A stretch of 64,000 nucleotides of DNA from a virus: IMG/VR virus record IMGVR_UViG_3300033141_006329, positions 159,371 through 223,370 of that record; one strand, given 5' to 3'. Positions 1 through 64,000 of the stretch are shown in pieces. A program made the translations under genes and the position numbers. Within the stretch, counting starts at the first letter, position 1. Every line of letters begins with the position of its first letter. The notes under the pieces were generated by a model, which had not been told where the DNA came from, did not search any database, and saw only the letters and a list, made by a program, of their open reading frames with translations.

Positions 1-195
1 TAAGAAGTATGCACTAGTACTACCATCATAACTTATTCTTGCCCACCATGTTTCAGGGGATATTGTACTTAAAGATATGGTAGCATTTACATTAAATTTA
101 GAATTGGTTCTATATGTAATATAACGTTTCCTGCTATTGTTATTACTATAAGATTTGATTGTCCATGTTATACCATTTCGTTTGAAACGATTCAT
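1..195 (-). CDS. Partial protein of unknown function (N-terminal 65 residues)
   Basis: An open frame begins at an ATG at 195-193 and runs off the left edge of the window without a stop. A GGGAGA-type ribosome site lies just upstream of the ATG. The translated start is basic (MNRFKRNGITW) and then rich in Ser, Thr, Asn and Tyr, with a Trp-Trp pair near residue 52. That composition suits a beta-rich structural protein, but no family is recognised. It lies beyond the ligase operon's terminator, so it is probably a separate unit. Confidence 0.5.
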   Translation of the reverse strand, partial: MNRFKRNGITWTIKSYSNNNSRKRYITYRTNSKFNVNATISLSTISPETWWARISYDGSTSAYFL

Positions 196-299
196 AAGGT
201 CTCCCAAAAAAATTAAAACTAATAATCCGTAATTTCTCATTAAAAGAAATTCCCCGCCACGATAATGACAGGGAAATAATATATTATCACATGATATGA

Positions 300-331
300 T
301 ATAAAAGGGCTCTACCCCTGAATAGAACCCT
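300..331 (-). terminator. Rho-independent terminator after the ligase operon
   Basis: On the minus strand AGGGTTCTA pairs with TAGAGCCCT (one G-U pair), and TTTTAT follows. It lies directly downstream of the ligase stop codon and would end the leftward transcript covering 3412 to 353. Confidence 0.6.
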
Positions 332-352
332 GATTATAAACAGATTGAAATA

Positions 353-2146
353 CTAACCAATCATTTCCATAAATGCATCCAGCGTCACTACAGGCACATT
401 ATATTTTATAGCCTTATCAATTTTACCCGATGTAAAATCTGAGTCGGGTTTAACTAATAATGATAGAGTCTTAGTAACAGATTTAGAAGGTGACCATCCC
501 CACACCTCTGCTAATTTGTGATAATGCGCTTTCTTTTTAGGAAATGTTCCTGTAAAACAAATTGTTTTTACTTCCATGTTTATTTCCTCCTTTTTGCGAA
601 TTTTTAATATGCTTTTTAACGCATCGATATAATTCCCTAATATATTTAAACTCAGGAAAATTTCCCCTGAGCGTTCTATACCAATGCCCTCAATTTCCAT
701 TAATTCATCTGTTGACATTTTCCTCAGATCCGATAAAGAACGAGTTTTGAGGACAGATTCACTCATTCTTATCCCAACGCCCTCAATATTAAGAGAGGCG
801 AGGATTTGCCATTCATATACTCCATTGTCTATAACCTTATGTATTTCATCATATAGGTTTTGAGCCGAACTATTTGCAAATCCATCCAGCTCCAAAATAT
901 CTTCTTTAGTGAGATTAAAAATATCAATCAGACTGTTACAGTCCTTATTGTCTATTAATTTTTTCAGGGTGGGTTCTCCTAATCTCTCTATGCCTATACG
1001 AACAACAGAATCAGAGAGGCATTGTAATAGCTTACCAGTACACTCATCGTTACTACATCTCAATACAGGCTCGTCATATATGACTTTTTCACCACAAGCA
1101 GGACACATGTCCAGTTTTATCTCAATTCTATTCTTGCCTGGAATAACTTTTTGGACATCAGGAATTATATCACCACATCGTTCGACTATGATCTCATCCC
1201 CTATATGTATATCGTTATCCAATACATACTTATAGTTATGAAGATTGACATTAGATACTATGACTCCACTAATCTCTACAGGCTCAACTTTGCCTACGGG
1301 GGTAATAACATTCTTTCCCGAACTCCAGAATATATCTATCAACTTAGTTCTACCTGTAGGGTTTTTGAATTTTAGTGCCATCTGCCCTTTTGGATGATGA
1401 GAGGTTGCGCCTAAAGATTTAGAATATTCCTCATCATGCAATTTAATGACCAGACCATCTGTGGGATATTTATTCATGATAGCTTTTTGTATCAAAGTAT
1501 TCCAATCTAATTTGGCCATGTGTTTATATTTCACAGATAGATTGACATGATTAAATGGAACAAAGGTTAATATTTTTCCTAAAGAATCATCTATATCATC
1601 TCTATTAAACAAACCAGCACACGCGTTCCTAGGAGTCTTATATGCCTCACCATTTTTTCTACAGATCTTATCTCGTATTCGATCAAAATCTTTAAGGGTC
1701 ATAACAATCTCACCGACAACATATTTGGGATTTTCATTGCCCTCAAATTTGATTATTGGTAATTTATCGGATATATTCACACCTATATATCCGTTACCTC
1801 TTGTCGATAAAACACCAGCATTAAACTCACCAGTTGCTCCATCCAATTTTAATTGAATGTCAAATAATTCATTATCGGTCCTCGCTGTTTTTCCACACCA
1901 TTCTAATATTTCATTTACAGAATATTTTTTGGCTAATGATAGCATAGGATTTTTATGTGTAATCTTACCTGCTGGTATGGATACAGGTGTATTAATCTCA
2001 TTTAATAGAGGATGTTTTGGATCAATTGCTCGCAACTCTTCTACCAGTACATCATACTCTGAATCAGATATGTTCGAGTCATCATCCTCCCAATATAGGC
2101 GATCGTGATAGGTAATTAATCTTTCTAATTCTTCTTTTCTATTCAT
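353..2146 (-). CDS. ligA: NAD+-dependent DNA ligase
   Basis: This enzyme seals nicks in duplex DNA using NAD+, in phage replication and repair. All 597 residues are readable. The Ia-type N-terminus carries the ISDSEYD motif (26-32). Next come an HKNPMLSL motif (64-71) and the adenylated-lysine motif KLDG (Lys100). DGLVIKL (230-236) and GDIIPDV (325-331, OB fold) follow. A four-Cys zinc site (348, 351, 364, 369), helix-hairpin-helix segments and a C-terminal BRCT domain (about 525-597) complete it. It is shorter than typical bacterial LigA (about 670), with loops trimmed rather than domains lost. It is the last gene of a leftward run that includes the zinc-ribbon and phosphoesterase genes. A ribosome site (AAGGAG) precedes the ATG. 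Confidence 0.95.
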   Translation of the reverse strand: MNRKEELERLITYHDRLYWEDDDSNISDSEYDVLVEELRAIDPKHPLLNEINTPVSIPAGKITHKNPMLSLAKKYSVNEILEWCGKTARTDNELFDIQLKLDGATGEFNAGVLSTRGNGYIGVNISDKLPIIKFEGNENPKYVVGEIVMTLKDFDRIRDKICRKNGEAYKTPRNACAGLFNRDDIDDSLGKILTFVPFNHVNLSVKYKHMAKLDWNTLIQKAIMNKYPTDGLVIKLHDEEYSKSLGATSHHPKGQMALKFKNPTGRTKLIDIFWSSGKNVITPVGKVEPVEISGVIVSNVNLHNYKYVLDNDIHIGDEIIVERCGDIIPDVQKVIPGKNRIEIKLDMCPACGEKVIYDEPVLRCSNDECTGKLLQCLSDSVVRIGIERLGEPTLKKLIDNKDCNSLIDIFNLTKEDILELDGFANSSAQNLYDEIHKVIDNGVYEWQILASLNIEGVGIRMSESVLKTRSLSDLRKMSTDELMEIEGIGIERSGEIFLSLNILGNYIDALKSILKIRKKEEINMEVKTICFTGTFPKKKAHYHKLAEVWGWSPSKSVTKTLSLLVKPDSDFTSGKIDKAIKYNVPVVTLDAFMEMIG

Positions 2147-2158
2147 ATTTTTCTCCTT

Positions 2159-2428
2159 TTAATCAGGGTATTTCCCTTTTTGTATGTCCTCAACACTTCT
2201 AGACTTTTCTTTTTCCTTAGCCTCACATTCTTTTTTAGAACAACCTTTCTTAGCATAGTCGTTGCAATAAAACCCTGCCCCTTTAAAAATTATACCTGTA
2301 CCACCTGTAATAATCCTTCTTATTTCCTCACCACATTTTGGACAAATTGTTAGAGGTTCTTCAACCATTTTTTGGAATATCTCAAATTGGTATCCGCATC
2401 CTTCACATTTATAATCATAATTTGGCAT
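2159..2428 (-). CDS. FmdB-type zinc-ribbon protein
   Basis: This 89-residue protein begins MPNYDYKCEGCG and has two CxxC pairs (Cys8/11 and Cys29/32), the layout of the FmdB/CxxC_CxxC_SSSS family of putative regulatory zinc ribbons. Three further Cys (about 55-70) and a charged Lys/Glu tail follow. The start overlaps the end of the upstream membrane-protein gene by 14 bases, which suggests translational coupling. The true role is unknown; the family annotation as a regulator is weakly supported even in bacteria. Confidence 0.75.
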   Translation of the reverse strand: MPNYDYKCEGCGYQFEIFQKMVEEPLTICPKCGEEIRRIITGGTGIIFKGAGFYCNDYAKKGCSKKECEAKEKEKSRSVEDIQKGKYPD

Positions 2429-2657
2429 TCGATTTCTCCTTATTGATAATTGAACCTACAATGGCTCCATATGTAACACAGCATAAACATGCTACTATGA
2501 AAGGAAACCAAGGTATGCCATTGTTCTTCGTGGTACATAGCCACCCAATATATATGGGCGCACCTATAGCAGCAGGTATAAAAAGGTATCTATCCTTTCC
2601 TGTAGTTTTGTATTTTCTTGCGGGCCAAATAACAATATCCTTTAATTTTTTAAGCAT
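2415..2657 (-). CDS. Small two-helix membrane protein
   Basis: An 80-residue protein starting MLKKLKDIVIW. Two hydrophobic segments are visible: about residues 24-42 (FIPAAIGAPIYIGWL) and about 50-70 (FPFIVACLCCVTYGAIVGS). The ATG at 2657 is chosen over an upstream one at 2768 because AAGGAGAAAG sits immediately before it and the upstream start would run deep into the neighbour. The ribosome site lies inside the last codons of the upstream gene. No family is recognised. It could be a holin-like or accessory membrane protein, but no lysis gene adjoins it. Confidence 0.6.
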   Translation of the reverse strand: MLKKLKDIVIWPARKYKTTGKDRYLFIPAAIGAPIYIGWLCTTKNNGIPWFPFIVACLCCVTYGAIVGSIINKEKSNAKL

Positions 2658-2889
2658 TTTCTTTCTCCTTATTGATAAGATATTTGCACATTTGCGGGTA
2701 AAAGAATGCAAATACATACCATATCCCCATAAACGAAATGGAAAATAATCTTTCATCAAATATACCAAATATCACAAACACACAAATAGGCGGGACAAAG
2801 ACAAATATTAAAAATAATAATATCTCTATGTAAGTGGTTCTGGCCCCTGTAAATTTTCTCCAATACCAAGTAAACATCTTTTTAAACAT
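2650..2889 (-). CDS. Small two-helix membrane protein
   Basis: This 79-residue protein has a basic amphipathic start (MFKKMFTWYWRKF) and two strongly hydrophobic stretches: about 21-43 (rich in Leu, Ile, Phe, Val and Pro) and about 50-66. It ends LINKEKENA, much like the IINKEKSNA end of the next gene, because the AATAAGGAGAAA codons double as that gene's ribosome site. It overlaps both neighbours by 8 bases. Function unknown. Confidence 0.6.
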   Translation of the reverse strand: MFKKMFTWYWRKFTGARTTYIEILLFLIFVFVPPICVFVIFGIFDERLFSISFMGIWYVFAFFYPQMCKYLINKEKENA

Positions 2890-3412
2890 TCTGCTCCTCC
2901 TTTATTTTTTGAATATATGGTTTTAATTCCTCAAACGATACGGGTTTATAATCCCAAACATCTACTCCCACATTTATTACATTTTTTTGAATTTTAAACA
3001 GATCGTGTACATGGGCACATATAAAAATCTTAGATCTGTCAATACAACTCAAGGCAGGATCATGACACAATATTAAATCAATACCATCAATAGTAATTTC
3101 TAAACTTGTATGTACACTCCGAAACCCTATATTATTTACATATGAAAAAGGTTTAAGGGTATCATGATTTCCCAATATTAAAATTTTTATTCCTTTTAAT
3201 TTTCTAATAACCGACTGATAATAATTCATATGTTGGTTTGATCTGAGACTTAAATCACCAACAATATAAACAGTATCATCTTTTCCAACGACCTCATTAT
3301 GATTTTTTATTAAAGCTTTGTCCATCTCTTCGCTGGTTTTGTATGGGCGATTACAATACAGAATTGCATTGTAATGACCATAGTGTGGATCCGCCGTAAA
3401 GTATATACTCAT
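2882..3412 (-). CDS. Calcineurin-like metallophosphoesterase
   Basis: A 176-residue protein carrying the metallophosphoesterase signature in order: DPHYGH (8-13), GD (52-53), GNHD (81-84), His117 (CHDP) and a GHxH-equivalent AHVH (133-136). These residues would bind the two-metal centre that hydrolyses phosphodiesters or phosphomonoesters. The ATG at 3412 follows AAAGGAGAGAGG and puts the first catalytic strand at the N-terminus; an upstream in-frame ATG (3466) would add an unrelated tail. It is the first gene of the leftward run ending at the ligase. The substrate is unknown. Confidence 0.85.
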   Translation of the reverse strand: MSIYFTADPHYGHYNAILYCNRPYKTSEEMDKALIKNHNEVVGKDDTVYIVGDLSLRSNQHMNYYQSVIRKLKGIKILILGNHDTLKPFSYVNNIGFRSVHTSLEITIDGIDLILCHDPALSCIDRSKIFICAHVHDLFKIQKNVINVGVDVWDYKPVSFEELKPYIQKIKEEQNV

Positions 3413-3462
3413 TATCCTCTCTCCTTTCTTTAAAAATAAAATTAGCAAACAAGGTTCTTCAT

Positions 3463-3481
3463 TCATAATTTAATATATATA
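3463..3481. repeat. AT-rich upstream repeat, copy 1 (TCATAATTTAATATATATA)
   Basis: This 19-base string recurs at 36506 and 60328, where the match extends to 25 identical bases. Here it lies between divergent genes and 20 bases upstream of a GGACAAACTATAAA motif. It could be an early-type promoter or a protein-binding site. Confidence 0.5.
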
Positions 3482-3501
3482 GTTGAACCGCATATTAGGT
3501 A

Positions 3502-3515
3502 GGACAAACTATAAA
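3502..3515 (+). promoter_or_regulatory. Phage promoter-like motif GGACAAACTATAAA
   Basis: A perfect copy of the 14-base consensus, 31 bases upstream of the start of the repeat-containing spike-region gene. It has the same position and orientation as the other copies in the window. Confidence 0.7.
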
Positions 3516-3546
3516 GAAAACATTGAATTAGGAGGGTATATGTATT

Positions 3547-4794
3547 ATGGGGTTTTGTCCTTTTTTATCATTGAGAAAAATAATACAAGTGAATGTTGCA
3601 CCAAGGACAATTGGTGGTAGCATCACAAGAGATAATGGGAGTACGGTAACGTCGTGGATTCCAGGAACAGAAGAAGCTGTTTATAAACCCACATCTATTT
3701 CTGCTGCTATAGACACAGTAGATTACAATTCGGCTATAACATATGAACCTTGTCAAACTACAGCATGTCAATTATGGGATGATAAAAATAGTAGATGTGG
3801 CGCAAGAAGTTCAGATTTTATATACAATGGCAACACAGTTGAATCTGATGCAATAGTTAATATTATAAAAGCTGTAGTAGGTTCATACAGTCAAATAACT
3901 TCAGGTAATACATTGGTCCAAGAATTTCAAGATGTTGTAGGAAAAAGCACAGAGCAAGATAATTCAAGTAGTTTATATAAATATCTTCAGGATGTTATAG
4001 GAACACATGCTGAGAAAGATGGTATTAATAATTCAACTAGTCTAATAAACTATCTACAGGATGTTGTAGGAAAAAATGCAGATAAGGATAATGATAAAAG
4101 TCTGTTATCATTCCTATCATCAATATTAGGGGCAAATACAGATAAGGATTCTGGTAATTCTTTTCTTAAACAGTTTACAGAAATAGTAGGATCAATAACA
4201 GACAAAGATGTAGCATCAGCTGATTGGGGAATTTTAACCAGTCTCCTGAGTACATTCAGATTAACACATGTACCATCTGGAGAAGCACCCGCACCCTCAA
4301 CACTGATAATGGAATTTTTAAATAAAACAGATGCAGATAAGGTGGATTTTAGTTCATTGGGAGTTTCGGGTAGTATATATGGTCACGAGTTTATGATATA
4401 TGAATCAAACCCGGATGATTTACCACCCATACTTAAAACGATACAGGAACATCCAGATTTTAAAACAGATGATATAGTAGATTTAGCAAATAGTAATTGT
4501 TCAGTGACTAATACTGTACCAGGGCATGATAGTACTGATGAATGGGAATATACAATAGAAGCGACTGATGGTACAACAGATTTTGTAGTTGATGGTATAA
4601 CTACGGATATGTATGTATTCGTTGAAAGCATAAATAAAGTGGGAACCATAACTGAAGTTGCTCCGGATAGTGTTGCTACAAAATTAAAAATAAATATGGG
4701 CGTATATGATATTGATCCTTTACCAAACCTGTCATATTTCTTTATAGCAGGTAGGAAAAGAATATCATTTGCAGAATATGAATCCATGTTTTGA
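3547..4794 (+). CDS. Putative virion/spike-region protein with 20-residue repeats
   Basis: The protein has 415 residues and no recognised family. The N-terminal part has Cys4, Cys69, Cys74 and Cys84 that could bind metal or form disulfides. Residues 127-221 hold five copies of a motif of the form LQDVVGKxxEKD, starting near 127, 147, 170, 190 and 210, a near-regular 20-residue spacing. This suggests a helical or solenoid stalk. The C-terminal third is beta-rich. It is the first gene of a rightward operon followed by a PAAR-like tip, so a structural role at the tail tip is inferred. GGAGGG lies 10 bases before the ATG. Confidence 0.55.
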   Translation: MGFCPFLSLRKIIQVNVAPRTIGGSITRDNGSTVTSWIPGTEEAVYKPTSISAAIDTVDYNSAITYEPCQTTACQLWDDKNSRCGARSSDFIYNGNTVESDAIVNIIKAVVGSYSQITSGNTLVQEFQDVVGKSTEQDNSSSLYKYLQDVIGTHAEKDGINNSTSLINYLQDVVGKNADKDNDKSLLSFLSSILGANTDKDSGNSFLKQFTEIVGSITDKDVASADWGILTSLLSTFRLTHVPSGEAPAPSTLIMEFLNKTDADKVDFSSLGVSGSIYGHEFMIYESNPDDLPPILKTIQEHPDFKTDDIVDLANSNCSVTNTVPGHDSTDEWEYTIEATDGTTDFVVDGITTDMYVFVESINKVGTITEVAPDSVATKLKINMGVYDIDPLPNLSYFFIAGRKRISFAEYESMF

Positions 4795-4809
4795 TAAGGA
4801 TAATATAAT

Positions 4810-5124
4810 ATGCCAGCAAATAGTAGATTGTTCGATCTATATGCAGGGGTAACACCATTACCTCCCCATCCACCAATCCCGCCTCCACCAATGGTCGGAG
4901 CAATAATAGCATTATGTTCAGGCGATCATACAGTAGAATCTTTTAGTCAAGCCACTATCGGAAGTATGGGGTTGGACAACTGTATGATTCATGTGACATT
5001 CATAGTAGCAGGAAGCGGGACATCTAAAACAAACGGGAAAGCAAAAGCTCGTGTTGGAGATCCTGTTGTCGGTGGTACTATAGGGGTAATGGTAACAGGC
5101 GCAGGGACAGAACAGACAGGATGA
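4810..5124 (+). CDS. PAAR-like tail-spike tip protein
   Basis: A 104-residue protein. After a proline-rich linker (about 15-29) come GDH (about 39-41) and a glycine-rich segment with AKARVGDPVVGG (about 79-90), resembling the PAAR-repeat pattern in which AR-GD turns build a sharp cone on VgrG or gp5-type spikes. The metal-binding His/Cys set cannot be assigned with certainty. It lies 15 bases after the repeat protein and before another virion-type gene. It is probably the membrane-piercing tip; a divergent PAAR call from sequence alone is moderate. Confidence 0.6.
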   Translation: MPANSRLFDLYAGVTPLPPHPPIPPPPMVGAIIALCSGDHTVESFSQATIGSMGLDNCMIHVTFIVAGSGTSKTNGKAKARVGDPVVGGTIGVMVTGAGTEQTG

Positions 5125-5212
5125 TGATAATCATCTCAGCCACACATATTAACAAACCAATCTATCTTTAAAAATAATAAGCGTTTAGATAGTGCGCTTT
5201 GAGAGGAAAGTT

Positions 5213-6013
5213 ATGAACATGTATCAAGAAAAATTTGTAGCAGTGGTTAAATGTAATGGAAAAATTATGAGAGAAAGGGATGGAGTTATATCCTTACCAT
5301 TTGGATCAGAATATTCTATATTATTAAAAAATCTTAATACAGTAAAAGCATCTGTAGATATATCTGTAGATAGTATGGATGTGGTTGATGGTCATTCTAT
5401 TTTAATAGAACCTGAAAAATCTGTAGAGTTAGAAGGATTTATGAGAGGATCTGTTGCGAGGAATAGATTCAAATTTATAAATAAAACTAAGGAAATATCT
5501 GAATATAGGGGTGATAGAATAGATGATGGGTTAATACGAGTAGAGGTTACATTTGAGAAGAAAATAGAAAAAACAATTACAATATCAGATGGTACTTATT
5601 ATACTTATTATCCTCCAGTTTATAATCATTTTACATGGACAGATGGTGGAAGTGGCAGTACTGGTGGTTTATTATCAGAAATGGATTTTTCGATCTCTAA
5701 TACATGTAGTACCAAATTGGGATCAGGTCATGTATCATGTAGTGCCGCCCAGAGTGACATGAGCGAGCCATTATCAGATGAGGGTATAACAGTTAAAGGA
5801 TCTTCTTGTAATCAAGCATTCGCCCCGGCATCAATAGGAATGTTGGAAGATAATTCCTCAGTTATAATATTACAGTTGAGTGGTTATAATGCTGAGGGTA
5901 TTAAAGTAAAAAGTCCTATAACAGTTAACACCAAGATAACATGTGAAACCTGCGGTAAGGGTTCCAAATCTAATTTAAAATTTTGTGGGAATTGTGGAAC
6001 CTCACTAATATAG
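5213..6013 (+). CDS. Putative virion protein with C-terminal zinc ribbon
   Basis: A 266-residue protein. Residues about 5-110 form a beta-rich domain with the pattern ILIEPEKSVELEGF followed by RFKFINKTKEISEYRGD, a layout I associate with a domain common in large myoviruses, usually annotated only as structural or hypothetical. A Gly/Ser/Tyr-rich linker follows. The last 25 residues carry two CxxC pairs (Cys244/247, Cys258/261), a short zinc ribbon. The ATG at 5213 is preferred because GAGAGGAAAG lies 3-12 bases before it; an upstream ATG (5192) lacks such a site. Confidence 0.55.
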   Translation: MNMYQEKFVAVVKCNGKIMRERDGVISLPFGSEYSILLKNLNTVKASVDISVDSMDVVDGHSILIEPEKSVELEGFMRGSVARNRFKFINKTKEISEYRGDRIDDGLIRVEVTFEKKIEKTITISDGTYYTYYPPVYNHFTWTDGGSGSTGGLLSEMDFSISNTCSTKLGSGHVSCSAAQSDMSEPLSDEGITVKGSSCNQAFAPASIGMLEDNSSVIILQLSGYNAEGIKVKSPITVNTKITCETCGKGSKSNLKFCGNCGTSLI

Positions 6014-6089
6014 TACAATCTTGTGGCTGAGGTATTATTATATTTTTTGAGGATATTATTTTTTATAGTTAATTATCGGAGGATTAAAA

Positions 6090-6368
6090 ATGAAAGAACA
6101 AACCGTTAAACAATCTGAGGAATTAAAACAAGCAATAGAATCAAGGGATAAATTTTTACAAAGACATCCTAACCTAAAAATATTTCAAATGGAAATCGAC
6201 AATGCTTTAGATAGGGTAAAGGACCCCTTAGAGAGATTGAGAATTCTATTCAAGTTAATAACTAAAAGAAATAATGAGCTACAGGAGGCAATAAACGAAT
6301 ACAAAATTGAATATACTTCATTACCTGAGGATGTCAAGAAAGAAGTAGAACCTGTAACAATGTTGTGA
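6090..6368 (+). CDS. Small helical protein, probably truncated by the TnpB element
   Basis: Ninety-two residues, predicted largely alpha-helical, charged and free of Cys. CGGAGG precedes the ATG. The stop codon TGA (6366-6368) lies at the edge of the inserted TnpB element and may be supplied by it. Removing 6366-7705 joins codon TTG directly to an open frame that runs on to a TAA at 7775-7777, which would give a protein of about 116 residues. The family is not recognised. It belongs to the structural operon by position. Confidence 0.5.
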   Translation: MKEQTVKQSEELKQAIESRDKFLQRHPNLKIFQMEIDNALDRVKDPLERLRILFKLITKRNNELQEAINEYKIEYTSLPEDVKKEVEPVTML

Positions 6369-6369
6369 A

Positions 6370-7620
6370 CTACCACAACTTCAAGTTGCAGCTTCCTGCT
6401 TCGCTGAAATCCACTTGACAAGGTTCTATACAAGCAACCAAGTTAGAGGTTGATCTCTCAGCAGGCGTTGAACTGATGCGTCCCGCACCAGTTTGATTTA
6501 ACCCTTTATAGAGGATGTTCTTTGCAGCATGAATGTCACGATCTTTTCTATAACCACAGTCGCAGACGAACATCCTATCTTTTAAGGTTAGTGATTTGTT
6601 AATTGCGTTACACGCAGGACATAATTTAGTGGAGGGATAGTATCTATCTACGAGCCTTAGAGTATGTGACTTTTTCTTTAAGTCACTCATTATTCCTCCA
6701 AGGATTGAATGTTGAACTGATTTTCCAAACCACTTCTCGCTCCACCCTTTAATATTCTCGTCTTGCACACAGACAATTTTATACTTCTTTGTGATATGCG
6801 AAACAATTTTGTTTTTCGCATCTTTCTTCTGATTAGTTAACTTGTTGTATTTCTTAGCTATCTTCGAATTGAGTTTCCTATTATTCTTAGAGCCTTTCTT
6901 CTTGTGTTTCTTCTTTCGTTGAAGACGTTTTAGACTTTCTGGTATTGGGAATGAGAAGCTATGCTTCTCACCATTATCAAAAGTAAGAGAAGTCTTGATG
7001 CCGAAGTCAATGCCTATAGCTTCCTGTTCAAACACTTTCTCTTCCTTCGGTAAATAGCAAGTGACATGTAAGAAATAATCTTCGCATTTTCGTACGAGGT
7101 TCGCTGTTGCAATCTCTGCATTTGAAGGGATTTGTTTCAAACCTATCAGTTTGAAACTACCCTTAAATCCTTGCAGCTTGAGATACTTGCCTCGCAGCTT
7201 ATGCGTACTATTGAATTGCTTCAGATAAATGCTATTCGATCTACTCTTGAACTTCAATCTACCTACTTTCTTACCTTTCTTCTTCTTAGCAGATAGTCCA
7301 CAAATGTTGTGAAACAACCTCTCTCGAACGCCCTGCTTCATCTGAGAAGAAATCGCTTCAAGCGAACGAGTTTCGGCGATTTTATCTTTTCCGCAAATTG
7401 AGATCTCGTTCACTTTAGTATTAAAATTTACCGGGTTATCTGTACCTAACATACAATTATACAACCACTTAGCTTCTAAGAATAAACGATCCAGGTACTC
7501 TCGTTTTTTCTTGGAGAGATGTGATTTATCAAACTTCAGCTCGTAAACTTTACAAATCAAAGACTTACGTCTTTCTCTTGTAGCCTTACCAGCCAGTTTG
7601 ATTCTTTCGTTTTTTGTCAT
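6370..7620 (-). CDS. tnpB: TnpB RNA-guided nuclease (IS605 OrfB family)
   Basis: A full-length TnpB of 416 residues. The RuvC-like catalytic set is intact: Asp205 in GIDFG, Glu288 in QDENIKGW, and DRD (360-362) in the segment leading to AAKN. The zinc ribbon Cys334/337 and Cys353/355 lies between the second and third motifs. The basic N-terminal helix-turn-helix-like region and the Lys-rich insert (236-262) are typical. In this family TnpB with an RNA from the element's right end cuts DNA next to a short motif and promotes element retention. The stop codon abuts the right-end hairpin, so the guide RNA would overlap the gene's 3' end. A phage-type promoter motif lies 18 bases upstream of the start. 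Confidence 0.93.
   Translation of the reverse strand: MTKNERIKLAGKATRERRKSLICKVYELKFDKSHLSKKKREYLDRLFLEAKWLYNCMLGTDNPVNFNTKVNEISICGKDKIAETRSLEAISSQMKQGVRERLFHNICGLSAKKKKGKKVGRLKFKSRSNSIYLKQFNSTHKLRGKYLKLQGFKGSFKLIGLKQIPSNAEIATANLVRKCEDYFLHVTCYLPKEEKVFEQEAIGIDFGIKTSLTFDNGEKHSFSFPIPESLKRLQRKKKHKKKGSKNNRKLNSKIAKKYNKLTNQKKDAKNKIVSHITKKYKIVCVQDENIKGWSEKWFGKSVQHSILGGIMSDLKKKSHTLRLVDRYYPSTKLCPACNAINKSLTLKDRMFVCDCGYRKDRDIHAAKNILYKGLNQTGAGRISSTPAERSTSNLVACIEPCQVDFSEAGSCNLKLW
6373..6391 (-). ncRNA. Right-end hairpin / 3' part of a predicted TnpB guide (omega) RNA
   Basis: The right-end hairpin (CAACTT loop AAGTTG) lies just past the tnpB stop on the minus strand. By analogy with characterised TnpB systems, the guide RNA scaffold ends here and the guide is read from the flank, about 6365 down to 6348, CAACATTGTTACAGGTTC on the minus strand. 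The RNA itself cannot be shown from sequence. Confidence 0.4.
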
Positions 7621-7638
7621 TTACAGATTTCCTCTTTA

Positions 7639-7652
7639 TTTGTAGTTTGTCC
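7639..7652 (-). promoter_or_regulatory. Phage promoter-like motif inside the TnpB element
   Basis: GGACAAACTACAAA on the minus strand, one base from consensus, 18 bases upstream of the tnpB start and inside the element's left end. Confidence 0.6.
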
Positions 7653-7705
7653 TCTGAGAAGGCTGGGAAAAAACAACAGAATTCATCCACAGCTTCAGGT
7701 TGTGG

Positions 7706-7777
7706 TATTCTTCTTGGATGGGAGGAATAATATCCTTAGATAAAAATGTGTCTGATTTTATAAAGGACAAACTGTAA
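7706..7777 (+). pseudogene. Detached 3' fragment of the gene interrupted by the TnpB element
   Basis: From the left end of the element the frame reads 23 codons (YSSWMGGIISLD..., ending IKDKL) to a TAA at 7775-7777. It is in frame with the small helical gene at 6090 once the proposed element (1340 bases) is removed. It has no start of its own. Its last codons contain the promoter motif for the next gene. The reading is suggestive, not proven, because a 23-codon open stretch is not rare by chance. Confidence 0.4.
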
Positions 7778-7778
7778 A
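7765..7778 (+). promoter_or_regulatory. Phage promoter-like motif GGACAAACTGTAAA
   Basis: One mismatch from consensus, 87 bases upstream of the acidic/basic virion-type gene at 7866. This is the longest leader among the sites. Confidence 0.65.
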
Positions 7779-7865
7779 GAAGAATTTAAATTTTATTTCT
7801 TGTGAGGAAATAGAAATTAAGAGTTAGTTTTATAAGGAACTCAAAAAATTGAAAGGAGAATTAAA

Positions 7866-8903
7866 ATGAGTTTTGAATTATTAGATGATGTTTTGTTAGA
7901 GTCTGGGTATAAAACTCCAGATGAAGAGAAAAAAGAAGAGGAAGTTGTCAATACTGAAGATAATGATATATTCGAGGAATTAGATGGAATGATCGAAGGG
8001 GCTATGAGAGAATCCCTGAGAAATACTGTTTTTTGTAGTGAAAATGATAGTGATGTTAAATTAGAGCATCTCGAAGTAGTTGAGAGTGCTGAATTTACCG
8101 AAGAGCAAATGACTAAGTTTATGGATACTACGATATATCCTATATTGGAGATGTCTGGTTCATTAGAAGATAATGATAATGAAACTGTATCGTTGCCAAT
8201 ATTTGAAATAGTTGGTCTCTTAGAGGATTTAGGTTCAGATGAAATAACTGAGGAAAATGCTGATATAGAATTAGAAGCAATATGCGAATTCTATGGTATA
8301 AATGATGAAGATAGGGAAACTATCATTGCAGAGGCTACAGAATTGTTAGAATCACATGGTATAGATAAGCTTGATCCTTCAATGCAGGATGTTAGTCTTT
8401 TAGTATGTGAGACTATAGTTATTTTAGGCGAAGTTGATACGAGTGAAAATTTGGAAGAAGCAAAGAAGAAGGGTGGACGACCTACAAAGAAACAGGTTCA
8501 AATGAGAATACTCAGAGGACGCATAAAAGATGCACCTGGAAAGGCTTTGGCTTATAGTAAAGAAAAAGGAAAAGAAGTTGGAAGTTGGGTTGCTGCTAAA
8601 GGTAAGGCAGGTTTGGCTAAAGGAAAAGAAGCTTTGGGTACGAAAAAAGGTAAGATTATAGCTGGTGCTATTACAATGGCTGCTGTAGCTGCTGCTGCTG
8701 CTCTTGCATATAGACGTAAGGGAGATAAATGTAAAGGTCTTGATGGCGATGCGAAATCTAAATGTAAAGCCGCCGCTGTTAATGATGCAATCAAAGCATT
8801 GAACCAACAGAAATCACAATGTAAAAAAGCAAAAAATCCCGCCAAGTGTGCTGCTGGTGTTGATAAACAAATAGCAAAATGGAAAGGCCGCATGGCTGCA
8901 TAA
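7866..8903 (+). CDS. Bipartite acidic/basic protein with a hydrophobic segment and paired Cys
   Basis: A 345-residue protein without a recognised family. Residues 1-200 are strongly acidic. An abrupt switch follows to a Lys/Gly/Arg-rich tail starting at KKGGRPTKKQ (201-210), which resembles an AT-hook. A hydrophobic Ala-rich segment lies at 264-282. The last 60 residues carry four Cys (289, 300, 319, 328) spaced C-x10-C and C-x8-C. The Cys-x(n)-Cys...Trp pattern at the end recurs in the next gene. An internal virion or DNA-packaging-associated protein is possible. GAAAGGAG precedes the start. Confidence 0.5.
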   Translation: MSFELLDDVLLESGYKTPDEEKKEEEVVNTEDNDIFEELDGMIEGAMRESLRNTVFCSENDSDVKLEHLEVVESAEFTEEQMTKFMDTTIYPILEMSGSLEDNDNETVSLPIFEIVGLLEDLGSDEITEENADIELEAICEFYGINDEDRETIIAEATELLESHGIDKLDPSMQDVSLLVCETIVILGEVDTSENLEEAKKKGGRPTKKQVQMRILRGRIKDAPGKALAYSKEKGKEVGSWVAAKGKAGLAKGKEALGTKKGKIIAGAITMAAVAAAAALAYRRKGDKCKGLDGDAKSKCKAAAVNDAIKALNQQKSQCKKAKNPAKCAAGVDKQIAKWKGRMAA

Positions 8904-8933
8904 GTAAGGATAAATATATTTTATAGGATAGAA

Positions 8934-8968
8934 GGGGTCGGGTTTTAAATCCTGACCCCGCTTTTTCT
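8934..8968 (+). terminator. Rho-independent terminator
   Basis: GGGGTC(G)GG pairs with CC(T)GACCCC around a TTTTAAAT-type loop, and GCTTTTTCTT follows. It lies 30 bases after the 345-residue gene and before the next gene, so it may be partial read-through control. Confidence 0.65.
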
Positions 8969-8986
8969 TAAGAGGAGTTTTGAAAG

Positions 8987-9376
8987 ATGCATTATTTAAA
9001 AAGATGGTTCGAGGAGTTAGGTAGTGGTAATTGCTCACAATCCGTATCCACATATGAGACTCCTGCCAAACCCATTTTGAGACCCGAAACTGAAGATGAA
9101 ATTACAACCGAAGAAGATGATGAACAAGAAGATATAAATGAAGGCACCACAGATAGGATAGATAAAAAAATACATGGGAGAAAAGATTATTGGGACCGAC
9201 GAATAGAATATATTAGCAAGTTAATGGATGATATAAAGACAGAGAGTAGGAAATGCAGAGATATGGGAGACCCCAAGAAATCTAGAGATTGTGTAGAGAA
9301 ATGGAGAAAGGAAATGATTAGGGCTAGAGAGAGTATGGATAAAGCACAGACTGCATTGAGAAAGACAGAAGACTAG
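8987..9376 (+). CDS. Small acidic, helical protein with paired Cys
   Basis: A 129-residue protein. Residues 34-56 are a Glu/Asp-rich linker and about 60-127 form long charged helices. Cys90 and Cys102 followed by Trp106 resemble the C-terminal Cys...Cys...Trp pattern (319, 328, 339) of the preceding 345-residue protein, so the two may share a small fold or act together. A ribosome site (AGAGGAG) precedes the ATG. Its stop overlaps the GTG start of the next gene by one base. No family is recognised. Confidence 0.5.
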   Translation: MHYLKRWFEELGSGNCSQSVSTYETPAKPILRPETEDEITTEEDDEQEDINEGTTDRIDKKIHGRKDYWDRRIEYISKLMDDIKTESRKCRDMGDPKKSRDCVEKWRKEMIRARESMDKAQTALRKTED

Positions 9377-10062
9377 TGTCAATACCAAAACATCTCAATA
9401 CAGTAGTGGTAAAAAATAAATACTACCCTGGAGGTTTAACCGAAGGTCAAGTTTGGTCACATTATCTAAAAAATAAACCTGAGATATTAAAGGAGATAAA
9501 TAGAAAACCCGTAACTCTATTTATATTTACAGATATAAATGAATGGATCGTCAAAAGAAAATTATTTAATTCTCCGTTCACATTAGATAATAGTAATTTT
9601 TCCTCAGTTCTTACGGGTCGCACTGTTTCAATATCCGCCGAACAAGGAAAGATGACAGAATTTTGGATAATAGATATAGACCCCGGTCCAAGTGCAAATG
9701 AGATGTTGTTGAAGGATTGTATAACAGATTTAATATCCTCAACTATTTTTAAGATCCCTACAGTAAAGGGTATGAGAATAATTTCTACTTCTAAAGGATA
9801 TCATTTTTATGTTTTATTAAAAAAGAAAATGAATATCGATGTATCTAGAAGGATATTATTTAAAATGCTGACCTCAGAATTCACCGGCAAATATCTAATC
9901 AATAAAAAAAGTCCTAAAGGTCCAGAAATTAATTTGGATTTATCTCCCACTTCTTTTAGAGGATCTCATGTAGTTCCTGGTGCCCTTACAAGAAATGGTT
10001 TAGTGGCAGTAGATTGTACAAGAAATTGGGAATCCTTTACCAGACAAAGGGCGATAATATAA
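9376..10062 (+). CDS. Archaeo-eukaryotic primase-like (LigD-Pol/PrimPol-type) protein
   Basis: A 228-residue protein matching the order of AEP motifs. A hydrophobic strand ends in D100-I-D102 (IIDIDPG), the metal-binding pair. Next is an S-x-G-x-H motif (139-143, SKGYH), which contacts the nucleotide. A third acidic residue, Asp188, is followed by RGSHVVPGALT (195-205), comparable with the loop that follows motif III. If active it would be a small primase or polymerase. It starts with GTG overlapping the upstream stop by one base and ends by sharing an A with the next ATG, so it is embedded in a structural operon, an odd position for a replication gene. Sequence divergence leaves activity uncertain. 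Confidence 0.5.
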   Translation: MSIPKHLNTVVVKNKYYPGGLTEGQVWSHYLKNKPEILKEINRKPVTLFIFTDINEWIVKRKLFNSPFTLDNSNFSSVLTGRTVSISAEQGKMTEFWIIDIDPGPSANEMLLKDCITDLISSTIFKIPTVKGMRIISTSKGYHFYVLLKKKMNIDVSRRILFKMLTSEFTGKYLINKKSPKGPEINLDLSPTSFRGSHVVPGALTRNGLVAVDCTRNWESFTRQRAII

Positions 10063-11003
10063 TGAAACAATATATACCTGAGCTGGATTATCATTTCGAT
10101 CAATATTGGTCAACCAGAGGTGAGATACGTATTAATAATGTGTTTCTTCCCGAAGTCGAAACTGAAGAAAACAATATCCCGACTGGATCATTTATAGAAT
10201 TATTATTTAGTCAGGCATTTGTATATGATGATTACAAGTATCGATTTGAGGAAATTGCATATACTTTATTTACTAAACCCATACGAGAAAGATTACAAAA
10301 TAGTTCCACCCTGATAAATTGTTATATATCCACAGACTCGACATCTGAAACTAATTTATTTTCCTTAGAAACAACCGACCTTATTCTATTGGATAAACTT
10401 AAGGATTATAGACAAGATGTTGAGGGTTTAAATTTAGATGATGTAATTTATGATGACCTCACCACAGCATTATCAAAACTAATTTATATATATTTGGATA
10501 TAATGCTACACAATTCATACGAACGATTTAATACAATTGATACCTTAAGTACTGAGGATAATCTATTGTGTAACTTGTTTGAAACATATGTAGTTAACGA
10601 AGCATACAAGGCTATGAAAAACTGGTCATTCTTAATAGATGCTAATTTATTGGAATTAAGATTGGTACATGACGCAGTTGTTTTGAATGAGGAGCAGATA
10701 GAAAACGAACAAGCTCCAATGTCAACCTCTACATATGATTTGGATATTTGGGTTTGGTGGAATGGTAGAAAATTAACATATGAAGAGGAGTATGATTTGT
10801 ATAGGATATGGGATGGTCAAGATGGCCGCTTCTATACGCGAGTTGGTTGGCACGATAAGGGATTGGATATAAAATTAGGACATACTATAACTATGGAATA
10901 TTATGTTGTTGTTCAACCATTGGATGCAGAAAAAGATCCTTTTGTTGATGGTGAAGAATATTCAGAAATAATGACCTGGTTACTAGATGGAGGTCTTTTT
11001 TAG
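10062..11003 (+). CDS. Putative baseplate/tail structural protein
   Basis: A 313-residue acidic protein starting MKQYIPELDYHF. The start is fixed by a TAATG junction with the upstream gene; an earlier in-frame ATG at 10014 would overlap by 49 bases. It is rich in Tyr, Asp and Leu, with alternating helices and a Trp-rich stretch (DIWVWWNGRK) near residue 226. No family is recognised. It directly abuts the large gpI-like baseplate gene, with which it is probably co-translated. Confidence 0.5.
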   Translation: MKQYIPELDYHFDQYWSTRGEIRINNVFLPEVETEENNIPTGSFIELLFSQAFVYDDYKYRFEEIAYTLFTKPIRERLQNSSTLINCYISTDSTSETNLFSLETTDLILLDKLKDYRQDVEGLNLDDVIYDDLTTALSKLIYIYLDIMLHNSYERFNTIDTLSTEDNLLCNLFETYVVNEAYKAMKNWSFLIDANLLELRLVHDAVVLNEEQIENEQAPMSTSTYDLDIWVWWNGRKLTYEEEYDLYRIWDGQDGRFYTRVGWHDKGLDIKLGHTITMEYYVVVQPLDAEKDPFVDGEEYSEIMTWLLDGGLF

Positions 11004-13415
11004 ATGGCTAATGAACATGAGAGAATAGATCAATTTTTCGAACTATTGGAATGGTTAAAACAGACTGACAGTATACCAGAAGAAGATATAGAAACATGGT
11101 TACACAGAAGTCCTGAACTCGAATATAAACAAAAGCAACTGGCATATGATGATAAACAAAAAACAGTAGAATTTTTTGAAACAATTATAGATCAACCCGC
11201 ATTCTCCTCCAACGATCATAAAAGATTAAGAAAATTCCTCATAGATTGGTATGCGAGTCATAGGTCATATGTAACCCAAATGTTTAAAAGTACTGATCCA
11301 TTCAGTATGAGTTCAGAAGCCTTAAATGAAATAATCCTAAGTTTTGGTTTTCCTTACCCTCAGAAAATAATATCAACCTCAAGAAAAGCTCAGTTTATAT
11401 TAGATCTTATAAACATGTATCAAAAGAAAGGCACACCATCAGTTCTAGTAAAAGCACTACAAACGTATTTTGGTTTAAGCAATGTTATTTTATCTGAGTG
11501 GTGGATAAATAGAAGACCTAACGGTGAATTTTATGCTGTATCTGAACCAATATTTCCTGTAGGTTTGCAAGGGAATCCTTTATATAGAACAGAAATAAGT
11601 TATAGTGCATTTGCAGATGTCGATCCACTCTGGCATTTGAGTGAAGCAGAGTTGATATCAACTTATGCCAGTGCTAAAATTAAATTACCATCTATAACCT
11701 CACATATATCATTACAAGCAACAGTTAGTATATTTGGAGTAAATGCAGCTCTGGCAATATTAAATAGAAAATTACAGGAATCATATGAATATTGGTCAGG
11801 GACAGGAGACCTTAATAGAGATATATCGTTATCAAAATATGCGTGGACAATATCTCCTTTAGAATTAACCTTACTGATTGATTATGTTTTTAACAGCACA
11901 ACTGATACTGCGGATAAGAGATTTATATTTTATAATGGTAGACATACACCCTTAGACATACCCGAATTAGATGAATCACGGGACGATATCGATGATGTGG
12001 AATTTAGTCTCATCATAGATGAATATAATCAAATAGTAAGGAAACCCGGAACCAGAGCAGAACGAGATGAATTATTAGCATTAAAAAAAGAAAGTTTTTC
12101 AGGAGTTATATCAGAACAATCTGTAACTGATACCCTTAGAGATTCGGGTACCGTGTTAAATAGTATAAATCCAGAACTCAAAAGTGAATTTGATATATTG
12201 CTTGCAGCTGTAGGTAGTAATAGAAGAGATATATTAGATTCTCTATTGAGAGATTTGGAATATTATTTAATGGATACTTTAGGTGTCATGGAATATCCTA
12301 TAAGTTATCTCATAACAGGATCTCCTATACAAGATACATTAAAGGATGTTATGGATTTCTTTAAACCTTATAGAGCAAGAATAAGAGAATTTATAAGTTC
12401 TATGGCATTTGATGATCCTTTGGAAGATTCACAGAGGGTTGATGATAGTCACTTTTATAATATGTATCTTCAAATGGTTGATAAAGGATATCTATCAGAT
12501 TTAACGTTTGAACAATGTATGGTGGAAGATCGTTTATACTTAGCATTGAATATGCCTTTCCATGAATATCTACTCAGTATGGGTGGGATTAAAGATTACC
12601 TATTTACAACAATTACTCACATGGCATCATCTGTATCAGAAGTAGAAGATAGTAAACTCATAACACTAGATCAATGGTTTGTGGAACAGAATTATAACAA
12701 ATTTGATTGGGGTATAGTTGAAGATAATTTGAGACATACCTTGATAACACAGAGATTGGGGTCTATATTACATATTCCTTACGACGCCACAACTGAAAAT
12801 TATGGAGAGCAATTAGAAGATAATTTAGAGGCAATAATATATCACACAGAGAGATCTCACCTAGAAGATTTGCGTGATTCAAAAATAATTTCAATAGGTA
12901 ATTCATTTCTAGAAACTAAACAGTTTGGATTCAATTGTGGTTTCAATAAGGACAAACTCTTGATAGAACAAAATCAATTGATATACGATAGAGTTATTTA
13001 TCCTGATGGATCTATAGGAACAATTAAGTGTGGAACAGATAGTTTAGGTTTATCTATTATTAGATTCTCCAACATAACTGATAATATTACACTTTCTGAA
13101 AATAGAATATATACTATTAATCAGCAATTCGTTGAAGAAGATAATAGAGGCTGGTGGGAAGATGGATTCTATTATGATAACATGATACCCGCAGTTAACA
13201 ACATAGTTCATGATGATGCTTTTAGAAACGGACTCGATGAAGGTGGTTTGGATTATTTTATAGAGCATATGGCGCAAAGGTTATCAGATACTTATAATCC
13301 AACTGAACAACCAATAATAGGAACACATATACGTTTAATAGAGCCCTCAAATAATGACTTCTTAGATATGTCTCATGTTGAGGATTCTATTGAAATAGAG
13401 ATTATAGATTTATAA
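11004..13415 (+). CDS. Large putative baseplate protein with a P2 gpI-like segment
   Basis: An 803-residue protein. Residues about 128-170 contain a helix followed by KKGTPSVLVKAL, then a GL-x(3)-V strand and EWW, which resembles the 'KGTP...' signature of phage P2 gpI-type tail proteins that link the baseplate wedge to fibres. The rest alternates helical segments with beta-rich parts and is acidic. It starts immediately after the upstream stop, with GGAGG inside the upstream coding end. By size and context it could be a wedge subunit bridging baseplate and receptor-binding proteins. Orthology to a named T4 protein cannot be set from sequence alone. Confidence 0.5.
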   Translation: MANEHERIDQFFELLEWLKQTDSIPEEDIETWLHRSPELEYKQKQLAYDDKQKTVEFFETIIDQPAFSSNDHKRLRKFLIDWYASHRSYVTQMFKSTDPFSMSSEALNEIILSFGFPYPQKIISTSRKAQFILDLINMYQKKGTPSVLVKALQTYFGLSNVILSEWWINRRPNGEFYAVSEPIFPVGLQGNPLYRTEISYSAFADVDPLWHLSEAELISTYASAKIKLPSITSHISLQATVSIFGVNAALAILNRKLQESYEYWSGTGDLNRDISLSKYAWTISPLELTLLIDYVFNSTTDTADKRFIFYNGRHTPLDIPELDESRDDIDDVEFSLIIDEYNQIVRKPGTRAERDELLALKKESFSGVISEQSVTDTLRDSGTVLNSINPELKSEFDILLAAVGSNRRDILDSLLRDLEYYLMDTLGVMEYPISYLITGSPIQDTLKDVMDFFKPYRARIREFISSMAFDDPLEDSQRVDDSHFYNMYLQMVDKGYLSDLTFEQCMVEDRLYLALNMPFHEYLLSMGGIKDYLFTTITHMASSVSEVEDSKLITLDQWFVEQNYNKFDWGIVEDNLRHTLITQRLGSILHIPYDATTENYGEQLEDNLEAIIYHTERSHLEDLRDSKIISIGNSFLETKQFGFNCGFNKDKLLIEQNQLIYDRVIYPDGSIGTIKCGTDSLGLSIIRFSNITDNITLSENRIYTINQQFVEEDNRGWWEDGFYYDNMIPAVNNIVHDDAFRNGLDEGGLDYFIEHMAQRLSDTYNPTEQPIIGTHIRLIEPSNNDFLDMSHVEDSIEIEIIDL

Positions 13416-13427
13416 GGAGAGGGGCTA

Positions 13428-13607
13428 ATGGGTAAAGTTAAAAGGATTCCAATAATAATTGGAGACAATCAAAGGAAAAATATCAGAGATGAGTTTATTT
13501 CTGGGGATATTAAACCAAAAATAAATGTCATTAAAAAAGATATAGAAAAAAATGATGGAACAAAGGATAGTTTATACATTGTCAAGGAAAAGAGGAGGAT
13601 TGAATAA
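13428..13607 (+). CDS. Small basic protein in the baseplate operon
   Basis: A 59-residue protein starting MGKVKRIPIII. AAGGAGAGGGG precedes the ATG, and its stop shares its final A with the ATG of the next gene (TAATG). It is rich in Lys, Ile and Asp with no Cys. It is tightly coupled to both neighbours, which argues that it is real despite its size. Function unknown. Confidence 0.6.
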   Translation: MGKVKRIPIIIGDNQRKNIRDEFISGDIKPKINVIKKDIEKNDGTKDSLYIVKEKRRIE

Positions 13608-14338
13608 TGGGTAGTAAATATGAGACCCCTATAGTCGTGCCTAAAGATTATATTGTAAATCCCAAAGAACGTGGAATGTTTGGAAGGACTAATCTTGTTA
13701 ATATTAAGGTTCGAAATATTGTAACAGGGGAAATAGAAAGTGATCAAAATAGTAACCTTATAGTATACAGAGGAAGAGACTGGCTATTACAAAGGGCTTA
13801 TAATGCTGGATTTGGAAGCGGCACTAGAGATGGTGAACAATGGGAAGCTATGTGGATAAATTGGTTAGCAGTAGGTACGGGTGGGTCAGTAGGTGGAAAT
13901 CCATTGACTCCTACAAGTCCTGCATTACCAGATTATGTATTAAATACGCATGGAACTGTTGATGTGGGAAGTAATTATATTACAGTTGGCGGAAAGGAAT
14001 ATCATACATTTGATTCTGGATTCCCAAAATTCTTACACGATACGGATGTAACGGAGACTGTATATGGTCCTTCTTTTACTGATTATAACGGTACAACTAA
14101 TCCTAGTGACAGCGTATTGATAGGGCTGGTTAAAGTGACGCTCTCATCTGAAGAATGTAATGGTGGGGCACTGGATACAGATTATCAGGATATTTCTGAG
14201 GCAGGTTTATTTATAAGCAGCTCGGCTAGTGTTGGATCTCCTCCTACTCAGTTGGAATTATTTGCAAGAGTGTGCTTTTCAACAGTAAGAAAGAACAACG
14301 AAAGGGAAATTATCCTAAGTTGGTTCACGTATTTCTAA
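13607..14338 (+). CDS. Beta-rich tail/baseplate structural protein
   Basis: A 243-residue protein. It contains LAVGTGG (about 87-93), then a region rich in Gly, Thr, Pro and Ser. The C-terminus has the pattern SEAGLFI...LELFARVCFSTVRK...IILSWFTYF. This ending (EAGLF, LFAR-x-x-F, I-x-W) is one I recognise from structural proteins of large myoviruses, often next to fibre or baseplate genes. Its exact role is unassigned. GAGGAGG sits within the coding end of the upstream gene. It is the last gene of the operon before a homing endonuclease with its own promoter motif. Confidence 0.6.
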   Translation: MGSKYETPIVVPKDYIVNPKERGMFGRTNLVNIKVRNIVTGEIESDQNSNLIVYRGRDWLLQRAYNAGFGSGTRDGEQWEAMWINWLAVGTGGSVGGNPLTPTSPALPDYVLNTHGTVDVGSNYITVGGKEYHTFDSGFPKFLHDTDVTETVYGPSFTDYNGTTNPSDSVLIGLVKVTLSSEECNGGALDTDYQDISEAGLFISSSASVGSPPTQLELFARVCFSTVRKNNEREIILSWFTYF

Positions 14339-14390
14339 TGATTTCAATGAGTTGGAATATATCAACTCATTTCATGGTAAAAATCAAACA

Positions 14391-14404
14391 GGACAAACTC
14401 TAAA
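14391..14404 (+). promoter_or_regulatory. Phage promoter-like motif GGACAAACTCTAAA
   Basis: One mismatch from consensus, 30 bases upstream of the free-standing endonuclease gene at 14435. Confidence 0.65.
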
Positions 14405-14434
14405 CTTAAACAATTTAAGAGAGGGGTTTGTCCT

Positions 14435-15628
14435 ATGGTTAGTTGTAAATTATGCGGTAAAAAATTTGAAACTTTAAGAGGTGTTGCTACGCATCTAAGA
14501 TTTTGTAAAAAGAATCTGAATGAAATGAAAATTGTAGATTATTATAATCAATTTATAAAACAAGGTATTGAAGGAAAGTGTGTACTGTGTGGAAAATATA
14601 CTAGATTTAACGGATTAGATATAGGTTTTTCTACGTATTGTGGGAGTCGATGTGCAGCACTTGGTGTAAATAAAGGATTAAAGGCAAATCCCAGAATAAA
14701 TGAACCAAAAAAGAAATCGGTTATCTGCAAAATGTGTAATAAAAAATTAAACAATATAAATAGCTTGGGGAACCATCTTAAATATTGTAAATCTAATATT
14801 GATAGATTAAATTCAAACCAATATTATAATAAATATATAAAGAAAGATGATGAAGAATTATGTAAAACATGTGGAAATGTTACTAAATTCAAAGGTCTGG
14901 AGAAAGGTTATGATGCATATTGTAGTAAGATTTGTTCAAACAGAGATAGACCGATTTCAGAAAAATTAAATAATACTATTATGTATACAGATAGATTACA
15001 AAAAATTGGACTTGAACCTATATATGAAGGTGAATATTTTACCGGACGCCAAGAGATAGAATTCAAGTGTTCAAAATGTAGTCGTATATTTAAAAATTAT
15101 ACATTTAATATATTAAAAATTAGAAACAAATGTCCATTTTGTACAGATAAAAGTAGATCAATATCTGAAAGATTAATATATTCATATCTAAAACATAAAT
15201 TTCATAAATATAATGTTTATAACAATTATAAAAAATTATTATATCCATTTGAAATAGATATAATAATGCCTTCTCTTAATATATCTTTAGAATATAATGG
15301 TCTTTATTATCATTCAAGTCAAAATTCTCAAAATAGAGATTTGTGGAAATCACATGGATGCATCAAAAATAATTTCAAGCATGTGGTTATATGGGAAGAC
15401 GAGTTTAATATACATAATAAAGATTATAAATTTATAGATACCATAATAAAAAATGCTATGGAATGTGATGTTAAAAAATACATGAAAAATACAAAATATT
15501 TTACAACATTTCCTATCAGTATAGCCGATATAGACAACTTCGATAAAACTAAAAGATTTAAACTTTTACAGTTGAGTGAATGTAATAAAAACTTTAAAAG
15601 ACCTCCAAGATCATTATTCGTCCCATAA
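14435..15628 (+). CDS. Free-standing homing endonuclease, Vsr-like (EDxHD-type) with zinc fingers
   Basis: A 397-residue protein. The N-terminal half repeats two modules: a C2H2-like finger (Cys4/7...His20/Cys24; Cys98/101...His114/Cys118), each followed by a CxxC...CxxxC knuckle (about 49-73 and 143-167). Two more CxxC pairs follow (212-236). The C-terminal nuclease part has Glu273 and Asp275 (PFEIDIIMP), Glu286, His293 and a late EDEF (321-324), which fits the Vsr/PD-(D/E)xK-like EDxHD homing nucleases. It sits alone between operons with its own promoter motif and terminator, as mobile endonuclease genes in phages often do. The target is unknown. Confidence 0.75.
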   Translation: MVSCKLCGKKFETLRGVATHLRFCKKNLNEMKIVDYYNQFIKQGIEGKCVLCGKYTRFNGLDIGFSTYCGSRCAALGVNKGLKANPRINEPKKKSVICKMCNKKLNNINSLGNHLKYCKSNIDRLNSNQYYNKYIKKDDEELCKTCGNVTKFKGLEKGYDAYCSKICSNRDRPISEKLNNTIMYTDRLQKIGLEPIYEGEYFTGRQEIEFKCSKCSRIFKNYTFNILKIRNKCPFCTDKSRSISERLIYSYLKHKFHKYNVYNNYKKLLYPFEIDIIMPSLNISLEYNGLYYHSSQNSQNRDLWKSHGCIKNNFKHVVIWEDEFNIHNKDYKFIDTIIKNAMECDVKKYMKNTKYFTTFPISIADIDNFDKTKRFKLLQLSECNKNFKRPPRSLFVP

Positions 15629-15654
15629 TTTCTAAAAATAATCAAAAAGATATT

Positions 15655-15683
15655 AGGGAGGGGCTTTCGCCCCTTCCTTTTTA
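15655..15683. terminator. Bidirectional terminator between convergent genes
   Basis: GGAGGGGC-TTTC-GCCCCTTCC with a T-run on the plus side (TTTTTA) and an A-rich flank on the other. It lies between the endonuclease stop and the stop of the leftward gene at 15681. Confidence 0.65.
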
Positions 15684-16421
15684 TCCAACCATTTCTCCGG
15701 ATCCTAACCGTATATCCCAAGAATACTTCCCACTTATATCCGATAGTTCATCGCTTATTTGATCTTTACTTTTAACCACAACTCCGCTAAAACATCCTAA
15801 CGCAGTGTCTTGAAAACAACCTCTAATATGTTCGAATTGTGTCATATAGATCTCCTCTTGTATTGACTTGTTAATAGATAAATCGTTAAATATATCAATC
15901 AATGATGGTTTCTTAAAATCTATCCATACATAATTTATGATACTTTCTGCTTCACCTTTAGTCGCACAATACTCATCCTCAAGAAGTTTCTCCTGAAGAT
16001 CTTTCCTAGTAACTAGACATAAATCTCTATCATTTGAACCACAGATATTAGATATAAGTTCTCTGGGATTTATACTTATATTAAATTTCTTCACCAACTC
16101 ATGTAAAATAATACACATAGTCTCTGCTTTATCGTATTCTATTCTACGCAATAACCCAATTGCTCTCTGCCCTGGTTTTATTATCAATGCCTCTATACCT
16201 TCCGCCGATATAAATTTAATGGAAGGAATAATATTAATATTCAAATTATTACCTAAAACTTTTAAAGGATATTTAGTATACAAATCAAAATTTTCCGGAA
16301 CATTAAAACTGACGGTTATAGGTGAATTATTATATTTTATTGAACACACCTTCAGCCAATCAGCAACAGCAGAATAATTAGGAGAAGTTAAGCATACATT
16401 AAAGTCCTCTAAACATGTCAT
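15681..16421 (-). CDS. Protein of unknown function downstream of an LRR gene
   Basis: A 246-residue protein with no family recognised. It has hydrophobic beta strands around residues 35-80, helices at about 85-115 and 160-210, and eight scattered Cys without a clear zinc pattern. It overlaps the upstream LRR gene by 23 bases and has GGAGG placed for its ATG at 16421, so the two are probably translated together. It may be a partner of the LRR protein; nothing in the sequence says what either binds. Confidence 0.5.
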   Translation of the reverse strand: MTCLEDFNVCLTSPNYSAVADWLKVCSIKYNNSPITVSFNVPENFDLYTKYPLKVLGNNLNINIIPSIKFISAEGIEALIIKPGQRAIGLLRRIEYDKAETMCIILHELVKKFNISINPRELISNICGSNDRDLCLVTRKDLQEKLLEDEYCATKGEAESIINYVWIDFKKPSLIDIFNDLSINKSIQEEIYMTQFEHIRGCFQDTALGCFSGVVVKSKDQISDELSDISGKYSWDIRLGSGEMVG

Positions 16422-17214
16422 CTTTGTCCTCCTCTTCTACTAGTTCTGTCCCTAATAAATTTTCATCTACTCCTAAATTAAAATATTCAGGACAAGATGT
16501 AATAAACTCTTTTTGTATAACTTCTTTGGTTTTGAATAAACCTTCAGTCATTAACATTTCCTCTACTATTGTGATAGCATCATTTATAGATATATTCTTA
16601 ATATGAGATACTCTGGGTAGAAGACTGAATACAATGCGATCAGAACTATGCCTAGTGTGAGTTTTTATTTCAACTCCACCAAAAACTGCCATTATGAAAA
16701 TATCACCACCTACTAAATTTACTACAAATTCATCATCCAACCAAGTGTATCTTTTAGATATAAAGGGTTTACCATTGAAGGTTTTTAAATTTGGTAGAGC
16801 TTTTAAAATATAGGATTGATGAAAAGGTATATCTGCATAGAGATGAACTAAATTTTTCAAATTACATAATGGAAGATAATTGTTGATACTATTGTTAGAT
16901 ATGTTTAGATATTGTAGAGTAGTCATATCTTTTAAGGGTGCTATATCACCTATACAGTTACTATACAAATCAATATGTTCTAAAGGAAGATTTTCTAAGG
17001 GTGTTAAATCACAAGCATACCCATTCTGCATCCTAAGAGATATTAAATTTCTACATTTATGTAATCCTGTAAGATTAGTAATATTATCCTTTATTATTAA
17101 TGATTTAACTTTTAAAAAATCCTCTTTAGTCAGTTTATGCATACAACTTAAACCAAGCATATGTTGTATACAACGCTTCATTACAGGATTAAGTGTTTTA
17201 TATTTGTGTGTCAT
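16399..17214 (-). CDS. Leucine-rich-repeat protein (SDS22/internalin-like repeats)
   Basis: A 271-residue protein from ATG 17214, chosen because GGAGGAAATAAAA precedes it; a frame-open extension to 17367 has no such site. Residues about 45-145 hold four to five repeats of the form L-x-x-L-x-L-x-x-N-x-I-x-x-x-x-P-L (for example LEHIDLYSNCIGDIAPL), a solenoid that binds proteins. The C-terminal part is a globular domain with VVEEM-like helices and an acidic tail. LRR proteins are unusual in phages and usually imply host-protein binding. It is paired with the 246-residue gene. Confidence 0.75.
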   Translation of the reverse strand: MTHKYKTLNPVMKRCIQHMLGLSCMHKLTKEDFLKVKSLIIKDNITNLTGLHKCRNLISLRMQNGYACDLTPLENLPLEHIDLYSNCIGDIAPLKDMTTLQYLNISNNSINNYLPLCNLKNLVHLYADIPFHQSYILKALPNLKTFNGKPFISKRYTWLDDEFVVNLVGGDIFIMAVFGGVEIKTHTRHSSDRIVFSLLPRVSHIKNISINDAITIVEEMLMTEGLFKTKEVIQKEFITSCPEYFNLGVDENLLGTELVEEEDKDDMFRGL

Positions 17215-17307
17215 TTTTATTTCCTCCATTTTTAAATTTTTTAAAACCACCTTTATATATCTGTTTTTTAATGAGTTCCTCCTATTCAATCCAAACCCTT
17301 TTATAAA

Positions 17308-17321
17308 GGACAAATTAAAAA
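17308..17321 (+). promoter_or_regulatory. Phage promoter-like motif GGACAAATTAAAAA
   Basis: Differs from consensus at two positions. It lies 62 bases upstream of the sheath start and is preceded by TTTTATAAA. Confidence 0.6.
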
Positions 17322-17383
17322 GACTAGGATAAACGTTTAGGATGATAATCCTATTTAAAACACTCATAAAAAAGGAGATTATA

Positions 17384-19078
17384 ATGGCTCATGTAGCACC
17401 CGGTGTATACACCAAGATAATTGACCTTTCCGAATATGTTGCAGGAATTCCCTCTACTATAGGGTTCCTACCAATCATATGCGAACAAGGTCCAGACAAT
17501 CAGTTAATTCAAACTAATGCTAAGGATTTCTATGTTGATTTTGGCGAACCTAACATTAGTTATGCAGGAAAAGCAGCAGGACAAGGTCCTTATATTGCAG
17601 GATCTTATCTAAGAGAAAGTGATTCTCTTTATGTAATCAGGTGTTTACCTGAAGATGCTAATTTTTCGAACTTAAGTATTTTAGCGGAAGCAGAAGGCGG
17701 CTATGGGGCGGATTCCACATCAGATGTAACCATTGATAGTGATACTGGTATTAACACAACTGGTGAGCTAGAAACATTACTAACGAGCGGTGACGCATGT
17801 ATAGTTTTTTACGGAGTAGGAAGAGGAGATTTTTATAATAATTTCCAAGTTAGTATAAGCAAACATTCTAATCCACAACTATCTGATCCTGCAATTATGG
17901 GTCATTATGATATGGTTTATGTGCTGGATTTATATAAGAGACAATCTGAGGATGATGAGGATGGTTTACCACAGTATGAAATCATATCTTCCTTTGAGGT
18001 ATCATTTAATCCTGTCCGGCTAGATGCGAGTGGAGAAAGTATGTTCATCGGGGATATCATAGATAGATATAGTCGATATGTAAAATGCGTTGTTGATAGA
18101 GATAAATGTGGCGTAGCCGTTAATGCTGGACATGCCGATTTTTCTCAACCATTTGTATCAGGTGCTATTAATCTGGACAATGGCGATGTGGGTAGCCTTT
18201 TTACTGCGACTGGTATTGACCTTGATGTTGCGAAGCAAATATTAGGTAAGGCTTATACAGGTACTTTACCTAAGACTCAGACAGGACTTTACGTTGACGA
18301 AGTTTTGGATACAGAAGATGTCTATTTTACTATCGTTTTGGATGGTGGATATGCAACGGATGTAAAGAGTCAGATATATACGCTAGTCCAAACTAGGAAG
18401 GATTGTGTTGCCCTGATTGATAACGGCGACAATACAACTCCTGCTAATGCTATAGTAGCTCGTGATGATAACCATACTTATAATACTAAGTATATGGCAT
18501 TATATGAGAGCTACAGTAAAATATACGATACTTATACCGGACGTGATATATGGGTCAGCCCAATATATCATATGGCTAATATCGTTCCTTATACTGATAA
18601 TGTAGCTGAGGTTTGGTGGGCACCTGCAGGATTTAATAGAGCCACTATCGGAACTATTAAGGAACTGCGTTATAGCCCCCGTCTAGGAGAGAGAGATAAT
18701 TTTTACTTAAAACAAATAAATCCAATCGTGAAATTTAATGTTGGGTATACAGTGTTTTCACAATTAACCACACAGAAGAGACCAAGTGCATTACAAGATT
18801 TAAATATCATACGTTTAGTGCTATATTGCAAAAGGGCCATAGAACAATTTGCCAAATTTTTTATTTTTGAGCAAAATGATGCCCTCACATGGTCATCAAT
18901 TTCTATACAAGTAAATAAATTCTTAAAAGTTATACAAGATAAGAGAGGTTTGTATAGTTACAGTGTTGATGTTGGGGCCTCAGAATATGAGTTAAAAAGC
19001 AAGCAAATACATCTGAACGTTACCCTTGAACCTACCCGCGTGGTGGAACAAATTTATCTAAATTTCTTCATTAAGTAA
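17384..19078 (+). CDS. Contractile tail sheath protein
   Basis: A 564-residue protein starting MAHVAPGVYTKIIDLS, the typical sheath opening in which PGVY begins the N-terminal arm. The C-terminal half contains ISPIYHMANIVPYTD-like and WWAPAGFNRATIG segments and a terminal strand-rich part (NVTLEPTRVVEQI...NFFIK), matching the conserved sheath C-terminal domain that exchanges strands with neighbouring subunits. The ATG at 17384 follows AAAAGGAG; the frame is open further upstream but lacks a ribosome site. It is a single-gene unit between its own promoter motif and a strong terminator, as expected for a very highly expressed protein. Confidence 0.92.
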   Translation: MAHVAPGVYTKIIDLSEYVAGIPSTIGFLPIICEQGPDNQLIQTNAKDFYVDFGEPNISYAGKAAGQGPYIAGSYLRESDSLYVIRCLPEDANFSNLSILAEAEGGYGADSTSDVTIDSDTGINTTGELETLLTSGDACIVFYGVGRGDFYNNFQVSISKHSNPQLSDPAIMGHYDMVYVLDLYKRQSEDDEDGLPQYEIISSFEVSFNPVRLDASGESMFIGDIIDRYSRYVKCVVDRDKCGVAVNAGHADFSQPFVSGAINLDNGDVGSLFTATGIDLDVAKQILGKAYTGTLPKTQTGLYVDEVLDTEDVYFTIVLDGGYATDVKSQIYTLVQTRKDCVALIDNGDNTTPANAIVARDDNHTYNTKYMALYESYSKIYDTYTGRDIWVSPIYHMANIVPYTDNVAEVWWAPAGFNRATIGTIKELRYSPRLGERDNFYLKQINPIVKFNVGYTVFSQLTTQKRPSALQDLNIIRLVLYCKRAIEQFAKFFIFEQNDALTWSSISIQVNKFLKVIQDKRGLYSYSVDVGASEYELKSKQIHLNVTLEPTRVVEQIYLNFFIK

Positions 19079-19100
19079 AATAATCAAAATTTAATAAAAA

Positions 19101-19130
19101 GGGAGAGCAATATTACTCTCCCTTTTTTCT
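19101..19130 (+). terminator. Strong Rho-independent terminator after the sheath gene
   Basis: A perfect GGGAGAG/CTCTCCC stem with loop CAATATTA, followed by TTTTTTCTT, 22 bases past the sheath stop. Confidence 0.85.
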
Positions 19131-19164
19131 TCGTTATAAAATTACATTCTCTTTCAAAAACCTA

Positions 19165-20274
19165 TTATTCCATTAAAATCTTTTTAAATTCTTTATCATT
19201 TATATCTAAAATACTACCTTTTTTATTAACTTTAATTCTAATAAATCTACAACCCAACTCTTTAATTATTTCTTTCTGTCTTCTAACATCTTCAAGTTTG
19301 AGACACCCTCCCAGATAATGGTGAGACTCGTCTATTTCTATAGCAATATTTCTTTTCTTATCATACCCATCTAGAAAATACCCAATGACTCTATATTCAC
19401 CACCCCTCTCAGCATGCTGAAAATCAAATCCTTTATCATTTAGAATTTCTATTATATGGCAACCCTTAGAATTATAATAGGGAGTCACTTGACCATTACA
19501 ATTTTCAATTTTAGATAATGTCATTTCCCTTCTCTGTAGTCGAAATTCTTTTGTTTTTGAATAACTGTCTACACCATATTTTTTTAAACAAGTTTGTTTT
19601 CTATTAATTATTGCTTCGGGACTAAGTAATATTGCAGCCGCATCTCTATCTAAAGAAGCACAACTAATATTACAATAACTATCAACTGCAAAACCCTTAA
19701 TAAGACTAATAAATTTGGTAGCATTATTACAACTGTCTCTTTTACATTTTGAAGGTTTACCTCCTAAATATTTGATATGATATTCTTCCAGCTCTTTGTC
19801 ACCAAATCGATGTATACCATTATGAATAGAAAGATGTTTAGATAAATCATATTTATTTTCAAATCTTTTCTCAATACTATTCTCTAAACAAATCATACAA
19901 ACTTCTGGTAGTTCATAATATCCTTCCTCTATTTTCTTATGTTCTGCTTTATCCTTCCAGTTTTTAGATCTAATTTTCTTGGAGTCAGGGTTTAGATTTC
20001 TACAATGTTTACAATATTGATTACCGCTATTGCTTTTATTTGCCCGGTAACCATTATTTGTCTCATAAAAACTCATCTCCCCACCACAAACACAACAATA
20101 TTTTTCTTTCTTTAATTCATTAGGGTTATCTATAATATAAACATCAAAATATTTATTTTTTATATTTTTCAAACCCTGAATATTATGTGCATTTCTTAAA
20201 TGTTGTGCCAAACCATTTGCATTTGCAACCAGTTTTCCACATATTGCACATTTAGTTTTAAATTCTTCTCTCAT
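19165..20274 (-). CDS. Putative homing endonuclease with zinc fingers
   Basis: A 369-residue protein. It opens with a C2H2 finger (CAICG...HLRNAH) and several CxxC knuckles, including CCVCGG and YCKHC. A single TCLKKYGVDSYSKTKEF repeat follows (about 229-245). The C-terminal nuclease-like domain (about 290-369) reads GGEYRVIGYFLDGYD, then IAIEIDESHH and GCRFIRIKV. That domain is nearly identical in layout to the C-terminus of the 336-residue protein at 22241. The acidic E-I-D-E pair and Lys/Arg strand suit a PD-(D/E)xK-type fold. It overlaps the LRR gene upstream by 4 bases (ATGA). Confidence 0.65.
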   Translation of the reverse strand: MREEFKTKCAICGKLVANANGLAQHLRNAHNIQGLKNIKNKYFDVYIIDNPNELKKEKYCCVCGGEMSFYETNNGYRANKSNSGNQYCKHCRNLNPDSKKIRSKNWKDKAEHKKIEEGYYELPEVCMICLENSIEKRFENKYDLSKHLSIHNGIHRFGDKELEEYHIKYLGGKPSKCKRDSCNNATKFISLIKGFAVDSYCNISCASLDRDAAAILLSPEAIINRKQTCLKKYGVDSYSKTKEFRLQRREMTLSKIENCNGQVTPYYNSKGCHIIEILNDKGFDFQHAERGGEYRVIGYFLDGYDKKRNIAIEIDESHHYLGGCLKLEDVRRQKEIIKELGCRFIRIKVNKKGSILDINDKEFKKILME

Positions 20275-21269
20275 ATACTACTTCCTTTAAACAACTCACT
20301 CTCAAAATCAAAACTAATAACAGGATTATCCTTAAGATAAGTCTTGAGTTTACATCTGCTCATACCTAAAATAAGAACCTTTAAAAAATCAAATAATTCA
20401 TATAAATTCACATCTTTGATGGTTGAATGTATATTTTCATCATTATCCTCAGGAGAATATAAAATTTCCCAATATAATTTCGACATAGGATAAATTGTCA
20501 ATATAGAATAAATCTCACCATAATATTCATGTGTTTCTTCCAACCACCATCTCTTCAAATTAGGTTGTGTGGCCCACACTACTCCATTTATAAATACATT
20601 ATCATAGTTTATACGGTTTAGCCCAGAAACATTATATAATTTTTTAACGATGTCATTTGAAATTCCACTGCCTTCATAATCAATATCCAATTCAGTCAGC
20701 TTTGGTAACTGTTCTAATATACTTAAATCTAAGGAAGAATTATTTGGAATACCTAAATAACTCAATTTATCTAAATTAGAAATAGGATATACATTTTTTA
20801 ATAATTCACAATATTGCAAATCCAATCTCCTCAATTTTAATAACCCACTGATTGGACATATATCAGTAATTGGATTATTGCTTAAATTCAATTCTTCTAA
20901 ATTTAATAGATTTTCAATCCCGCATATTGTGGGAATTTTATTATCAGCAATGTATAAGTATTTTAAATTATATAGACATACTAACGGGGATATGTCCATA
21001 ATTCTATTTGAAAATAAATCCAGTTTCTTCAGACTGATAAGATTTTTTAAAGGCTTTAAATCTGTTATTGTATTGTTAAACAAATCCAACTCTACCAAAT
21101 TAATAAAATATTCTAATCCACCTATCGATTCTAATTTCTTTTCAGATAAATCTAATTTTGTTATACTCTCTACTTCATCCTTATATACAGGATCATCAGA
21201 TCTTTTATTTAAAATTTCTTTTATAATATCTCTTAATTTTCCATATTCAAATTTCAATTCTTCTCTCAT
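20271..21269 (-). CDS. Leucine-rich-repeat protein (internalin/SDS22-like)
   Basis: A 332-residue protein with about seven LRRs at residues 38-200, of the 22-residue type with LDLFNNTITDLKPL, LDLFSNRIMDISPL and LNLSNNPITDICPI units. The regular N-x-I-x-D-I/L-x-P-L spacing is the SDS22-like class. The C-terminal about 130 residues are globular and aromatic-rich (WWLEETHEYYGE). It shares architecture, but little C-terminal sequence, with the LRR protein at 16399. It is the first gene of a leftward unit 41 bases after a promoter-like motif and is coupled to a homing-endonuclease gene. It probably binds a host or phage protein. Confidence 0.8.
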   Translation of the reverse strand: MREELKFEYGKLRDIIKEILNKRSDDPVYKDEVESITKLDLSEKKLESIGGLEYFINLVELDLFNNTITDLKPLKNLISLKKLDLFSNRIMDISPLVCLYNLKYLYIADNKIPTICGIENLLNLEELNLSNNPITDICPISGLLKLRRLDLQYCELLKNVYPISNLDKLSYLGIPNNSSLDLSILEQLPKLTELDIDYEGSGISNDIVKKLYNVSGLNRINYDNVFINGVVWATQPNLKRWWLEETHEYYGEIYSILTIYPMSKLYWEILYSPEDNDENIHSTIKDVNLYELFDFLKVLILGMSRCKLKTYLKDNPVISFDFESELFKGSSI

Positions 21270-21310
21270 AACCCAACTTTATTCCTTCCTCTCTATTTAA
21301 CCTCTTGTTT

Positions 21311-21324
21311 TCTTTAGTATGTCC
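21311..21324 (-). promoter_or_regulatory. Promoter-like motif variant GGACATACTAAAGA
   Basis: Identical over 14 bases to the site at 59649. It lies 41 bases upstream of the LRR start and is probably a variant class of the phage motif. Confidence 0.55.
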
Positions 21325-21379
21325 TCTTCCTACTATGGTTTTCCATTCATTCTATCCTTTTTAATAGATTTTTTGGATA

Positions 21380-21766
21380 TCATGGGTGAATATCTACAAA
21401 TGTTAGGCTATCTCCCGGCCGACCATGATACCAAAACTGGTCACGTGTAGAATATTGATCTTTTTTGTATACAGCTTTGACGTGGTTGCGGAATTCCATA
21501 TAGGTTTCGGGTTTATCATCTTCCCATTTATATTTTATGTCATGTAAATCAGTAAAAAAGTATACTTTCCATGTTTTGTCAGTAACAACCTTACTTAGAA
21601 TTTGGGCCAAACAATGATGACAATCTAGTATAGATGGTGTAACATATATATTTTGAATTGTCCCACCAAATCTTGACCAAGTTATTCCTTCTACATATGC
21701 ACATTGCCCCAAACTACTATATAGTAATATAATTCCCAATAATATAATTATTATTTTTTCTTTCAT
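21380..21766 (-). CDS. Secreted or periplasmic small protein
   Basis: A 128-residue protein with a clear signal peptide: MKEK, a hydrophobic core IIIILLGIILLYSSLG, and a likely cleavage site near residue 22 (QCA). The mature part has two Cys in CHHC (49-52) and several Trp and Tyr. No family is recognised. A phage-encoded exported protein could act in superinfection exclusion or host-envelope change; that is inference. GGAGATTTAAA precedes the ATG. Confidence 0.6.
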   Translation of the reverse strand: MKEKIIIILLGIILLYSSLGQCAYVEGITWSRFGGTIQNIYVTPSILDCHHCLAQILSKVVTDKTWKVYFFTDLHDIKYKWEDDKPETYMEFRNHVKAVYKKDQYSTRDQFWYHGRPGDSLTFVDIHP

Positions 21767-21866
21767 TTTAAATCTCCTATTATGTTATGATTTTTATTTG
21801 CAATTTTCTTTCTCATCCATTCTTATTTTTTAATACATTTCACCATTATTTTAAAGATCCAGCATC

Positions 21867-22226
21867 TTATCTTTTCCGACACTTCTCTTTAATTTTCATT
21901 CTTAACTCTGGAGATGGGAATGGGTTTTCTATACCATATTTTAGAGCTGTTGCTTTAATCTTCTCCTGAACCATATTCTTCTCCTTTTCAACCTTCAGTT
22001 CTTCCTGCTCCTTCTCATGTCCCCCACCAAACCAATATTCATGCAGTTCTGTTTTTGCCTTTTCTACTGCTTTATTATATTCCTTAAGTTTATATTTATA
22101 TATACTACTGCCCTTATCATCTCCAACAAATTTATGGGTTGAAAAATCATATTCTTTTCCATAATGCTCTGATATGTATTCTTTTATTTTCTTCTGTGTT
22201 TTTGATCCATAGTCGTCACCTAACAT
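21867..22226 (-). CDS. Small charged protein with one NUMOD-like repeat
   Basis: A 119-residue Lys/Glu-rich, helical protein. Its end, ATALKYGIENPFPSPELRMK, closely follows the TCLKKYGVENPSQSKEIKEK-type repeat found many times in the adjacent endonuclease gene at 22241, so it may be a DNA-binding fragment or regulator related to that gene. The Lys/Glu centre (about 52-90) could form a coiled coil. AAAAGGAG lies before the ATG. It is 14 bases downstream of the endonuclease gene. Confidence 0.5.
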   Translation of the reverse strand: MLGDDYGSKTQKKIKEYISEHYGKEYDFSTHKFVGDDKGSSIYKYKLKEYNKAVEKAKTELHEYWFGGGHEKEQEELKVEKEKNMVQEKIKATALKYGIENPFPSPELRMKIKEKCRKR

Positions 22227-22240
22227 TTTAAATTCTCCTT

Positions 22241-23251
22241 TTATTGTTTATAATTTTCCATCAAAATATTTTTAAATTCTTCATCGTCTACATCCAAGAT
22301 ATTATTATCTTTATCAACCTTAACTCTCACAAATCTACACCCTAACTCCTCAGTTATCTCTTGTTGTCTTCTGATATCTTTCTTTTGACGATAATTATAA
22401 GAATGTTCGGGTTCATCTATCTCTATAGCTATATTCTTTTCCTCATCATAACCATCCAAAAAGTATCCTATAACTCTATACTCACCACCATTTTCAGCAT
22501 GTTGAAAATTAAAACCATTATCATTCAAATTTTCAATTATGTTGCAACCGCTTGGATTGTAGAGAGGTAAAATCTGACCATGACAATTTTTTATCCTTCT
22601 TAAATAACTATCACGGGCTCGTTGACGATTTTCTTTTGTTTTGGCGTAACAAACTTCACCATATTTTCTTAAACAAGTTTTTATAATTTTTTCTTTAATC
22701 ATTTCTGATTGTAGTGAACACCCCACACCATATTTTTTAAAACAAGTTTTTTTTACTTTCAATTTGAACCATATTGTCTGAGAGGGGTGTTCTACGTTAT
22801 ATTTTTTCAAACAAGTCTTTTTTATTTTATCCTGTATTTCATCATATTTTTCTAAACAAGTTTGTCTAAGTTTTTCTCTTACCTCTTCGATTTGTAACGG
22901 ACAACATACGCCATGGTTTTTAAAACAAGTCTTTTTCTTTTTTTCTTTTATTTCCTTAGACTGTGACGGATTTTCTACACCTCTATTTCTCATATTAGTT
23001 TGTTTCTTTTTTTCTTTTATTTCTTTAGACTGTGAGGGATGTTCTACATTATGATTTTCTAAACAAGTTTGTCTACGGTTTTCTCTTACCTCTTTTGTCC
23101 ATGCTCTTTGTTTTATTTTTTTTCTTGTTTCTGGACATTTACTTTGATTGGTTTCACAACACCACTTACCATTCTTAAACCTATGCTTCGCTTCCCTGCC
23201 ACATCCATACTCACACAACCTTACATTCTCTTTAACCTTAACTTCTTCCAT
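22241..23251 (-). CDS. Putative homing endonuclease with tandem DNA-binding repeats
   Basis: A 336-residue protein. The N-terminus has a CEYGCG...CC...CP zinc-binding pattern (about 13-39). Residues about 50-225 carry seven tandem repeats of about 22-26 residues, pattern TCLxxYxVEHPSQSKEIKEK, a module found in phage homing endonucleases and thought to bind DNA. The C-terminal domain (about 250-336; GGEYRVIGYFLDGYD, IAIEIDEPEH, GCRFVRVKV) is shared with the protein at 19165. Most of the length is given to the repeats, which implies a long recognition site. TnpB-like or HNH motifs are absent. Confidence 0.7.
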   Translation of the reverse strand: MEEVKVKENVRLCEYGCGREAKHRFKNGKWCCETNQSKCPETRKKIKQRAWTKEVRENRRQTCLENHNVEHPSQSKEIKEKKKQTNMRNRGVENPSQSKEIKEKKKKTCFKNHGVCCPLQIEEVREKLRQTCLEKYDEIQDKIKKTCLKKYNVEHPSQTIWFKLKVKKTCFKKYGVGCSLQSEMIKEKIIKTCLRKYGEVCYAKTKENRQRARDSYLRRIKNCHGQILPLYNPSGCNIIENLNDNGFNFQHAENGGEYRVIGYFLDGYDEEKNIAIEIDEPEHSYNYRQKKDIRRQQEITEELGCRFVRVKVDKDNNILDVDDEEFKNILMENYKQ

Positions 23252-23306
23252 AATTTATTCCTCTCTATTCTTCCTCTCGTATCCTTCCTACAAAATTAGA
23301 TTTTCC

Positions 23307-23711
23307 TTATATCTTCTCATATTTATTTTCAGCCACCTCTAATAATTCAGGAACTGTCCTTATCATCCTTAATAAAGTTACTCCGGCAGCTGGTATTAAA
23401 TCACCCTCCATCCACACTGTTAAAGTCCGTTGAGGTAAATCTAAAATTCTTTCCATAGTCGATAAGCTAACACCGGCCTCAACAAAATAATTTAATATAT
23501 TTATTACCGCTCTTTTTCTTTGTCTGATAATGACAACATTAATTTTTTCATCATTTTCACCGAAGAAATCGCCCTCTGTAAGACAAGTATTACATTTATA
23601 ATTAACAATAGTAATATATTCCTCATCAGAATAAGGTAATGAAATTAATTTTTTTTCTTCGGATTTTATAATATGCCCTGAACCACATGCTGGACAAATA
23701 TTGTTAGTCAT
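23307..23711 (-). CDS. MqsA/YgiT-like zinc-ribbon HTH regulator
   Basis: A 134-residue protein with an N-terminal zinc ribbon (Cys6/9 and Cys40/43). A C-terminal helix-turn-helix region of about 80-120 (GVSLSTMERILDLPQRTLTVW) follows. This is the domain order of MqsA-type antitoxins and related regulators. No MqsR-like toxin gene adjoins it, so a phage transcription regulator is more likely than a toxin-antitoxin pair. It has its own ribosome site (GGAGAAAAA). Confidence 0.6.
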   Translation of the reverse strand: MTNNICPACGSGHIIKSEEKKLISLPYSDEEYITIVNYKCNTCLTEGDFFGENDEKINVVIIRQRKRAVINILNYFVEAGVSLSTMERILDLPQRTLTVWMEGDLIPAAGVTLLRMIRTVPELLEVAENKYEKI

Positions 23712-23736
23712 TTTTTCTCCTCCAATCTTTTATTCA

Positions 23737-23916
23737 CTAATTCCCCATCCACCCATCTACTATAGATTTTGCTTTAGTATATTGTACCATTTTTTCTATT
23801 TCATCTCTAAAAGCATACTTAAGTGCTTCTAAGAATTTTTGGTCTAATTTTAGCTTAGCATATTCTTCTTCACTTATTGTTATTGTTTTTTTATTATCCA
23901 ATTTATTTCTTCCCAT
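23737..23916 (-). CDS. Small helical protein of the ITISxEEY type
   Basis: A 59-residue protein, MGRNKLDNKKTITISEEEY..., predicted to be one long helix. It lacks a Shine-Dalgarno site; its ATG overlaps the stop of a 21-codon frame (TAATG), so translation is probably coupled. The ITIS-x-x-EY opening is shared with the 51-residue protein at 27285 and is familiar from small phage proteins of unknown function. Confidence 0.5.
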   Translation of the reverse strand: MGRNKLDNKKTITISEEEYAKLKLDQKFLEALKYAFRDEIEKMVQYTKAKSIVDGWMGN

Positions 23917-23981
23917 TATCTGTTTAACTTATTTATATTTTTTAATTTGTTCAACCATCTCACTGGATTTCTCTCATTCAT
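23916..23981 (-). CDS. Possible 21-residue leader peptide
   Basis: It starts at the ATG inside TATGAATGAG with GGAGGAG just upstream, reads MNERNPVRWLNKLKN..., and ends in TAATG, giving the start of the next gene. It probably exists to couple translation of the 59-residue gene to the array; whether the peptide itself acts is unknown. Confidence 0.35.
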   Translation of the reverse strand: MNERNPVRWLNKLKNINKLNR

Positions 23982-24273
23982 ATTCTCCTCCTACCTCATA
24001 AAACGTTGTCAATAAATCCCCCACAATTATTTGACATCTATTAGTATATTCATTATTTTCATTTTGAAAGTCTCTAGGATTACATTTACTTAAATAATTA
24101 TGCACTATCATTTTTAATTCTGCTTCAAATCTTTCATTTGGTTCTTCAAATATACAATCCCAGCAACAATTGTCCCACTTACCAACTATCAGATACAAAA
24201 AACCAGATGCTTGCCCTCTGAAGGTACTCATAATACAGTTGTCAGTACAATCATTACACATCATATCCATCAT
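23974..24273 (-). CDS. Array family member, Cys-rich variant
   Basis: A 99-residue protein from the ATG at 24273, which shares one base with the upstream stop (TGATG). It has seven Cys, including CNDCTDNC near the start, which is unusual for the family, and a WDNCCWDC stretch that might bind zinc. The end, VGDLLTTFYEVGGEYE, has the family's terminal pattern. It is the last family member of this block. Confidence 0.55.
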   Translation of the reverse strand: MMDMMCNDCTDNCIMSTFRGQASGFLYLIVGKWDNCCWDCIFEEPNERFEAELKMIVHNYLSKCNPRDFQNENNEYTNRCQIIVGDLLTTFYEVGGEYE

Positions 24274-24563
24274 CAGTATTCCTCCCCCTCCTCCCAAAAT
24301 ATCCTAAATAAATTATCCTCAATATTTATAAATACGTCATCATTATATAAGTTGATCCGATATTTAAGTTCTTTACATGTATGATCCTTCAAATAATTAG
24401 AAACAATATTTCCCAACACATTTTTGAACTTTTCACTTCTCGTCTCAAAAGGATAAGAGGAATAAACCGAACCTCCACTATCCATCATTAAATACCAATA
24501 ATTACTGATTGGACCTCTGACAATAGATATGGTCCAACTATCTATATGAATTAATTTGTTCAT
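24273..24563 (-). CDS. Array family member
   Basis: A 96-residue protein. The central helix region (KFKNVLGNIVSNYLKD) is followed by a strand and the family ending IEDNLFRIFWEEGEEY. The GAGGAGGGGGAGG codons of this ending are the ribosome site of the next gene. It lacks the central G-W turn found in the main block, so it belongs to a diverged branch. Confidence 0.55.
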   Translation of the reverse strand: MNKLIHIDSWTISIVRGPISNYWYLMMDSGGSVYSSYPFETRSEKFKNVLGNIVSNYLKDHTCKELKYRINLYNDDVFINIEDNLFRIFWEEGEEY

Positions 24564-24575
24564 TTTTCCTTTACC

Positions 24576-24872
24576 TCAATATAACCCCACACTTGTCTTT
24601 TTCCCTCTAAACTTTTTATTGTTGACTTTAGAAGGTTTAGTAATATATTTTCTAACTTCTGGTCTATTTTTAATAATGTCACAATAAGTTTTAGCCCAAT
24701 ATGAATTAGTTATTCTTCTCCACATTTCCTCTATATCATTTATATGTCTACAATATAAAAAAGCATCATTACTCTCGGTGATTAGTTTTCTTAGTTGTTC
24801 TGTCTCGACTCCTCTCAGACATTCGTTCACTGCCCAGTGACTCTTTTCATATTTGTTTGTTAATTTATTCAT
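24576..24872 (-). CDS. Small helical protein of unknown function
   Basis: Ninety-eight residues, basic and helical, with an Arg/Lys-rich tail (NNKKFRGKKTSVGLY). It does not carry the array family's C-terminal motif. It is preceded by AGGGGGC, and the next gene starts 12 bases beyond its stop. It may bind nucleic acid by charge. No family is recognised. Confidence 0.5.
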   Translation of the reverse strand: MNKLTNKYEKSHWAVNECLRGVETEQLRKLITESNDAFLYCRHINDIEEMWRRITNSYWAKTYCDIIKNRPEVRKYITKPSKVNNKKFRGKKTSVGLY

Positions 24873-24880
24873 AGTGCCCC

Positions 24881-25153
24881 CTAAAATGGATCCTTCCTCA
24901 CACTTATAAAATTTTCTGCATATCCTGAAAAATTCATTTCATAAACATCATCCACATCCGCCATCTCCTCTATAAAACCTTTCTCAATCATCCATGCAAT
25001 CAATGGTACACTGTAAGGATCTTTCCCAGTATCATCAGTATAATCAGTCTGGATAGAATTTTTATCTATTTCCTTTAGTGTCCTATATAATCCAAATATT
25101 ACAGAATCAGCACCCGCAGACGTTACAAATAATTTTCCTTTAGGTATTTTCAT
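24881..25153 (-). CDS. Small protein of unknown function
   Basis: A 90-residue protein with an acidic C-terminal half (EEMADVDDVYEMN) and a hydrophobic N-terminal strand, KLFVTSAGADSVIFGLY. It is coupled to the 147-residue gene by a 4-base ATGA overlap. It does not resemble the array family and no known family is recognised. Confidence 0.5.
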   Translation of the reverse strand: MKIPKGKLFVTSAGADSVIFGLYRTLKEIDKNSIQTDYTDDTGKDPYSVPLIAWMIEKGFIEEMADVDDVYEMNFSGYAENFISVRKDPF

Positions 25154-25593
25154 TTTATTTCCCTTACCATATAACGTTTTTGCTCTACTAAATTTAGTTT
25201 CTTCCCTCTAATAACTGCTTCGGGGCGATCATCGATATAATCTCCTTCATCATCTTTTTCAAATTCCTGTAAAAACTTTAAAACTTTATCTTCATCATCA
25301 ACCCCAAATTCTTCAATCCTATAATAATTTTCATCGGGTCTATCTATACAACACGCCACATAAATCTTATCTGATTTTCTTGGCTTACTGTTTCCAAAAT
25401 CTAAAATATATTGATCTAACACCATAGGATTGGATTCTATTCCTCTAATCACACCGATAACATCTCCATCTTCATTGTCAATTTCATTTGCCCAATCCTC
25501 TGCTTTTTTTATTGTATCACACGATCCCGATTGTTGATAATGATGAGGATCTTGAAATATTACATATATTTTTTCACTATTTTCTTTTTTCAT
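25150..25593 (-). CDS. Acidic protein with two similar halves, unknown function
   Basis: A 147-residue protein. It contains two segments of similar layout: KIYVIFQDPH...AEDWANEIDNEDGDVIGVIRG (about 8-50) and KIYVACCIDRP...VLKFLQEFEKDDEGDYIDDRPEAVIRG (about 75-130). Each is a strand, a helix, an acidic loop and an xVIRG strand, suggesting an internal duplication. It overlaps both neighbours by 4 bases. No family is recognised. Confidence 0.5.
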   Translation of the reverse strand: MKKENSEKIYVIFQDPHHYQQSGSCDTIKKAEDWANEIDNEDGDVIGVIRGIESNPMVLDQYILDFGNSKPRKSDKIYVACCIDRPDENYYRIEEFGVDDEDKVLKFLQEFEKDDEGDYIDDRPEAVIRGKKLNLVEQKRYMVREIK

Positions 25594-26003
25594 TTTAATT
25601 CTCCTTCATAAAATATTCCTAATAAATTGTCTAAATCTATGTCTACTGGTTTCAATCCAACACGCCTAAAACTAACATTAGGCTCTCCACATCCCAATGT
25701 TGTAGATATTATTCTTGCTATGCTACCTTTTGATTTAAGATCCGTTTCACTAGATATCAATTCAGAAATTACCCTTGCCAAAACATAACCAAACTTAAAG
25801 TCATTGGTATCAAATCTTTGAGTATATAAACAACGACTACTAATATATTCAATGCACCATGCCTCTGGAAATCTTTGTAGAATAATACGAATATTATAGG
25901 ATACTTTTGGTGTAAAATAATCTACAACTAATCCTTTATGCTTCTCCCATATTATTCCTTCAAATTGTCTACATGTGGGTAATTCTTTTTCGAGGTTGCT
26001 CAT
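25590..26003 (-). CDS. Array family member, long variant
   Basis: A 137-residue protein. It has strands at residues 14-45, an aromatic turn (FPEAWCIEY), a helix at about 71-100 (YVLARVISELISSETDLK), and the terminal motif IDLDNLLGIFYEGELK. It is longer than most members because of an insert between helix and C-terminal motif. The start overlaps the next gene upstream by 4 bases. Confidence 0.55.
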   Translation of the reverse strand: MSNLEKELPTCRQFEGIIWEKHKGLVVDYFTPKVSYNIRIILQRFPEAWCIEYISSRCLYTQRFDTNDFKFGYVLARVISELISSETDLKSKGSIARIISTTLGCGEPNVSFRRVGLKPVDIDLDNLLGIFYEGELK

Positions 26004-26305
26004 CTTAATTCTCCTCCACCATTAAATATTTCTCCCAACAAATTATTGGTAACATAATCATCAGTTCCGATATCTAATGCGCGATGAATCATGGGATCAA
26101 CATTAAAATAGCTATTGTAGTGAGATTTTACGTTTACATGCCAACCCTTATCATCCATAGATATACTATGAAATATCAAATACTCGAACTCATAGATTAG
26201 AGAATTTGCATTTGTACTATAACCAGTATATACATTTTCTTCCCCACAATTATGATCCAGCCAGAGTTCATTTTTTGTAAATCTTGCTTTTGCAAATTCT
26301 ATCAA
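26000..26305 (-). CDS. Array family member, canonical
   Basis: A 101-residue protein showing the full family pattern: an N-terminal strand with charged residues (AKARFTKNELWLDH), a mid-protein YEFEYLIFHSISM strand, the KGW turn (about 53-55), a helix containing HRALDIGTDDYVTNNLL, and the ending IFNGGGELR. Overlaps are 4 bases on both sides. Confidence 0.65.
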   Translation of the reverse strand: MIEFAKARFTKNELWLDHNCGEENVYTGYSTNANSLIYEFEYLIFHSISMDDKGWHVNVKSHYNSYFNVDPMIHRALDIGTDDYVTNNLLGEIFNGGGELR

Positions 26306-26613
26306 TACGTTCCTCCCTCATAATAAACTCCCTCTATCAGTTTATCGATCCCTATATGTTTATCAACCGCAGTATCCAATGCTCGAAATAAAAATGCAGG
26401 AATAGTAGAATGTTCATAAGATGCTGACATTTGAGCCTGCCAACCTTTTTGAGTCATAAACAATCTATCAAAAATTAAATCCTTCTCGTAAAAATAATAA
26501 GTGAGAGGCTCTATGCGTTCCAAACGACCTCTACTTTGATGATAATTTTGATTTCCAAAATCATAATCCATGATAATCCCGGTTTCGTTGAAGTTCGCTT
26601 CTATAATATACAT
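26302..26613 (-). CDS. Array family member, canonical
   Basis: A 103-residue protein from the ATG at 26613, which has GGGAG upstream; a start at 26640 would lack one. It carries the strand-turn pattern FDRLFMTQKGW and the helix-plus-ending FRALDTAVDKHIGIDKLIEGVYYEGGTY (given here as two parts of one segment). It is separated by 14 bases from the ASCH-like gene. Confidence 0.65.
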   Translation of the reverse strand: MYIIEANFNETGIIMDYDFGNQNYHQSRGRLERIEPLTYYFYEKDLIFDRLFMTQKGWQAQMSASYEHSTIPAFLFRALDTAVDKHIGIDKLIEGVYYEGGTY

Positions 26614-26627
26614 CAATATTTTTCTCC

Positions 26628-26948
26628 CTATATCATCCATCTCACTACAGTTACCTTTAAATCATCTCCGGTCCCAGGATACATTATCTTAAAGAAGTTT
26701 AACATTTGTTCCCTGCCGGCAAAGCCATGATCAATACTGTCCCTTCTTTCTACTTCTCCTATAGTGATATGCTTAACAGAAATTATCCTTCTTATAACTG
26801 CCCAGCTGGGATCCTCATTTCCTATCAGGACAGTTCCTAGTTCATAATGACGATGACCTTTTCTTATAACCGTACTTTTCTTTTTATTTTGAACATCATC
26901 TCGCATATGATGTCCTCCTATTAATATTGCTTGTACTGGTGGTTTCAT
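26628..26948 (-). CDS. ASCH-domain-like protein
   Basis: A 106-residue protein. The order KKKSTVIRKGHRHYELGTVL...AVIRRIISVKHITIGEV...DHGFAGREQMLNFF (separated stretches) matches the ASCH/PUA-like fold: an R/K turn, a beta strand giving the G-x-V-L, the I-x-I-x-x-V strand, and an A/GF-x-x-x-E-x-x-x-x-F helix. ASCH proteins bind RNA or modified nucleosides, and some are amidohydrolases. It is the only recognisable non-family protein inside this stretch of the array. It overlaps the next gene by 4 bases. Confidence 0.6.
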   Translation of the reverse strand: MKPPVQAILIGGHHMRDDVQNKKKSTVIRKGHRHYELGTVLIGNEDPSWAVIRRIISVKHITIGEVERRDSIDHGFAGREQMLNFFKIMYPGTGDDLKVTVVRWMI

Positions 26949-27283
26949 TTTTCTTCCTCCTTTCCTATCTCCATAAATTGTGTCAATAATTTATCTATAG
27001 TTATTTCATAATCTTCATCCTTTAAAATCTCATTCTTCAAAATTTGGATCCCACCCTTCTTCTTTGTAAGATCTGAAACAATTTGAAATAATATCTCACC
27101 AAAATTAAAATTACGAACGACAAAGAACAACCAACCTTGATTAACGAAACGAGTTGAAGAAAGATCGATAATATAGTTACCATCTATATTGGGAAATAAT
27201 TCAAACTTACACTTATTTTCATAATATAAAACCCAGCAATCATAATTACCATGTCTCTGATTCTTTATTTTATGCCATTTCAA
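26945..27283 (-). CDS. Array family member with a TTG start
   Basis: A 112-residue protein. The TTG at 27283 is chosen because GGAGGGAGAATAA lies just before it and overlaps the end of the upstream gene; ATG codons further upstream would run through that gene. Features are an NQGWLFFVV turn and strand, the helix FGEILFQIVSDL, and the ending YEITIDKLLTQFMEIG followed by KEEEK. The reduced hydrophobic end suggests divergence. Confidence 0.55.
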   Translation of the reverse strand: MKWHKIKNQRHGNYDCWVLYYENKCKFELFPNIDGNYIIDLSSTRFVNQGWLFFVVRNFNFGEILFQIVSDLTKKKGGIQILKNEILKDEDYEITIDKLLTQFMEIGKEEEK

Positions 27284-27284
27284 A

Positions 27285-27440
27285 TTATTCTCCCTCCTTT
27301 TCCCATTCATCCAAAAGATTTGCTGCATCACTACATCCTTCCCAATTATCAAGTCCAGATTGTTCAAGTGCTTGTAACCATAGTCGATCCTTCAATAATT
27401 CATCATATTCTTTTTTGCTTATAGTTATTTGTTCTTCCAT
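27285..27440 (-). CDS. Small helical protein of the ITISxxEY type
   Basis: A 51-residue protein, MEEQITISKKEYDELLKDR..., with a WLQALEQSGLDNWEGC segment typical of short phage proteins of unknown function. GAGAAGATC precedes the ATG. It ends one base before the TTG of the next gene, so its tail (EKEGE, codons AAG GAG GGA GAA) supplies that gene's ribosome site. Confidence 0.6.
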   Translation of the reverse strand: MEEQITISKKEYDELLKDRLWLQALEQSGLDNWEGCSDAANLLDEWEKEGE

Positions 27441-27452
27441 GATCTTCTCCTT

Positions 27453-27953
27453 CTAATATCTCAACTTATATAATCTGTTAAATTCATTACTCGGTTTAGC
27501 CCCTTCTATAATATCAATTAGTTCTTTCAATTGTTTAAGATATCTCATATTATAACCTTCCCATATATTTCGTTCCTTAAACTCACCATATCCCCTAACT
27601 ATACTAAAATCGATACCTAAACCAAAACGTATTTCAATGATAGCTGGTAGATTATACTTATTAGAGAAATAGTTTTTCCATCCCTCACAGGGTGTTCCAT
27701 AAAAATTATAATGATTGTTTTTTAATACATAATCAGATAGGTTGATATAAGTAAAACTATATTTATTTTCTGGATCTTTTCCTAATGGACCATATTTATA
27801 ACGTTTTGCCCAACTCTGTAATTTTTCTTCTGTTTTCTTTCTTTTTTCACAGTATAAAAAATGATATTCTGCATCATTGTTGTTTTCAAATGTATTTTTA
27901 CAAATGGGACATTCGTATTCAGTTAAGATAGTTTTTATCTGTTTGATTTTCAT
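27453..27953 (-). CDS. Zinc-finger-like protein of unknown function
   Basis: A 166-residue protein with one C2H2/C2HC-like finger near the N-terminus (CPICKNTF...HFLYC, about 15-35), then a mixed, Tyr- and Asn-rich domain. The finger resembles those of the homing endonucleases, but no nuclease motif is visible. GGAGAATA precedes the start. The role is unknown; DNA binding is possible. Confidence 0.5.
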   Translation of the reverse strand: MKIKQIKTILTEYECPICKNTFENNNDAEYHFLYCEKRKKTEEKLQSWAKRYKYGPLGKDPENKYSFTYINLSDYVLKNNHYNFYGTPCEGWKNYFSNKYNLPAIIEIRFGLGIDFSIVRGYGEFKERNIWEGYNMRYLKQLKELIDIIEGAKPSNEFNRLYKLRY

Positions 27954-27980
27954 TATTCTCCTTATTCAACTTAAAATTGT

Positions 27981-28205
27981 TCACCAAAACTTAAGGTCAT
28001 GTTTTGTTGCACTCACCATAAATAATGTAAATAATGTTATAGGTCCAAACAAACTCAGAAATAAAGATATTTTCATATTTGTCCAATAGTTTCGTTTTGC
28101 AAAGATGGGCCATTCTCCTTGGCACCAAGCAAAGTAAAAGCCGTGAGATAAAACACTACATATTAACCATCCTAAAATTATTACTATTATTATAATCTCT
28201 TTCAT
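27981..28205 (-). CDS. Small two-helix membrane protein, paralogue of the next
   Basis: A 74-residue protein with hydrophobic segments at about 3-25 (IIIIVIILGWLICSVLSHGFYFAW) and about 47-67. The end, TKHDLKFW, parallels RLKYGLKFW of the neighbouring gene, and the FYFAW/INFAYF motif after helix 1 is shared, so the two are tandem paralogues. AAAGGAGTTGACTT precedes the ATG. Function unknown. Confidence 0.55.
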   Translation of the reverse strand: MKEIIIIVIILGWLICSVLSHGFYFAWCQGEWPIFAKRNYWTNMKISLFLSLFGPITLFTLFMVSATKHDLKFW

Positions 28206-28221
28206 AAGTCAACTCCTTTCT

Positions 28222-28443
28222 CTACCAAAATTTTAAACCATACTTAAGCCTGTGCATTAAAAAACTAATTACCAATCCTGGAAATCCAAAACCAAACCCT
28301 ATAATCATAGAACCAATCATATATCTATAATAATCTTTTTCAAAATATCCTGTAGGTTCTCTTATGAAATAGGCAAAGTTAATACCGTAAGAAATCACAC
28401 CACTCACAATCCATATAATAATAATTACCATATTCTCACTCAT
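28222..28443 (-). CDS. Small two-helix membrane protein, paralogue of the previous
   Basis: A 73-residue protein with helices at about 4-26 and 41-64 joined by a charged loop containing YFEKDYYRYM. It overlaps the end of the array member upstream by 8 bases, so it sits inside the same transcript. It may be a membrane anchor or an exclusion protein; nothing in the sequence decides. Confidence 0.55.
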   Translation of the reverse strand: MSENMVIIIIWIVSGVISYGINFAYFIREPTGYFEKDYYRYMIGSMIIGFGFGFPGLVISFLMHRLKYGLKFW

Positions 28444-28738
28444 ATTTTATACCTCTCTCCCATATCTCCTCTAATAAATTATCAGTTACATATTCATCAA
28501 CAGCATTTGATACAAGATTTAACAATTGTTCACACCGACTTACTAAGTTTTCGTTCTGATACATATCGAAATGCCAACCATTCTTAGTCATAATCAAACC
28601 ACTGAATACTAAGTCGTGAAATCTATAATATATCATCTCACACTCTAATCCAATTGTATTTCCCTCATGTTTATATGTAGCGGGATATTCAGTATTATAA
28701 TATATAGTCATAATATCTTTTTCAAATACAATTTTCAT
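28436..28738 (-). CDS. Array family member, canonical
   Basis: A 100-residue protein: MKIVFEKDIMTIYY strand, IYYRFHDLVFSGLIM strand pair, KNGW turn (52-55), helix CEQLLNLVSNAVDEYVTDNLL, ending EEIWERGIKYE. Of all members it, 30631, 30896 and 31189 share the VDEYVTDNLL block most closely. GGAGAGAGGTATAAAAT in its last codons is the ribosome site of the membrane-protein gene. Confidence 0.65.
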   Translation of the reverse strand: MKIVFEKDIMTIYYNTEYPATYKHEGNTIGLECEMIYYRFHDLVFSGLIMTKNGWHFDMYQNENLVSRCEQLLNLVSNAVDEYVTDNLLEEIWERGIKYE

Positions 28739-29064
28739 AGGACCGATCCCCTACTACTAAAACCAACCAATAGTTCATCAAATCCTATATAATCATCCAC
28801 ACCAAAATCTATAGCTTTAAGAAGCTTCCACTGAAATTCTGTTTCCAGAGCGCGTTTATCGCTAAACCACCCCTGATTACGCATTACCAACTTATTGTAA
28901 TACGTAGTTCTAAACCTATACGATAGAAATTCATCTTCAATGCTCAAATAACCTATGTTAACTGAGCTAATGTCTGACCCTATATAATAGTTTATATACA
29001 ATTGATCCTCTTCAAAAACTGCTTGTAAGCTAAATCTATATGTCAGTTTCACTTTTCTTGTCAT
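28735..29064 (-). CDS. Array family member, canonical
   Basis: A 109-residue protein with an extra basic N-terminal strand (MTRKVKLTYRFS). The conserved parts are FLSYRFRTTYYNKLVM, RNQGW, LLKAIDFGVDDYIGFDELL and the ending VGFSSRGSVL. It overlaps its upstream partner by 4 bases. Confidence 0.65.
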   Translation of the reverse strand: MTRKVKLTYRFSLQAVFEEDQLYINYYIGSDISSVNIGYLSIEDEFLSYRFRTTYYNKLVMRNQGWFSDKRALETEFQWKLLKAIDFGVDDYIGFDELLVGFSSRGSVL

Positions 29065-29366
29065 ACCTCTAACCCTTTCCCACTAAATCCTATTAACAAA
29101 TCATCCATCTTCAAATAATTATCCATCCCTTTAGGTATTGCTCTAACCGCAACAACCATTATGCTTTCAAACCCTTCTATAATAGAAGGATAGGACCACC
29201 CATCCTTATCCATTATTATTTTTTTAACGCACAGATCTTTATCAAAATCATATGAAATATTTTCATAATCAATACATAGATTGCCCTGATGAGCTGGAGC
29301 ATTGGCGTTGGGAAAATAAATAAATATTTCCTTATCTGTAACTGTTACTTCGACTGGTATATTCAT
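29061..29366 (-). CDS. Array family member, canonical
   Basis: A 101-residue protein: VTVTDKEIFIYF strand, ISYDFDKDLCVKKIIM, DKDGW, then a helix ending GMDNYLKMDDLL and the terminal IGFSGKGLEV. Closest to the two genes on either side. ATGA overlap with both. Confidence 0.65.
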   Translation of the reverse strand: MNIPVEVTVTDKEIFIYFPNANAPAHQGNLCIDYENISYDFDKDLCVKKIIMDKDGWSYPSIIEGFESIMVVAVRAIPKGMDNYLKMDDLLIGFSGKGLEV

Positions 29367-29668
29367 GATAATACTCCTGCTCCTTTCTCACCAAATTTCA
29401 ATAGTAAATCCTCAAATTTTATATATTTATCTATCCCTATTGATAGTGCCCTGTATAATTCATTCATGGCATTATCATACCCACCCTCGACATTAGGTAC
29501 ATTCCAACCATCTTTGGTTATAGTTAAATAATCGAAGCATATATCATCGAATTGATAAGTAGTGTATCCTTCTCCAACCATTCTTCCTTCATGCATTGTT
29601 TTGCTGAAGTCATAAAATAATATCATCTTTTTGTTTTCAAATGTTATCTCCAATCTTTCATATGCCAT
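29363..29668 (-). CDS. Array family member, canonical
   Basis: A 101-residue protein: LEITFENKKMILFYDF, YTTYQFDDICFDYLTI, TKDGWNVPNVEGGYD (a loop also seen as PNVSGGYND in 30896), LYRALSIGIDKYIKFEDLL, ending LKFGEKGAGVLS. The shared PNVxGGY loop shows recent common ancestry of these two copies. Confidence 0.65.
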   Translation of the reverse strand: MAYERLEITFENKKMILFYDFSKTMHEGRMVGEGYTTYQFDDICFDYLTITKDGWNVPNVEGGYDNAMNELYRALSIGIDKYIKFEDLLLKFGEKGAGVLS

Positions 29669-29990
29669 AGACTATTCCTCCCGTCCCAATATTAAACAAA
29701 AGATCCTCAAACTTTATGTATACATCAGTATAATAATCCATAGCCGCAAATAGATCATTCATAGCATCATTCTTATTTTTGGAAGTAATCCTATTAACAA
29801 CCCAGCCCTCTTCCCGCAGTGTTAGTGTATTAAAACAGACTCCTGAAAATTCATATGTAAGAAAATTTTCATCTCCAATACATATGGAACCCTCATAACT
29901 CGCATAACATCCACCATTTTTGTAGTAGTTTATCCTTATCGCAAATCCTGAAAAAGTTATATTTAGATCACAATCGTCTCCTGTATCCAT
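29658..29990 (-). CDS. Array family member, canonical
   Basis: A 110-residue protein: LNITFSGFAIRINYY, YEGSICIGDENFLTYEF, REEGW, LFAAMDYYTDVYIKFEDLL, ending FNIGTGGIVYGI. The YIKFEDLL block is identical to that of 29363. It is separated by 13 bases from the upstream member. Confidence 0.65.
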   Translation of the reverse strand: MDTGDDCDLNITFSGFAIRINYYKNGGCYASYEGSICIGDENFLTYEFSGVCFNTLTLREEGWVVNRITSKNKNDAMNDLFAAMDYYTDVYIKFEDLLFNIGTGGIVYGI

Positions 29991-30003
29991 CAGATTTTCT
30001 CCT

Positions 30004-30342
30004 TCATATTGTTATTCCTTTCCTGCCGAAATTGTCCATAAATTCTATAATTCCTATATAATCATCTACCCCTGCATTTATCGCTTTGTATAAATAATTC
30101 ATCTCAACTATCTCCGAATCTTGATAGAGTATTTCATTTATGTACCAACCATTCTTATTCATTATTAGTCTATTGAAATATAGTTCATACTCTTTAGGAA
30201 ATGAATAGGTCATATCCTCAACTTTCAAAAACCCCATATATACTGCAGGTATATCGATCATTTTTCCTGTTATACTCGGCATATAAATAGATATTGTCAT
30301 GGCAAGTATATCATCTGTGAATTTCACCTTTGTAAGATACAT
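30004..30342 (-). CDS. Array family member
   Basis: A 112-residue protein from ATG 30342 (GAAAGGAATAAGTG precedes). Conserved parts are MTYSFPKEYELYFNRLIM, KNGW, LYKAINAGVDDYIGIIEFM and the ending DNFGRKGITI. It overlaps the upstream gene by 32 bases, the longest overlap in the array, because that gene has an added C-terminal tail. Confidence 0.6.
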   Translation of the reverse strand: MYLTKVKFTDDILAMTISIYMPSITGKMIDIPAVYMGFLKVEDMTYSFPKEYELYFNRLIMNKNGWYINEILYQDSEIVEMNYLYKAINAGVDDYIGIIEFMDNFGRKGITI

Positions 30343-30634
30343 CACTTATTCCTTTCTCTCCAAACTTCACTAATAAATCAGTTGTAAATACATCAACTCC
30401 TCTCATTGCTTCTCTTCGAAGATTAAGTTCGAATGCGCGTTCAATGCAACCGTTTATATCCACATACCAACTACCATCTTCACGCATTTCTATTCCTTTG
30501 ATACTTGTAAGTCCAAATTTGTAATATATGGGATCGCATTGAGTTAGATATCCTTCAATTGTATATTCATCATCAGAAAAAGATCCATACCCATAGGTCA
30601 CAATCATTTTATCATCCTCAAATCTTATTTTCAT
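30311..30634 (-). CDS. Array family member with C-terminal extension
   Basis: A 107-residue protein: MKIRFEDDKMIVTYGYG, IYYKFGLTSIKGIEM, REDGSW (one residue inserted in the turn), RREAMRGVDVFTTDLLVKF. After the family ending GEKGIS it continues 11 residues (DVSYKGEIHR), reading through the next gene's ribosome site and start, which suggests a past frame change near the stop. Confidence 0.6.
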   Translation of the reverse strand: MKIRFEDDKMIVTYGYGSFSDDEYTIEGYLTQCDPIYYKFGLTSIKGIEMREDGSWYVDINGCIERAFELNLRREAMRGVDVFTTDLLVKFGEKGISDVSYKGEIHR

Positions 30635-30912
30635 ATTTCATCCCCTTTATAATATAACATAGTTAACAGATTATCAGTTATGTATTCATCAATTCCGCAA
30701 TTAGCCGATTTACAGAATAAGATAGAATCTTTTTTGGATGGGATTTTATGAGGTTCTGTGATAAAAATCCAACCCCCCTCATTCAAACTTAAAACGGTCT
30801 TAAAATTTTTAAAATCATAATATATATGATCGGAGTCAAAGTTTAGAGAGCCTATATTGTTGATATTAGTAAATTCTATGGTCATCTTTTTTGCCTCAAA
30901 TCTTATTTTCAT
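30631..30912 (-). CDS. Array family member, short
   Basis: A 93-residue protein: MKIRFEAKKMTIEFT, IYYDFKNFKTVLSL, NEGGW, CKSANCGIDEYITDNLL, ending TMLYYKGDEI. Its first six residues are identical to 30311. The AAAGGGGAT codons at its end act as the next gene's ribosome site. Confidence 0.65.
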   Translation of the reverse strand: MKIRFEAKKMTIEFTNINNIGSLNFDSDHIYYDFKNFKTVLSLNEGGWIFITEPHKIPSKKDSILFCKSANCGIDEYITDNLLTMLYYKGDEI

Positions 30913-31192
30913 ATTTCATCCCCTTGTAATATATACTATTCAACAAATTATCAGTTACGTAATCGTCTATACCATCAGTTGTTTTTCTTAATACCATATA
31001 TATAATATCATTATAACCACCACTTACATTAGGTGTATCACAACATTTCTTTGTTATTATCAGGGTATCGAAACGCAAATTTTTAAATTTATAAGAAATA
31101 CATTCATCGTTATAATAATCTAAATTACCCATATGTTGATAATATTTATTATATGTCACAATCATCTGATCTTCTGTAAATTTCACCTTCAT
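30896..31192 (-). CDS. Array family member lacking the Gly-Trp turn
   Basis: A 98-residue protein: MKVKFTEDQMIVTYNKYY, ISYKFKNLRFDTLII, then TKKCCDTPNVSGGYND in which CC replaces GW, and GIDDYVTDNLLNSIYYKG. It overlaps 30631 by 17 bases. The loss of the otherwise nearly invariant Trp makes it a natural variant for testing that residue. Confidence 0.65.
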   Translation of the reverse strand: MKVKFTEDQMIVTYNKYYQHMGNLDYYNDECISYKFKNLRFDTLIITKKCCDTPNVSGGYNDIIYMVLRKTTDGIDDYVTDNLLNSIYYKGMKYENKI

Positions 31193-31488
31193 ATTTCATC
31201 TCCTATTTGATACATACCTTCCAGAATATTATCTGTTACATATTTATCAACAGCTACTGACATTGCCTTATATAATTTACACATGCTATCATTATCATCA
31301 GAGTTATCTTTATAATCATGTGCAACCCAACCATTCTCGGTCATCTCTAAACTTTGAAAAATTAACTCATGTGTAAAATCATATATTAACCATTCACGCA
31401 ATAATCCAGCAAGTGTAATTGTATCATCGCCGCCACTATTACAGGTTATAAACATCTTTTTTGGTTTAAATTCTACTACCATATCCAT
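31189..31488 (-). CDS. Array family member, canonical
   Basis: A 99-residue protein: MVVEFKPKKMFITCN, LIYDFTHELIFQSLEM, TENGW, an Asp/Asn-rich loop, LYKAMSVAVDKYVTDNIL, ending EGMYQIGDEI. The start overlaps the GGATGGATATGG end of the upstream gene by 13 bases. Confidence 0.65.
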   Translation of the reverse strand: MDMVVEFKPKKMFITCNSGGDDTITLAGLLREWLIYDFTHELIFQSLEMTENGWVAHDYKDNSDDNDSMCKLYKAMSVAVDKYVTDNILEGMYQIGDEI

Positions 31489-31817
31489 CCACCTATTCCT
31501 CCCTCAAATAACACATTCAATAATTCATCTGTATTGATACTAATCCAAATATTATGGAATGCTGTTTTCATAATAATTTTTATCATATCTCCAAGTTCAT
31601 TATCTACAAAAAACTCATCCAATATCTTAACTAAAACTTCTACAAAATGGGGGGAAGTATTGGAAAAGGATATGTTATAATGAAAAACACTTTTGAGATA
31701 TATAGTAGTAAACCTATGATTCCAAAATATCTGCAAATTTCTATTTTTACCCAATCCCATATAATAACAAAGTTTGCTATTCTCAGTTTTTCTAATCCTG
31801 CGTCCTGCCGGTTTCAT
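31476..31817 (-). CDS. Array family member, diverged
   Basis: A 113-residue protein with a basic start (MKPAGRRIRKTEN). The family strands are hard to see, but a helix FVEVLVKILDEFF and the ending ISINTDELLNVLFEGGIGG remain. It marks the change from the canonical subgroup to the diverged subgroup that fills the rest of the block. Confidence 0.55.
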   Translation of the reverse strand: MKPAGRRIRKTENSKLCYYMGLGKNRNLQIFWNHRFTTIYLKSVFHYNISFSNTSPHFVEVLVKILDEFFVDNELGDMIKIIMKTAFHNIWISINTDELLNVLFEGGIGGWIW

Positions 31818-32140
31818 ATCTTGACTCCTTTCTCATACATCTCTCCCACAAAAGAATCGATATCTACCGATACAGTAGCATGATTATTCCTAAGTAATAC
31901 ATCTTTAAAATAACTAAAGCCTTTCTTATCAATAGCATTCATCATAACTTCCTTAAGTATATTTCTAAAGGACTTTTCGCCCAATTCGAACGTAATAACG
32001 GCAAAGTCTGACTCCGCCCAATAATAATTACATGCTAAATGCCACCTATCTGAATAATATGAATGAATCACATCATTCCCCTCCAAACATTTATCAACAT
32101 CCATACAATAATCAATTGCGTTACTGCGAACCCATTCCAT
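31814..32140 (-). CDS. Array family member, pair with 32121
   Basis: A 108-residue protein from ATG 32140 (GAAAGGAGGAGAAT precedes; an upstream ATG at 32170 would overlap the partner deeply). The start MEWVRSNAIDYCMDVDKCLEG and helix FRNILKEVMMNAIDKKGF align with the next gene, so the two are recent tandem duplicates. It ends VDIDSFVGEMYEKGVKI. Confidence 0.6.
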   Translation of the reverse strand: MEWVRSNAIDYCMDVDKCLEGNDVIHSYYSDRWHLACNYYWAESDFAVITFELGEKSFRNILKEVMMNAIDKKGFSYFKDVLLRNNHATVSVDIDSFVGEMYEKGVKI

Positions 32141-32462
32141 ATTCTCCTCCTTTCTCATACATTGTTTCAATTAATAAACTAATATCTATGATCAGCTCTG
32201 CGCCAATATTCCTATTGATCGAATCCTTAAAATCTTCAAATCCTTTTCTATCTACCGCATCTATCATAAATTCCTTAAGTGTATCTCTAAACGATTCTCC
32301 CACATGATTAAATATAATACAACAGTATTCAAAATGCAACATATAATTAGTAGAAAGTATCCACCTATCATCGGAACAATAAGAATAAATTATACAATCA
32401 CCCTCAACACACATATCCACATCTTTACAAAATCCTACAGAAGCTTCGTGATACCATCTCAT
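32121..32462 (-). CDS. Array family member, pair with 31814
   Basis: A 113-residue protein. It shares with its neighbour the C-x-DVD-x-C-x-EG, YSYCSDDRW and ESFRDTLKEFMIDAVDRKGFEDFKD patterns (compared in parts). It ends IDISLLIETMYEKGGEYGMGSQ in two parts, where the last residues extend through the ribosome site and start of the next gene (20-base overlap). Confidence 0.6.
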   Translation of the reverse strand: MRWYHEASVGFCKDVDMCVEGDCIIYSYCSDDRWILSTNYMLHFEYCCIIFNHVGESFRDTLKEFMIDAVDRKGFEDFKDSINRNIGAELIIDISLLIETMYEKGGEYGMGSQ

Positions 32463-32752
32463 ATATTTGCTCCTTTCTCAAACATCTCAAGTAATAAATC
32501 ATCATTAAAGCCGAATACAGAATAATTAAATACACTGATAGATTCCTCAGTAAACTCGAAATTCTTAACAATATTTTTCAAATCTTTTTCAAGTTCTTTC
32601 ACCCGGCTGTTATTAACCAAAAATGCTATATAGCCCCAATCGTCTCCTAACTTCGTCCTTCCAATTCGTACCGTTACCCAACCATAATGAATATTTGGAA
32701 TATAACTCTCTGTACTATATACATTCAGAAACTTATCATCTTCAGGTATCAT
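32459..32752 (-). CDS. Array family member
   Basis: A 97-residue acidic protein: IHYGWVTVRIGRTKLGDDWGY strands in two parts, VKELEKDLKNIVKNFEF helix, and the ending FGFNDDLLLEMFEKGANI. ATGA overlap downstream; 11-base overlap upstream. Confidence 0.6.
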   Translation of the reverse strand: MIPEDDKFLNVYSTESYIPNIHYGWVTVRIGRTKLGDDWGYIAFLVNNSRVKELEKDLKNIVKNFEFTEESISVFNYSVFGFNDDLLLEMFEKGANI

Positions 32753-33119
32753 AACTAGTCCCTTCCTTATTAAAAATACGCATCAAATCATCAGTATCTA
32801 ATATTATAGTACCGATTTCCGGAATAAATTCACTTAGTAAACCACCCTTATAATATTTAGTCTCCATTATTTCAGTTAAGGATTTTATTTGTCCCATACT
32901 GATATTATGCATATAATAAAATGTAATATAATTTTGAATGTAATGACAATTTGAACTAGTATCCTTAAGCTGAAAGCTCACAGTATTTGATAAACTCAGT
33001 CCCACATAAAGAGATTTTGCCTTATCTGGAATATCTGCGCTATAAGATTTTACCCACCAATATTTAGTCGTGTCGACCTTCTTATATACCCACTCACCTA
33101 ATTTTTTTATGTGTTTCAT
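32742..33119 (-). CDS. Array family member, diverged
   Basis: A 125-residue protein with a basic N-terminus (MKHIKKLGEWVYKKVD), the strand YVGLSLSNTVSFQL, helix MGQIKSLTEIMETKYY and the ending IILDTDDLMRIFNKEG. A TSYDT tail follows the motif and spans the next gene's start. Confidence 0.55.
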   Translation of the reverse strand: MKHIKKLGEWVYKKVDTTKYWWVKSYSADIPDKAKSLYVGLSLSNTVSFQLKDTSSNCHYIQNYITFYYMHNISMGQIKSLTEIMETKYYKGGLLSEFIPEIGTIILDTDDLMRIFNKEGTSYDT

Positions 33120-33481
33120 ATCATAACTCCTTCAATACAAATAATATTCAAATATTCTTCGGTTTCAAACGATGTTGTTATGGGGTTGTAAATATTTTCA
33201 CCTGTAATAATTAATTTTTTTATATCCTGCTCTTTGTCATACTTCTCATCTAAAATAGTTTTTATATATTTGTGTAATCTTTCATCTGCATTTTGAAATT
33301 CTAATGTGTATAGAGACGACATGGCTGAGGGGCTAGTTTTTGTAACTGAAAGCAATACATCATTCACGCGATAATAATAATCTAATCTTATTGTCAAATC
33401 ACTATGATAACTAGTCTCGGTGCCATCTAAATATATATTTCCTGTCAATCCGCTTCTTTTCCAACTTAGCATATAATACAT
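33116..33481 (-). CDS. Array family member, EEYLN subgroup
   Basis: A 121-residue protein: LTIRLDYYYRVNDVLLSV strands, helix ADERLHKYIKTILDEKYDK and the ending SFETEEYLNIICIEGVMI. The ending EEYL-N/A-x-x-x-x-G-G/V is also found at 62711 and 63070 in the second array, so the same subgroup is present about 30 kb apart. Confidence 0.6.
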   Translation of the reverse strand: MYYMLSWKRSGLTGNIYLDGTETSYHSDLTIRLDYYYRVNDVLLSVTKTSPSAMSSLYTLEFQNADERLHKYIKTILDEKYDKEQDIKKLIITGENIYNPITTSFETEEYLNIICIEGVMI

Positions 33482-33801
33482 CCTCCCGTTAACATAATGT
33501 TCAAGGTGTCTTTTTCCCTTAAGCGATAACTGTTCTTGTCCGGGTCTATATTATCTAATTTATTATACAATTCTTCCATACTCAAATCACTAAGAAGATC
33601 ACAAGCAATATCAACTAGTTTGCGCTTGTTTCTTCCCATATCGCACTCGAATATAATACCACTACCACGTTCTACCTCTCTTCTGAACATTATTATCTGT
33701 ATATATGTCTTCACGAAATACCTTATAATCAACTCAAACTCACCAGACCGATATGAATAGATATTTCCCTTGCATTTGAATTGATCTCTATTTATCCTCA
33801 T
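33466..33801 (-). CDS. Array family member, diverged
   Basis: A 111-residue protein: YRSGEFELIIRYF strand, RKLVDIACDLLSDLSMEELYNKL helices in two parts, LDNIDPDKNSYRLREKD, ending TLNIMLTGGCIIC. It pairs with 33788: the N/E-x-VDPEKYSPTFKE and DNIDPDKNSYRLRE regions align. Confidence 0.6.
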   Translation of the reverse strand: MRINRDQFKCKGNIYSYRSGEFELIIRYFVKTYIQIIMFRREVERGSGIIFECDMGRNKRKLVDIACDLLSDLSMEELYNKLDNIDPDKNSYRLREKDTLNIMLTGGCIIC

Positions 33802-34126
33802 ATCCTACACCCTCCCCTATCATAATTTCTAATATATCAACCTCCTTAAATGTTGGGCTATATTTTTCTGGATCTACTTTTTCAAAATTCTCATACAATA
33901 TATTCATAGGTGTTTCACTAATTATCTCACACATAATATCGGTAACTTTATCGATGCAATTTTCCAGATAATACTTAAAGCGAATGCCAAACCCTATCTC
34001 CTCATTGTCCTTAAAAATTAATACCTGGGGCTGATCAAATCGTATAACAACGACAAACTTACCGTGTTGATACCTTCGATAATTACTATTGCGAGAAACC
34101 TCAAATAAATCCTTATAATTTTTCAT
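33788..34126 (-). CDS. Array family member, pair with 33466
   Basis: A 112-residue protein from ATG 34126 (CAGGAGAGAGTT precedes). It shares YRRYQHGKFVVVIRF, CIDKVTDIMCEIISETPMN and FEKVDPEKYSPTFKE with the layout of 33466, and ends VDILEIMIGEGVGYEDK in two parts. A start at 34165 would read into the upstream gene. Confidence 0.6.
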   Translation of the reverse strand: MKNYKDLFEVSRNSNYRRYQHGKFVVVIRFDQPQVLIFKDNEEIGFGIRFKYYLENCIDKVTDIMCEIISETPMNILYENFEKVDPEKYSPTFKEVDILEIMIGEGVGYEDK

Positions 34127-34484
34127 AACTCTCTCCTGAATAATAAAAACAGTTAATGATCCCACATAGATTAATATACATACTTTCCATTGTACAATCT
34201 TTATAATGCATCTTATTCAAATGCCAATATAATCGTTCAAAACCAAATGTTGATAATAGAGAGGAAATCATATACAGATTAAAATCTAATATACCCGGCA
34301 ACCTAAAGTTTAAATTTATTGCATTATTGCTATTATTAAAAATACGTAACAGAATCCGATCAATAGGATCATGTATTATGTAATATATAGGGCTAATTCC
34401 CAACTTCTCTGTTTTATGATATGTAAAACCAAAATAATCCTTGCTCACCTGCCAATTGATGTTATATCTAACTATATCTTTCAT
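34113..34484 (-). CDS. Array family member, most diverged
   Basis: A 123-residue protein: YHKTEKLGISPIYYIIHDPID strands in two parts, helix YMISSLLSTFGFERLYWHL, ending INLCGIINCFYYSGESYEKL. Only the hydrophobic run followed by SGE marks the usual C-terminal pattern. Inclusion rests mainly on size, position and secondary structure. Confidence 0.5.
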   Translation of the reverse strand: MKDIVRYNINWQVSKDYFGFTYHKTEKLGISPIYYIIHDPIDRILLRIFNNSNNAINLNFRLPGILDFNLYMISSLLSTFGFERLYWHLNKMHYKDCTMESMYINLCGIINCFYYSGESYEKL

Positions 34485-34836
34485 CCATACCTACCCCCTT
34501 AAATATCCAATCCTCATCATGTTCAATATAATAAACATCTTCCATAATATCCCCAATATGCGGATATGCTCCTAACATACCTGCCTCAATACAATTCCTA
34601 ATAATACTAAATAAGTAGATCAGATCAATATGATTTAATCCTTTAACAGTGCATATTACTTGCATGTTACTAGACCCCTCTACATTCGGAGCTATTAAAA
34701 CCACATATTTATAGTTACCATATAATTTTATGTATACAGGATAATCATACTTATTTTCAAAGTTACTCTCTGTAGTCCATACATCATCATCTCTAAACCT
34801 CCATTCATATCCTAAACAAACTATATATCTATTCAT
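34468..34836 (-). CDS. Array family member, diverged
   Basis: A 122-residue protein: YPVYIKLYGNYKYVVLIAPN strands, VKGLNHIDLIYLFSIIRNCIE helix and the ending IEHDEDWIFKGVGMDERYS. AAGGGGGTAGG at the end forms the next gene's ribosome site. It overlaps its neighbours by 17 and 4 bases. Confidence 0.55.
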   Translation of the reverse strand: MNRYIVCLGYEWRFRDDDVWTTESNFENKYDYPVYIKLYGNYKYVVLIAPNVEGSSNMQVICTVKGLNHIDLIYLFSIIRNCIEAGMLGAYPHIGDIMEDVYYIEHDEDWIFKGVGMDERYS

Positions 34837-35129
34837 ATTTCCACCCCCTCATACATGAAATCGATCTCATAATATGTCATATGTAAAGCCGACATAAAAT
34901 GATCAAACTGTTCAATGCCATAATGTAACAAATCTAGTATACAATTAATAAAAATCCGAGCCTCGTTAGTATCACAATTCATAGTCAATACTGAATAAGG
35001 ATGAGAAAAGTTAATAGCACACCCGCCAGTACATTTGAATATCTCGATGGATTTATTTTCAATATTCATCTTATAATATGTCTCATTATCGATATCATAT
35101 CCTGAACTCCAGCTAGAATTTCTCTTCAT
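34833..35129 (-). CDS. Array family member, pair with 35113
   Basis: A 98-residue protein from ATG 35129, chosen because GGAGGCGTGGGAT precedes it. It aligns with the next gene along its length: DIDNETYYKM, IEIFKCTGGCAINFSHPYSVLTMNC (two parts), IFINCILDLLHYGIE and the ending YYEIDFMYEGVEI. The CTGGC-x-x-x-x-SHPY block is specific to this pair. Confidence 0.6.
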   Translation of the reverse strand: MKRNSSWSSGYDIDNETYYKMNIENKSIEIFKCTGGCAINFSHPYSVLTMNCDTNEARIFINCILDLLHYGIEQFDHFMSALHMTYYEIDFMYEGVEI

Positions 35130-35415
35130 ATCCCACGCCTCCATGCATGAAATCAATTTCCTCATGATGTATATATAATTTTGTCATAAAATACTCAATA
35201 TTCATGTCCAATAATTTCCTAACAATATCAATGAAAATTACACCATCTAATATATTACAACTCATTGTTAAACACTGGTAAGGGTGAGAATAAACAACAA
35301 CACAACCACCAAGATAACATTCAAATAGGTCTAATCTCTTTTTACCACCAAATGTATAATATAAATTACTATCAGTGTCATGATCACTCATCCAACCATT
35401 CGGATAATTTTTCAT
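35113..35415 (-). CDS. Array family member, first gene of the block
   Basis: A 100-residue protein from ATG 35415 (GAAAGGAGATATAAAA precedes). Its LFECYLGGCVVVYSHPYQCL block matches 34833, and it ends HEEIDFMHGGVGYEEKF. As the promoter-proximal gene it is transcribed from the leftward motif at 35445. The GGAGGC that codes its Gly-Gly is also the ribosome site of the next gene. Confidence 0.6.
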   Translation of the reverse strand: MKNYPNGWMSDHDTDSNLYYTFGGKKRLDLFECYLGGCVVVYSHPYQCLTMSCNILDGVIFIDIVRKLLDMNIEYFMTKLYIHHEEIDFMHGGVGYEEKF

Positions 35416-35444
35416 TTTTATATCTCCTTTCAAAAATTAACAAT

Positions 35445-35458
35445 AAAATATTTTGTCC
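35445..35458 (-). promoter_or_regulatory. Leftward promoter-like motif driving the small-gene array
   Basis: GGACAAAATATTTT on the minus strand, 29 bases upstream of the first array gene. It is a weaker match that keeps the GGACAAA half. It lies back to back with the rightward motif at 35472. Confidence 0.5.
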
Positions 35459-35471
35459 TCTTAATCATAAA

Positions 35472-35485
35472 GGACAAATTATAAA
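35472..35485 (+). promoter_or_regulatory. Phage promoter-like motif GGACAAATTATAAA
   Basis: One mismatch from consensus. No gene follows within 190 bases; two hairpins follow instead, and a second copy of the motif serves the tail-tube gene. Confidence 0.6.
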
Positions 35486-35486
35486 G

Positions 35487-35560
35487 ACATGTCACCTCAA
35501 TAAAGCCCCTCATAGGTGACACATAGGGTCGGTTCCTTATATGGATCCGGCCCATTTATT
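35487..35560 (+). ncRNA. Candidate small structured RNA
   Basis: Directly after a promoter motif there is a perfect TGTCACCT/AGGTGACA stem (35490-35497 with 35514-35521). A terminator-like stem, GGGTCGG with CCGGCCC (35526-35553, extended by TCC/GGA inside), follows, with ATTTATTTATA after it. No start codon with a ribosome site opens a frame here. A transcript of about 70 bases with two hairpins is predicted. Confidence 0.4.
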
Positions 35561-35615
35561 TATATCAAAATCCACATACCTAAACATATAATCCCTCTCA
35601 GATAAGAATTATAAA

Positions 35616-35629
35616 GGACAAACTATAAA
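35616..35629 (+). promoter_or_regulatory. Phage promoter-like motif GGACAAACTATAAA
   Basis: Perfect consensus, 48 bases upstream of the tail-tube gene. Confidence 0.75.
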
Positions 35630-35677
35630 CAAGATTATTTCATATAGTTAATCATATATTAAAAAGGAGAATTAGAA

Positions 35678-36412
35678 ATGGGATTACCAAATAGTTTTAA
35701 AAGTATTACAGAGAATGGTTTTTCTAGAAAATGGGGAGGCGCACAATCAAGTACTGTTGATCCTTATATTTCAGGATATTTTCATACTAACTGGGCATAT
35801 ATACCAAATACATTGGTAGATCAAGTCAAAGTACCCGCAGGACCGGATGGGATAGAAAATATAGGCAATATTCAAGAGATACTAAGATCATCTTGTCTTG
35901 CTGTAACACTACCTGGTGGTACGGTAAACAAGGCTGAGTTTTCAGGGCTTGGTGGGATCAAATGGGCCGCGCCTACAAATGTAGAATTCGATAATACAGT
36001 AACCGTAAAATTCTTAGAATTTTCTGGATTACCAATAATGTCTATTGTTAGTGGTTGGGTAAGATTGATAAGAGATTATAGAGCAGGTGTCAGTCCACTT
36101 AAAGCCGGTACCTATGGTAAATCCAATTATGCTGGTACTATGTATTACTGGACCACTCAACCAGATGGTATACAGGTTGAGTATGCTGCTTGTATATCAG
36201 GCATGTTTCCAATGAAGGATCCTATGGATCAATTTGGTGGAGATCTTACTACTTATGATAAATTAGAAATGGATATTGATTTTAATGCTGATTACGTATG
36301 GCGAGAGAGTTGGGTTTACGATAGATGCACAACATTGTCTGCGGCATTGGCTGCACAGATTGAAACGCCGATTAATGCTTATGGTGCTACTACTGAACCT
36401 GCTGGCGCATAA
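35678..36412 (+). CDS. Tail tube protein
   Basis: A 244-residue protein. Context (own strong promoter motif, single-gene unit with terminator), size and a beta-strand-rich sequence fit a T4 gp19-like tube protein. Recognisable parts are LVDQVKVPAGPDGIENIG, FLEFSGLPIMSIVSGWVRLIRD (two parts), a YYWTTQPDGIQVEYAACISGMFP stretch (two parts), and a DLTTYDKLEMDIDFNADYV strand close to the end. Stacked hexamers of such a protein form the channel inside the sheath. AAAAGGAG precedes the ATG. The sheath lies 18 kb away, which is unusual. Confidence 0.75.
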   Translation: MGLPNSFKSITENGFSRKWGGAQSSTVDPYISGYFHTNWAYIPNTLVDQVKVPAGPDGIENIGNIQEILRSSCLAVTLPGGTVNKAEFSGLGGIKWAAPTNVEFDNTVTVKFLEFSGLPIMSIVSGWVRLIRDYRAGVSPLKAGTYGKSNYAGTMYYWTTQPDGIQVEYAACISGMFPMKDPMDQFGGDLTTYDKLEMDIDFNADYVWRESWVYDRCTTLSAALAAQIETPINAYGATTEPAGA

Positions 36413-36436
36413 ATAATATTACAATAAAAAATCAAT

Positions 36437-36467
36437 GGGGTAGAGCATTTGTCTCTGCCCCTCTTTT
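36437..36467 (+). terminator. Rho-independent terminator after the tube gene
   Basis: GGGGTAGAG pairs with CTCTGCCCC (one G-U) around CATTTGT, followed by TCTTTTCC. Confidence 0.75.
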
Positions 36468-36505
36468 CCTCAATAAAAAATTTAAATAAAAACTCATTTC
36501 TCTTA

Positions 36506-36530
36506 TCATAATTTAATATATATAATAGAA
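36506..36530. repeat. AT-rich upstream repeat, copy 2
   Basis: A 25-base string identical to 60328-60352 (core TCATAATTTAATATATATAA). It lies 9 bases upstream of a GGACAAACTAAAAA motif. Confidence 0.55.
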
Positions 36531-36538
36531 TTCAATAA

Positions 36539-36552
36539 GGACAAACTAAAAA
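36539..36552 (+). promoter_or_regulatory. Phage promoter-like motif GGACAAACTAAAAA
   Basis: One mismatch from consensus, 49 bases upstream of the chaperone-like gene at 36602. Confidence 0.65.
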
Positions 36553-36601
36553 CAAAAGTTAAATCACGAGGGAATTAAAACAATTAAGAGGAGGGGTAAG
36601 T

Positions 36602-37645
36602 ATGCCTATATTCAAAGGATTTAATATTGAGTATCCACATTATACAGTAGTGTGCCCGCAAACAGGATATACGTATGATGTAAGATCATTGAATGTCATG
36701 GAGACGGAAAAGCTTAAGGGATCATTAACAGTTCCTGCAAAAACATCAGCTCTATTAAATGAGATGTTGTGGAAATCGTTAGTAGCAAAACCTAACGGTA
36801 TAACATCATTTGATAATTTTAAACAAGAAACAACTTTGAGAGACAGAGAAGCTCTAGTGTATGCATTGTATATTTCTACATTTGGAGAGGATCGAGATTT
36901 TGATGTTAGGTGCAGGTCTTGTAGTAAAGAACAAACTATAAAAATTAATCTATCAAAAATATTTTCTATGGAAGCATATCCTGTCAGCATGGCTATGAAG
37001 AATTCATATAAAGTCGCAAAGGCAGTAGATGATGAAGTATATGATCCAATTGTAGAAAATTCTATATTGAAAAATCAAAAACCTGAAGGTATGCCAGCGC
37101 ATTTATCCAATCTCGAATTTGGAGATGATGATGACGATGGTATAACATTAGGTTCTAAACCAGGACAACCAAAAGTAGAAATACCAAAGGTTGAGGAGAA
37201 AAAAGAAGAAAAACCCGAAGAAGAAAATAATCCAGACAGCATATTAACCAAAAGAATTGATTTGGAATTACCAATATCCAAAGTACACGCTATCTTAAAA
37301 CAACCTACTCTAATAGATGAGGAAAAAGTATTAAATTCAATCCCATTTGCACAAAGGAAGCAAACAGATCTTATGAGCGAGACTCTTATAATAGATAGAT
37401 TTGAACAATATGAGTTGGGAGCAAAAGTACCTTCAATTATAGTAGCAGATAGAAATGATGTTCTTTATGGATATCAGACCTTGCCACCTTTAGATAAAAT
37501 AGAGATATACAAAAAATTTAGAGATACATTTGGTAAATATGGTATAGAATTAAAAACAGGCTATGTTTGTTCAAGCTGTGGTGAGAGCCAGGAATTGGAG
37601 GTGGACATTGTTGTCCAGTTCTTTCGAATCCTTGCAACGATGTAA
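36602..37645 (+). CDS. Putative tail assembly chaperone / T4 gp26-like baseplate protein
   Basis: A 347-residue protein starting MPIFKGFNIEYPHYTVVCPQ. It has two CxxC pairs: CRSC (about 101-104) and CSSC near residue 324, probably one zinc site built from distant parts. A charged Glu/Lys/Pro linker (about 195-220) separates the halves. Its place right after the tube gene, its domain layout and the overlapping second frame fit the baseplate-hub or tape-measure chaperone genes of myoviruses (T4 gp26 type). No catalytic motif is visible. GAGGAGGGG precedes the ATG. Confidence 0.5.
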   Translation: MPIFKGFNIEYPHYTVVCPQTGYTYDVRSLNVMETEKLKGSLTVPAKTSALLNEMLWKSLVAKPNGITSFDNFKQETTLRDREALVYALYISTFGEDRDFDVRCRSCSKEQTIKINLSKIFSMEAYPVSMAMKNSYKVAKAVDDEVYDPIVENSILKNQKPEGMPAHLSNLEFGDDDDDGITLGSKPGQPKVEIPKVEEKKEEKPEEENNPDSILTKRIDLELPISKVHAILKQPTLIDEEKVLNSIPFAQRKQTDLMSETLIIDRFEQYELGAKVPSIIVADRNDVLYGYQTLPPLDKIEIYKKFRDTFGKYGIELKTGYVCSSCGESQELEVDIVVQFFRILATM

Positions 37646-37871
37646 TGATATAGAAAATTTTAGGAAAGTTTTACATGAGAATATAAGGTCTCTGATGGAA
37701 ATGATGCACGAGTCATGGTTATCAATAATGTATATGCCTTATAGATTTTTTATGGATACACTTCAATGGAAGATAGATTTAGAAGAAGAAAAGAAGAAAC
37801 GTTTAGAAGAGCAGACCAAGGGCGATAGAATAACAGGACATTCTACTCCAAGACATCTGAAGAAAGGTTAA
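37608..37871 (+). CDS. Second-frame partner of the chaperone-like gene
   Basis: An 87-residue helical protein in the +1 (or -2) frame, overlapping the previous gene by 38 bases. The start is proposed at TTG 37608 because GGAGGTGG lies 4 bases upstream; an ATG at 37563 has no ribosome site. The sequence IMYMPYRFFMDTLQWKIDLE followed by a Glu/Lys tail resembles the MPYxxR-helix ending of tail chaperones, so production as a frameshifted extension of the upstream protein is an alternative to TTG initiation. Confidence 0.55.
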   Translation: MLSSSFESLQRCNDIENFRKVLHENIRSLMEMMHESWLSIMYMPYRFFMDTLQWKIDLEEEKKKRLEEQTKGDRITGHSTPRHLKKG

Positions 37872-37874
37872 ATA

Positions 37875-38201
37875 ATGACGCTGAAGAAATTTGCGGCTAT
37901 AGTATCAATTATTACTGGGTTGGTTGCGATAATAGCAATTGGTACAAGAGTTGATAGTAGATGGGCCAAAGCAGATGATGTTGAGATAGTAATGATGCAG
38001 CAACAACAGTTATCAATGCGATTAGATAGGAAAATTCTCGAGGATAGTGCGCAAGGCATTCAAAATAGAATTTGGAAGTTGGAGGACAGGTATGGAACAA
38101 TTGATAAGATGCCCGCCGTTGTTAGAGAAGAATACAGACAATTGAAAGTCAGGCTAGATCAGATTTATAAACAGTTGGATACCTACAATAAGATACAATA
38201 G
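37875..38201 (+). CDS. Membrane-anchored coiled-coil protein
   Basis: A 108-residue protein. A single N-terminal hydrophobic segment (about 6-24, FAAIVSIITGLVAIIAIG) is followed by an external helical part with MMQQQQLSMRLDRKIL and a second helix (about 85-106). It may be an anchor or an inner-spanin-like protein; there is no lysis gene next to it. It starts three bases after the preceding stop. Confidence 0.55.
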   Translation: MTLKKFAAIVSIITGLVAIIAIGTRVDSRWAKADDVEIVMMQQQQLSMRLDRKILEDSAQGIQNRIWKLEDRYGTIDKMPAVVREEYRQLKVRLDQIYKQLDTYNKIQ

Positions 38202-38211
38202 TTGGTGTAGT

Positions 38212-38242
38212 GGGGCTGTCTTTTTGGGCAGCCCTTTCTTTT
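38212..38242 (+). terminator. Rho-independent terminator
   Basis: GGGCTG pairs with CAGCCC (38213-38218 with 38229-38234), followed by TTTCTTTTC. It ends the 36602-38201 unit just before the next promoter motif. Confidence 0.7.
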
Positions 38243-38250
38243 CATCATAA

Positions 38251-38264
38251 GGACAAACTATAAA
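38251..38264 (+). promoter_or_regulatory. Phage promoter-like motif GGACAAACTATAAA
   Basis: Perfect consensus. It ends only 14 bases before the ATG at 38279, which limits where transcription can start. Confidence 0.75.
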
Positions 38265-38278
38265 CAGAGGAATTATAT

Positions 38279-38704
38279 ATGGCAAATAAGGGATTGGAAG
38301 CATTTCTTAAGAAGGTACCAGGAACAAAAAAAGAATTGCGAGACGTAGATGATAGAATAACACAGTCTGGTGATCTGAAAGAACTTAGTGGTATTGATGT
38401 AATAATAAAAAGTTTATCCAGATTATTATTGATACCATCTGGAACCTATATACACGATCCAGAAATAGGTACCAGTCTATATAAGTATATATTTGAGCCG
38501 GTAGACGAAAGGACAAAAACTTCTATAGAACAAGTAATTGCTGCTGCCATATCTCGTTTTGAAAATAGGGCAAAAATAGATTTTGAGGTATTATTCTTTT
38601 CTAATAAGAAAGGATTTCGTATAGATTTATTTATAGAATATGATGGTAAGAAAAAATCTGTTTCTATAAATGTAGATGAGTCAATGCTCAAGACATTGAC
38701 ATAG
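38279..38704 (+). CDS. Baseplate wedge protein, T4 gp25/lysozyme-like fold family
   Basis: A 141-residue protein. The family signature is clear: IDVIIKSLSRLLLIPSGTYIHDPEIGTSLYKYIFEP (about 38-73, several parts), then D-x-x-T-K-T-S-I-E-Q-V-I-A-A-A-I helix and a FENRAKIDFEVLF strand. gp25 forms the baseplate core with the gp6-type wedge and starts sheath assembly. It heads a rightward operon that also contains the gp6/J-like gene. CAGAGGAA precedes the ATG. Confidence 0.85.
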   Translation: MANKGLEAFLKKVPGTKKELRDVDDRITQSGDLKELSGIDVIIKSLSRLLLIPSGTYIHDPEIGTSLYKYIFEPVDERTKTSIEQVIAAAISRFENRAKIDFEVLFFSNKKGFRIDLFIEYDGKKKSVSINVDESMLKTLT

Positions 38705-38714
38705 CGAGGATATA

Positions 38715-39233
38715 ATGATAAGCAAAAAATATATTGACAAACTTGCACATGCTGCTGCCACGTCCCCTAAAAATAATTTACCAGAACCAACTGAACAACA
38801 GAAAAAATCCGGCCTATATAAAAAGGGTCATATTAAGTTGCAAGGGTTGGACATAAGCATAGAAAATCCTGAGGGAAGTTTCCGCACAGGAGTCAGTCCG
38901 GCTGGTAAAACCTGGAAGAGTAAACTATACTCACACTATGGTTATATTAAAGGAAAAGATAATATAGGTAAGGATGGAGATCCCGTAGATGTGTTCATTG
39001 GACCAAAACCAGAAAGTAAAATGGTTTATATTGTAAATCAAAAAAATGATAAAGATGAATTTGATGAGCATAAAATTATGGTAGGATGGGATAAAATAAA
39101 GGATGCGGTGGGTGGATATCTTAAAAATTATGAGCCAAATTGGGATGGTATAATGTCTGTTCATAGATTATCTATGGATGGATTTAAGAACTGGTTGGAT
39201 AATGGTAATAAGAAGAGGCCATTTAAGGAATAA
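38715..39233 (+). CDS. InPase-domain (inorganic-pyrophosphatase-like) protein
   Basis: A 172-residue protein. From residue 44 it follows the pattern of a small pyrophosphatase-like domain seen in phage and polymorphic-toxin proteins: ISIENPEGSFRTGV, KTWKSKLYSHYGYIKG, DGDPVDVFIGP (87-97), VYIVNQ, FDEHKIMVGW (116-125) and a closing WDGIMSVHRLSMDGFKNWL in parts. The D-G-D-x-x-D-V cluster is the likely metal site. Its presence between two baseplate genes is unusual; it could be a virion-bound or injected enzyme. GCGAGGATATA precedes the ATG. Confidence 0.65.
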   Translation: MISKKYIDKLAHAAATSPKNNLPEPTEQQKKSGLYKKGHIKLQGLDISIENPEGSFRTGVSPAGKTWKSKLYSHYGYIKGKDNIGKDGDPVDVFIGPKPESKMVYIVNQKNDKDEFDEHKIMVGWDKIKDAVGGYLKNYEPNWDGIMSVHRLSMDGFKNWLDNGNKKRPFKE

Positions 39234-39235
39234 TT

Positions 39236-39898
39236 ATGGAACCATATATTCGCAATTTTAATTATTTTCAAAATTATTACGATACTGTATATGACATATA
39301 TTCCGAACACTATCCCGCATATCCGGTTATATACTATTCGATAAATTGGGGAGATTCCATTTATGATAAGGGCACACTAGATGCTGGAACGTATGAAAAA
39401 AACGGTGTAGGAGAGCTTACAGGGATAAAGTTTAAGAAGATACTATTCTTGCCTGTCTATGGGATAGAACAAGTTCAGCCTACGTATAATGCCGATGAAA
39501 AGGGCCATAATATGTTCGAATCAGAGAGAACTCAAGTTATAATCCCTAGTAATTATGGATTGGTTCCTGGTGAATGGGATGTTGTACATTTCATACAAGA
39601 TTTCACATCACCAGAAAATTTTGAGAATGGTCCTATATTTGTAGTACATAATGTTAATACTGCAACTATGGGAAACCTGACACACTATCAGTGTAAATTA
39701 AAAGCAGCACCATACAGTCTACAATATGTTAAAGATCAAGTAACAAGTTACTATATGTTTGTAGACCTTACAAAAAGAATACACAGATTAGATACTGCAC
39801 ATATAATGAACAAATTACAACAGAGATCCGGCACGATAACAGATAGACTAAGTAGTTTATTTGATTGTTGCACAGGTTTTTATTTAAAAGAGGGGTAG
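39236..39898 (+). CDS. Putative baseplate/neck structural protein
   Basis: A 220-residue protein starting two bases after the upstream stop. It has an aromatic-rich N-terminus (Tyr and Phe dense over 1-60), a beta-rich middle and a helical C-terminus with two Cys (CC near residue 212). No family is recognised. Its place between the gp25- and gp6-like genes makes it a wedge-associated component. Confidence 0.5.
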   Translation: MEPYIRNFNYFQNYYDTVYDIYSEHYPAYPVIYYSINWGDSIYDKGTLDAGTYEKNGVGELTGIKFKKILFLPVYGIEQVQPTYNADEKGHNMFESERTQVIIPSNYGLVPGEWDVVHFIQDFTSPENFENGPIFVVHNVNTATMGNLTHYQCKLKAAPYSLQYVKDQVTSYYMFVDLTKRIHRLDTAHIMNKLQQRSGTITDRLSSLFDCCTGFYLKEG

Positions 39899-39910
39899 GT
39901 GAAAAAATAA

Positions 39911-42556
39911 ATGTTCGAAGACAAGACTGTAAATATATTTAGTTCTAGGGATAAAATTAGAGACCAGATGATAGAATATACAAAACAATATCTGGAATTG
40001 GAAGGTATTGATTTTTCTAAATTATCATATTTGTCTTATGTTGTAAATATCATGAGTGCTCTCACAGCTAATTTATTATATTATACTACATCGACATATA
40101 AGGAGATGTTTTTAACAAAGGCTGTACAAAAAGAAAGTGTATTAAATTTGAGTGCCATGTTAGGATACACACCACCCTGGGCAGTTCCCTCCACCGCATC
40201 CGTCCTGGTAGCAATACCTATAGATTTTGCAGATGATGTATATTTTACATTACCTGCAGGGCATAAATATTATGCCAGCAAAATCGTATTCACACAGAAT
40301 AATTCCATACATGTAGATATACAAAGAGATGATACAGGAACAATAACATCAACTACAGTTACAGAGGAAGTATCTTCGGGTGGTACTCGATCTGTAAGAT
40401 ATGAAATACAAACAGTGGATGATAAAACTACATTATATTTTATGGTAAATCTTACCCAACAAGAAATTACAACTTTAGAAGTTCCTATACCCGAACTAAA
40501 AGCATATGAATTCCACATAGTACCATTAACATTTTCAGGGCAGGTTGCTAGTGTAGAAATGGTTATTTCAGAAGAATGGAATATGTATGATTCTCTATTC
40601 CTTATACCCTGGAGTGAGAAAGGGTTTGCTATAAGATTGACAGAAGCGGGCGCACAAATATTTTTTGGCAATGGTGTTATTGGGCAACAACCACCCGCAG
40701 GAGAAGTAGCAAACATAGAACTTAATATTACAAATGGTGCAGATGGTAATGTAATATCTGGATCTATTAATAAAGCTGATAAAATATATATAAGAGACTA
40801 TGATCCTAATGGTAATGCTATGGATGATACAGGTCCATATGCAGGCATTCCTTACATCATGAAGCCCTTAAAATTAACAGTTATAAATACAGCTCCTGCT
40901 TCTGGAGGAAAAGATTTTCCCACTATAGATGAAATAAGAAGTGCAGCAATTGCAAACATAAGTTCGTTGAAACGACTGGTAACAAAAAATGATTTTGATA
41001 ATATAAAGGAAATTATTCCGAATTTGCCGATAGAACATGCTATTCATATGATAAAAAGAAGTGATTTAAAAAGTAATGAAATTAATTTATTTACAGATTT
41101 AATTTTTGATGAGACTATAGTACCAACAAGAAATGTAATATGGCCCACAGATAGTACATCAAACCCATCTCTAAAAATATATACTGAGGATACTATAGAA
41201 ATAGATGGTGTATATTATTATAGTATGTTTAATATAAATATAGATCCCGCCCTTGGTAAATGTGATTATTATTATTTAGCAAATTCTGTAGAAAAATCAG
41301 TTACTATAAGTAATACTAGCGAGGGTTTAACAGGAGTCATACCAACATATGCAAGATTTGAAACTATAATAACAGATAGTACGTCAGGAGAGATTTTACC
41401 TATAGCCGATCAGAAATTAGATATAGAATTGAATTATGATGTTCTTATAGAAAATGCAGATAGTGGATTAAATTGTCAACTGGTGACGGGATGGGATGGA
41501 ATGGCTTATGCTATGGACCAAGAAATAGTAGGTGATGTTACCAAGTTTACATTAGCTACATCTTCACTTGATCTCTTGAATGTAGAAAATGGTGCGCAAA
41601 CATACTTCTTCAAAATGTATTTTCTAATTCCAGATCCTGATAATCCAGGAAACTATATACCACAACTCCCATATCTAAATGAGTCTCAAGTAGAGGTTAT
41701 AATAAAAGATGATCTAAGTGAATATATGTATAGTCAGGTAGATGTGACGGGAGCAACAGATGATTATGATGTGATATTATATGATGTACCAGTAATTAAA
41801 AAATCATATTATGACTCAATTGATCACAATGCATTCACAACACAGATATATAATAAAATAATAACTTTCGATACTACTGATTATAAGATGACGACAGATT
41901 TCATAAATCTGAAATTTAGCAATACTACGGGCGCACTTGATAATATGAAATATAATTTGGAAAGTAAAAGCCCAGTCAATAGTGTGAATCCTACCAGTTG
42001 GGCAGTAGTGGATTCTACTAATGATGGCTCTAGATATTTGGTTTCGGATGATGTGTGCGGAAATCCTTGGGGGTCAGCTCCTTGGAATAGGGAACCACCA
42101 TTTATAGCTGAATATATAAGTGATACTACTAGCTGGTCATTTGAAACTATTATAACAAATGATATTATAAAGGTAAACGATATTGACAAGAAAGTTATAT
42201 ATAACGGTAGAGATGTTTTAATACCTATAAATACTATTCCTCTAGTTTTGAATATAATTGTATGGCGCAATCCTAGTTATTCTAGTACCTCAAGGGCTAT
42301 AGTATCTAATGTTAAGACGGGGTTGATTAATGGATTATATCAAAAGTTTGGATTTGATAAGGATATATTTATAACAGAGATTGTGGATATAGTTCAATCC
42401 GTACCGGGTGTCTCGCATTGTAAAGTGATGGAACCTTCCCATGATATATTTTTTAATTACGATTTAAGGAAAGATTTAACTGAGCAGGAGCTATTAGAAT
42501 ATTCACCCCAGTTGGTTTGGTTTGATAGTACATCTATATATGTAGAGGTTAGGTAG
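39911..42556 (+). CDS. Baseplate wedge protein, gp6/J-like
   Basis: An 881-residue protein. The N-terminal helices with NIMSALTANLLYYTTSTYKEMFL and then SVLNLSAMLGYTPPWAVPSTASV (parts) are the hallmark opening of gp6/J-type proteins, where a helix bundle precedes a chain of beta domains. ITNGADGN and the C-terminal DIVQSVPGVSHCKV region fit the J family's closing domain. Trimers or dimers of such proteins form the wedge ring holding gp25. GAGGGGTAGG lies before the start. Confidence 0.8.
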   Translation: MFEDKTVNIFSSRDKIRDQMIEYTKQYLELEGIDFSKLSYLSYVVNIMSALTANLLYYTTSTYKEMFLTKAVQKESVLNLSAMLGYTPPWAVPSTASVLVAIPIDFADDVYFTLPAGHKYYASKIVFTQNNSIHVDIQRDDTGTITSTTVTEEVSSGGTRSVRYEIQTVDDKTTLYFMVNLTQQEITTLEVPIPELKAYEFHIVPLTFSGQVASVEMVISEEWNMYDSLFLIPWSEKGFAIRLTEAGAQIFFGNGVIGQQPPAGEVANIELNITNGADGNVISGSINKADKIYIRDYDPNGNAMDDTGPYAGIPYIMKPLKLTVINTAPASGGKDFPTIDEIRSAAIANISSLKRLVTKNDFDNIKEIIPNLPIEHAIHMIKRSDLKSNEINLFTDLIFDETIVPTRNVIWPTDSTSNPSLKIYTEDTIEIDGVYYYSMFNINIDPALGKCDYYYLANSVEKSVTISNTSEGLTGVIPTYARFETIITDSTSGEILPIADQKLDIELNYDVLIENADSGLNCQLVTGWDGMAYAMDQEIVGDVTKFTLATSSLDLLNVENGAQTYFFKMYFLIPDPDNPGNYIPQLPYLNESQVEVIIKDDLSEYMYSQVDVTGATDDYDVILYDVPVIKKSYYDSIDHNAFTTQIYNKIITFDTTDYKMTTDFINLKFSNTTGALDNMKYNLESKSPVNSVNPTSWAVVDSTNDGSRYLVSDDVCGNPWGSAPWNREPPFIAEYISDTTSWSFETIITNDIIKVNDIDKKVIYNGRDVLIPINTIPLVLNIIVWRNPSYSSTSRAIVSNVKTGLINGLYQKFGFDKDIFITEIVDIVQSVPGVSHCKVMEPSHDIFFNYDLRKDLTEQELLEYSPQLVWFDSTSIYVEVR

Positions 42557-42558
42557 TA

Positions 42559-43638
42559 GTGAACATTTTAGAGTATAGTCAGGTTTCGATAGAGCCTAAA
42601 TCAGATGCCAATATCTATAGGTATATGTCTAAGATAGTAGGAACAGAATTATCTAATATGGTAAAACCCTGTTACTATCCTAAACCTGTAATATATTTTA
42701 AAGATATTCAGGAACAATTGGGCGTTACCCCAGAGGATATAAAAAAGTTTAAGAGTGGGATAGAAGCAAAATATAAAACCTTTGATATATATAATGACAA
42801 ATATACAATCATGTTGATGTTAGCTATATTGCATTATGCTCAAAAGAAAAAATATGAAATTTCTAAGATGTTCTTTTTGTTTCTTGCTATTAAATTTTAT
42901 TCCAGCCGATTGCATACTCATTTAAAATCTTTTTGCAATGAAGATTTATGGATAGTAACTCTAGATAGATTATCCCCCCGACATTTATTTAAAACAAAGA
43001 AAGGCATACCAAATGCTATACGGTATGTATCGGATTTTGATTTTAATAAACAAAAAAATAAATTATCACAAGACATATTAAGCGACAAAGACTTAATATC
43101 CATAGTTTATGGTCTGAGACGAAAAATAGCACAGTCATTACGGTCGTTTGCTCAGTTGTACTATAAGTTATATGAAGAGGGTAAAACCGCAAAATCCGCC
43201 CCTTTAGAAGATGCAGAAGTGGAAGGATCACAGTTGGTTGCAGATAAAGTAAGTATGACAATGTGCGTTTTTGGTCAGATAGATAGAGATGCGTTAAAGA
43301 AAGCAATAATACAAGGAAGGGTAAGGAAAGATTTAGCCTCAACTATAATAACCGAATTTTCTGTTACAGAATATAAAGATAAAATGAGATTCATTATAAT
43401 ATTGATGAGTCGATTGATGAGTTTGAAATCAGTGTGTGTAGAAAAAGATAGAGGCAAACTCATAAGAAAAATAAATTCAAATGTAAAAATAGGTGGTAAG
43501 TATATAATACGAGATGAGATATTAGAGATGTTATATTCTTTGGAGTCTGGTTATCAATTGAAGAGTATATATGAAAATCAACTAGTTATGTTTTTTAGTA
43601 GTTATATTACAAATTATCTAAGAAATAGAATTTGCTAA
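42559..43638 (+). CDS. Baseplate-operon protein of unknown function
   Basis: A 359-residue basic protein starting at GTG two bases after the wedge stop. It is alpha-helical, with a hydrophobic helix KMFFLFLAIKFYSS (about 101-114) and a conserved-looking IRYVSDFDFNKQKNKL. No domain is recognised. It is the last gene of the rightward baseplate operon and meets the leftward tail genes tail to tail (15 bases apart). Confidence 0.5.
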   Translation: MNILEYSQVSIEPKSDANIYRYMSKIVGTELSNMVKPCYYPKPVIYFKDIQEQLGVTPEDIKKFKSGIEAKYKTFDIYNDKYTIMLMLAILHYAQKKKYEISKMFFLFLAIKFYSSRLHTHLKSFCNEDLWIVTLDRLSPRHLFKTKKGIPNAIRYVSDFDFNKQKNKLSQDILSDKDLISIVYGLRRKIAQSLRSFAQLYYKLYEEGKTAKSAPLEDAEVEGSQLVADKVSMTMCVFGQIDRDALKKAIIQGRVRKDLASTIITEFSVTEYKDKMRFIIILMSRLMSLKSVCVEKDRGKLIRKINSNVKIGGKYIIRDEILEMLYSLESGYQLKSIYENQLVMFFSSYITNYLRNRIC

Positions 43639-43653
43639 ACAGATATTTTCTTT

Positions 43654-44853
43654 TTAAGGTTCGGAGTCTTCCGACCAATTGGCTAAATCGTTAGCCAGAG
43701 AACTAGTTGCAGAAGGTATTCTGGCTGGGGCAGTATCTGTAGATTCTGGAGTGCTTCCGGTTGTGGAGGCAGGTGCACTGCTAAAAGATGGATAATCTAC
43801 TGTGGATATTTTGCCTATCTTTGCTGTACTTTTGGCCAGATGTTCTATATAATCACCAAATAGGGGTCTGCCTTTATCTTTAATAGCATCACTATTTGGA
43901 TCAACTGCGATCATAGTATTATATAAATCATTAATTGTCAATTTGATATCAACCATACCAGGTCTTTGTACATATGATATATTATTTGCATCACCACCCT
44001 TTATAATATCTATAGATGATACATAACCCGCCTTAACTTTAAATAGACCAGGACAAGTCACAGAACATAATACAGGAAATGTAAATGTAGACGCACTATC
44101 GGATATCGGCATAACAAAGGCTAATAATTTTGCTATAGGATCAACTATGTATTGAATATGGGCTTGATCATCTGACGGGACGGGATTATATAATCTAACT
44201 GTAACTGAGTAAGACGGTGAATAACCCGATCCTTTCCACATTTGAGGAAAATCTATTTTACTACCTGTTAGTAATTTGGTAACTCCCGAGTTCCCAGATA
44301 GACTTTTCATTATGCCACCCATCCCTCCAATTCCTTTTCCTACTCCCTTTGTTAGCATACCCAAACCTTTACTAAATAATCCACCCTCTTTCATTTTATC
44401 ACCAGCTTTTTGAAGAATATCTCCACCACCACTGGCCCCAGTTAAATATCTCATCTCCGCTAGACCAGAACTCGCTATATTTCCAATTTCTTCAAATTTG
44501 GACTCACCATATTCCACAGAAAAAGATTCAGATATACTAGCATCATTCTGAAAAGCTACATATAAACAATTACCATCTATAATAGGAACACTTGCCGAAC
44601 CTAATATATCATTATATTTGGCAAGACCAGTTCCATAATCCAATGAAAATAATTGTAAACCGCCTTTCAAATCCTTTGGAAGCATCGGATATGCTGGGTA
44701 CATTGCCATTACTGCCATAGATGCAAGTGTTAAATTGTGTTCATCTCCCCCTGTTATATTGGGTTCGAATATATACGATGGAGGAAGTCCTATTATATTT
44801 TCTATATCACTACCTTTTTTTGTAAATGAATCTAGTATAGCTGAATTTCCCAT
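43654..44853 (-). CDS. Putative tail-tube initiator / baseplate-cap protein
   Basis: A 399-residue protein. The middle (about 143-190) is a Gly/Lys-rich low-complexity linker. The second half has FPQMWKGSGYSPSYSVTVRLYNP (parts), then PVLCSVTCPGLFKVKAGYVSSIDIIKG (parts) and PGMVDIKLTINDLYNTMI, a pattern I associate with tube-like beta proteins that cap the hub (T4 gp48/gp54 role). The last 45 residues are Ser/Thr/Pro-rich. It lies directly downstream of the tape measure with AAGGAG before its ATG. Role by context. Confidence 0.5.
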   Translation of the reverse strand: MGNSAILDSFTKKGSDIENIIGLPPSYIFEPNITGGDEHNLTLASMAVMAMYPAYPMLPKDLKGGLQLFSLDYGTGLAKYNDILGSASVPIIDGNCLYVAFQNDASISESFSVEYGESKFEEIGNIASSGLAEMRYLTGASGGGDILQKAGDKMKEGGLFSKGLGMLTKGVGKGIGGMGGIMKSLSGNSGVTKLLTGSKIDFPQMWKGSGYSPSYSVTVRLYNPVPSDDQAHIQYIVDPIAKLLAFVMPISDSASTFTFPVLCSVTCPGLFKVKAGYVSSIDIIKGGDANNISYVQRPGMVDIKLTINDLYNTMIAVDPNSDAIKDKGRPLFGDYIEHLAKSTAKIGKISTVDYPSFSSAPASTTGSTPESTDTAPARIPSATSSLANDLANWSEDSEP

Positions 44854-44862
44854 AATTTCTCC

Positions 44863-47800
44863 TTATAACCTCCCACCAAGAATTTTTTCAGTATCATCAT
44901 CAAATCCTACAGATGATGCACCAGCAGTTGTAACACTATTAACACTGCTATTATTACTACTCATATTATTATTTACTATGGTTGCTGTTTGATTTGTAGA
45001 TGTCATAACTTTCTCTAATGTATCTTTAAGATCCTTATTTGATTTAACAGTCGCTGTTCCTTCCATATTTGCACGAGCCATTTCCAACCCTGCCTCGTGG
45101 TGAGCAATGGCTTCAGAACCAGCCATATTAATTGGCCCAGATTCCTTAAATGTTGGTCCGCCTTTAACCAATCCTGTTCTTAAAGTTTCCATAAATACAT
45201 CTGTCATGGCCCTACCAAATTGAGGATTGTCTGGAGCTATAACCATCTCCCCACCTTTTACCATAGTAGGATATTCGCCAGAGCCTGTAAATATTGCACC
45301 ACTGTGTGATTTTGGTATATTGGCTGGATCCATTGTTGGTCCTTCTTTTTTATCAGATCTCCAGGACCAAGGTTTATACCAACTCGAACTACCTTCCTCC
45401 GTAGGTTTGAGTTCTCCTTCTTCCTCTTCTCGCTTTCCTGCCATCCAACTATAAACTTTACCAATGCCCGGAATCTTTCGAATTTTTTCATCTGCCCAAT
45501 CTTTTGCTGCACTTAATATTTCCATCATTTTTTTGAAAGGCCAAGTTATCAAATCTACAACAGGTTTCATTTTTTCTGCGATCCATGCTGCTCCAGGAAC
45601 TTTTTCAAGAACCCAGTCTTTAGCTGCTTTGATACCTTTCAACATCATTCTATTTGGCCATGTTAAGAAGTTGACTACCATTATGCCCAATGCTTTTATC
45701 TTCTCCCAAGGAGTCTTATCAGAAGTTATAAAATCCTTAGCCTTTTTTATGACGCTCCATATTAACTTAAAGGGGAATAATATAAAATTCGTTATGGCTT
45801 TAATTGGTTTTTCTATTTTTTTCCAAACCCATTGTAATGCCTTTGCTATATTCTTACCACCTATTGCTCCTAATATACCACCAGCGATTGCGCCAATGCC
45901 TGCGCCTATTGCTGCACCTATTGGTCCACCTACAGCAAACCCTATACCCGTACCTAATAATGCTCCTTTTCCGGCACCCAGAGCAGCAGATTTTAATCCA
46001 CCCTCACCAGCTCCTCCGAGAGCAGCTCCTATGCCCGCTGTCCATTTGTGCGATGTTTTTAATTTTTCTCCCTCTTTTAAATCATGCATTTTTCTAGCGT
46101 CTTTCACACCCTTAAAAGCATCAAGAGCCATCCATGCGGCACCAGCCAATCCAGCAGCAGCAGCACCAAGGGGCCCTGCAAGTGCTGATAACTTCGTACC
46201 AAGAGTTGCGAGAGCCGGAGCAACTTGAGCAATCATAACAGGAACTTTTAAAGCAGTATTTTTTAAAGCTGACCATGCCTTCATCAAACCCTGTAATATC
46301 CACTTTCTCCAAATCTTTTTAAACCACCCACCAATATTGGCTAGACCTCCCCTGATTTTACCCCAAGTCCTTTTCATTGTTGCCCTGAACCCTAATTCCT
46401 CATCGTGTCTATCACCACCAATCTTCTGATCTTTTTTCAAAATTCTTTTTATTTGAGTTAACAATGAAACTATTTTCATAGGCCATCTGGCATATACGGG
46501 TTTTCCATCTTTATCAACAGCCACAACATCCTTACCTTTAGCTCGTTGAAACAAACCTGCAAATACACCCTTTACTTTAGTCTTTATTTTCCCTTTGATA
46601 TCTGTATACTTATCTTTGATTGCTTGTACTGGTCTCATAATAAATCTACCAACAGCCTTAAATGGAGCAGTAATTATAGCCCAACCTGCTTTTAACCCAG
46701 CCCTAAGACTTGCAAAGCCTGCCTTCAAAACATGATGTAATCCTTTAAATCCCATACTCATTGTATGGCCTACACCCTTAGCTGCTAAAACTATCCCCTC
46801 TCTCACCCCCGTTAACCCTGTTAATATAGTTGAACCAAATACATTTATTCCTTTAGTTATTAAGCCAATTGCTGGACCAAATGCATGTTTAAATGCTGAT
46901 CCCATCCCCTGAAAAAAATTGGCAGTTAGAGTAAATGGCAATTTAGCAAAAGATATAGCAACATCAGTCATACTACCTGCAACTTTGCCCAATATACCTT
47001 CCCCTTCCACCTTACCAATTGTACCTCCCAATAGATTAATCATAGTATCTAATCTATTAATAACAATCAATTGAAAATTATCCCCAATAGTCTTATCTTT
47101 TGTAAATCCTAATTTTCCTAAAGCGCGAGAAAACATCCCAGCAACCCTATCGGTTGCTCTTGGATCATCAAGGGGTAGAACTGCTTCGGGCCCAGCTTCG
47201 CCAACAACAATACCATTGGCAGCATATATAAGACCACCTTTTGCCATAGCTGTTACGGGTTTTTGTAATTTAGCAAGTGAAAATTCAGTAATATCTCTTG
47301 TCATTTTGCCTATAGATAAAACAAAATCTTTGGTATTACCACCTAATGTTTTAACCTGCTCTGCAAAAGTCGATACAAAATTTTTAAGTTTACTTGCAGG
47401 TCCTTCAGACATCTCTTTGATCATTGATCCAAAGCTTTTTATATTTTCCCATACATTTCCTAGCAAAGATGTTATAGGCGTAATAGCTTTCATGACTGTA
47501 TCTTTCATTGTACCAACTACTTCAGATAAAAATAGAGGTATTCCTTTTTTACCTTTTTCTGTTTCTTCCTCTACATTTTCTTTAAAAGTCTTTCCAATGC
47601 TCGTAATAGATCCTAGTACACTACTCATTAAATTCATTGACATAAAATGTATATCAGTAAGTCTGTCTTCTATTTTTTCATATATCTCATACCATTTGGA
47701 TGGTAGAAATTTTTTTACTATAGCCTTTCTTAATTTGACAAAAGTTCTACGCAATAACATAGTTAATTCGAATGCCAATCCAGTTAGATTAAAAAATACT

Positions 47801-50607
47801 CTACCTAGAGGTCTTATTAATCCCATTATTGCATTTCCTGTAGAGTTCATACCTTTAATCAAACCTTTACCCACTGTTATAAGAGTTCCGGGTATTTCTT
47901 TAAGAGACTTTTTTAGTTTTTCTACAAAACTCTCATCTGATCCCCATATCTCTTTGAACGGTTTTATTATAGTACTACCTATTTCTAAAAATTCATTTTT
48001 AAGATCGTCTATTGTTAATAATATATCAGAAAAACCATGAACAATTGTATATATTGTAGTTTTGACTATTTTAAAAGACTCGGTAAATCCAGATTTGACA
48101 GTTTCGGGTATAGTATCCTGATATACTCTACGGATGACATCCATAATAGATCCTGCTCCCTCGCCCGTTTCTTTATTTAACTCTTCAGATACTCTTTTTG
48201 CAATATCATTCACAGATTTGAGAACCATCTTTGGAAGTCGTTCTAAGAAATGTCTAAACCCACCATCAAACCATTCATTAATTTTATTCCACATGCTCAT
48301 CCATAGAGGTTTGATGCCTTCGATCCATACATCTGATATGCCACCCTTTAAATTTTGATATTTTTCTTTCATGTATACGCTAATATCATTAAATATTTTT
48401 TTAATAGTATCCATTGGTGCAGTCCAAGCAGGTTTTATATACTCTTCCCAGATATTAAGGATACCATCAGTTATTTTTCCAGGTATGTCTACTATAGCAT
48501 TATACATCTTTTTGAAAAATGATTTAATACCACCAACCAATCCACTAAATATTGCTCCTGCGCCGCCCATTAGTGAACCAAGAAATCCCTTTTTTGGTTT
48601 CGCTTCTGTTTGTTCTTCTTGACTTGTTTTAAGTTTATCACGAATGGGTTCAACTTTCTTAAAAATATTCTCTTTTTGAGTCTGATAACCTTCCTTAATT
48701 TTCTCCGATGCAGGTCTCGCCATTTCAACTATAGACTCTTTAATTTTGGCAGTACTATCACCCACACCTTTTTTTATCTCTGCGAATTTTCCAACAATTT
48801 CACCTTTATCTACAAATGCTAATCCACCCTCTTTAATAAGATATGGTTTCAACAGGGCCTTTTTTAATTTAGGTATACCCCCATCTATAGGCTCTACTTT
48901 AGCAGACTCACCTATAAATGTCATACGTTCATTTAGCAATGTTAATTCTGTTTTTAATATATCTCTGATGTCAGTTAGTAGCTCAATTCGTTTTATAAGA
49001 GACGGGGATCGTTTAAATTCTTGTTCTTTGGTTGCTTCTTCCTTTTTTTTCTGCCAATCGCCATATCCAGGTATAAGACTTTGAAGTAATCCACCACCTT
49101 TTTTATCACCTTTGCCAAATCCCAATAGATTACCAAATAATCCTTTTACTTTCCCGGTAACCATATCTTTTAGATACGAAAAAGGTCCACCTTCTCCACC
49201 AAGTTTATCACCTATAGCTTGGCCCATCCATTCGGATAAAGATCTAGGGCCGGGTCTTTTAAGTGTTCCTGGAATTTCAAAACCAATTTGTAATAATTTG
49301 GATTGTTGTAATATCAAATTATTTACTTCATGTGATGCAGATCTATTTGCAACATATATAAGTCCTAAAGTTTTAAGCATAGCACCAAACACACCAAACT
49401 TCCCAGGTTTAGGCAGTTGTGCTTTATATGCAGCTCCAAATATTGGCACAACATAACCTATGGTTGCACCTATTCCAAAAACAGATTCCAACGATTTTCC
49501 AAAGATACCTTTCTTTCCAGAATCTCCCATTCCTTTTGTTATAGCATCTGCTAAAATTGGACCAATTTTTGAACCGGTTATACTATTTTCTTCCAATGTC
49601 TTTTTCATCTCTTTTGAAGGTGACATGTACATGGGATGTTCCGGAGTTTGCATTTCTCCCAGAGCTGAAGACGTATCGCCTATACCCTGATCTAGTGATT
49701 TTAGATTTTCTGTGAATACTGGATCTGGTCTTACATTCATAATACCCCGACCAACATGCATGGCGCCCTTACCAACTTTTTTACCCGCCCCTACAAAAAA
49801 ATCAGCTATTTTCCCTATACCTTTTGACATTCCAGATACCGACCCATCATCTCCCTTTGGCGCTCCACTAAAAAGAGATTGAGATATTAAACCAGGAGCT
49901 AGTCCCATTGTTCCTGCAGCTAAACCAACCCCTATAGTTTTTTTAATGCCAGTTGTTACTTCACTTCTCATGTCTCCTGCATACTCGTGTGCTACTTGAC
50001 CGGGGGCGTCTGCAACTGAACCTGCTGCTCTACCAACTGCTCTGATCGGAGCTGTACCCGCTCTCAGAGCTTTTCCTCCAACATATTTTCCTGCTTTATA
50101 TGCGCCATATCCAGCAACTGCCGCCAATGGTATTGCCACTGCTGATATCTTTGCAGTAGTCATGAGTAAAGATTTGGAGAATTTTTTATAAGTCTTTTCA
50201 TTACTCTCTGAAAATTCATCCATAGAAGTCGATAAATCTTTGGTAGAGTTTGACATATTCATTGCAGCAGATTCCATAACCTTATTAGACTCTACTAATT
50301 TGGAAGTACTATTATTCAAACCTTTTACAGTTTTATCTAAACCTTTAGTGCTTATAGAAATTTCACTATTAATTGCACCTGATTTTAATCTTTTTGTGGC
50401 CAGAACAGTTTCTTTAGTATGATCCTGTAGAACCTTTTTATTTATAGCACCTGTTTTTTTTAAACCTGTTATATGCTCTTTTTTGGCAGCATCCATACCT
50501 TTCGTATAAGAACTCAAAGATTTATTGAGGCTACCTAGACTCTTGGTAAACTTTTTTTGTTCTTTACTAAACTCATCATTGATGGATTCTGGTTTCTTGG
50601 GTAACAT
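44863..50607 (-). CDS. Tail tape measure protein
   Basis: At 1914 residues it is the longest gene. It begins with a coiled-coil rich N-terminus (Lys/Ser/Thr). Hydrophobic segments are spread through it, including a glycine-zipper-like stretch near residues 1530-1570. GLIYAANGIVVGEAGPEAVLPL lies near 1130 (parts), a motif common in tape measures. A second version, AIFTGSGEYPTMVKGGEMVI, lies near 1770. It sets tail length (about 1.5 angstrom per residue gives some 290 nm) and may form a channel in the host membrane. A perfect promoter motif lies 11 bases upstream. Confidence 0.9.
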   Translation of the reverse strand: MLPKKPESINDEFSKEQKKFTKSLGSLNKSLSSYTKGMDAAKKEHITGLKKTGAINKKVLQDHTKETVLATKRLKSGAINSEISISTKGLDKTVKGLNNSTSKLVESNKVMESAAMNMSNSTKDLSTSMDEFSESNEKTYKKFSKSLLMTTAKISAVAIPLAAVAGYGAYKAGKYVGGKALRAGTAPIRAVGRAAGSVADAPGQVAHEYAGDMRSEVTTGIKKTIGVGLAAGTMGLAPGLISQSLFSGAPKGDDGSVSGMSKGIGKIADFFVGAGKKVGKGAMHVGRGIMNVRPDPVFTENLKSLDQGIGDTSSALGEMQTPEHPMYMSPSKEMKKTLEENSITGSKIGPILADAITKGMGDSGKKGIFGKSLESVFGIGATIGYVVPIFGAAYKAQLPKPGKFGVFGAMLKTLGLIYVANRSASHEVNNLILQQSKLLQIGFEIPGTLKRPGPRSLSEWMGQAIGDKLGGEGGPFSYLKDMVTGKVKGLFGNLLGFGKGDKKGGGLLQSLIPGYGDWQKKKEEATKEQEFKRSPSLIKRIELLTDIRDILKTELTLLNERMTFIGESAKVEPIDGGIPKLKKALLKPYLIKEGGLAFVDKGEIVGKFAEIKKGVGDSTAKIKESIVEMARPASEKIKEGYQTQKENIFKKVEPIRDKLKTSQEEQTEAKPKKGFLGSLMGGAGAIFSGLVGGIKSFFKKMYNAIVDIPGKITDGILNIWEEYIKPAWTAPMDTIKKIFNDISVYMKEKYQNLKGGISDVWIEGIKPLWMSMWNKINEWFDGGFRHFLERLPKMVLKSVNDIAKRVSEELNKETGEGAGSIMDVIRRVYQDTIPETVKSGFTESFKIVKTTIYTIVHGFSDILLTIDDLKNEFLEIGSTIIKPFKEIWGSDESFVEKLKKSLKEIPGTLITVGKGLIKGMNSTGNAIMGLIRPLGRVFFNLTGLAFELTMLLRRTFVKLRKAIVKKFLPSKWYEIYEKIEDRLTDIHFMSMNLMSSVLGSITSIGKTFKENVEEETEKGKKGIPLFLSEVVGTMKDTVMKAITPITSLLGNVWENIKSFGSMIKEMSEGPASKLKNFVSTFAEQVKTLGGNTKDFVLSIGKMTRDITEFSLAKLQKPVTAMAKGGLIYAANGIVVGEAGPEAVLPLDDPRATDRVAGMFSRALGKLGFTKDKTIGDNFQLIVINRLDTMINLLGGTIGKVEGEGILGKVAGSMTDVAISFAKLPFTLTANFFQGMGSAFKHAFGPAIGLITKGINVFGSTILTGLTGVREGIVLAAKGVGHTMSMGFKGLHHVLKAGFASLRAGLKAGWAIITAPFKAVGRFIMRPVQAIKDKYTDIKGKIKTKVKGVFAGLFQRAKGKDVVAVDKDGKPVYARWPMKIVSLLTQIKRILKKDQKIGGDRHDEELGFRATMKRTWGKIRGGLANIGGWFKKIWRKWILQGLMKAWSALKNTALKVPVMIAQVAPALATLGTKLSALAGPLGAAAAGLAGAAWMALDAFKGVKDARKMHDLKEGEKLKTSHKWTAGIGAALGGAGEGGLKSAALGAGKGALLGTGIGFAVGGPIGAAIGAGIGAIAGGILGAIGGKNIAKALQWVWKKIEKPIKAITNFILFPFKLIWSVIKKAKDFITSDKTPWEKIKALGIMVVNFLTWPNRMMLKGIKAAKDWVLEKVPGAAWIAEKMKPVVDLITWPFKKMMEILSAAKDWADEKIRKIPGIGKVYSWMAGKREEEEGELKPTEEGSSSWYKPWSWRSDKKEGPTMDPANIPKSHSGAIFTGSGEYPTMVKGGEMVIAPDNPQFGRAMTDVFMETLRTGLVKGGPTFKESGPINMAGSEAIAHHEAGLEMARANMEGTATVKSNKDLKDTLEKVMTSTNQTATIVNNNMSSNNSSVNSVTTAGASSVGFDDDTEKILGGRL

Positions 50608-50618
50608 ATTCTCCTCTG

Positions 50619-50632
50619 TTTATAGTTTGTCC
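50619..50632 (-). promoter_or_regulatory. Phage promoter-like motif GGACAAACTATAAA
   Basis: Perfect consensus on the minus strand, 11 bases from the tape-measure ATG with only CAGAGGAGAAT between. This is the shortest leader among the sites. Confidence 0.75.
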
Positions 50633-50717
50633 TTTAGGCGCAAGAAATACGCCCAGGATATTGTGAAACCCGGGCGATATAATCTCTTATTTTGCAAAGT
50701 CAAAGATGTGGAAATTA

Positions 50718-50885
50718 TTAATCTTCCTCTTTTTCCTCATCCTCTTTTTCTTCGCCTTTTTCCTCACCCTTACCATCCTTCTTGAATGGTTTAGCTTTCT
50801 TCCCACCAAATCTTTTTAGCAATTCTTCCTTACTAGGTTTTTCTTCTACTAATAAACTTTCTAAAAATTCTTGTGATATACTCAT
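50718..50885 (-). CDS. Small acidic-tailed protein
   Basis: A 55-residue protein, MSISQEFLESLL..., with a basic centre (KRFGGKKAKPFKK) and a Glu/Lys/Asp tail. GAGAAGGAGAAG precedes the ATG at 50885. It sits between the peptidase-like gene and the tape measure in the same direction. It may be a short scaffolding or chaperone peptide; nothing is recognised. Confidence 0.55.
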   Translation of the reverse strand: MSISQEFLESLLVEEKPSKEELLKRFGGKKAKPFKKDGKGEEKGEEKEDEEKEED

Positions 50886-50967
50886 TACTTCTCCTTCTCT
50901 AAAATCTTGTATCCCTTCCCAGGGAATGGTTTTGTAATCTAAGGTTAATTCCTCATTTTTCTAATCG

Positions 50968-51870
50968 TTATACGAATCTTGAATGATTAATATTGTTTAT
51001 CAATTTAGCAACTAACCCCGAAAGTTGCCATTGTGATAATACACTAACTATTTCAGATGGATAGGAAAATTCCTGCCCAACATGACTCCATTTACATACA
51101 TTTTGACCCATCTTAGAATATGCTTTACAATGTGTAGCATAAGATTGTTTAGCTATACCCATATTGCCAGAATTTTTTAATTTTCCTGCTAATAATAATT
51201 TCAAGGGTAATCCCATACGTAGTATTATCTGATCTGTTTCTTTAGTGTCATATTCTTGAGAAATGTAAGATCTCCATATATTAACTGCATTTTTCATGTC
51301 ATATGCTAAAGGATTCTCTTCATTCTGTATACCTAAATTCAGAATTGTTTTCAACAGATATCTATCATCCATGTGTGCAACTTTTGGAGCCATTACTTCA
51401 AATAGATTATTATAAAAAGGTAATAAAAATTTGTTTGCCGTCATATGCACAAAAGAACGAATATCATTAAAGGCTGCAAAATGGCACAACTCATGGGTAA
51501 TAACAGGTGGTATTTCTACTAGAGCTTTTCCTAAAATGCTAACATTATCATCTAACATTATAACCAATTTTCTATCCTTAGAAGAGAAATAACCCAACAC
51601 ATATGTCCCGGAAGAAGTATCTTTTATTTGTCGCCATTTCCTTAATAAAAATGATAACTTACCCCTATTTTCATACCCTATTAGAATAGTGCGTTTTTCT
51701 ATACCTTCTAATATGGATTTGGTTATGGGTTTAGTTATGTTAGATTTATTTAGCCAACCAATCACACTATTTATTATTTTCTCATTTGAGTATATTGGTT
51801 GCCCTCCTATATGACCATATACTTCTAATCCTATAGGTGCTAAATCTAAAAACTCTTCTATTTGATCCAT
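50968..51870 (-). CDS. Putative zinc metallopeptidase-like virion protein
   Basis: A 300-residue protein. It carries HELCH (126-130), the H-E-x-x-H core of gluzincin/metzincin zinc peptidases, preceded by a hydrophobic helix, PPVIT. A clear third ligand cannot be picked; candidates are His or Glu residues in the following helix or later. The C-terminus (about 225-260) has Cys236 and Cys248 around THCKAYSKMGQNVCKWSHVG. It heads a leftward unit that ends in the tape measure, so a tail-associated or maturation peptidase is inferred. A perfect promoter motif lies 22 bases upstream. Confidence 0.55.
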   Translation of the reverse strand: MDQIEEFLDLAPIGLEVYGHIGGQPIYSNEKIINSVIGWLNKSNITKPITKSILEGIEKRTILIGYENRGKLSFLLRKWRQIKDTSSGTYVLGYFSSKDRKLVIMLDDNVSILGKALVEIPPVITHELCHFAAFNDIRSFVHMTANKFLLPFYNNLFEVMAPKVAHMDDRYLLKTILNLGIQNEENPLAYDMKNAVNIWRSYISQEYDTKETDQIILRMGLPLKLLLAGKLKNSGNMGIAKQSYATHCKAYSKMGQNVCKWSHVGQEFSYPSEIVSVLSQWQLSGLVAKLINNINHSRFV

Positions 51871-51892
51871 AGTTACCTCATGTTAAATTCTC

Positions 51893-51906
51893 TTTATAGT
51901 TTGTCC
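51893..51906 (-). promoter_or_regulatory. Phage promoter-like motif GGACAAACTATAAA
   Basis: Perfect consensus on the minus strand, 22 bases upstream of the peptidase-like gene. Confidence 0.75.
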
Positions 51907-51941
51907 TATGTTAACCAAAAAATAAACCCACTCATGCAACT

Positions 51942-51955
51942 GGACAAATTAGAAA
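51942..51955 (+). promoter_or_regulatory. Phage promoter-like motif GGACAAATTAGAAA
   Basis: Two mismatches from consensus, 24 bases upstream of the gene at 51980. It is divergent from the leftward site 35 bases away. Confidence 0.55.
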
Positions 51956-51979
51956 AAACTAATAAGAGGAGGGGTCAGA

Positions 51980-52372
51980 ATGACACGAGACAAGGAAGAA
52001 ATATTAATAAAAAAATATCCGAAATTATTCGTAGATACTAATAAACCACCAACTCAATCCGCAATGTGTTTTGGAATGGAGTGTGGTGATGGATGGTATG
52101 ATTTGATCGATGAGACTTGTTTAAAAATACAGAAGGTATTGAAAGGAAGAGAATTAAGATTTACTCAGGTTAAAGAGAAATTTGGAGGATTGAGAATATA
52201 CACTTATCCTTATATTGAGAAAGTAGAGGAAATTATTTGGAAAGCAGAGGAAGAATCCCTAAGAACATGTGAGAATTGTGGCTCAAAAGAAACAGCTAAG
52301 GTTAGAGGTGAAGGATGGGTATACACTCGATGTGATAAATGTTGGGAAAAATTGCAAGGAGAAAAAAAATGA
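51980..52372 (+). CDS. Conserved phage protein with C-terminal zinc ribbon
   Basis: A 130-residue protein. The pattern MCFGMECGDGWYDLID (about 29-44), RFTQVKEKFGGLRIY and a four-Cys ribbon (CENCGSKE...CDKCW, 96-121) is one I recognise from many unnamed phage and prophage proteins. The biochemical role is unknown. GAGGAGGGG precedes the ATG, and the stop overlaps the next start (ATGA). Confidence 0.7.
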   Translation: MTRDKEEILIKKYPKLFVDTNKPPTQSAMCFGMECGDGWYDLIDETCLKIQKVLKGRELRFTQVKEKFGGLRIYTYPYIEKVEEIIWKAEEESLRTCENCGSKETAKVRGEGWVYTRCDKCWEKLQGEKK

Positions 52373-52917
52373 GACGAAGAGGAGCAATTTTTCTAGATAG
52401 AGATGGGGTTATAAATGAGGAGGTAGGAGATTATGTTACAAGCTGGGAAAAGTTTATATTCAGACCAAGAATATTTGACATTCTAAAATTATTAAAGGAG
52501 AGAAAAATTAAGGTTTTTATTGTTACTAATCAATCTGCAATAGGTAGGAAATTAATGACGATAGATGATCTAGAAGATATACATGTGAAGATGCTTGATG
52601 AAATAGAAAAAAATGAAGGAGAAATAGAGCAGATATATTGTTGCCCCCACCTAAAAGAAAACAGATGTTATTGTAGGAAACCTAGTATAGGAATGATAAA
52701 AGCAGCAGTGGAGGAATATGATGTATCTCTATTACACTCAATAATGATTGGAGATGGCTCAAGTGATATTGTGGCAGGGTATAATGCGGGGTGTAGAACA
52801 ATGTTAACTATAACTGATCGCTCATTAAAATATGGTACGGTAATTGGGCCTAATTTTATAGCGAAAGATATGAATATTGTTTATGAGATATTGGAGAAGG
52901 AGACTAGAAAGTGGTAA
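52369..52917 (+). CDS. HAD-family phosphatase, GmhB/HisB-N-like
   Basis: A 182-residue protein from ATG 52369 (AAGGAG precedes). HAD motif I is DRDG (10-13: Asp10 nucleophile, Asp12 acid). Motif II is TNQ (53-55) and Lys104 serves motif III. Asp129 and Asp133 of GDGSSD form motif IV. The zinc loop C92-P-H94...C100-Y-C102 is specific to the GmhB/HisB-N class, which removes a phosphate from heptose bisphosphate or histidinol phosphate. In a phage it may act on a sugar or 5'-phosphate end. It is coupled by overlap to both neighbours. Confidence 0.8.
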   Translation: MRRRGAIFLDRDGVINEEVGDYVTSWEKFIFRPRIFDILKLLKERKIKVFIVTNQSAIGRKLMTIDDLEDIHVKMLDEIEKNEGEIEQIYCCPHLKENRCYCRKPSIGMIKAAVEEYDVSLLHSIMIGDGSSDIVAGYNAGCRTMLTITDRSLKYGTVIGPNFIAKDMNIVYEILEKETRKW

Positions 52918-53678
52918 TATTGAAATCTGAGGAAGAGATAGAAAAACTATACGTGAGTAATCAAATAGTGGCTGAAGGGTTGAAATTATTAAAAAGTATG
53001 GCTATACCAGGGATGAAAACAAAGGACTTAGACAGAGAGGTGGAAAATTTCATTTTAAAGAAGGGTGCAATACCAGCATTTAAAAATTTTGATGCTGGCG
53101 GCTCTACTCTATATCCAGCTTCAGTTTGTATATCAATAAATAACGAGGTTGTACATGGTATTCCGGGTAGGAGAAAACTAAAGGATGGTGATATAGTCAG
53201 CTTTGATTTGGGTGTCCTTAACGATGGATTTTATGGTGATTCGGCCATTACGGTTCCTGTCGGTAATAATGTTACAGAAGATGCAAAAAAATTGATAAGG
53301 GTTACTGAGGAATCATTGAGGAGGGCTATAGAAAAATGCAGGATAGGATGCAGGGTAGGAGATATATCAAGAGTTGTGCAGGGATTTGTGGAAGGGGAAG
53401 GATTCAGCGTAGTTAGGACATTTACAGGGCATGGAATTGGTCAAAGTCTTCATGAAGAGCCTTATATACCAAATTATTTTGACCCGAAAATGAATGGTAG
53501 ATTGAGGGAAGGTTTAGTGCTTGCCCTGGAGCCTATGGTAAATTTTGGCTCACATGAAACAAGAATTTTAAGGGATGGTTGGACGTGTGTGACTGCGGAT
53601 GGTAGTTTGTCAGCTCATTTTGAACATTCGATTGCTATAACAAAGGATGGGCCGAGGGTGTTGTCGATGCGAGCTTGA
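52911..53678 (+). CDS. map: Type I methionine aminopeptidase
   Basis: A 255-residue protein. It removes the N-terminal Met from nascent proteins. All metal ligands are in place: Asp99, Asp110, His174, Glu207 and Glu238, with the substrate-side His82 (VHGIPG). The start is GTG 52911, inside the end of the HAD gene with GGAGAAGGAG upstream. Length matches bacterial type Ia enzymes. A phage copy could process abundant virion proteins or bypass host limits. Confidence 0.93.
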   Translation: MVILKSEEEIEKLYVSNQIVAEGLKLLKSMAIPGMKTKDLDREVENFILKKGAIPAFKNFDAGGSTLYPASVCISINNEVVHGIPGRRKLKDGDIVSFDLGVLNDGFYGDSAITVPVGNNVTEDAKKLIRVTEESLRRAIEKCRIGCRVGDISRVVQGFVEGEGFSVVRTFTGHGIGQSLHEEPYIPNYFDPKMNGRLREGLVLALEPMVNFGSHETRILRDGWTCVTADGSLSAHFEHSIAITKDGPRVLSMRA

Positions 53679-53692
53679 GGACAAACTGTAAA
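53679..53692 (+). promoter_or_regulatory. Phage promoter-like motif GGACAAACTGTAAA
   Basis: One mismatch from consensus. It overlaps the stop codon region of the aminopeptidase gene and lies 14 bases upstream of the glycosyltransferase ATG. Confidence 0.65.
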
Positions 53693-53706
53693 CAAAGGAG
53701 ATTAAA

Positions 53707-54912
53707 ATGTATAAGAACATAAACGATTATATTAATATAGTGGGGAGTAGGACAATTTCCACACTGTTGAAAAATGCGAGAAAACTATATGAGAAAAGAA
53801 TTTTAAATATTAACTCGACTTTTTTGGGCGGAGGAGTTTGTGAAATCCTTACCAGCATGATGCCTCTTATGAATAATCTAGGGCTGGAAACTGAGTGGAG
53901 AGTAATTCATGGAACTCTTCCTTATTATAATATTACAAAAAAAATGCATAATGGTTTGCAATCAGGTGATGTAGATTTCTCACCCGAAGAAAAATCTTTG
54001 TATCTATCTACTAATTTTGATTATAGCCTTTACACCAACTTTGATCATGACATAGTAGTCATCCATGACCCTCAGCCACTTCCGCTCGCATCGATGGTTA
54101 ATCAATACCAGCCTTGGATCTTTCGATGTCACATTGATTTGAGTAATCCCAATAAAAAATTATGGGAATTCCTCGAACCATTCATTCTCAGATATTCAAA
54201 AGTAATAGTCTCACGAGAAGAATATAAAAGACCAGGGCTACCAGTTGACCAAGTTGTCATACAACCGGCCATAGATCCCTTAACCCCAAAGAATAGATAC
54301 ATGTCAAAAGATGAAGCTGCTGATATATTGAAGGATATGATACCTTTAGATAAACCTTTCATCTCACAAATTTCGAGGATGGATGTGTGGAAAGATCCTG
54401 AAGGTTTATTAGAAATTTTTAGAAAAGTCAAGGAGAAAGTTGATTGTAGATTGCTCTATTGTTTCAATGCTGCAACTGATGATCCTGAAGGAGCGATGAT
54501 CCTAAATAAGATAAAAGAAAAAGCTAAGGATCTTATAGATACTGGGGATGTTTTATTTGTTATAGGCGACAACCCATTAGTAGTAAACGCGATACAGACA
54601 TATTCTGGTGTGGTTGTACAGAAATCCACACGGGAAGGTTTTGGGCTTGTTGTAACAGAGGCGCTCTGGAAGGGAACACCTGTAGTCGCTTCTAATGTTG
54701 GAGGAATTCCAAGTCAGATTATAGATAATGAAACAGGCTATCTTGTAGACCCATATAATTTTGATGGTTTTGCAGACCGTATAATAGAACTATTAAAAAA
54801 TAAAAAGAAAGGTGAAGAATTTGGAATAGCTGCGAGAGAACATGTAAGGGAAAATTTCTTGGTAACAAGACTTATGAACGACTATATGGAACTATTTTTG
54901 GAATTATTATAA
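53707..54912 (+). CDS. GT4 glycosyltransferase, trehalose synthase (TreT)-like
   Basis: A 401-residue GT-B enzyme. The N-terminal domain has the sugar-loop GGGVCEIL (41-48) and VVIHDPQPLPLA (117-128). The C-terminal domain holds ISRMDVWKDPEG (222-233) and the E-x7-E motif, Glu310 and Glu318, in REGFGLVVTEAL (309-320). The GGGV start, HDPQPLPL and RMDVWKDP are characteristic of trehalose glycosyltransferring synthases, which join NDP-glucose and glucose. Another acceptor, such as a phage or host surface sugar, cannot be excluded. AAAGGAG precedes the ATG. Confidence 0.8.
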   Translation: MYKNINDYINIVGSRTISTLLKNARKLYEKRILNINSTFLGGGVCEILTSMMPLMNNLGLETEWRVIHGTLPYYNITKKMHNGLQSGDVDFSPEEKSLYLSTNFDYSLYTNFDHDIVVIHDPQPLPLASMVNQYQPWIFRCHIDLSNPNKKLWEFLEPFILRYSKVIVSREEYKRPGLPVDQVVIQPAIDPLTPKNRYMSKDEAADILKDMIPLDKPFISQISRMDVWKDPEGLLEIFRKVKEKVDCRLLYCFNAATDDPEGAMILNKIKEKAKDLIDTGDVLFVIGDNPLVVNAIQTYSGVVVQKSTREGFGLVVTEALWKGTPVVASNVGGIPSQIIDNETGYLVDPYNFDGFADRIIELLKNKKKGEEFGIAAREHVRENFLVTRLMNDYMELFLELL

Positions 54913-55136
54913 TGGCCAAAATTATAAAGATTATACATAAGAAGGTAGAGGATACTATTGATATAACCTGCGATATATGTGGGAAATCTTGTAGAGATGA
55001 TTTGGACGGAGTGCCCTTATTTAATTTTGCGAATATTAAAGGAGAGTTTGGGTATGGTTCTAAATTGGATGGTAAGGTATTATATGATAAGCATTTATGT
55101 GAGGACTGTTATATAAAATTGTTTGGAGAAGTATAA
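54912..55136 (+). CDS. Small zinc-binding protein
   Basis: A 74-residue protein with CDICGKSC (20-27) and CEDC (66-69 area), forming one probable zinc site around a YGSKLDGKVLYDKH strand-loop. The layout recalls short phage proteins annotated as hypothetical zinc fingers. It starts on the last base of the glycosyltransferase stop codon (TAATG). Confidence 0.6.
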   Translation: MAKIIKIIHKKVEDTIDITCDICGKSCRDDLDGVPLFNFANIKGEFGYGSKLDGKVLYDKHLCEDCYIKLFGEV

Positions 55137-55165
55137 CCAAAAAAATAAAAATAGTATAAATTTGA

Positions 55166-55196
55166 AATGGGGTAGCTAACAACTACCCCATTTTTC
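55166..55196. terminator. Bidirectional terminator between convergent genes
   Basis: A perfect TGGGGTAG/CTACCCCA stem with loop CTAACAA, A-rich before and TTTTTCAC after. It is placed between the zinc-protein stop and the MazG-like stop. Confidence 0.8.
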
Positions 55197-55209
55197 ACTA
55201 TTAATTCGA

Positions 55210-55506
55210 CTATCTCTTATATTTCAACTTATCGATTTTATCCAATAACACCTCTTCCAGATTAATATCATATTTGCTTGCAAGCAGCATGAGCATTATT
55301 ATACAATCTGATAGTTCAGCACCAAATTTTTGTAGTGAGAATTCCTTTCTTCTCAATCTCTCGTTGATTATTTCCCTAGACAGTTCCCCAACTTCTTCCA
55401 TCAGATGTAATAGTGTACTATCGGCATCTGGTGGGTTTATATTTCTGGATTTACAAATCTTATTCGATTCCCCTACAGCTCTTGCTTGAATTTCATTTAT
55501 ATCCAT
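55210..55506 (-). CDS. MazG-like nucleotide pyrophosphohydrolase
   Basis: A 98-residue protein with the EExxE...ExxD metal site: Glu37-Glu38...Glu41 (EEVGEL) and Glu64...Asp67 (ELSD) on four predicted helices. This family hydrolyses (d)NTPs to monophosphates, and phage versions are thought to alter host (p)ppGpp or nucleotide pools. The length is that of the single-domain form. A ribosome site (AGGAATATAATT) precedes the ATG. Confidence 0.85.
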   Translation of the reverse strand: MDINEIQARAVGESNKICKSRNINPPDADSTLLHLMEEVGELSREIINERLRRKEFSLQKFGAELSDCIIMLMLLASKYDINLEEVLLDKIDKLKYKR

Positions 55507-55683
55507 AATTATATTCCTCTAATCTAAATCCTATTTTTTCATCACTAAATTTCCTACATAATGTTTACAAAGTCCTGTATGTAACCCATTTTGAATTATT
55601 TCACAATGGTTTTGTTTTTCTAAATCAGTATAGCAAATACCATAACAAACAAGCTAAACCAACTAATACTGAAATTGTTACTA
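55507..55683 (-). other. Gap with two possible micro-frames
   Basis: No normal gene is seen. On the minus strand a 20-codon frame (55687-55625, MIVTISVLVGLACLLWYLLY) starts on the ATGA of the upstream stop with GGAGATTTAAA before it and would be a bare membrane helix. A Cys-rich stretch in another frame (CYGICYTDLEKQNHCE) follows without a start. A single-base change joining the two is possible. Confidence 0.3.
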
Positions 55684-55938
55684 TCATTTTAAATCTCCAT
55701 TTTCTTCAATTTTTTTATCTTCGTATGGAGCAACAACCTTTCTATAAAATTCTTCCTTTGCACATTCGAGAACGCCCATACAAGAATTCAGATCTGCATA
55801 ATTATAATCCTTACCTAGATATTTCCTAACTAACATGGAAATACTATAGTTAAGATCCCCAATATTTTCAATTTGATGACTCAGTAAATCTATGGTAGGA
55901 TTCATAAAATTTCTTGCTTCCTGTTTTATATATGGCAT
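55684..55938 (-). CDS. DUF6899-like small conserved phage protein
   Basis: An 84-residue protein, MPYIKQEARNFMNPTID..., with ELNY-like DLNYSISMLVRKYLG and VLECAKEEFYRKVVAPYEDKK (parts), ending ENGDLK. This pattern is one I recognise from widespread phage proteins of unknown function. The ATG at 55938 overlaps the stop of the upstream gene (TGATG). Confidence 0.7.
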   Translation of the reverse strand: MPYIKQEARNFMNPTIDLLSHQIENIGDLNYSISMLVRKYLGKDYNYADLNSCMGVLECAKEEFYRKVVAPYEDKKIEENGDLK

Positions 55939-56099
55939 CACCCAGTCTCCTGCAAGGCATTTCGTCTGGTTATCAACTGATCCAAATAATGAGAGGTATC
56001 CCTTTTTGCTTGAAGCCGCGCTATCTCAGATAAAATTTCACTCATAGGTTTTCGGTTGACCTTCTCAGGTCGGTCTGGGTTGATTTCTTTTTTCATCAT
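55938..56099 (-). CDS. Small helical protein
   Basis: A 53-residue protein, MMKKEINPDRPEKVNRKP..., then a helix SEILSEIARLQAKRD. GAAAGGAGATA precedes the ATG at 56099, and it ends TGATG, coupling it to the DUF6899-like gene. No family is recognised. Confidence 0.6.
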   Translation of the reverse strand: MMKKEINPDRPEKVNRKPMSEILSEIARLQAKRDTSHYLDQLITRRNALQETG

Positions 56100-56127
56100 T
56101 ATCTCCTTTCACTTTAGTTAAATTATT

Positions 56128-56496
56128 TTAAGGATTTAAAGGTAATATGTTCGGATCGGCTACCCCCAAATCTGGGATGTGACGCACTTCTGTAAATCGT
56201 AGAACTGATAGACTACTACGAATCACTCTGGTATCAAAATCCTCATCTGAACTACCTCCATGTTCCCAGTTATTTTGAGGGTCAAGACTACCAACGAAAT
56301 TGAATAAGTCATATACACCCAGTTGTGATAATTGGTTTACGGCGCTAAGTAGAATGGAAGAGATATCGCGTTTTGTAATATACTTGCATTCTATGCCACT
56401 TCTTTCTGCCACTATAATTTTCAAATCATTGATCATATCATTTTTTTCATAATGACCTTTAGCGTATAAATATAAATGAGTATCACAATTCATCAT
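56128..56496 (-). CDS. Conserved phage protein of unknown function
   Basis: A 122-residue protein with DTHLYLYAKGHYEKNDMINDL at the start (parts), a helix with RDISSILLSAVNQL, and the ending IPDLGVADPNILPLNP. I recall similar proteins in other phages, without function. ATGA overlap with the DnaJ-like gene. Confidence 0.6.
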   Translation of the reverse strand: MMNCDTHLYLYAKGHYEKNDMINDLKIIVAERSGIECKYITKRDISSILLSAVNQLSQLGVYDLFNFVGSLDPQNNWEHGGSSDEDFDTRVIRSSLSVLRFTEVRHIPDLGVADPNILPLNP

Positions 56497-57176
56497 GTTC
56501 TCCTAGTTTGTTTCTTTAATATTGCACCTTTTTTAATAACAGGGTTTGATGGTTCATATTTAACTTTCCCTCTTCCACCACATGTTGGACATATTTTCTC
56601 AATCTCTTTATCCTCATAAGTTGTACCAAAATCATAATAATTATTAATTAACCTCCAGAATAAACCTGCCCTAGAATATTTACTATCAGAACAATTATTA
56701 CAAAATACCTCTTTCCATACCCCAGTCCCGCCGCATCTTCTACAAGGAATTTTATACCCGCTCTTAGTAGTATATGTTCCATTATCACAAAATTTACATT
56801 TTAATTTTACCATCCCGCTACCTCCACATTTAGGACATGTCTTGGAAACAGTAATAGTCTCATGTACTACTCTTCTCCCATTACATTCTAGACAAGGATT
56901 ATATAAGGTAAATATATCCTCTTCCTCTAATTCAAATTTCTTTTTCAACTCATCTGATAAGGAGGTTTCTATATTTATTTCTTCTAGGGCAATCTTTGAA
57001 AGATTTTGAAATGCTACATTGATTGTTTTAATCTTATCCTCTTGTATGTCTGGGTGCTTATCAGGATGATACTGCATCACCAAATCTCGATATCGTTTTT
57101 TCAGGTTATTTTTGGTAAAAGGGTATGTAATTTTAAATAATTTTAAATCATTTTTTGTATCAATTGAAAAATCCAT
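56493..57176 (-). CDS. DnaJ-like co-chaperone with zinc-finger domain
   Basis: A 227-residue protein. The J domain (1-58) has the HPD motif (37-39) needed to stimulate Hsp70. Residues about 90-200 carry the cysteine-rich domain with four CxxC knuckles: CLEC, CPKCGGSG, CKFC/CRRCGGTG and CPTCGGRG. The usual Gly/Phe linker is short and the large C-terminal substrate-binding domain is missing, so it would direct host DnaK to particular clients. It starts after GGGAGAATT. Confidence 0.85.
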   Translation of the reverse strand: MDFSIDTKNDLKLFKITYPFTKNNLKKRYRDLVMQYHPDKHPDIQEDKIKTINVAFQNLSKIALEEINIETSLSDELKKKFELEEEDIFTLYNPCLECNGRRVVHETITVSKTCPKCGGSGMVKLKCKFCDNGTYTTKSGYKIPCRRCGGTGVWKEVFCNNCSDSKYSRAGLFWRLINNYYDFGTTYEDKEIEKICPTCGGRGKVKYEPSNPVIKKGAILKKQTRRT

Positions 57177-57194
57177 TTTTAATTCTCCCTCATA

Positions 57195-58517
57195 TTATTT
57201 TTTATATCCTTTCAAATACTCCAATAAGTATTCCATGTTATTTAATTCAGGTTTATCTAAAACCAAATCCTCCAACTCTTTCTTTATCCTACCAACTTCT
57301 TTTCCTGGTTTTAACCCAAGTAATTCCATTATATCATTACCACTTATCTTCAATTTCATAAAGGATAGTTCTGCTTCCCTATTTAATTCCTTTCTATACT
57401 TCAACAGAAACCCTCTTATATCCCCGAATGAATAATGGTTCTTATTCAAGTTAGCAATCCTATCGGCTATTTTTATTTTTAACAGATCCCTGTAATCAAG
57501 ATTATGTTCATCGAGCTTTTTTAATAATCTCCTGATAGCTCTCGGTCCTGATTGCTTGATGCCCCTCATATGATATCTAACTAAATTAGTAACATATTTA
57601 ATCTCATTATTGGAAAAAGTAAGATTTTTTAATTCCTCCTTTAATATATCGCAACCCACATACTCATGCTGTATGAAAGACCTACCCTCAGGTGTATCCT
57701 GATAACATTCAGATTTCCCACAGTCGTGGACATATGCTGTAAGTTTTAATAATGGGTATTTGATTGATATACAATTGCCTGCCAACATATTATGAGTGAA
57801 TACATCTTCCTTATGATACTTTCCATGTTCCATATTAAAACAATTATTTAGAGCTGGAAAGATATGAGCTAACATGCCTAGCGCATAAAGAGACCTAAAG
57901 AAAATAGAAGCTTTTTTAATTTTCATAGCTTTCATTAACTCTTCTTTTATTCTCTCCTTTGCTATAAATTCAAAACTACTATTTGTAAATTTCTTCATAG
58001 CCATAAAAGTATAAGGATCAAATATTCCCTGTATTTTTGCTTGGAAACGACATGCTCTCACTATTCTATTTGTGTCCTCGAATATTCTTTTTTCTGGATC
58101 ACCAACTAATCTTATTATTCCTCTCTCTAAATCTTCTCTACCATTAAATAGATCTATTATCTTATCAGTTGATGGGTCTAACGCCATAGAATTTATAGTT
58201 AAATCTCTTCTTTCCAAATCCTCTTCTAATGTATCAGCATAGGTTATTTCAACATCTTTATCTCCGCCTCCAAAATACCTATCTTTTCTATAGGTAGCAA
58301 CTTCTATACCATCTATCATCATAACTTTAAAAGTTTCACCCACAGATTTTAGAGATCTATCAGAAAATATTTCTTTTATTTCATCTGGTTTGGCATTAGT
58401 AACAATATCGACATCATAGGATTTTATGCCTAATAATTTATCTCTGACATATCCCCCAACTATATATCGTTCAAACCCTTTATTTTTCAATCTGTCAAGA
58501 ATTAATTGCACTGACAT
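57195..58517 (-). CDS. cca: CCA-adding tRNA nucleotidyltransferase
   Basis: A 440-residue protein from ATG 58517 (GGAAGGATATAAT precedes). The class II poly(A)-polymerase/CCA fold is shown by GGYVRD (21-26) and DVDIVT (35-40), which holds the two catalytic Asp, followed by RRDLTINSMAL and RLVGDPEKRI-type motifs and an HD domain (VHDCGKSE). It adds or repairs the 3'-CCA of tRNAs without a template. No tRNA gene lies in the window, so it may serve tRNAs elsewhere in the genome or repair cleaved host tRNAs. Confidence 0.92.
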   Translation of the reverse strand: MSVQLILDRLKNKGFERYIVGGYVRDKLLGIKSYDVDIVTNAKPDEIKEIFSDRSLKSVGETFKVMMIDGIEVATYRKDRYFGGGDKDVEITYADTLEEDLERRDLTINSMALDPSTDKIIDLFNGREDLERGIIRLVGDPEKRIFEDTNRIVRACRFQAKIQGIFDPYTFMAMKKFTNSSFEFIAKERIKEELMKAMKIKKASIFFRSLYALGMLAHIFPALNNCFNMEHGKYHKEDVFTHNMLAGNCISIKYPLLKLTAYVHDCGKSECYQDTPEGRSFIQHEYVGCDILKEELKNLTFSNNEIKYVTNLVRYHMRGIKQSGPRAIRRLLKKLDEHNLDYRDLLKIKIADRIANLNKNHYSFGDIRGFLLKYRKELNREAELSFMKLKISGNDIMELLGLKPGKEVGRIKKELEDLVLDKPELNNMEYLLEYLKGYKK

Positions 58518-58518
58518 A

Positions 58519-58851
58519 TTATATCCTTCCACCTTTTAACCAACAATTATTCAATATCAGATCCACATCAATCGAAATATTGGCATTATCATTACTAAAA
58601 ATAAGCTTTTCAAATCGATCAAAATTAAGCATAACCTTATCTATAATATTTGCAAAAATTTTCAACATTTTATAATCATAACAACCTTCAAATCTCAAAA
58701 ATTTATATGGTTTGCCTAATGTTTGACAGCGAGTGCTTATACATAGTGTGTGATGAAAATTATAGAATATATTGATGTATATACACTCCTTAATTGGACC
58801 AAATCTTTTCAATACATTATGCGGATATATTGTCCAACCGTTCTCACACAT
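58519..58851 (-). CDS. Lone array family member
   Basis: A 110-residue protein from ATG 58851. The helix KMLKIFANIIDKVMLNFDRF and the ending ISIDVDLILNNCWLKGGRI fit the family, and a WTIYPHN strand and turn is present. It is the only copy outside the two blocks and sits directly before cca, whose ribosome site (GGAAGGAT) lies in its last codons. There is no clear ribosome site of its own. Confidence 0.5.
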   Translation of the reverse strand: MCENGWTIYPHNVLKRFGPIKECIYINIFYNFHHTLCISTRCQTLGKPYKFLRFEGCYDYKMLKIFANIIDKVMLNFDRFEKLIFSNDNANISIDVDLILNNCWLKGGRI

Positions 58852-59056
58852 TTTCAAAAAACACCGAGTTAAATGGCACAGTAGGAAATTCCTCAAGATA
58901 TATATTCGTATGCCAATTATGTACATCAATCATATTAACCGTATATACACCATTGTAAACCAAATGGTCCTTGGCTTTATCCTGATCATATTTATAACCA
59001 TTTTCGGGATATTTGAAAACAATCTTATCCCCCTTTTTCACTTCTAATTCTTTCAC
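58844..59056 (-). CDS. Small conserved phage protein
   Basis: A 70-residue protein from GTG 59056 (AAAGGAGATAATC precedes; the TTG further upstream lacks such a site). The KGDKIVFKYPENGYKYDQDKAK start (parts), HLVYNGVYTV and the ending FPTVPFNSVFFE match a frequently seen, unnamed phage protein with an SH3-like look. It overlaps the array member by 8 bases. Confidence 0.65.
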   Translation of the reverse strand: MKELEVKKGDKIVFKYPENGYKYDQDKAKDHLVYNGVYTVNMIDVHNWHTNIYLEEFPTVPFNSVFFENV

Positions 59057-59075
59057 GATTATCTCCTTTATAACC

Positions 59076-59366
59076 TTAAAATTCAAATCTTTGTTGCTTA
59101 AATTTCTTAAGCTCTTCCTGATTTTTCTTTATGCCTTTTATTATTTCTTTTATCTCATCGAGCTTGCGATATGCATGTTGTTTCATCTTTTCAGGATTTT
59201 CAAATTCTTCGGATTCATATACCTTCTGTCTAATACCCTTATCATTAGGAATTATGCAGGTCGGGAATCCACCATAGCTCTTTTCAGTCTCAATCTTATA
59301 TTTGCAGTAACCATGATCCGTCAAGGCATAATCAATAATGATATCAATATTAAAACTTTCAATCAT
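59076..59366 (-). CDS. Small protein with a C-terminal coiled coil
   Basis: A 96-residue protein: beta-rich N-terminal half (IDIIIDYALTDHGYCKYKI), then a helix EKMKQHAYRKLDEIKEIIKG with a Lys/Glu tail likely to form a coiled coil. No family is recognised. Confidence 0.5.
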   Translation of the reverse strand: MIESFNIDIIIDYALTDHGYCKYKIETEKSYGGFPTCIIPNDKGIRQKVYESEEFENPEKMKQHAYRKLDEIKEIIKGIKKNQEELKKFKQQRFEF

Positions 59367-59402
59367 ATATTTATCCTCTAATCAATATTTTAATTATTTA
59401 CA

Positions 59403-59612
59403 TTATTTATAATCCTCATTATTAACAAATACCTCCTCATTATTAGTAGGTTCATCCCAAGGACAATTTTCACAATCGTCCCCAGTTTCCCAATTTTTAT
59501 CATTGATTTTGTTTGCTTTATCATTCCTCTGTATTAGATATATCTCATACAAACCAAAACAAAATAATCCTACAACTATTAAAAGTATAATCCAGCCTAA
59601 TATATTTGGCAT
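59403..59612 (-). CDS. Single-helix membrane protein
   Basis: A 69-residue protein. One hydrophobic segment (about 5-27, GWIILLIVVGLFCFGLYEIYL) is followed by an acidic tail with CENC (47-50). It may be an inner-membrane tether. GGAGAATATA precedes the ATG. Confidence 0.55.
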   Translation of the reverse strand: MPNILGWIILLIVVGLFCFGLYEIYLIQRNDKANKINDKNWETGDDCENCPWDEPTNNEEVFVNNEDYK

Positions 59613-59648
59613 ATTATATTCTCCTTTGTTAAAATTAATTCACCGTTA

Positions 59649-59662
59649 GGACATACTAAAGA
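59649..59662 (+). promoter_or_regulatory. Promoter-like motif variant GGACATACTAAAGA
   Basis: The same 14-base variant as at 21311. It is 13 bases upstream of the coiled-coil peptide gene, the only rightward gene in this region. Confidence 0.55.
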
Positions 59663-59675
59663 AAAGGACCCAACT

Positions 59676-59840
59676 ATGAATGATGAATTAGTTATGAAAA
59701 TAAAAATGGCGAAATCTGAGATAGCCAGACTCAAAAGGGATCTGGCATATCACAAATGTAAAATAAAACTCACTGTAAAAGAACTTGAGGAAATTAAGGA
59801 AGAACTCCGACAACTTACGTCTGATCATTATGTGTATTGA
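59676..59840 (+). CDS. Small coiled-coil protein
   Basis: A 54-residue helical protein, MNDELVMKIKMAKSEIARLK..., with heptad-like Leu and Ile spacing. AAAAGGA precedes the ATG. It points against its neighbours and its 3' end overlaps the end of the leftward gene at 59815 by 26 bases. No family is recognised. Confidence 0.5.
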   Translation: MNDELVMKIKMAKSEIARLKRDLAYHKCKIKLTVKELEEIKEELRQLTSDHYVY

Positions 59841-60009
59841 AATATTTCTCTGTTATTTTATCAAGACCAGCATTAGCAACCTCGATAACTTTCCTATTAT
59901 ATTTTAACTCTTTTGCTAACTTAAATACTTCCTTATGATATTCTATCATTTCTTTATCACAATGTTGTGATGTGTACTCTGCTTGTGCTATTACCTCATC
60001 GATTGTCAT
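59815..60009 (-). CDS. Small conserved phage protein
   Basis: A 64-residue protein, MTIDEVIAQAEYTSQHCDKE..., with a helix EYHKEVFKLAKELKYNRKV. This pattern is one I recognise from short phage proteins that often sit near the start of early regions. AAAGGAGAAAT precedes the ATG. Confidence 0.6.
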   Translation of the reverse strand: MTIDEVIAQAEYTSQHCDKEMIEYHKEVFKLAKELKYNRKVIEVANAGLDKITEKYFNTHNDQT

Positions 60010-60046
60010 AATATTTCTCCTTTCTAATTTATAAAAAAATTTAGGT

Positions 60047-60075
60047 TGAGAGGGGAGTTTGCAGCTCCCCTCTAA
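60047..60075 (-). terminator. Terminator-like hairpin
   Basis: A perfect AGAGGGGAG/CTCCCCTCT stem with loop TTTGCAG. On the minus strand it is followed by CAACCTAAATTTTTTT, 3' of the gene at 60078. Confidence 0.6.
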
Positions 60076-60077
60076 AA

Positions 60078-60284
60078 TTAAATACGAAAAAATCCTGAAT
60101 ATTTAGCATCCTCCCAAATATGGATTTCTGCCCCAACTTTCTCTTCAAGCTTTTCTTTTAATAAGGTTTGAAGATGAAAGGGAGTTTTTGCAACAGGGGC
60201 TAACTTTTCAATAATTTCAACTGGCCCATCGGTAGGGTATCCTACTACAGTGTTTTTACATTGCGTTAATATCTCGTATAACAT
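60078..60284 (-). CDS. Small protein of unknown function
   Basis: A 68-residue protein starting MLYEILTQCKN, with a Pro/Gly turn (GYPTDGPVEI) and a helix (HLQTLLKEKLEEK). GGAGATTTAAAAAA precedes the ATG. The gene lies between the second array's last member and a terminator. No family is recognised. Confidence 0.5.
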   Translation of the reverse strand: MLYEILTQCKNTVVGYPTDGPVEIIEKLAPVAKTPFHLQTLLKEKLEEKVGAEIHIWEDAKYSGFFRI

Positions 60285-60327
60285 TTTTTTAAATCTCCTA
60301 TAAAAGATTAATAAAAATTATCTCTGT

Positions 60328-60352
60328 TCATAATTTAATATATATAATAGAA
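60328..60352. repeat. AT-rich upstream repeat, copy 3
   Basis: Identical over 25 bases to 36506-36530. It is placed between the end of the second array and the leftward gene at 60078, so it could serve as that gene's promoter. No GGACAAAC motif follows it. Confidence 0.55.
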
Positions 60353-60356
60353 ATCA

Positions 60357-60671
60357 TTAATATACAAATCCCTTCTCATTGAAATCATCAAACAAATCAT
60401 AATCATTGATCGGTTTTATATAACTATTATTTTCAAAAATATCAAGTATATTCAGAGAGTCTTTAGAAAGTTCTTCTGTTAAATAATCTGTAATGATTAA
60501 GAGTTGTTTTTCGGTTATACCATCACAACACATAATATTTCTACTCGCATGAAACAAATATCCACTCCTCAACAAATTCAAATATATGCCTCTAAACAAT
60601 CTCCAATACGACATTCGATACGAAGTGATTACGATTGTCCAATCATCATTCCTCTGTACTCTTCTTTCCAT
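60357..60671 (-). CDS. Second-array family member, last gene
   Basis: A 104-residue protein from ATG 60671 (GGAAGAGGGATAAT precedes). It reads WTIVITSYRMSYWRLFRGIYL, helix QLLIITDYLTEELSKDSLN, and ends YDLFDDFNEKGFVY. It keeps the C-terminal pattern although no gene starts directly behind it, which bears on whether the motif is needed for the protein itself. Confidence 0.55.
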   Translation of the reverse strand: MERRVQRNDDWTIVITSYRMSYWRLFRGIYLNLLRSGYLFHASRNIMCCDGITEKQLLIITDYLTEELSKDSLNILDIFENNSYIKPINDYDLFDDFNEKGFVY

Positions 60672-60685
60672 ATTATCCCTCTTCC

Positions 60686-61063
60686 TCATTCCAGACTAAC
60701 CCCTAAATTGAAAATATTATCAAACAACTCCTCGAAATGAATATCAACTGCCCTGTGTCCTGGCCCTATAATAAGAGAAATATCATCAACCCTTAAATAT
60801 TTTTCGTCTAACACGCCTTGTAGATAATCTTTGAATTTGGAAGACAATTCAACATTGTGGCTATTAAATACTAATGTGTATGAATCCTTTGAATTAAACC
60901 AGTTGCTGTCCACCGTATTAACAACAACACCGAACTCAAAAGATGTTCCCGTTACATTATCCCAAGGAGTATATTCCCACAGATTGATTTGCCTATTACA
61001 TATTGGATCGTTAAGTACTAACATGTTCACAATTTGTTTCCTTTTTGTTTTTACCCAATTCAT
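60686..61063 (-). CDS. Second-array family member
   Basis: A 125-residue protein from ATG 61063 (AAAGGAGGTATAGC precedes). It shows TSFEFGVVVNTVDSN and YTLVFNSHNVELSSKFKDYL (strand then helix), an IIGPGHRAVDIHFEELFDNIF ending (parts), and NLGVSLE. Confidence 0.55.
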   Translation of the reverse strand: MNWVKTKRKQIVNMLVLNDPICNRQINLWEYTPWDNVTGTSFEFGVVVNTVDSNWFNSKDSYTLVFNSHNVELSSKFKDYLQGVLDEKYLRVDDISLIIGPGHRAVDIHFEELFDNIFNLGVSLE

Positions 61064-61064
61064 G

Positions 61065-61445
61065 CTATACCTCCTTTCCTTTCCCAAATAAATTCTCTAT
61101 AATACTATCTGTAATGCCCTCAAAACTCTTTTCAATATGAATTTTCAAGTTATCAGGTGTAGCATCGGAGGGATCTGTAAATAATTTGTTGCACTCTTCG
61201 ATTATTATAGCTAAAAAACAAATGAATATCTCCCTGTTATATTTGTTTGGATCAAACTCATGATTAGAAAGTTGTATCATGGTCGGTTTGAATTGACCAC
61301 ATTCATCATGCGCCCAAATTATAAAACCCGAACTAACACCATGTATCAATGCATTTAAAAATGGGAGCTTACAACTCCAACTAGAATAACCATCTCTGTC
61401 AATTCTTTCCCAATTCCAATATAAAAATCGTTCAAGTTCAATCAT
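61065..61445 (-). CDS. Second-array family member
   Basis: A 126-residue protein from ATG 61445 (GAGGGCATAATT precedes). It reads FLYWNWERIDRDGYSSWSC, GFIIWAHDECGQF, helix IFICFLAIIIEECNKLF and the ending GITDSIIENLFGKGKEV. The next start follows after one base. Confidence 0.55.
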   Translation of the reverse strand: MIELERFLYWNWERIDRDGYSSWSCKLPFLNALIHGVSSGFIIWAHDECGQFKPTMIQLSNHEFDPNKYNREIFICFLAIIIEECNKLFTDPSDATPDNLKIHIEKSFEGITDSIIENLFGKGKEV

Positions 61446-61455
61446 AATTATGCCC

Positions 61456-61794
61456 TCAAATTGTTGTTCCAAAGTCTCCCAATAATATTTTGTCTGCTAT
61501 CTCATGACAATTATAGTTAAAATCATGACCAGGATATAATACTTTTCGAATTAAACCTTTCCTTTTATGCCTCTCGTTTAAAATGACCTTTAACTCTTCT
61601 GTAAATTTATCTATATGAGCAATATGGATAAAATACAAACCATCAAAAGATAGTTGTGCGTTTTTGTGTATATAAACTGTTACGCCATGATTATATTTAT
61701 CTTTTTGTATCACAATATCACCATAAGGTATATTTCCTTCATAACGACTACGAAAAGAGTTACTTTCGTCAAACCATTTAATATCTTCAATCAT
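61456..61794 (-). CDS. Second-array family member
   Basis: A 112-residue protein from ATG 61794 (AAGGGACACGATT precedes). It reads GDIVIQKDKYNHGVTVYIH, IDKFTEELKVILNERHKRKG and the ending YNCHEIADKILLGDFGTTI, in which the Gly motif is partly lost. It aligns with 62711 in the helix and PGHD/FAGCHD region. Confidence 0.55.
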   Translation of the reverse strand: MIEDIKWFDESNSFRSRYEGNIPYGDIVIQKDKYNHGVTVYIHKNAQLSFDGLYFIHIAHIDKFTEELKVILNERHKRKGLIRKVLYPGHDFNYNCHEIADKILLGDFGTTI

Positions 61795-62119
61795 AATCGT
61801 GTCCCTTGAAATTAAATATATCAAACATGTGTTCAAATGTCATATCATATCTAATATAATCATGTGTAAAAATTTTTGATATATTACCACCATACTCATA
61901 ATACACATCGAATAATCCTATAATATCAATGATTAATAATTTTTTAGAATTACTAATATTAAGCCGAATTGCCCGACGAGAATAAAATTCATTATAAAAT
62001 TCTATCTCGATCACATGTCTACAATTCCACACATCCAATTTACAATTTCCAACTCTGGTTTTATGACAAAACTTACCTATACCCAAATCAATTTTTTCCC
62101 ATCGTAATTCATCTCTCAT
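61787..62119 (-). CDS. Second-array family member
   Basis: A 110-residue protein: CKLDVWNCRHVIEIEFYNE strand, RAIRLNISNSKKLLIIDIIG, and the ending MTFEHMFDIFNFKGHDYD. It overlaps its neighbours by 8 and 4 bases. Confidence 0.55.
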   Translation of the reverse strand: MRDELRWEKIDLGIGKFCHKTRVGNCKLDVWNCRHVIEIEFYNEFYSRRAIRLNISNSKKLLIIDIIGLFDVYYEYGGNISKIFTHDYIRYDMTFEHMFDIFNFKGHDYD

Positions 62120-62442
62120 AATCCAACTCCTTCACACCATATAGTATTTAAAATTTCGTCAGGTTCAAATTTATGATAACCTTGATGTATTATCTCTAAT
62201 ATGTTTGGGTGTTTCTCAACCTGTTGACTCAATATATTCCTAAGTTCGTGTATAAAAGTTTCAGGAATATTTTTTACACCCAAATCAAAATGCAGCATAG
62301 GATAAACACGACCAAATTTATAATCATCGGGTTCATATAAAACTACTTCCGTATCTCGTTTGAATATCCTCAAATATAAACCTCTTGCAATCGGTAATTT
62401 GGCATAATGGACATTAAACAAAACTGTCCATTTCAATTTCAT
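62116..62442 (-). CDS. Second-array family member
   Basis: A 108-residue protein: MKLKWTVLFNVHYAKL start, LYLRIFKRDTEVVLYEPDD strands, helix PETFIHELRNILSQQVEKH and the ending FEPDEILNTIWCEGVGL. The EPDEIL helix is a clear copy of the family's DxLL element. Confidence 0.55.
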   Translation of the reverse strand: MKLKWTVLFNVHYAKLPIARGLYLRIFKRDTEVVLYEPDDYKFGRVYPMLHFDLGVKNIPETFIHELRNILSQQVEKHPNILEIIHQGYHKFEPDEILNTIWCEGVGL

Positions 62443-62714
62443 GGTGGTGCGCCCCCTTCCTCAAATAAATCGAAAATCATATCATCAGGAAACCAATATT
62501 CAAATAATGCAACATTTAACTCGAATGAAACATGATCGTGTGTATGTCTTTCTGATGCTCTAAATATCCAATTCCCCCTAACTTCTGAAATTATATCCGA
62601 GTATTTCTTTTTGAATCCACAAATACTCAATGGGAGACATCGTACTCTACTCTCCAAAAATAAAAAACCACCAGCCAAATCCCCAACTATTAACAACTTT
62701 CGATAATTAATCAC
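62439..62714 (-). CDS. Second-array family member, short
   Basis: A 91-residue protein: LLIVGDLAGGFLFLESRVRC strands, KKKYSDIISEVRGNWIF, and the ending FPDDMIFDLFEEGGAPP. GAGGAAGGGGGC near its stop is the ribosome site of the gene at 62116. Confidence 0.55.
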   Translation of the reverse strand: MINYRKLLIVGDLAGGFLFLESRVRCLPLSICGFKKKYSDIISEVRGNWIFRASERHTHDHVSFELNVALFEYWFPDDMIFDLFEEGGAPP

Positions 62715-63073
62715 AATATAATTCCTCCCCCAATCATAATTGCTAAATATTCCTCATCTGATAAAAGATAAATTAGCTTTACATCATGACATCCTGCGAA
62801 TGGTAGTAATGTCGCAATATTGCCCGTTTTTTCATAATTATCTTCTATCAATACTTTCAAGTAATCCCTAAATTTGATACTGGTTTTAGAAAATGTGATG
62901 TATGTAAACCCTGTAACATCTGCTCCGAAATGCCCACATTTCCATAGTTTTAGTGTAGTGTCCTCAAGTTGACCATAAAAATCAAGTTCAATTACATAAT
63001 CATTATCGTCGTAGAATGTAAGATATACAGATCCTGTCCTCTCATTGAAATAATCTTGCCTAATGTGCATCAT
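62711..63073 (-). CDS. Second-array family member, EEYLA subgroup
   Basis: A 120-residue protein from ATG 63073 (GGGGGAGTTATAAT precedes). It reads GSVYLTFYDDNDYVIELDF, GFTYITFSKTSIKFRDYLKVL, then PFAGCHDVKLIYLLSDEEYL (parts) and the ending AIMIGGGIIL. Confidence 0.6.
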   Translation of the reverse strand: MMHIRQDYFNERTGSVYLTFYDDNDYVIELDFYGQLEDTTLKLWKCGHFGADVTGFTYITFSKTSIKFRDYLKVLIEDNYEKTGNIATLLPFAGCHDVKLIYLLSDEEYLAIMIGGGIIL

Positions 63074-63444
63074 ATTATAACTCCCCCATATCCAATAACA
63101 TTTAAATATTCTTCATCTTCTAAATTCAAAGGATCTTCGGGTAAGGCAGGAATCATATAATCTATACAAGTCCCCTTCCTATATTCCTTATTTATTATCC
63201 TCACAAGTTCAAGGACAAGATTGGTCCCATAATCACCAACGAACCCATATATCTCTATACAACCCGGTATATCATTATCATCTTTAGTATTATATACAAA
63301 TATCATTATGTCGCCAGCTTCTGAATGCCATGTTACATCTATCTCGCAATCGTGTCTAGGTACCTTTCCTAAATACGTATATCCAGGTATCACAAAAAAT
63401 CTTTTCTCCCATTTTATAGGGAGAATTTTATCGTTATATCTCAA
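63070..63444 (-). CDS. Second-array family member, EEYLN subgroup
   Basis: A 124-residue protein: ILPIKWEKRFFVIPGYTYLG, GDIMIFVYNTKDDND, GTNLVLELVRIINKEYRKG helix and the ending PLNLEDEEYLNVIGYGGVII (closing residues match 62711). It shares the EEYLN ending with the first-array gene at 33116. Confidence 0.6.
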   Translation of the reverse strand: MRYNDKILPIKWEKRFFVIPGYTYLGKVPRHDCEIDVTWHSEAGDIMIFVYNTKDDNDIPGCIEIYGFVGDYGTNLVLELVRIINKEYRKGTCIDYMIPALPEDPLNLEDEEYLNVIGYGGVII

Positions 63445-63686
63445 ATTTCTTCTCCTCTATAATAGAAAATATCAAACAGCTTATTCATACTAAGTAGATA
63501 TTCAAGTGCTTTACCATACAACCCGTATATAAAAAGTTTTTTATCGTAGGGTTGTATATATTCTAATATCGTATGAATATTTACCCTATGCTTAAAAATC
63601 CCAATATCATCAAAATAGGAATAACTAATATTAACCATACCCCCAGGCTCTATATCTGCACTAACAACCGTAGCATTATGTTTCAT
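63441..63686 (-). CDS. Second-array family member, shortest
   Basis: An 81-residue protein from ATG 63686 (AGGAGGATCAATATT precedes). It shows only the second half of the usual pattern: VVSADIEPGGMVNISYSYF, HTILEYIQPYDKKLFIYGLYG (parts), then LSMNKLFDIFYYRGEEI. It may be a reduced copy. Confidence 0.5.
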   Translation of the reverse strand: MKHNATVVSADIEPGGMVNISYSYFDDIGIFKHRVNIHTILEYIQPYDKKLFIYGLYGKALEYLLSMNKLFDIFYYRGEEI

Positions 63687-64000
63687 AATATTGATCCTCC
63701 TTCTAAAAGAATATCTAAAGGTTCGACGCAACCATATAAATAATTCTTATCAATAACTAATTCCTTACCTTTATCATACAAATCATCAATTATTTTTGCA
63801 AGTTCATGAAATTGTTTCTTATCAATATTAAAACTATAGAATATATGACCATACCCTGTAGTTGCATCACTATCTAAAGTTCGTATTATGTAAAGGCTAG
63901 ATAATAAAGGATTAAAACTTATGCATACCCTATGACTACCATAATGTCGTATGTATTTAATATCGCCCCACCAATTAGGTTTAAATTCCCAATGACTCAT
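63683..64000 (-). CDS. Second-array family member at the window edge
   Basis: A 105-residue frame whose ATG is the last codon of the window, so an earlier start beyond the edge is possible. It reads RVCISFNPLLSSLYIIRTLD, QFHELAKIIDDLYDKGKELV and ends CVEPLDILLEGGSIL. It shows that the array continues to the right. Confidence 0.5.
   Translation of the reverse strand: MSHWEFKPNWWGDIKYIRHYGSHRVCISFNPLLSSLYIIRTLDSDATTGYGHIFYSFNIDKKQFHELAKIIDDLYDKGKELVIDKNYLYGCVEPLDILLEGGSIL

Follow-up and report, generated by a model that had tools for sequence, protein, structure and literature searches.

In a jumbo myovirus record of 223 kb, the final 64 kb (here called the window) contain long runs of small genes which, judged by sequence comparison, appear to belong to a lineage-specific paralogue expansion within this one jumbo phage. 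About 68 such genes (some seventy) are supported across the record, with ~28 kb in total or about one eighth of the genome. The phage encodes its own multisubunit RNA polymerase. We tentatively read the copies as diversified host-protein-binding proteins that may act in counter-defence or host takeover.

A preliminary description of the window had listed 40 tandem small genes in two arrays. All 40 open reading frames (6 + 22 + 1 + 11) were found where described, on the minus strand (Table 1), and most are joined by stop/start overlaps. Across the record, however, there are three minus-strand, operon-like arrays and two singleton copies; the third array, larger than those of the window, lies directly to its left at genome 142.9–159.6 kb. 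Individual support was obtained for 32 of the 40 window genes (15 family C, 12 family A, 4 probable C and 1 probable A), while 34113, 34468, 61065, 61787, 62439 and 63070 could not be placed one by one by sequence. Taken together, the nine weak genes at 60–64 kb do match profile C (E 9e-4, against 0.45 for the reversed control). Pairs previously called near-duplicates turned out to be considerably diverged, with protein identities of 39% (34833/35113) and 43% (31814/32121); the closest paralogue pair in the genome shares 52% of amino acids and 69% of DNA positions. Alignments of many copies contain no conserved stretch of 7–10 residues. An assembly artefact is ruled out, as no pair is more than 69% identical in DNA. 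The array region is not accounted for by any tRNA or Rfam element.

Table 1. Array genes, LRR genes and insertion borders in the window (LOO, leave-one-out).
Feature	Position	Strand	Evidence
LRR protein with array-like C-terminal domain	16399..17367	-	PF12799; LRR tails as group vs profile C E 0.0028
Tail sheath gene, left border of accessory insertion with first array	17342..19078	+	phrog_23/19666; adjoins tube gene in relatives
LRR protein with array-like C-terminal domain	20271..21269	-	PF12799; LRR-tail group match
Family C member	23974..24297	-	LOO HMM E 5e-9
Family C member	24273..24563	-	LOO HMM E 2e-14
Three interspersed non-family genes (24576, 24881, 25150)	24576..25593	-	No Pfam/PHROG or family-profile match
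Family C member	25590..26003	-	LOO HMM E 2e-6
Family A member	26000..26305	-	Profile A E 5e-30, whole-record search
Family A member	26302..26640	-	Family A profile grouping
Family C member	26945..27367	-	LOO HMM E 2.5e-9
Family A member, structure modelled	28436..28738	-	Family A profile grouping
Family A member	28735..29064	-	Family A profile grouping
Family A member	29061..29366	-	Family A profile grouping
Family A member	29363..29668	-	Family A profile grouping
Family A member	29658..29990	-	Family A profile grouping
Family A member	30004..30345	-	Family A profile grouping
Family A member	30311..30634	-	Family A profile grouping
Family A member	30631..30912	-	Family A profile grouping
Family A member	30896..31192	-	Family A profile grouping
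Family A member	31189..31488	-	Family A profile grouping
Family C member	31476..31817	-	LOO HMM E 1e-10
Family C member	31814..32170	-	LOO HMM E 5e-13; 43% identity to 32121
Family C member	32121..32462	-	LOO HMM E 1e-11
Probable family C member	32459..32752	-	hhalign E 4e-4, 59 columns; best of 120 controls 0.0076
Family C member	32742..33119	-	LOO HMM E 8e-4
Family C member	33116..33481	-	LOO HMM E 8e-8
Family C member	33466..33801	-	LOO HMM E 9e-8
Family C member	33788..34165	-	LOO HMM E 6e-4
Array genes 34113, 34468, unplaced	34113..34836	-	hhalign 0.011, 0.086; controls as good
Paralogues 34833, 35113, LRR-tail subgroup	34833..35433	-	39% mutual identity; grouped at E<=1e-4
Virion (tube-like) gene, right border of insertion	35678..36412	+	phrog_21257; gene order in relatives
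Family C member overlapping tRNA nucleotidyltransferase gene start	58519..58929	-	LOO HMM E 3e-6
Two probable family C members (60357, 60686)	60357..61087	-	hhalign E 0.006 each, 50–58 columns
Array gene, placed only within group	61065..61472	-	Group match to profile C
Probable family C member	61456..61836	-	LOO HMM 0.012; hhalign 0.003
Array gene, placed only within group	61787..62119	-	Group match to profile C
Family C member	62116..62442	-	LOO HMM E 2e-5
Array gene without individual placement	62439..62714	-	hhalign
Family C member	62711..63073	-	LOO HMM E 1e-6
Array gene, probably family C	63070..63444	-	LOO HMM 0.061; C-terminus resembles 62711, 33116
Probable family A member	63441..63731	-	hhalign 0.0046, 49 columns; best of 120 controls 0.013
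Family C member, record's end	63683..64000	-	LOO HMM E 5e-4

Genes were assigned by iterated and leave-one-out HMMs, with close paralogues left out of each profile; weak members were compared with profiles C and A by hhalign and accepted if they matched better than all 120 unrelated proteins. This profile comparison, which had been proposed as a check, assigns 45 array genes to family C at E<=1e-3 with leave-one-out profiles (15 in the window, 30 in the third array) and 12 window genes (26000, 26302 and 28436–31189) to family A. By the hhalign standard, window genes 32459, 60357, 60686 and 61456 match profile C, and 63441 matches profile A. As controls, 89 reversed sequences gave no match to profile C, and of 358 other proteins only the two stray copies matched it.

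Structure prediction, likewise proposed earlier, yielded a confident common AlphaFold model for family C (helix, five strands, three helices), while the family A model shows a similar order of secondary-structure elements at mid-confidence only (pLDDT 74). Conserved columns of family C are hydrophobic (W11, F64, F71, L75, I78) and no polar column exceeds 58% identity, which makes an enzyme unlikely. Conserved Cys/His columns, as would be expected of zinc ligands, are present in neither family. Pfam, PHROGs and PADLOC returned no consistent match for 44 family C members, nor did Pfam and PHROGs return any for the 12 family A members. Foldseek at E<=1e-3 found nothing in PDB or BFVD for family C and nothing in PDB for family A.

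The single family of the preliminary description resolves into these two profile families, and what joins them is a similar predicted layout and a profile match limited to the last ~21 C-terminal columns (~20 residues). They are probably, but not provably, related. We consider it unlikely, though well worth weighing, that A and C are unrelated and that their C-terminal likeness derives from the ribosome-binding site and start of the next gene; this concerns ancestry only and is compatible with any function. Such a view would account for the shortness of the match and for EGG-x-EL-stop at array gene ends, which coincides with a GGAGG ribosome-binding site and ATGA overlap. On the other hand, the matched stretch includes the helix preceding the Gly, the predicted element order is alike, copies of both families are interleaved in the arrays, and the Gly is kept in copies that lack an overlapping next gene (60357, L008:2957, L008:8898, L003:1763). 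As to the C-terminal Gly-Gly reported previously, its second Gly and the residues after it mostly overlap with the ribosome-binding site and start of the following gene, whereas one Gly is retained where there is no overlap.

Leucine-rich-repeat (LRR) proteins, in which the repeats are significant (PF12799), appear from their sequences to carry a C-terminal domain related to the array proteins. As a group, their tails match profile C at E 0.0028, whereas no control out of 120 did better than 0.0076. Genes 34833, 35113, L008:16597 and L008:17906 form one subgroup with the LRR genes of the window at E<=1e-4; the strong link is limited to the 34833/35113/L008:16597 subgroup.

Tandem duplication with strong divergence, as initially suggested, agrees well with the order of the copies: array neighbours in family C are more alike than in permuted order (0 of 2000 permutations). 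In the syntenic relative G002, no paralogue group has more than two members. Neither a syntenic relative of 201 kb nor two distant relatives in culture have the arrays, and searches of 13 further IMG/VR records and two cultured phages gave no significant family match. The proposed search of other phage genomes for the same array found it in no relative examined, with one single-copy ORF in the sister locus L033 matching profile C by hhalign. Single members and a five-member alignment had no relatives in the viral_contigs collection, where capsid and ligase queries also remained without match; sheath and tube queries against genome_contigs gave no host-linked relative, and comparing two members with cultured phages by tblastn produced no meaningful hit.

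Several enzymes of RNA repair or tRNA ends lie beside the copies, in three neighbourhoods only; an RNA ligase gene is located inside the third array, the tRNA nucleotidyltransferase gene overlaps the copy at 58.5 kb, and RtcB adjoins LRR genes and the single small copy in L033. RNA repair by phages has been interpreted as a way to counter host effectors that target RNA (PMC7824862).

We propose that one small beta-meander-plus-helices domain (C), together with a family of similar layout (A), expanded in one jumbo myovirus. The conserved hydrophobic core would only hold the fold, while the variable surface would bind proteins; selection may have driven the copies to bind and so inhibit distinct proteins of the host (or of rival phages), above all targets in defence or takeover. 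The earlier suggestion of many host targets is consistent with varied surface charge, the lack of a conserved polar residue in family C, the location in an accessory insertion site, the missing promoter-like motif of the phage itself and the RNA-repair and tRNA-end neighbours, but no member matches curated anti-defence or defence families. Array genes would be made early or middle in infection, although the lack of this promoter-like motif alone is no proof of early timing. The motif, GGACAAAYTAWAAA, occurs at 45 sites versus ~1 in shuffles, with 35 of the 45 upstream of genes, and precedes the sheath, tube and tape-measure genes; the array strands hold at most one weak site, and a search of the sequences ahead of array runs yielded no convincing word for a different promoter motif. 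Its absence from the arrays speaks against virion roles. That the copies are virion or internal-head proteins, packaged with the DNA and delivered into the cell alongside it, is accordingly improbable: the arrays do lie within the virion-gene region, and giant phages such as SPN3US are reported to have many ejection proteins (PMC5694885), but the arrays occupy the strand opposite to the surrounding virion genes, and syntenic relatives form virions without them.

A protective repertoire seems unlikely but would fit the size, tandem layout and fast divergence. In this reading every copy would counter one particular toxin, either an abortive-infection toxin of the host or an effector of a rival phage, much as the immunity proteins arrayed in polymorphic toxin systems do; the targets would be toxins instead of host machinery or defence sensors. 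Leads in this direction are sub-threshold: profile A against the T6SS immunity proteins 4noo/4nso/4nsr (E 0.6–0.7), an effector-immunity complex at rank 7 of the family A Foldseek search (E 1.0), and Imm3 for one member (E 0.037). With none of these significant, PADLOC blank and no toxin gene noticed beside the arrays, membership among polymorphic-toxin immunity proteins would not be assigned. Nucleic-acid-binding or regulatory proteins are the reading proposed for the closest precedent, the zinc ribbons of phage G (PMC7824862), yet this is very improbable here, given a median pI <5 and the absence of conserved basic or metal-binding residues in both families. Because members differ in net charge between -15 and +8, DNA mimicry is rejected as a general explanation. 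The least probable reading, in our view, is runaway duplication that yields little function, with the copies retained through recombination and hitch-hiking. The arrays do vary among relatives, and the first sits in an accessory insertion site between sheath and tube genes; however, all frames are open after divergence to 20–50% identity with core residues kept, and such DNA is normally lost in these genomes. dN/dS is mostly 0.2–0.8 and <1 in nearly all pairs, which indicates that reading frames are maintained; positive selection is not claimed because dS is near saturation.

In comparison with known systems, host-protein binders of the kind we favour recall several arrangements. Immunity-protein arrays of polymorphic toxin systems are tandem, diverged, ~100-residue alpha/beta proteins, whereas here the genome is of lytic type, with no toxin partner seen and no significant immunity match. 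Phage host-takeover clusters such as the small early genes of SPO1 are likewise runs of small genes, and the present ones are probably not late either, but SPO1-type genes are mostly unrelated, while nearly all genes here come from one or two families. Large eukaryotic DNA viruses hold tandem-expanded paralogue families with host-range or immune-evasion roles; virus realm and host differ, and no sequence relation is claimed. More speculatively, and with considerable doubt, the arrays might be a phage counterpart of such families, a standing, duplicating repertoire of fast-changing binders that meets diverse host defences on an unmatched fold derived from, or shared with, an LRR-protein tail. 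Phage genomes are thought too streamlined for large multigene families. The array genes offer a natural library for studying phage diversification against host defences, and if the binders' targets do differ, each copy would be a ready probe for a defence or host weak point. The published extreme that we found is in Bacillus phage G, where a zinc-ribbon protein has expanded to ~35 copies, which the authors called unprecedented (PMC7824862). That jumbo phage, too, encodes many paralogues of a single small protein; with ~68 supported copies in a smaller genome, contiguous operon-like arrays absent from relatives, an unmatched predicted fold and no zinc ligands, the array genes described here seem to be the most extensive gene-family expansion of this kind yet reported from a phage.

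The record to which the window belongs (bases 159371–223370 of 223,370) encodes a contractile sheath, a baseplate and a tape measure, along with a portal, a major head protein, DNA polymerase B, topoisomerase, ribonucleotide reductase and multisubunit RNA polymerase subunits. The virus carrying the arrays is a jumbo myovirus. Among cultured phages, Bacillus phage BpSp and Staphylococcus phage SA1 come closest in the tube-like protein, with ~30% identity across 40% of its length.

All 40 small ORFs listed in the preliminary description were found in the window; its two arrays are joined by a third and by two single copies (see table; L001, L003 and L008 are other pieces of the same record). An iterated profile of family C, one of two profile families of array proteins, converged at 43 proteins, and the best decoys stayed at E ~0.04–0.09. 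With each gene's close paralogues taken out beforehand, 45 array genes scored at E≤1e-3, compared with 0/89 reversed sequences and 2/358 other proteins, these two being the single copies. Scanning the whole record independently in six frames gave 47 matches at E<0.05. Family A comprises 12 window genes (E 1e-24 to 1e-33). Together with nine genes supported by hhalign (32459, 60357, 60686, 61456, 63441, L008:6251, L008:9996, L008:15213, L008:19197), 68 genes are individually supported.

Positions of features (plain numbers, window; L-prefixed, other loci)
Feature	Position	Remark
Third array	L008:2957-15231, L008:16597-19610	genome 142.9-159.6 kb; same strand as window arrays; outside window
Single copies	L001:19556, L003:1763	outside window; family C profile
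Further member	L008:15213-15560	third-array upstream sequence; hhalign E 5.8e-4
LRR proteins with array-like tails	16399, 20271, L008:17906	flank arrays
Example GGACAAAYTAWAAA sites	17308-17321, 35616-35629, 38251-38264, 50619-50632	
Structured region	35434-35620	- strand; ahead of first array; z -2.7
TnpB/IS605 OrfB-like gene	6370-7620	
DUF7487/endonuclease-like paralogues	19165-20274, 22241-23251, L008:1385-2830	around arrays
Two small membrane proteins	27981-28443	adjacent paralogues; mid first array
Glycosyltransferase	53707-54912	trehalose-synthase N-terminal domain match (PF21269, E 1e-49); weak match to GT4-conflict
Small Cys-containing family	L041:7577-9775	~seven tandem copies; start MKLI

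The 45 genes placed in C by profile form one family, whereas kinship between A and C is probable, not proven: in profile-profile comparison their match is confined to the final ~21 columns (E 9e-4, against 0.0076 for the best of 120 unrelated proteins and 0.32 for reversed A). Nine weak genes at 60–64 kb, taken as a group, likewise matched C (E 9e-4). The structure prediction for C (L008:8194, 44 sequences) is confident and shows a helix, five strands and three helices (pLDDT 87, pTM 0.76); that for A (28436, 12 sequences) is moderate, with six strands and two helices (pLDDT 74, pTM 0.64). Foldseek gave no significant match for either family (PDB for both, BFVD for C), and the sequence libraries searched held no consistent match. 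Conserved positions of C form the hydrophobic core, no polar column exceeding 58% identity; A has a single invariant Asp, D81.

Adjacent copies are more similar than in permuted order (C 0/2000 permutations, A 62/2000), as predicted by the tandem duplication suggested earlier. The supposed near-duplicates are only 39% and 43% identical, and the closest pair in the genome reaches 52% protein and 69% DNA identity. Among close pairs dN/dS is mostly 0.2–0.8 (1.3 in one); as dS is near saturation, this indicates maintenance, not positive selection. Most array genes overlap the next by ATGA or slightly more, and the ribosome-binding site of the latter, GGAGG, reads Glu-Gly-Gly in the upstream frame. 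Translational coupling thus dictates part of the C-terminal Gly-Gly signature. One Gly is retained where the next gene is absent or has its own site (60357, L008:2957, L008:8898, L003:1763), so it matters to the protein too.

Across the whole record the promoter-like motif GGACAAAYTAWAAA was counted 45 times, against ~1 in shuffled sequence. Its sites usually stand 15–50 bases before a start codon, and 35 are no more than 120 bases upstream of a gene, those for sheath, tube and tape measure among them. Many genes of the replication region are preceded by a -TAAAAA form, many virion genes by a -TATAAA form. On the strands of the arrays there is a single weak site, which lies at the first array's far end. 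AR9-type phages have separate early and late promoter motifs (PMC5312081). Judging from sequence, arrays and virion genes would not be co-transcribed, and array expression is likely early or middle. As RNA, the stretch preceding the first array has an unusual degree of structure, with a perfect hairpin, TGTCACCT/AGGTGACA; it also contains two promoter-like motif copies for the tube gene on the opposite strand.

The sheath gene and the tube gene lie side by side in G002, a 201 kb relative with synteny, as well as in L034, L035, L036 and L040. In BpSp and SA1, too, the matched gene comes straight after the sheath or the gene in the equivalent position. Here 16.6 kb separates the two, on the opposite strand; across the group (L026–L029, L033, L037–L039, L041) this interval serves as a hotspot of accessory genes. 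L033 shares its sample with L023, the nearest sheath relative (80%), and its interval holds RtcB, two LRR (leucine-rich-repeat) proteins, one with an array-like C-terminal tail (L033:2644), and a 77-residue ORF matching profile C (E 5e-4). Plausibly, the expansion would have been preceded by an LRR protein together with its tail domain as a separate copy. Phage genomes were searched for like arrays, as had been suggested, and profiles A and C found none in 13 other IMG/VR records (several being fragments), BpSp and SA1. The MKLI copies of L041 represent a different small family that expanded independently at this hotspot. The TnpB-like gene has a homologue directly after the sheath gene in L023 and, being differently placed there, is mobile within the group. 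Relatives of the DUF7487/endonuclease-like genes occupy the same interval in other phages; these genes are possible agents of gene gain.

Binding proteins are favoured over enzymes or virion parts, because family C has no conserved polar residue, a conserved core and variable charge, and because of its LRR-linked relatives and accessory location. An RNA ligase lies within the third array, a tRNA nucleotidyltransferase overlaps the 58.5 kb copy, and RtcB occurs in a sister locus; the array genes thereby stand beside functions that have been read as answers to RNA-targeting host effectors (PMC7824862). Tentatively, the best-supported reading sees the genes as a set of inhibitors directed at varied host proteins; its nearest rival, a toxin-neutralising repertoire, appears rather unlikely.

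Searches of the open-access literature turned up neither this family nor a larger one in a phage. Bacillus phage G carries ~35 zinc ribbon copies, termed unprecedented (PMC7824862). Jumbo phages are thus known to undergo lineage-specific expansion; new here are the family itself, its size and its arrangement in arrays.
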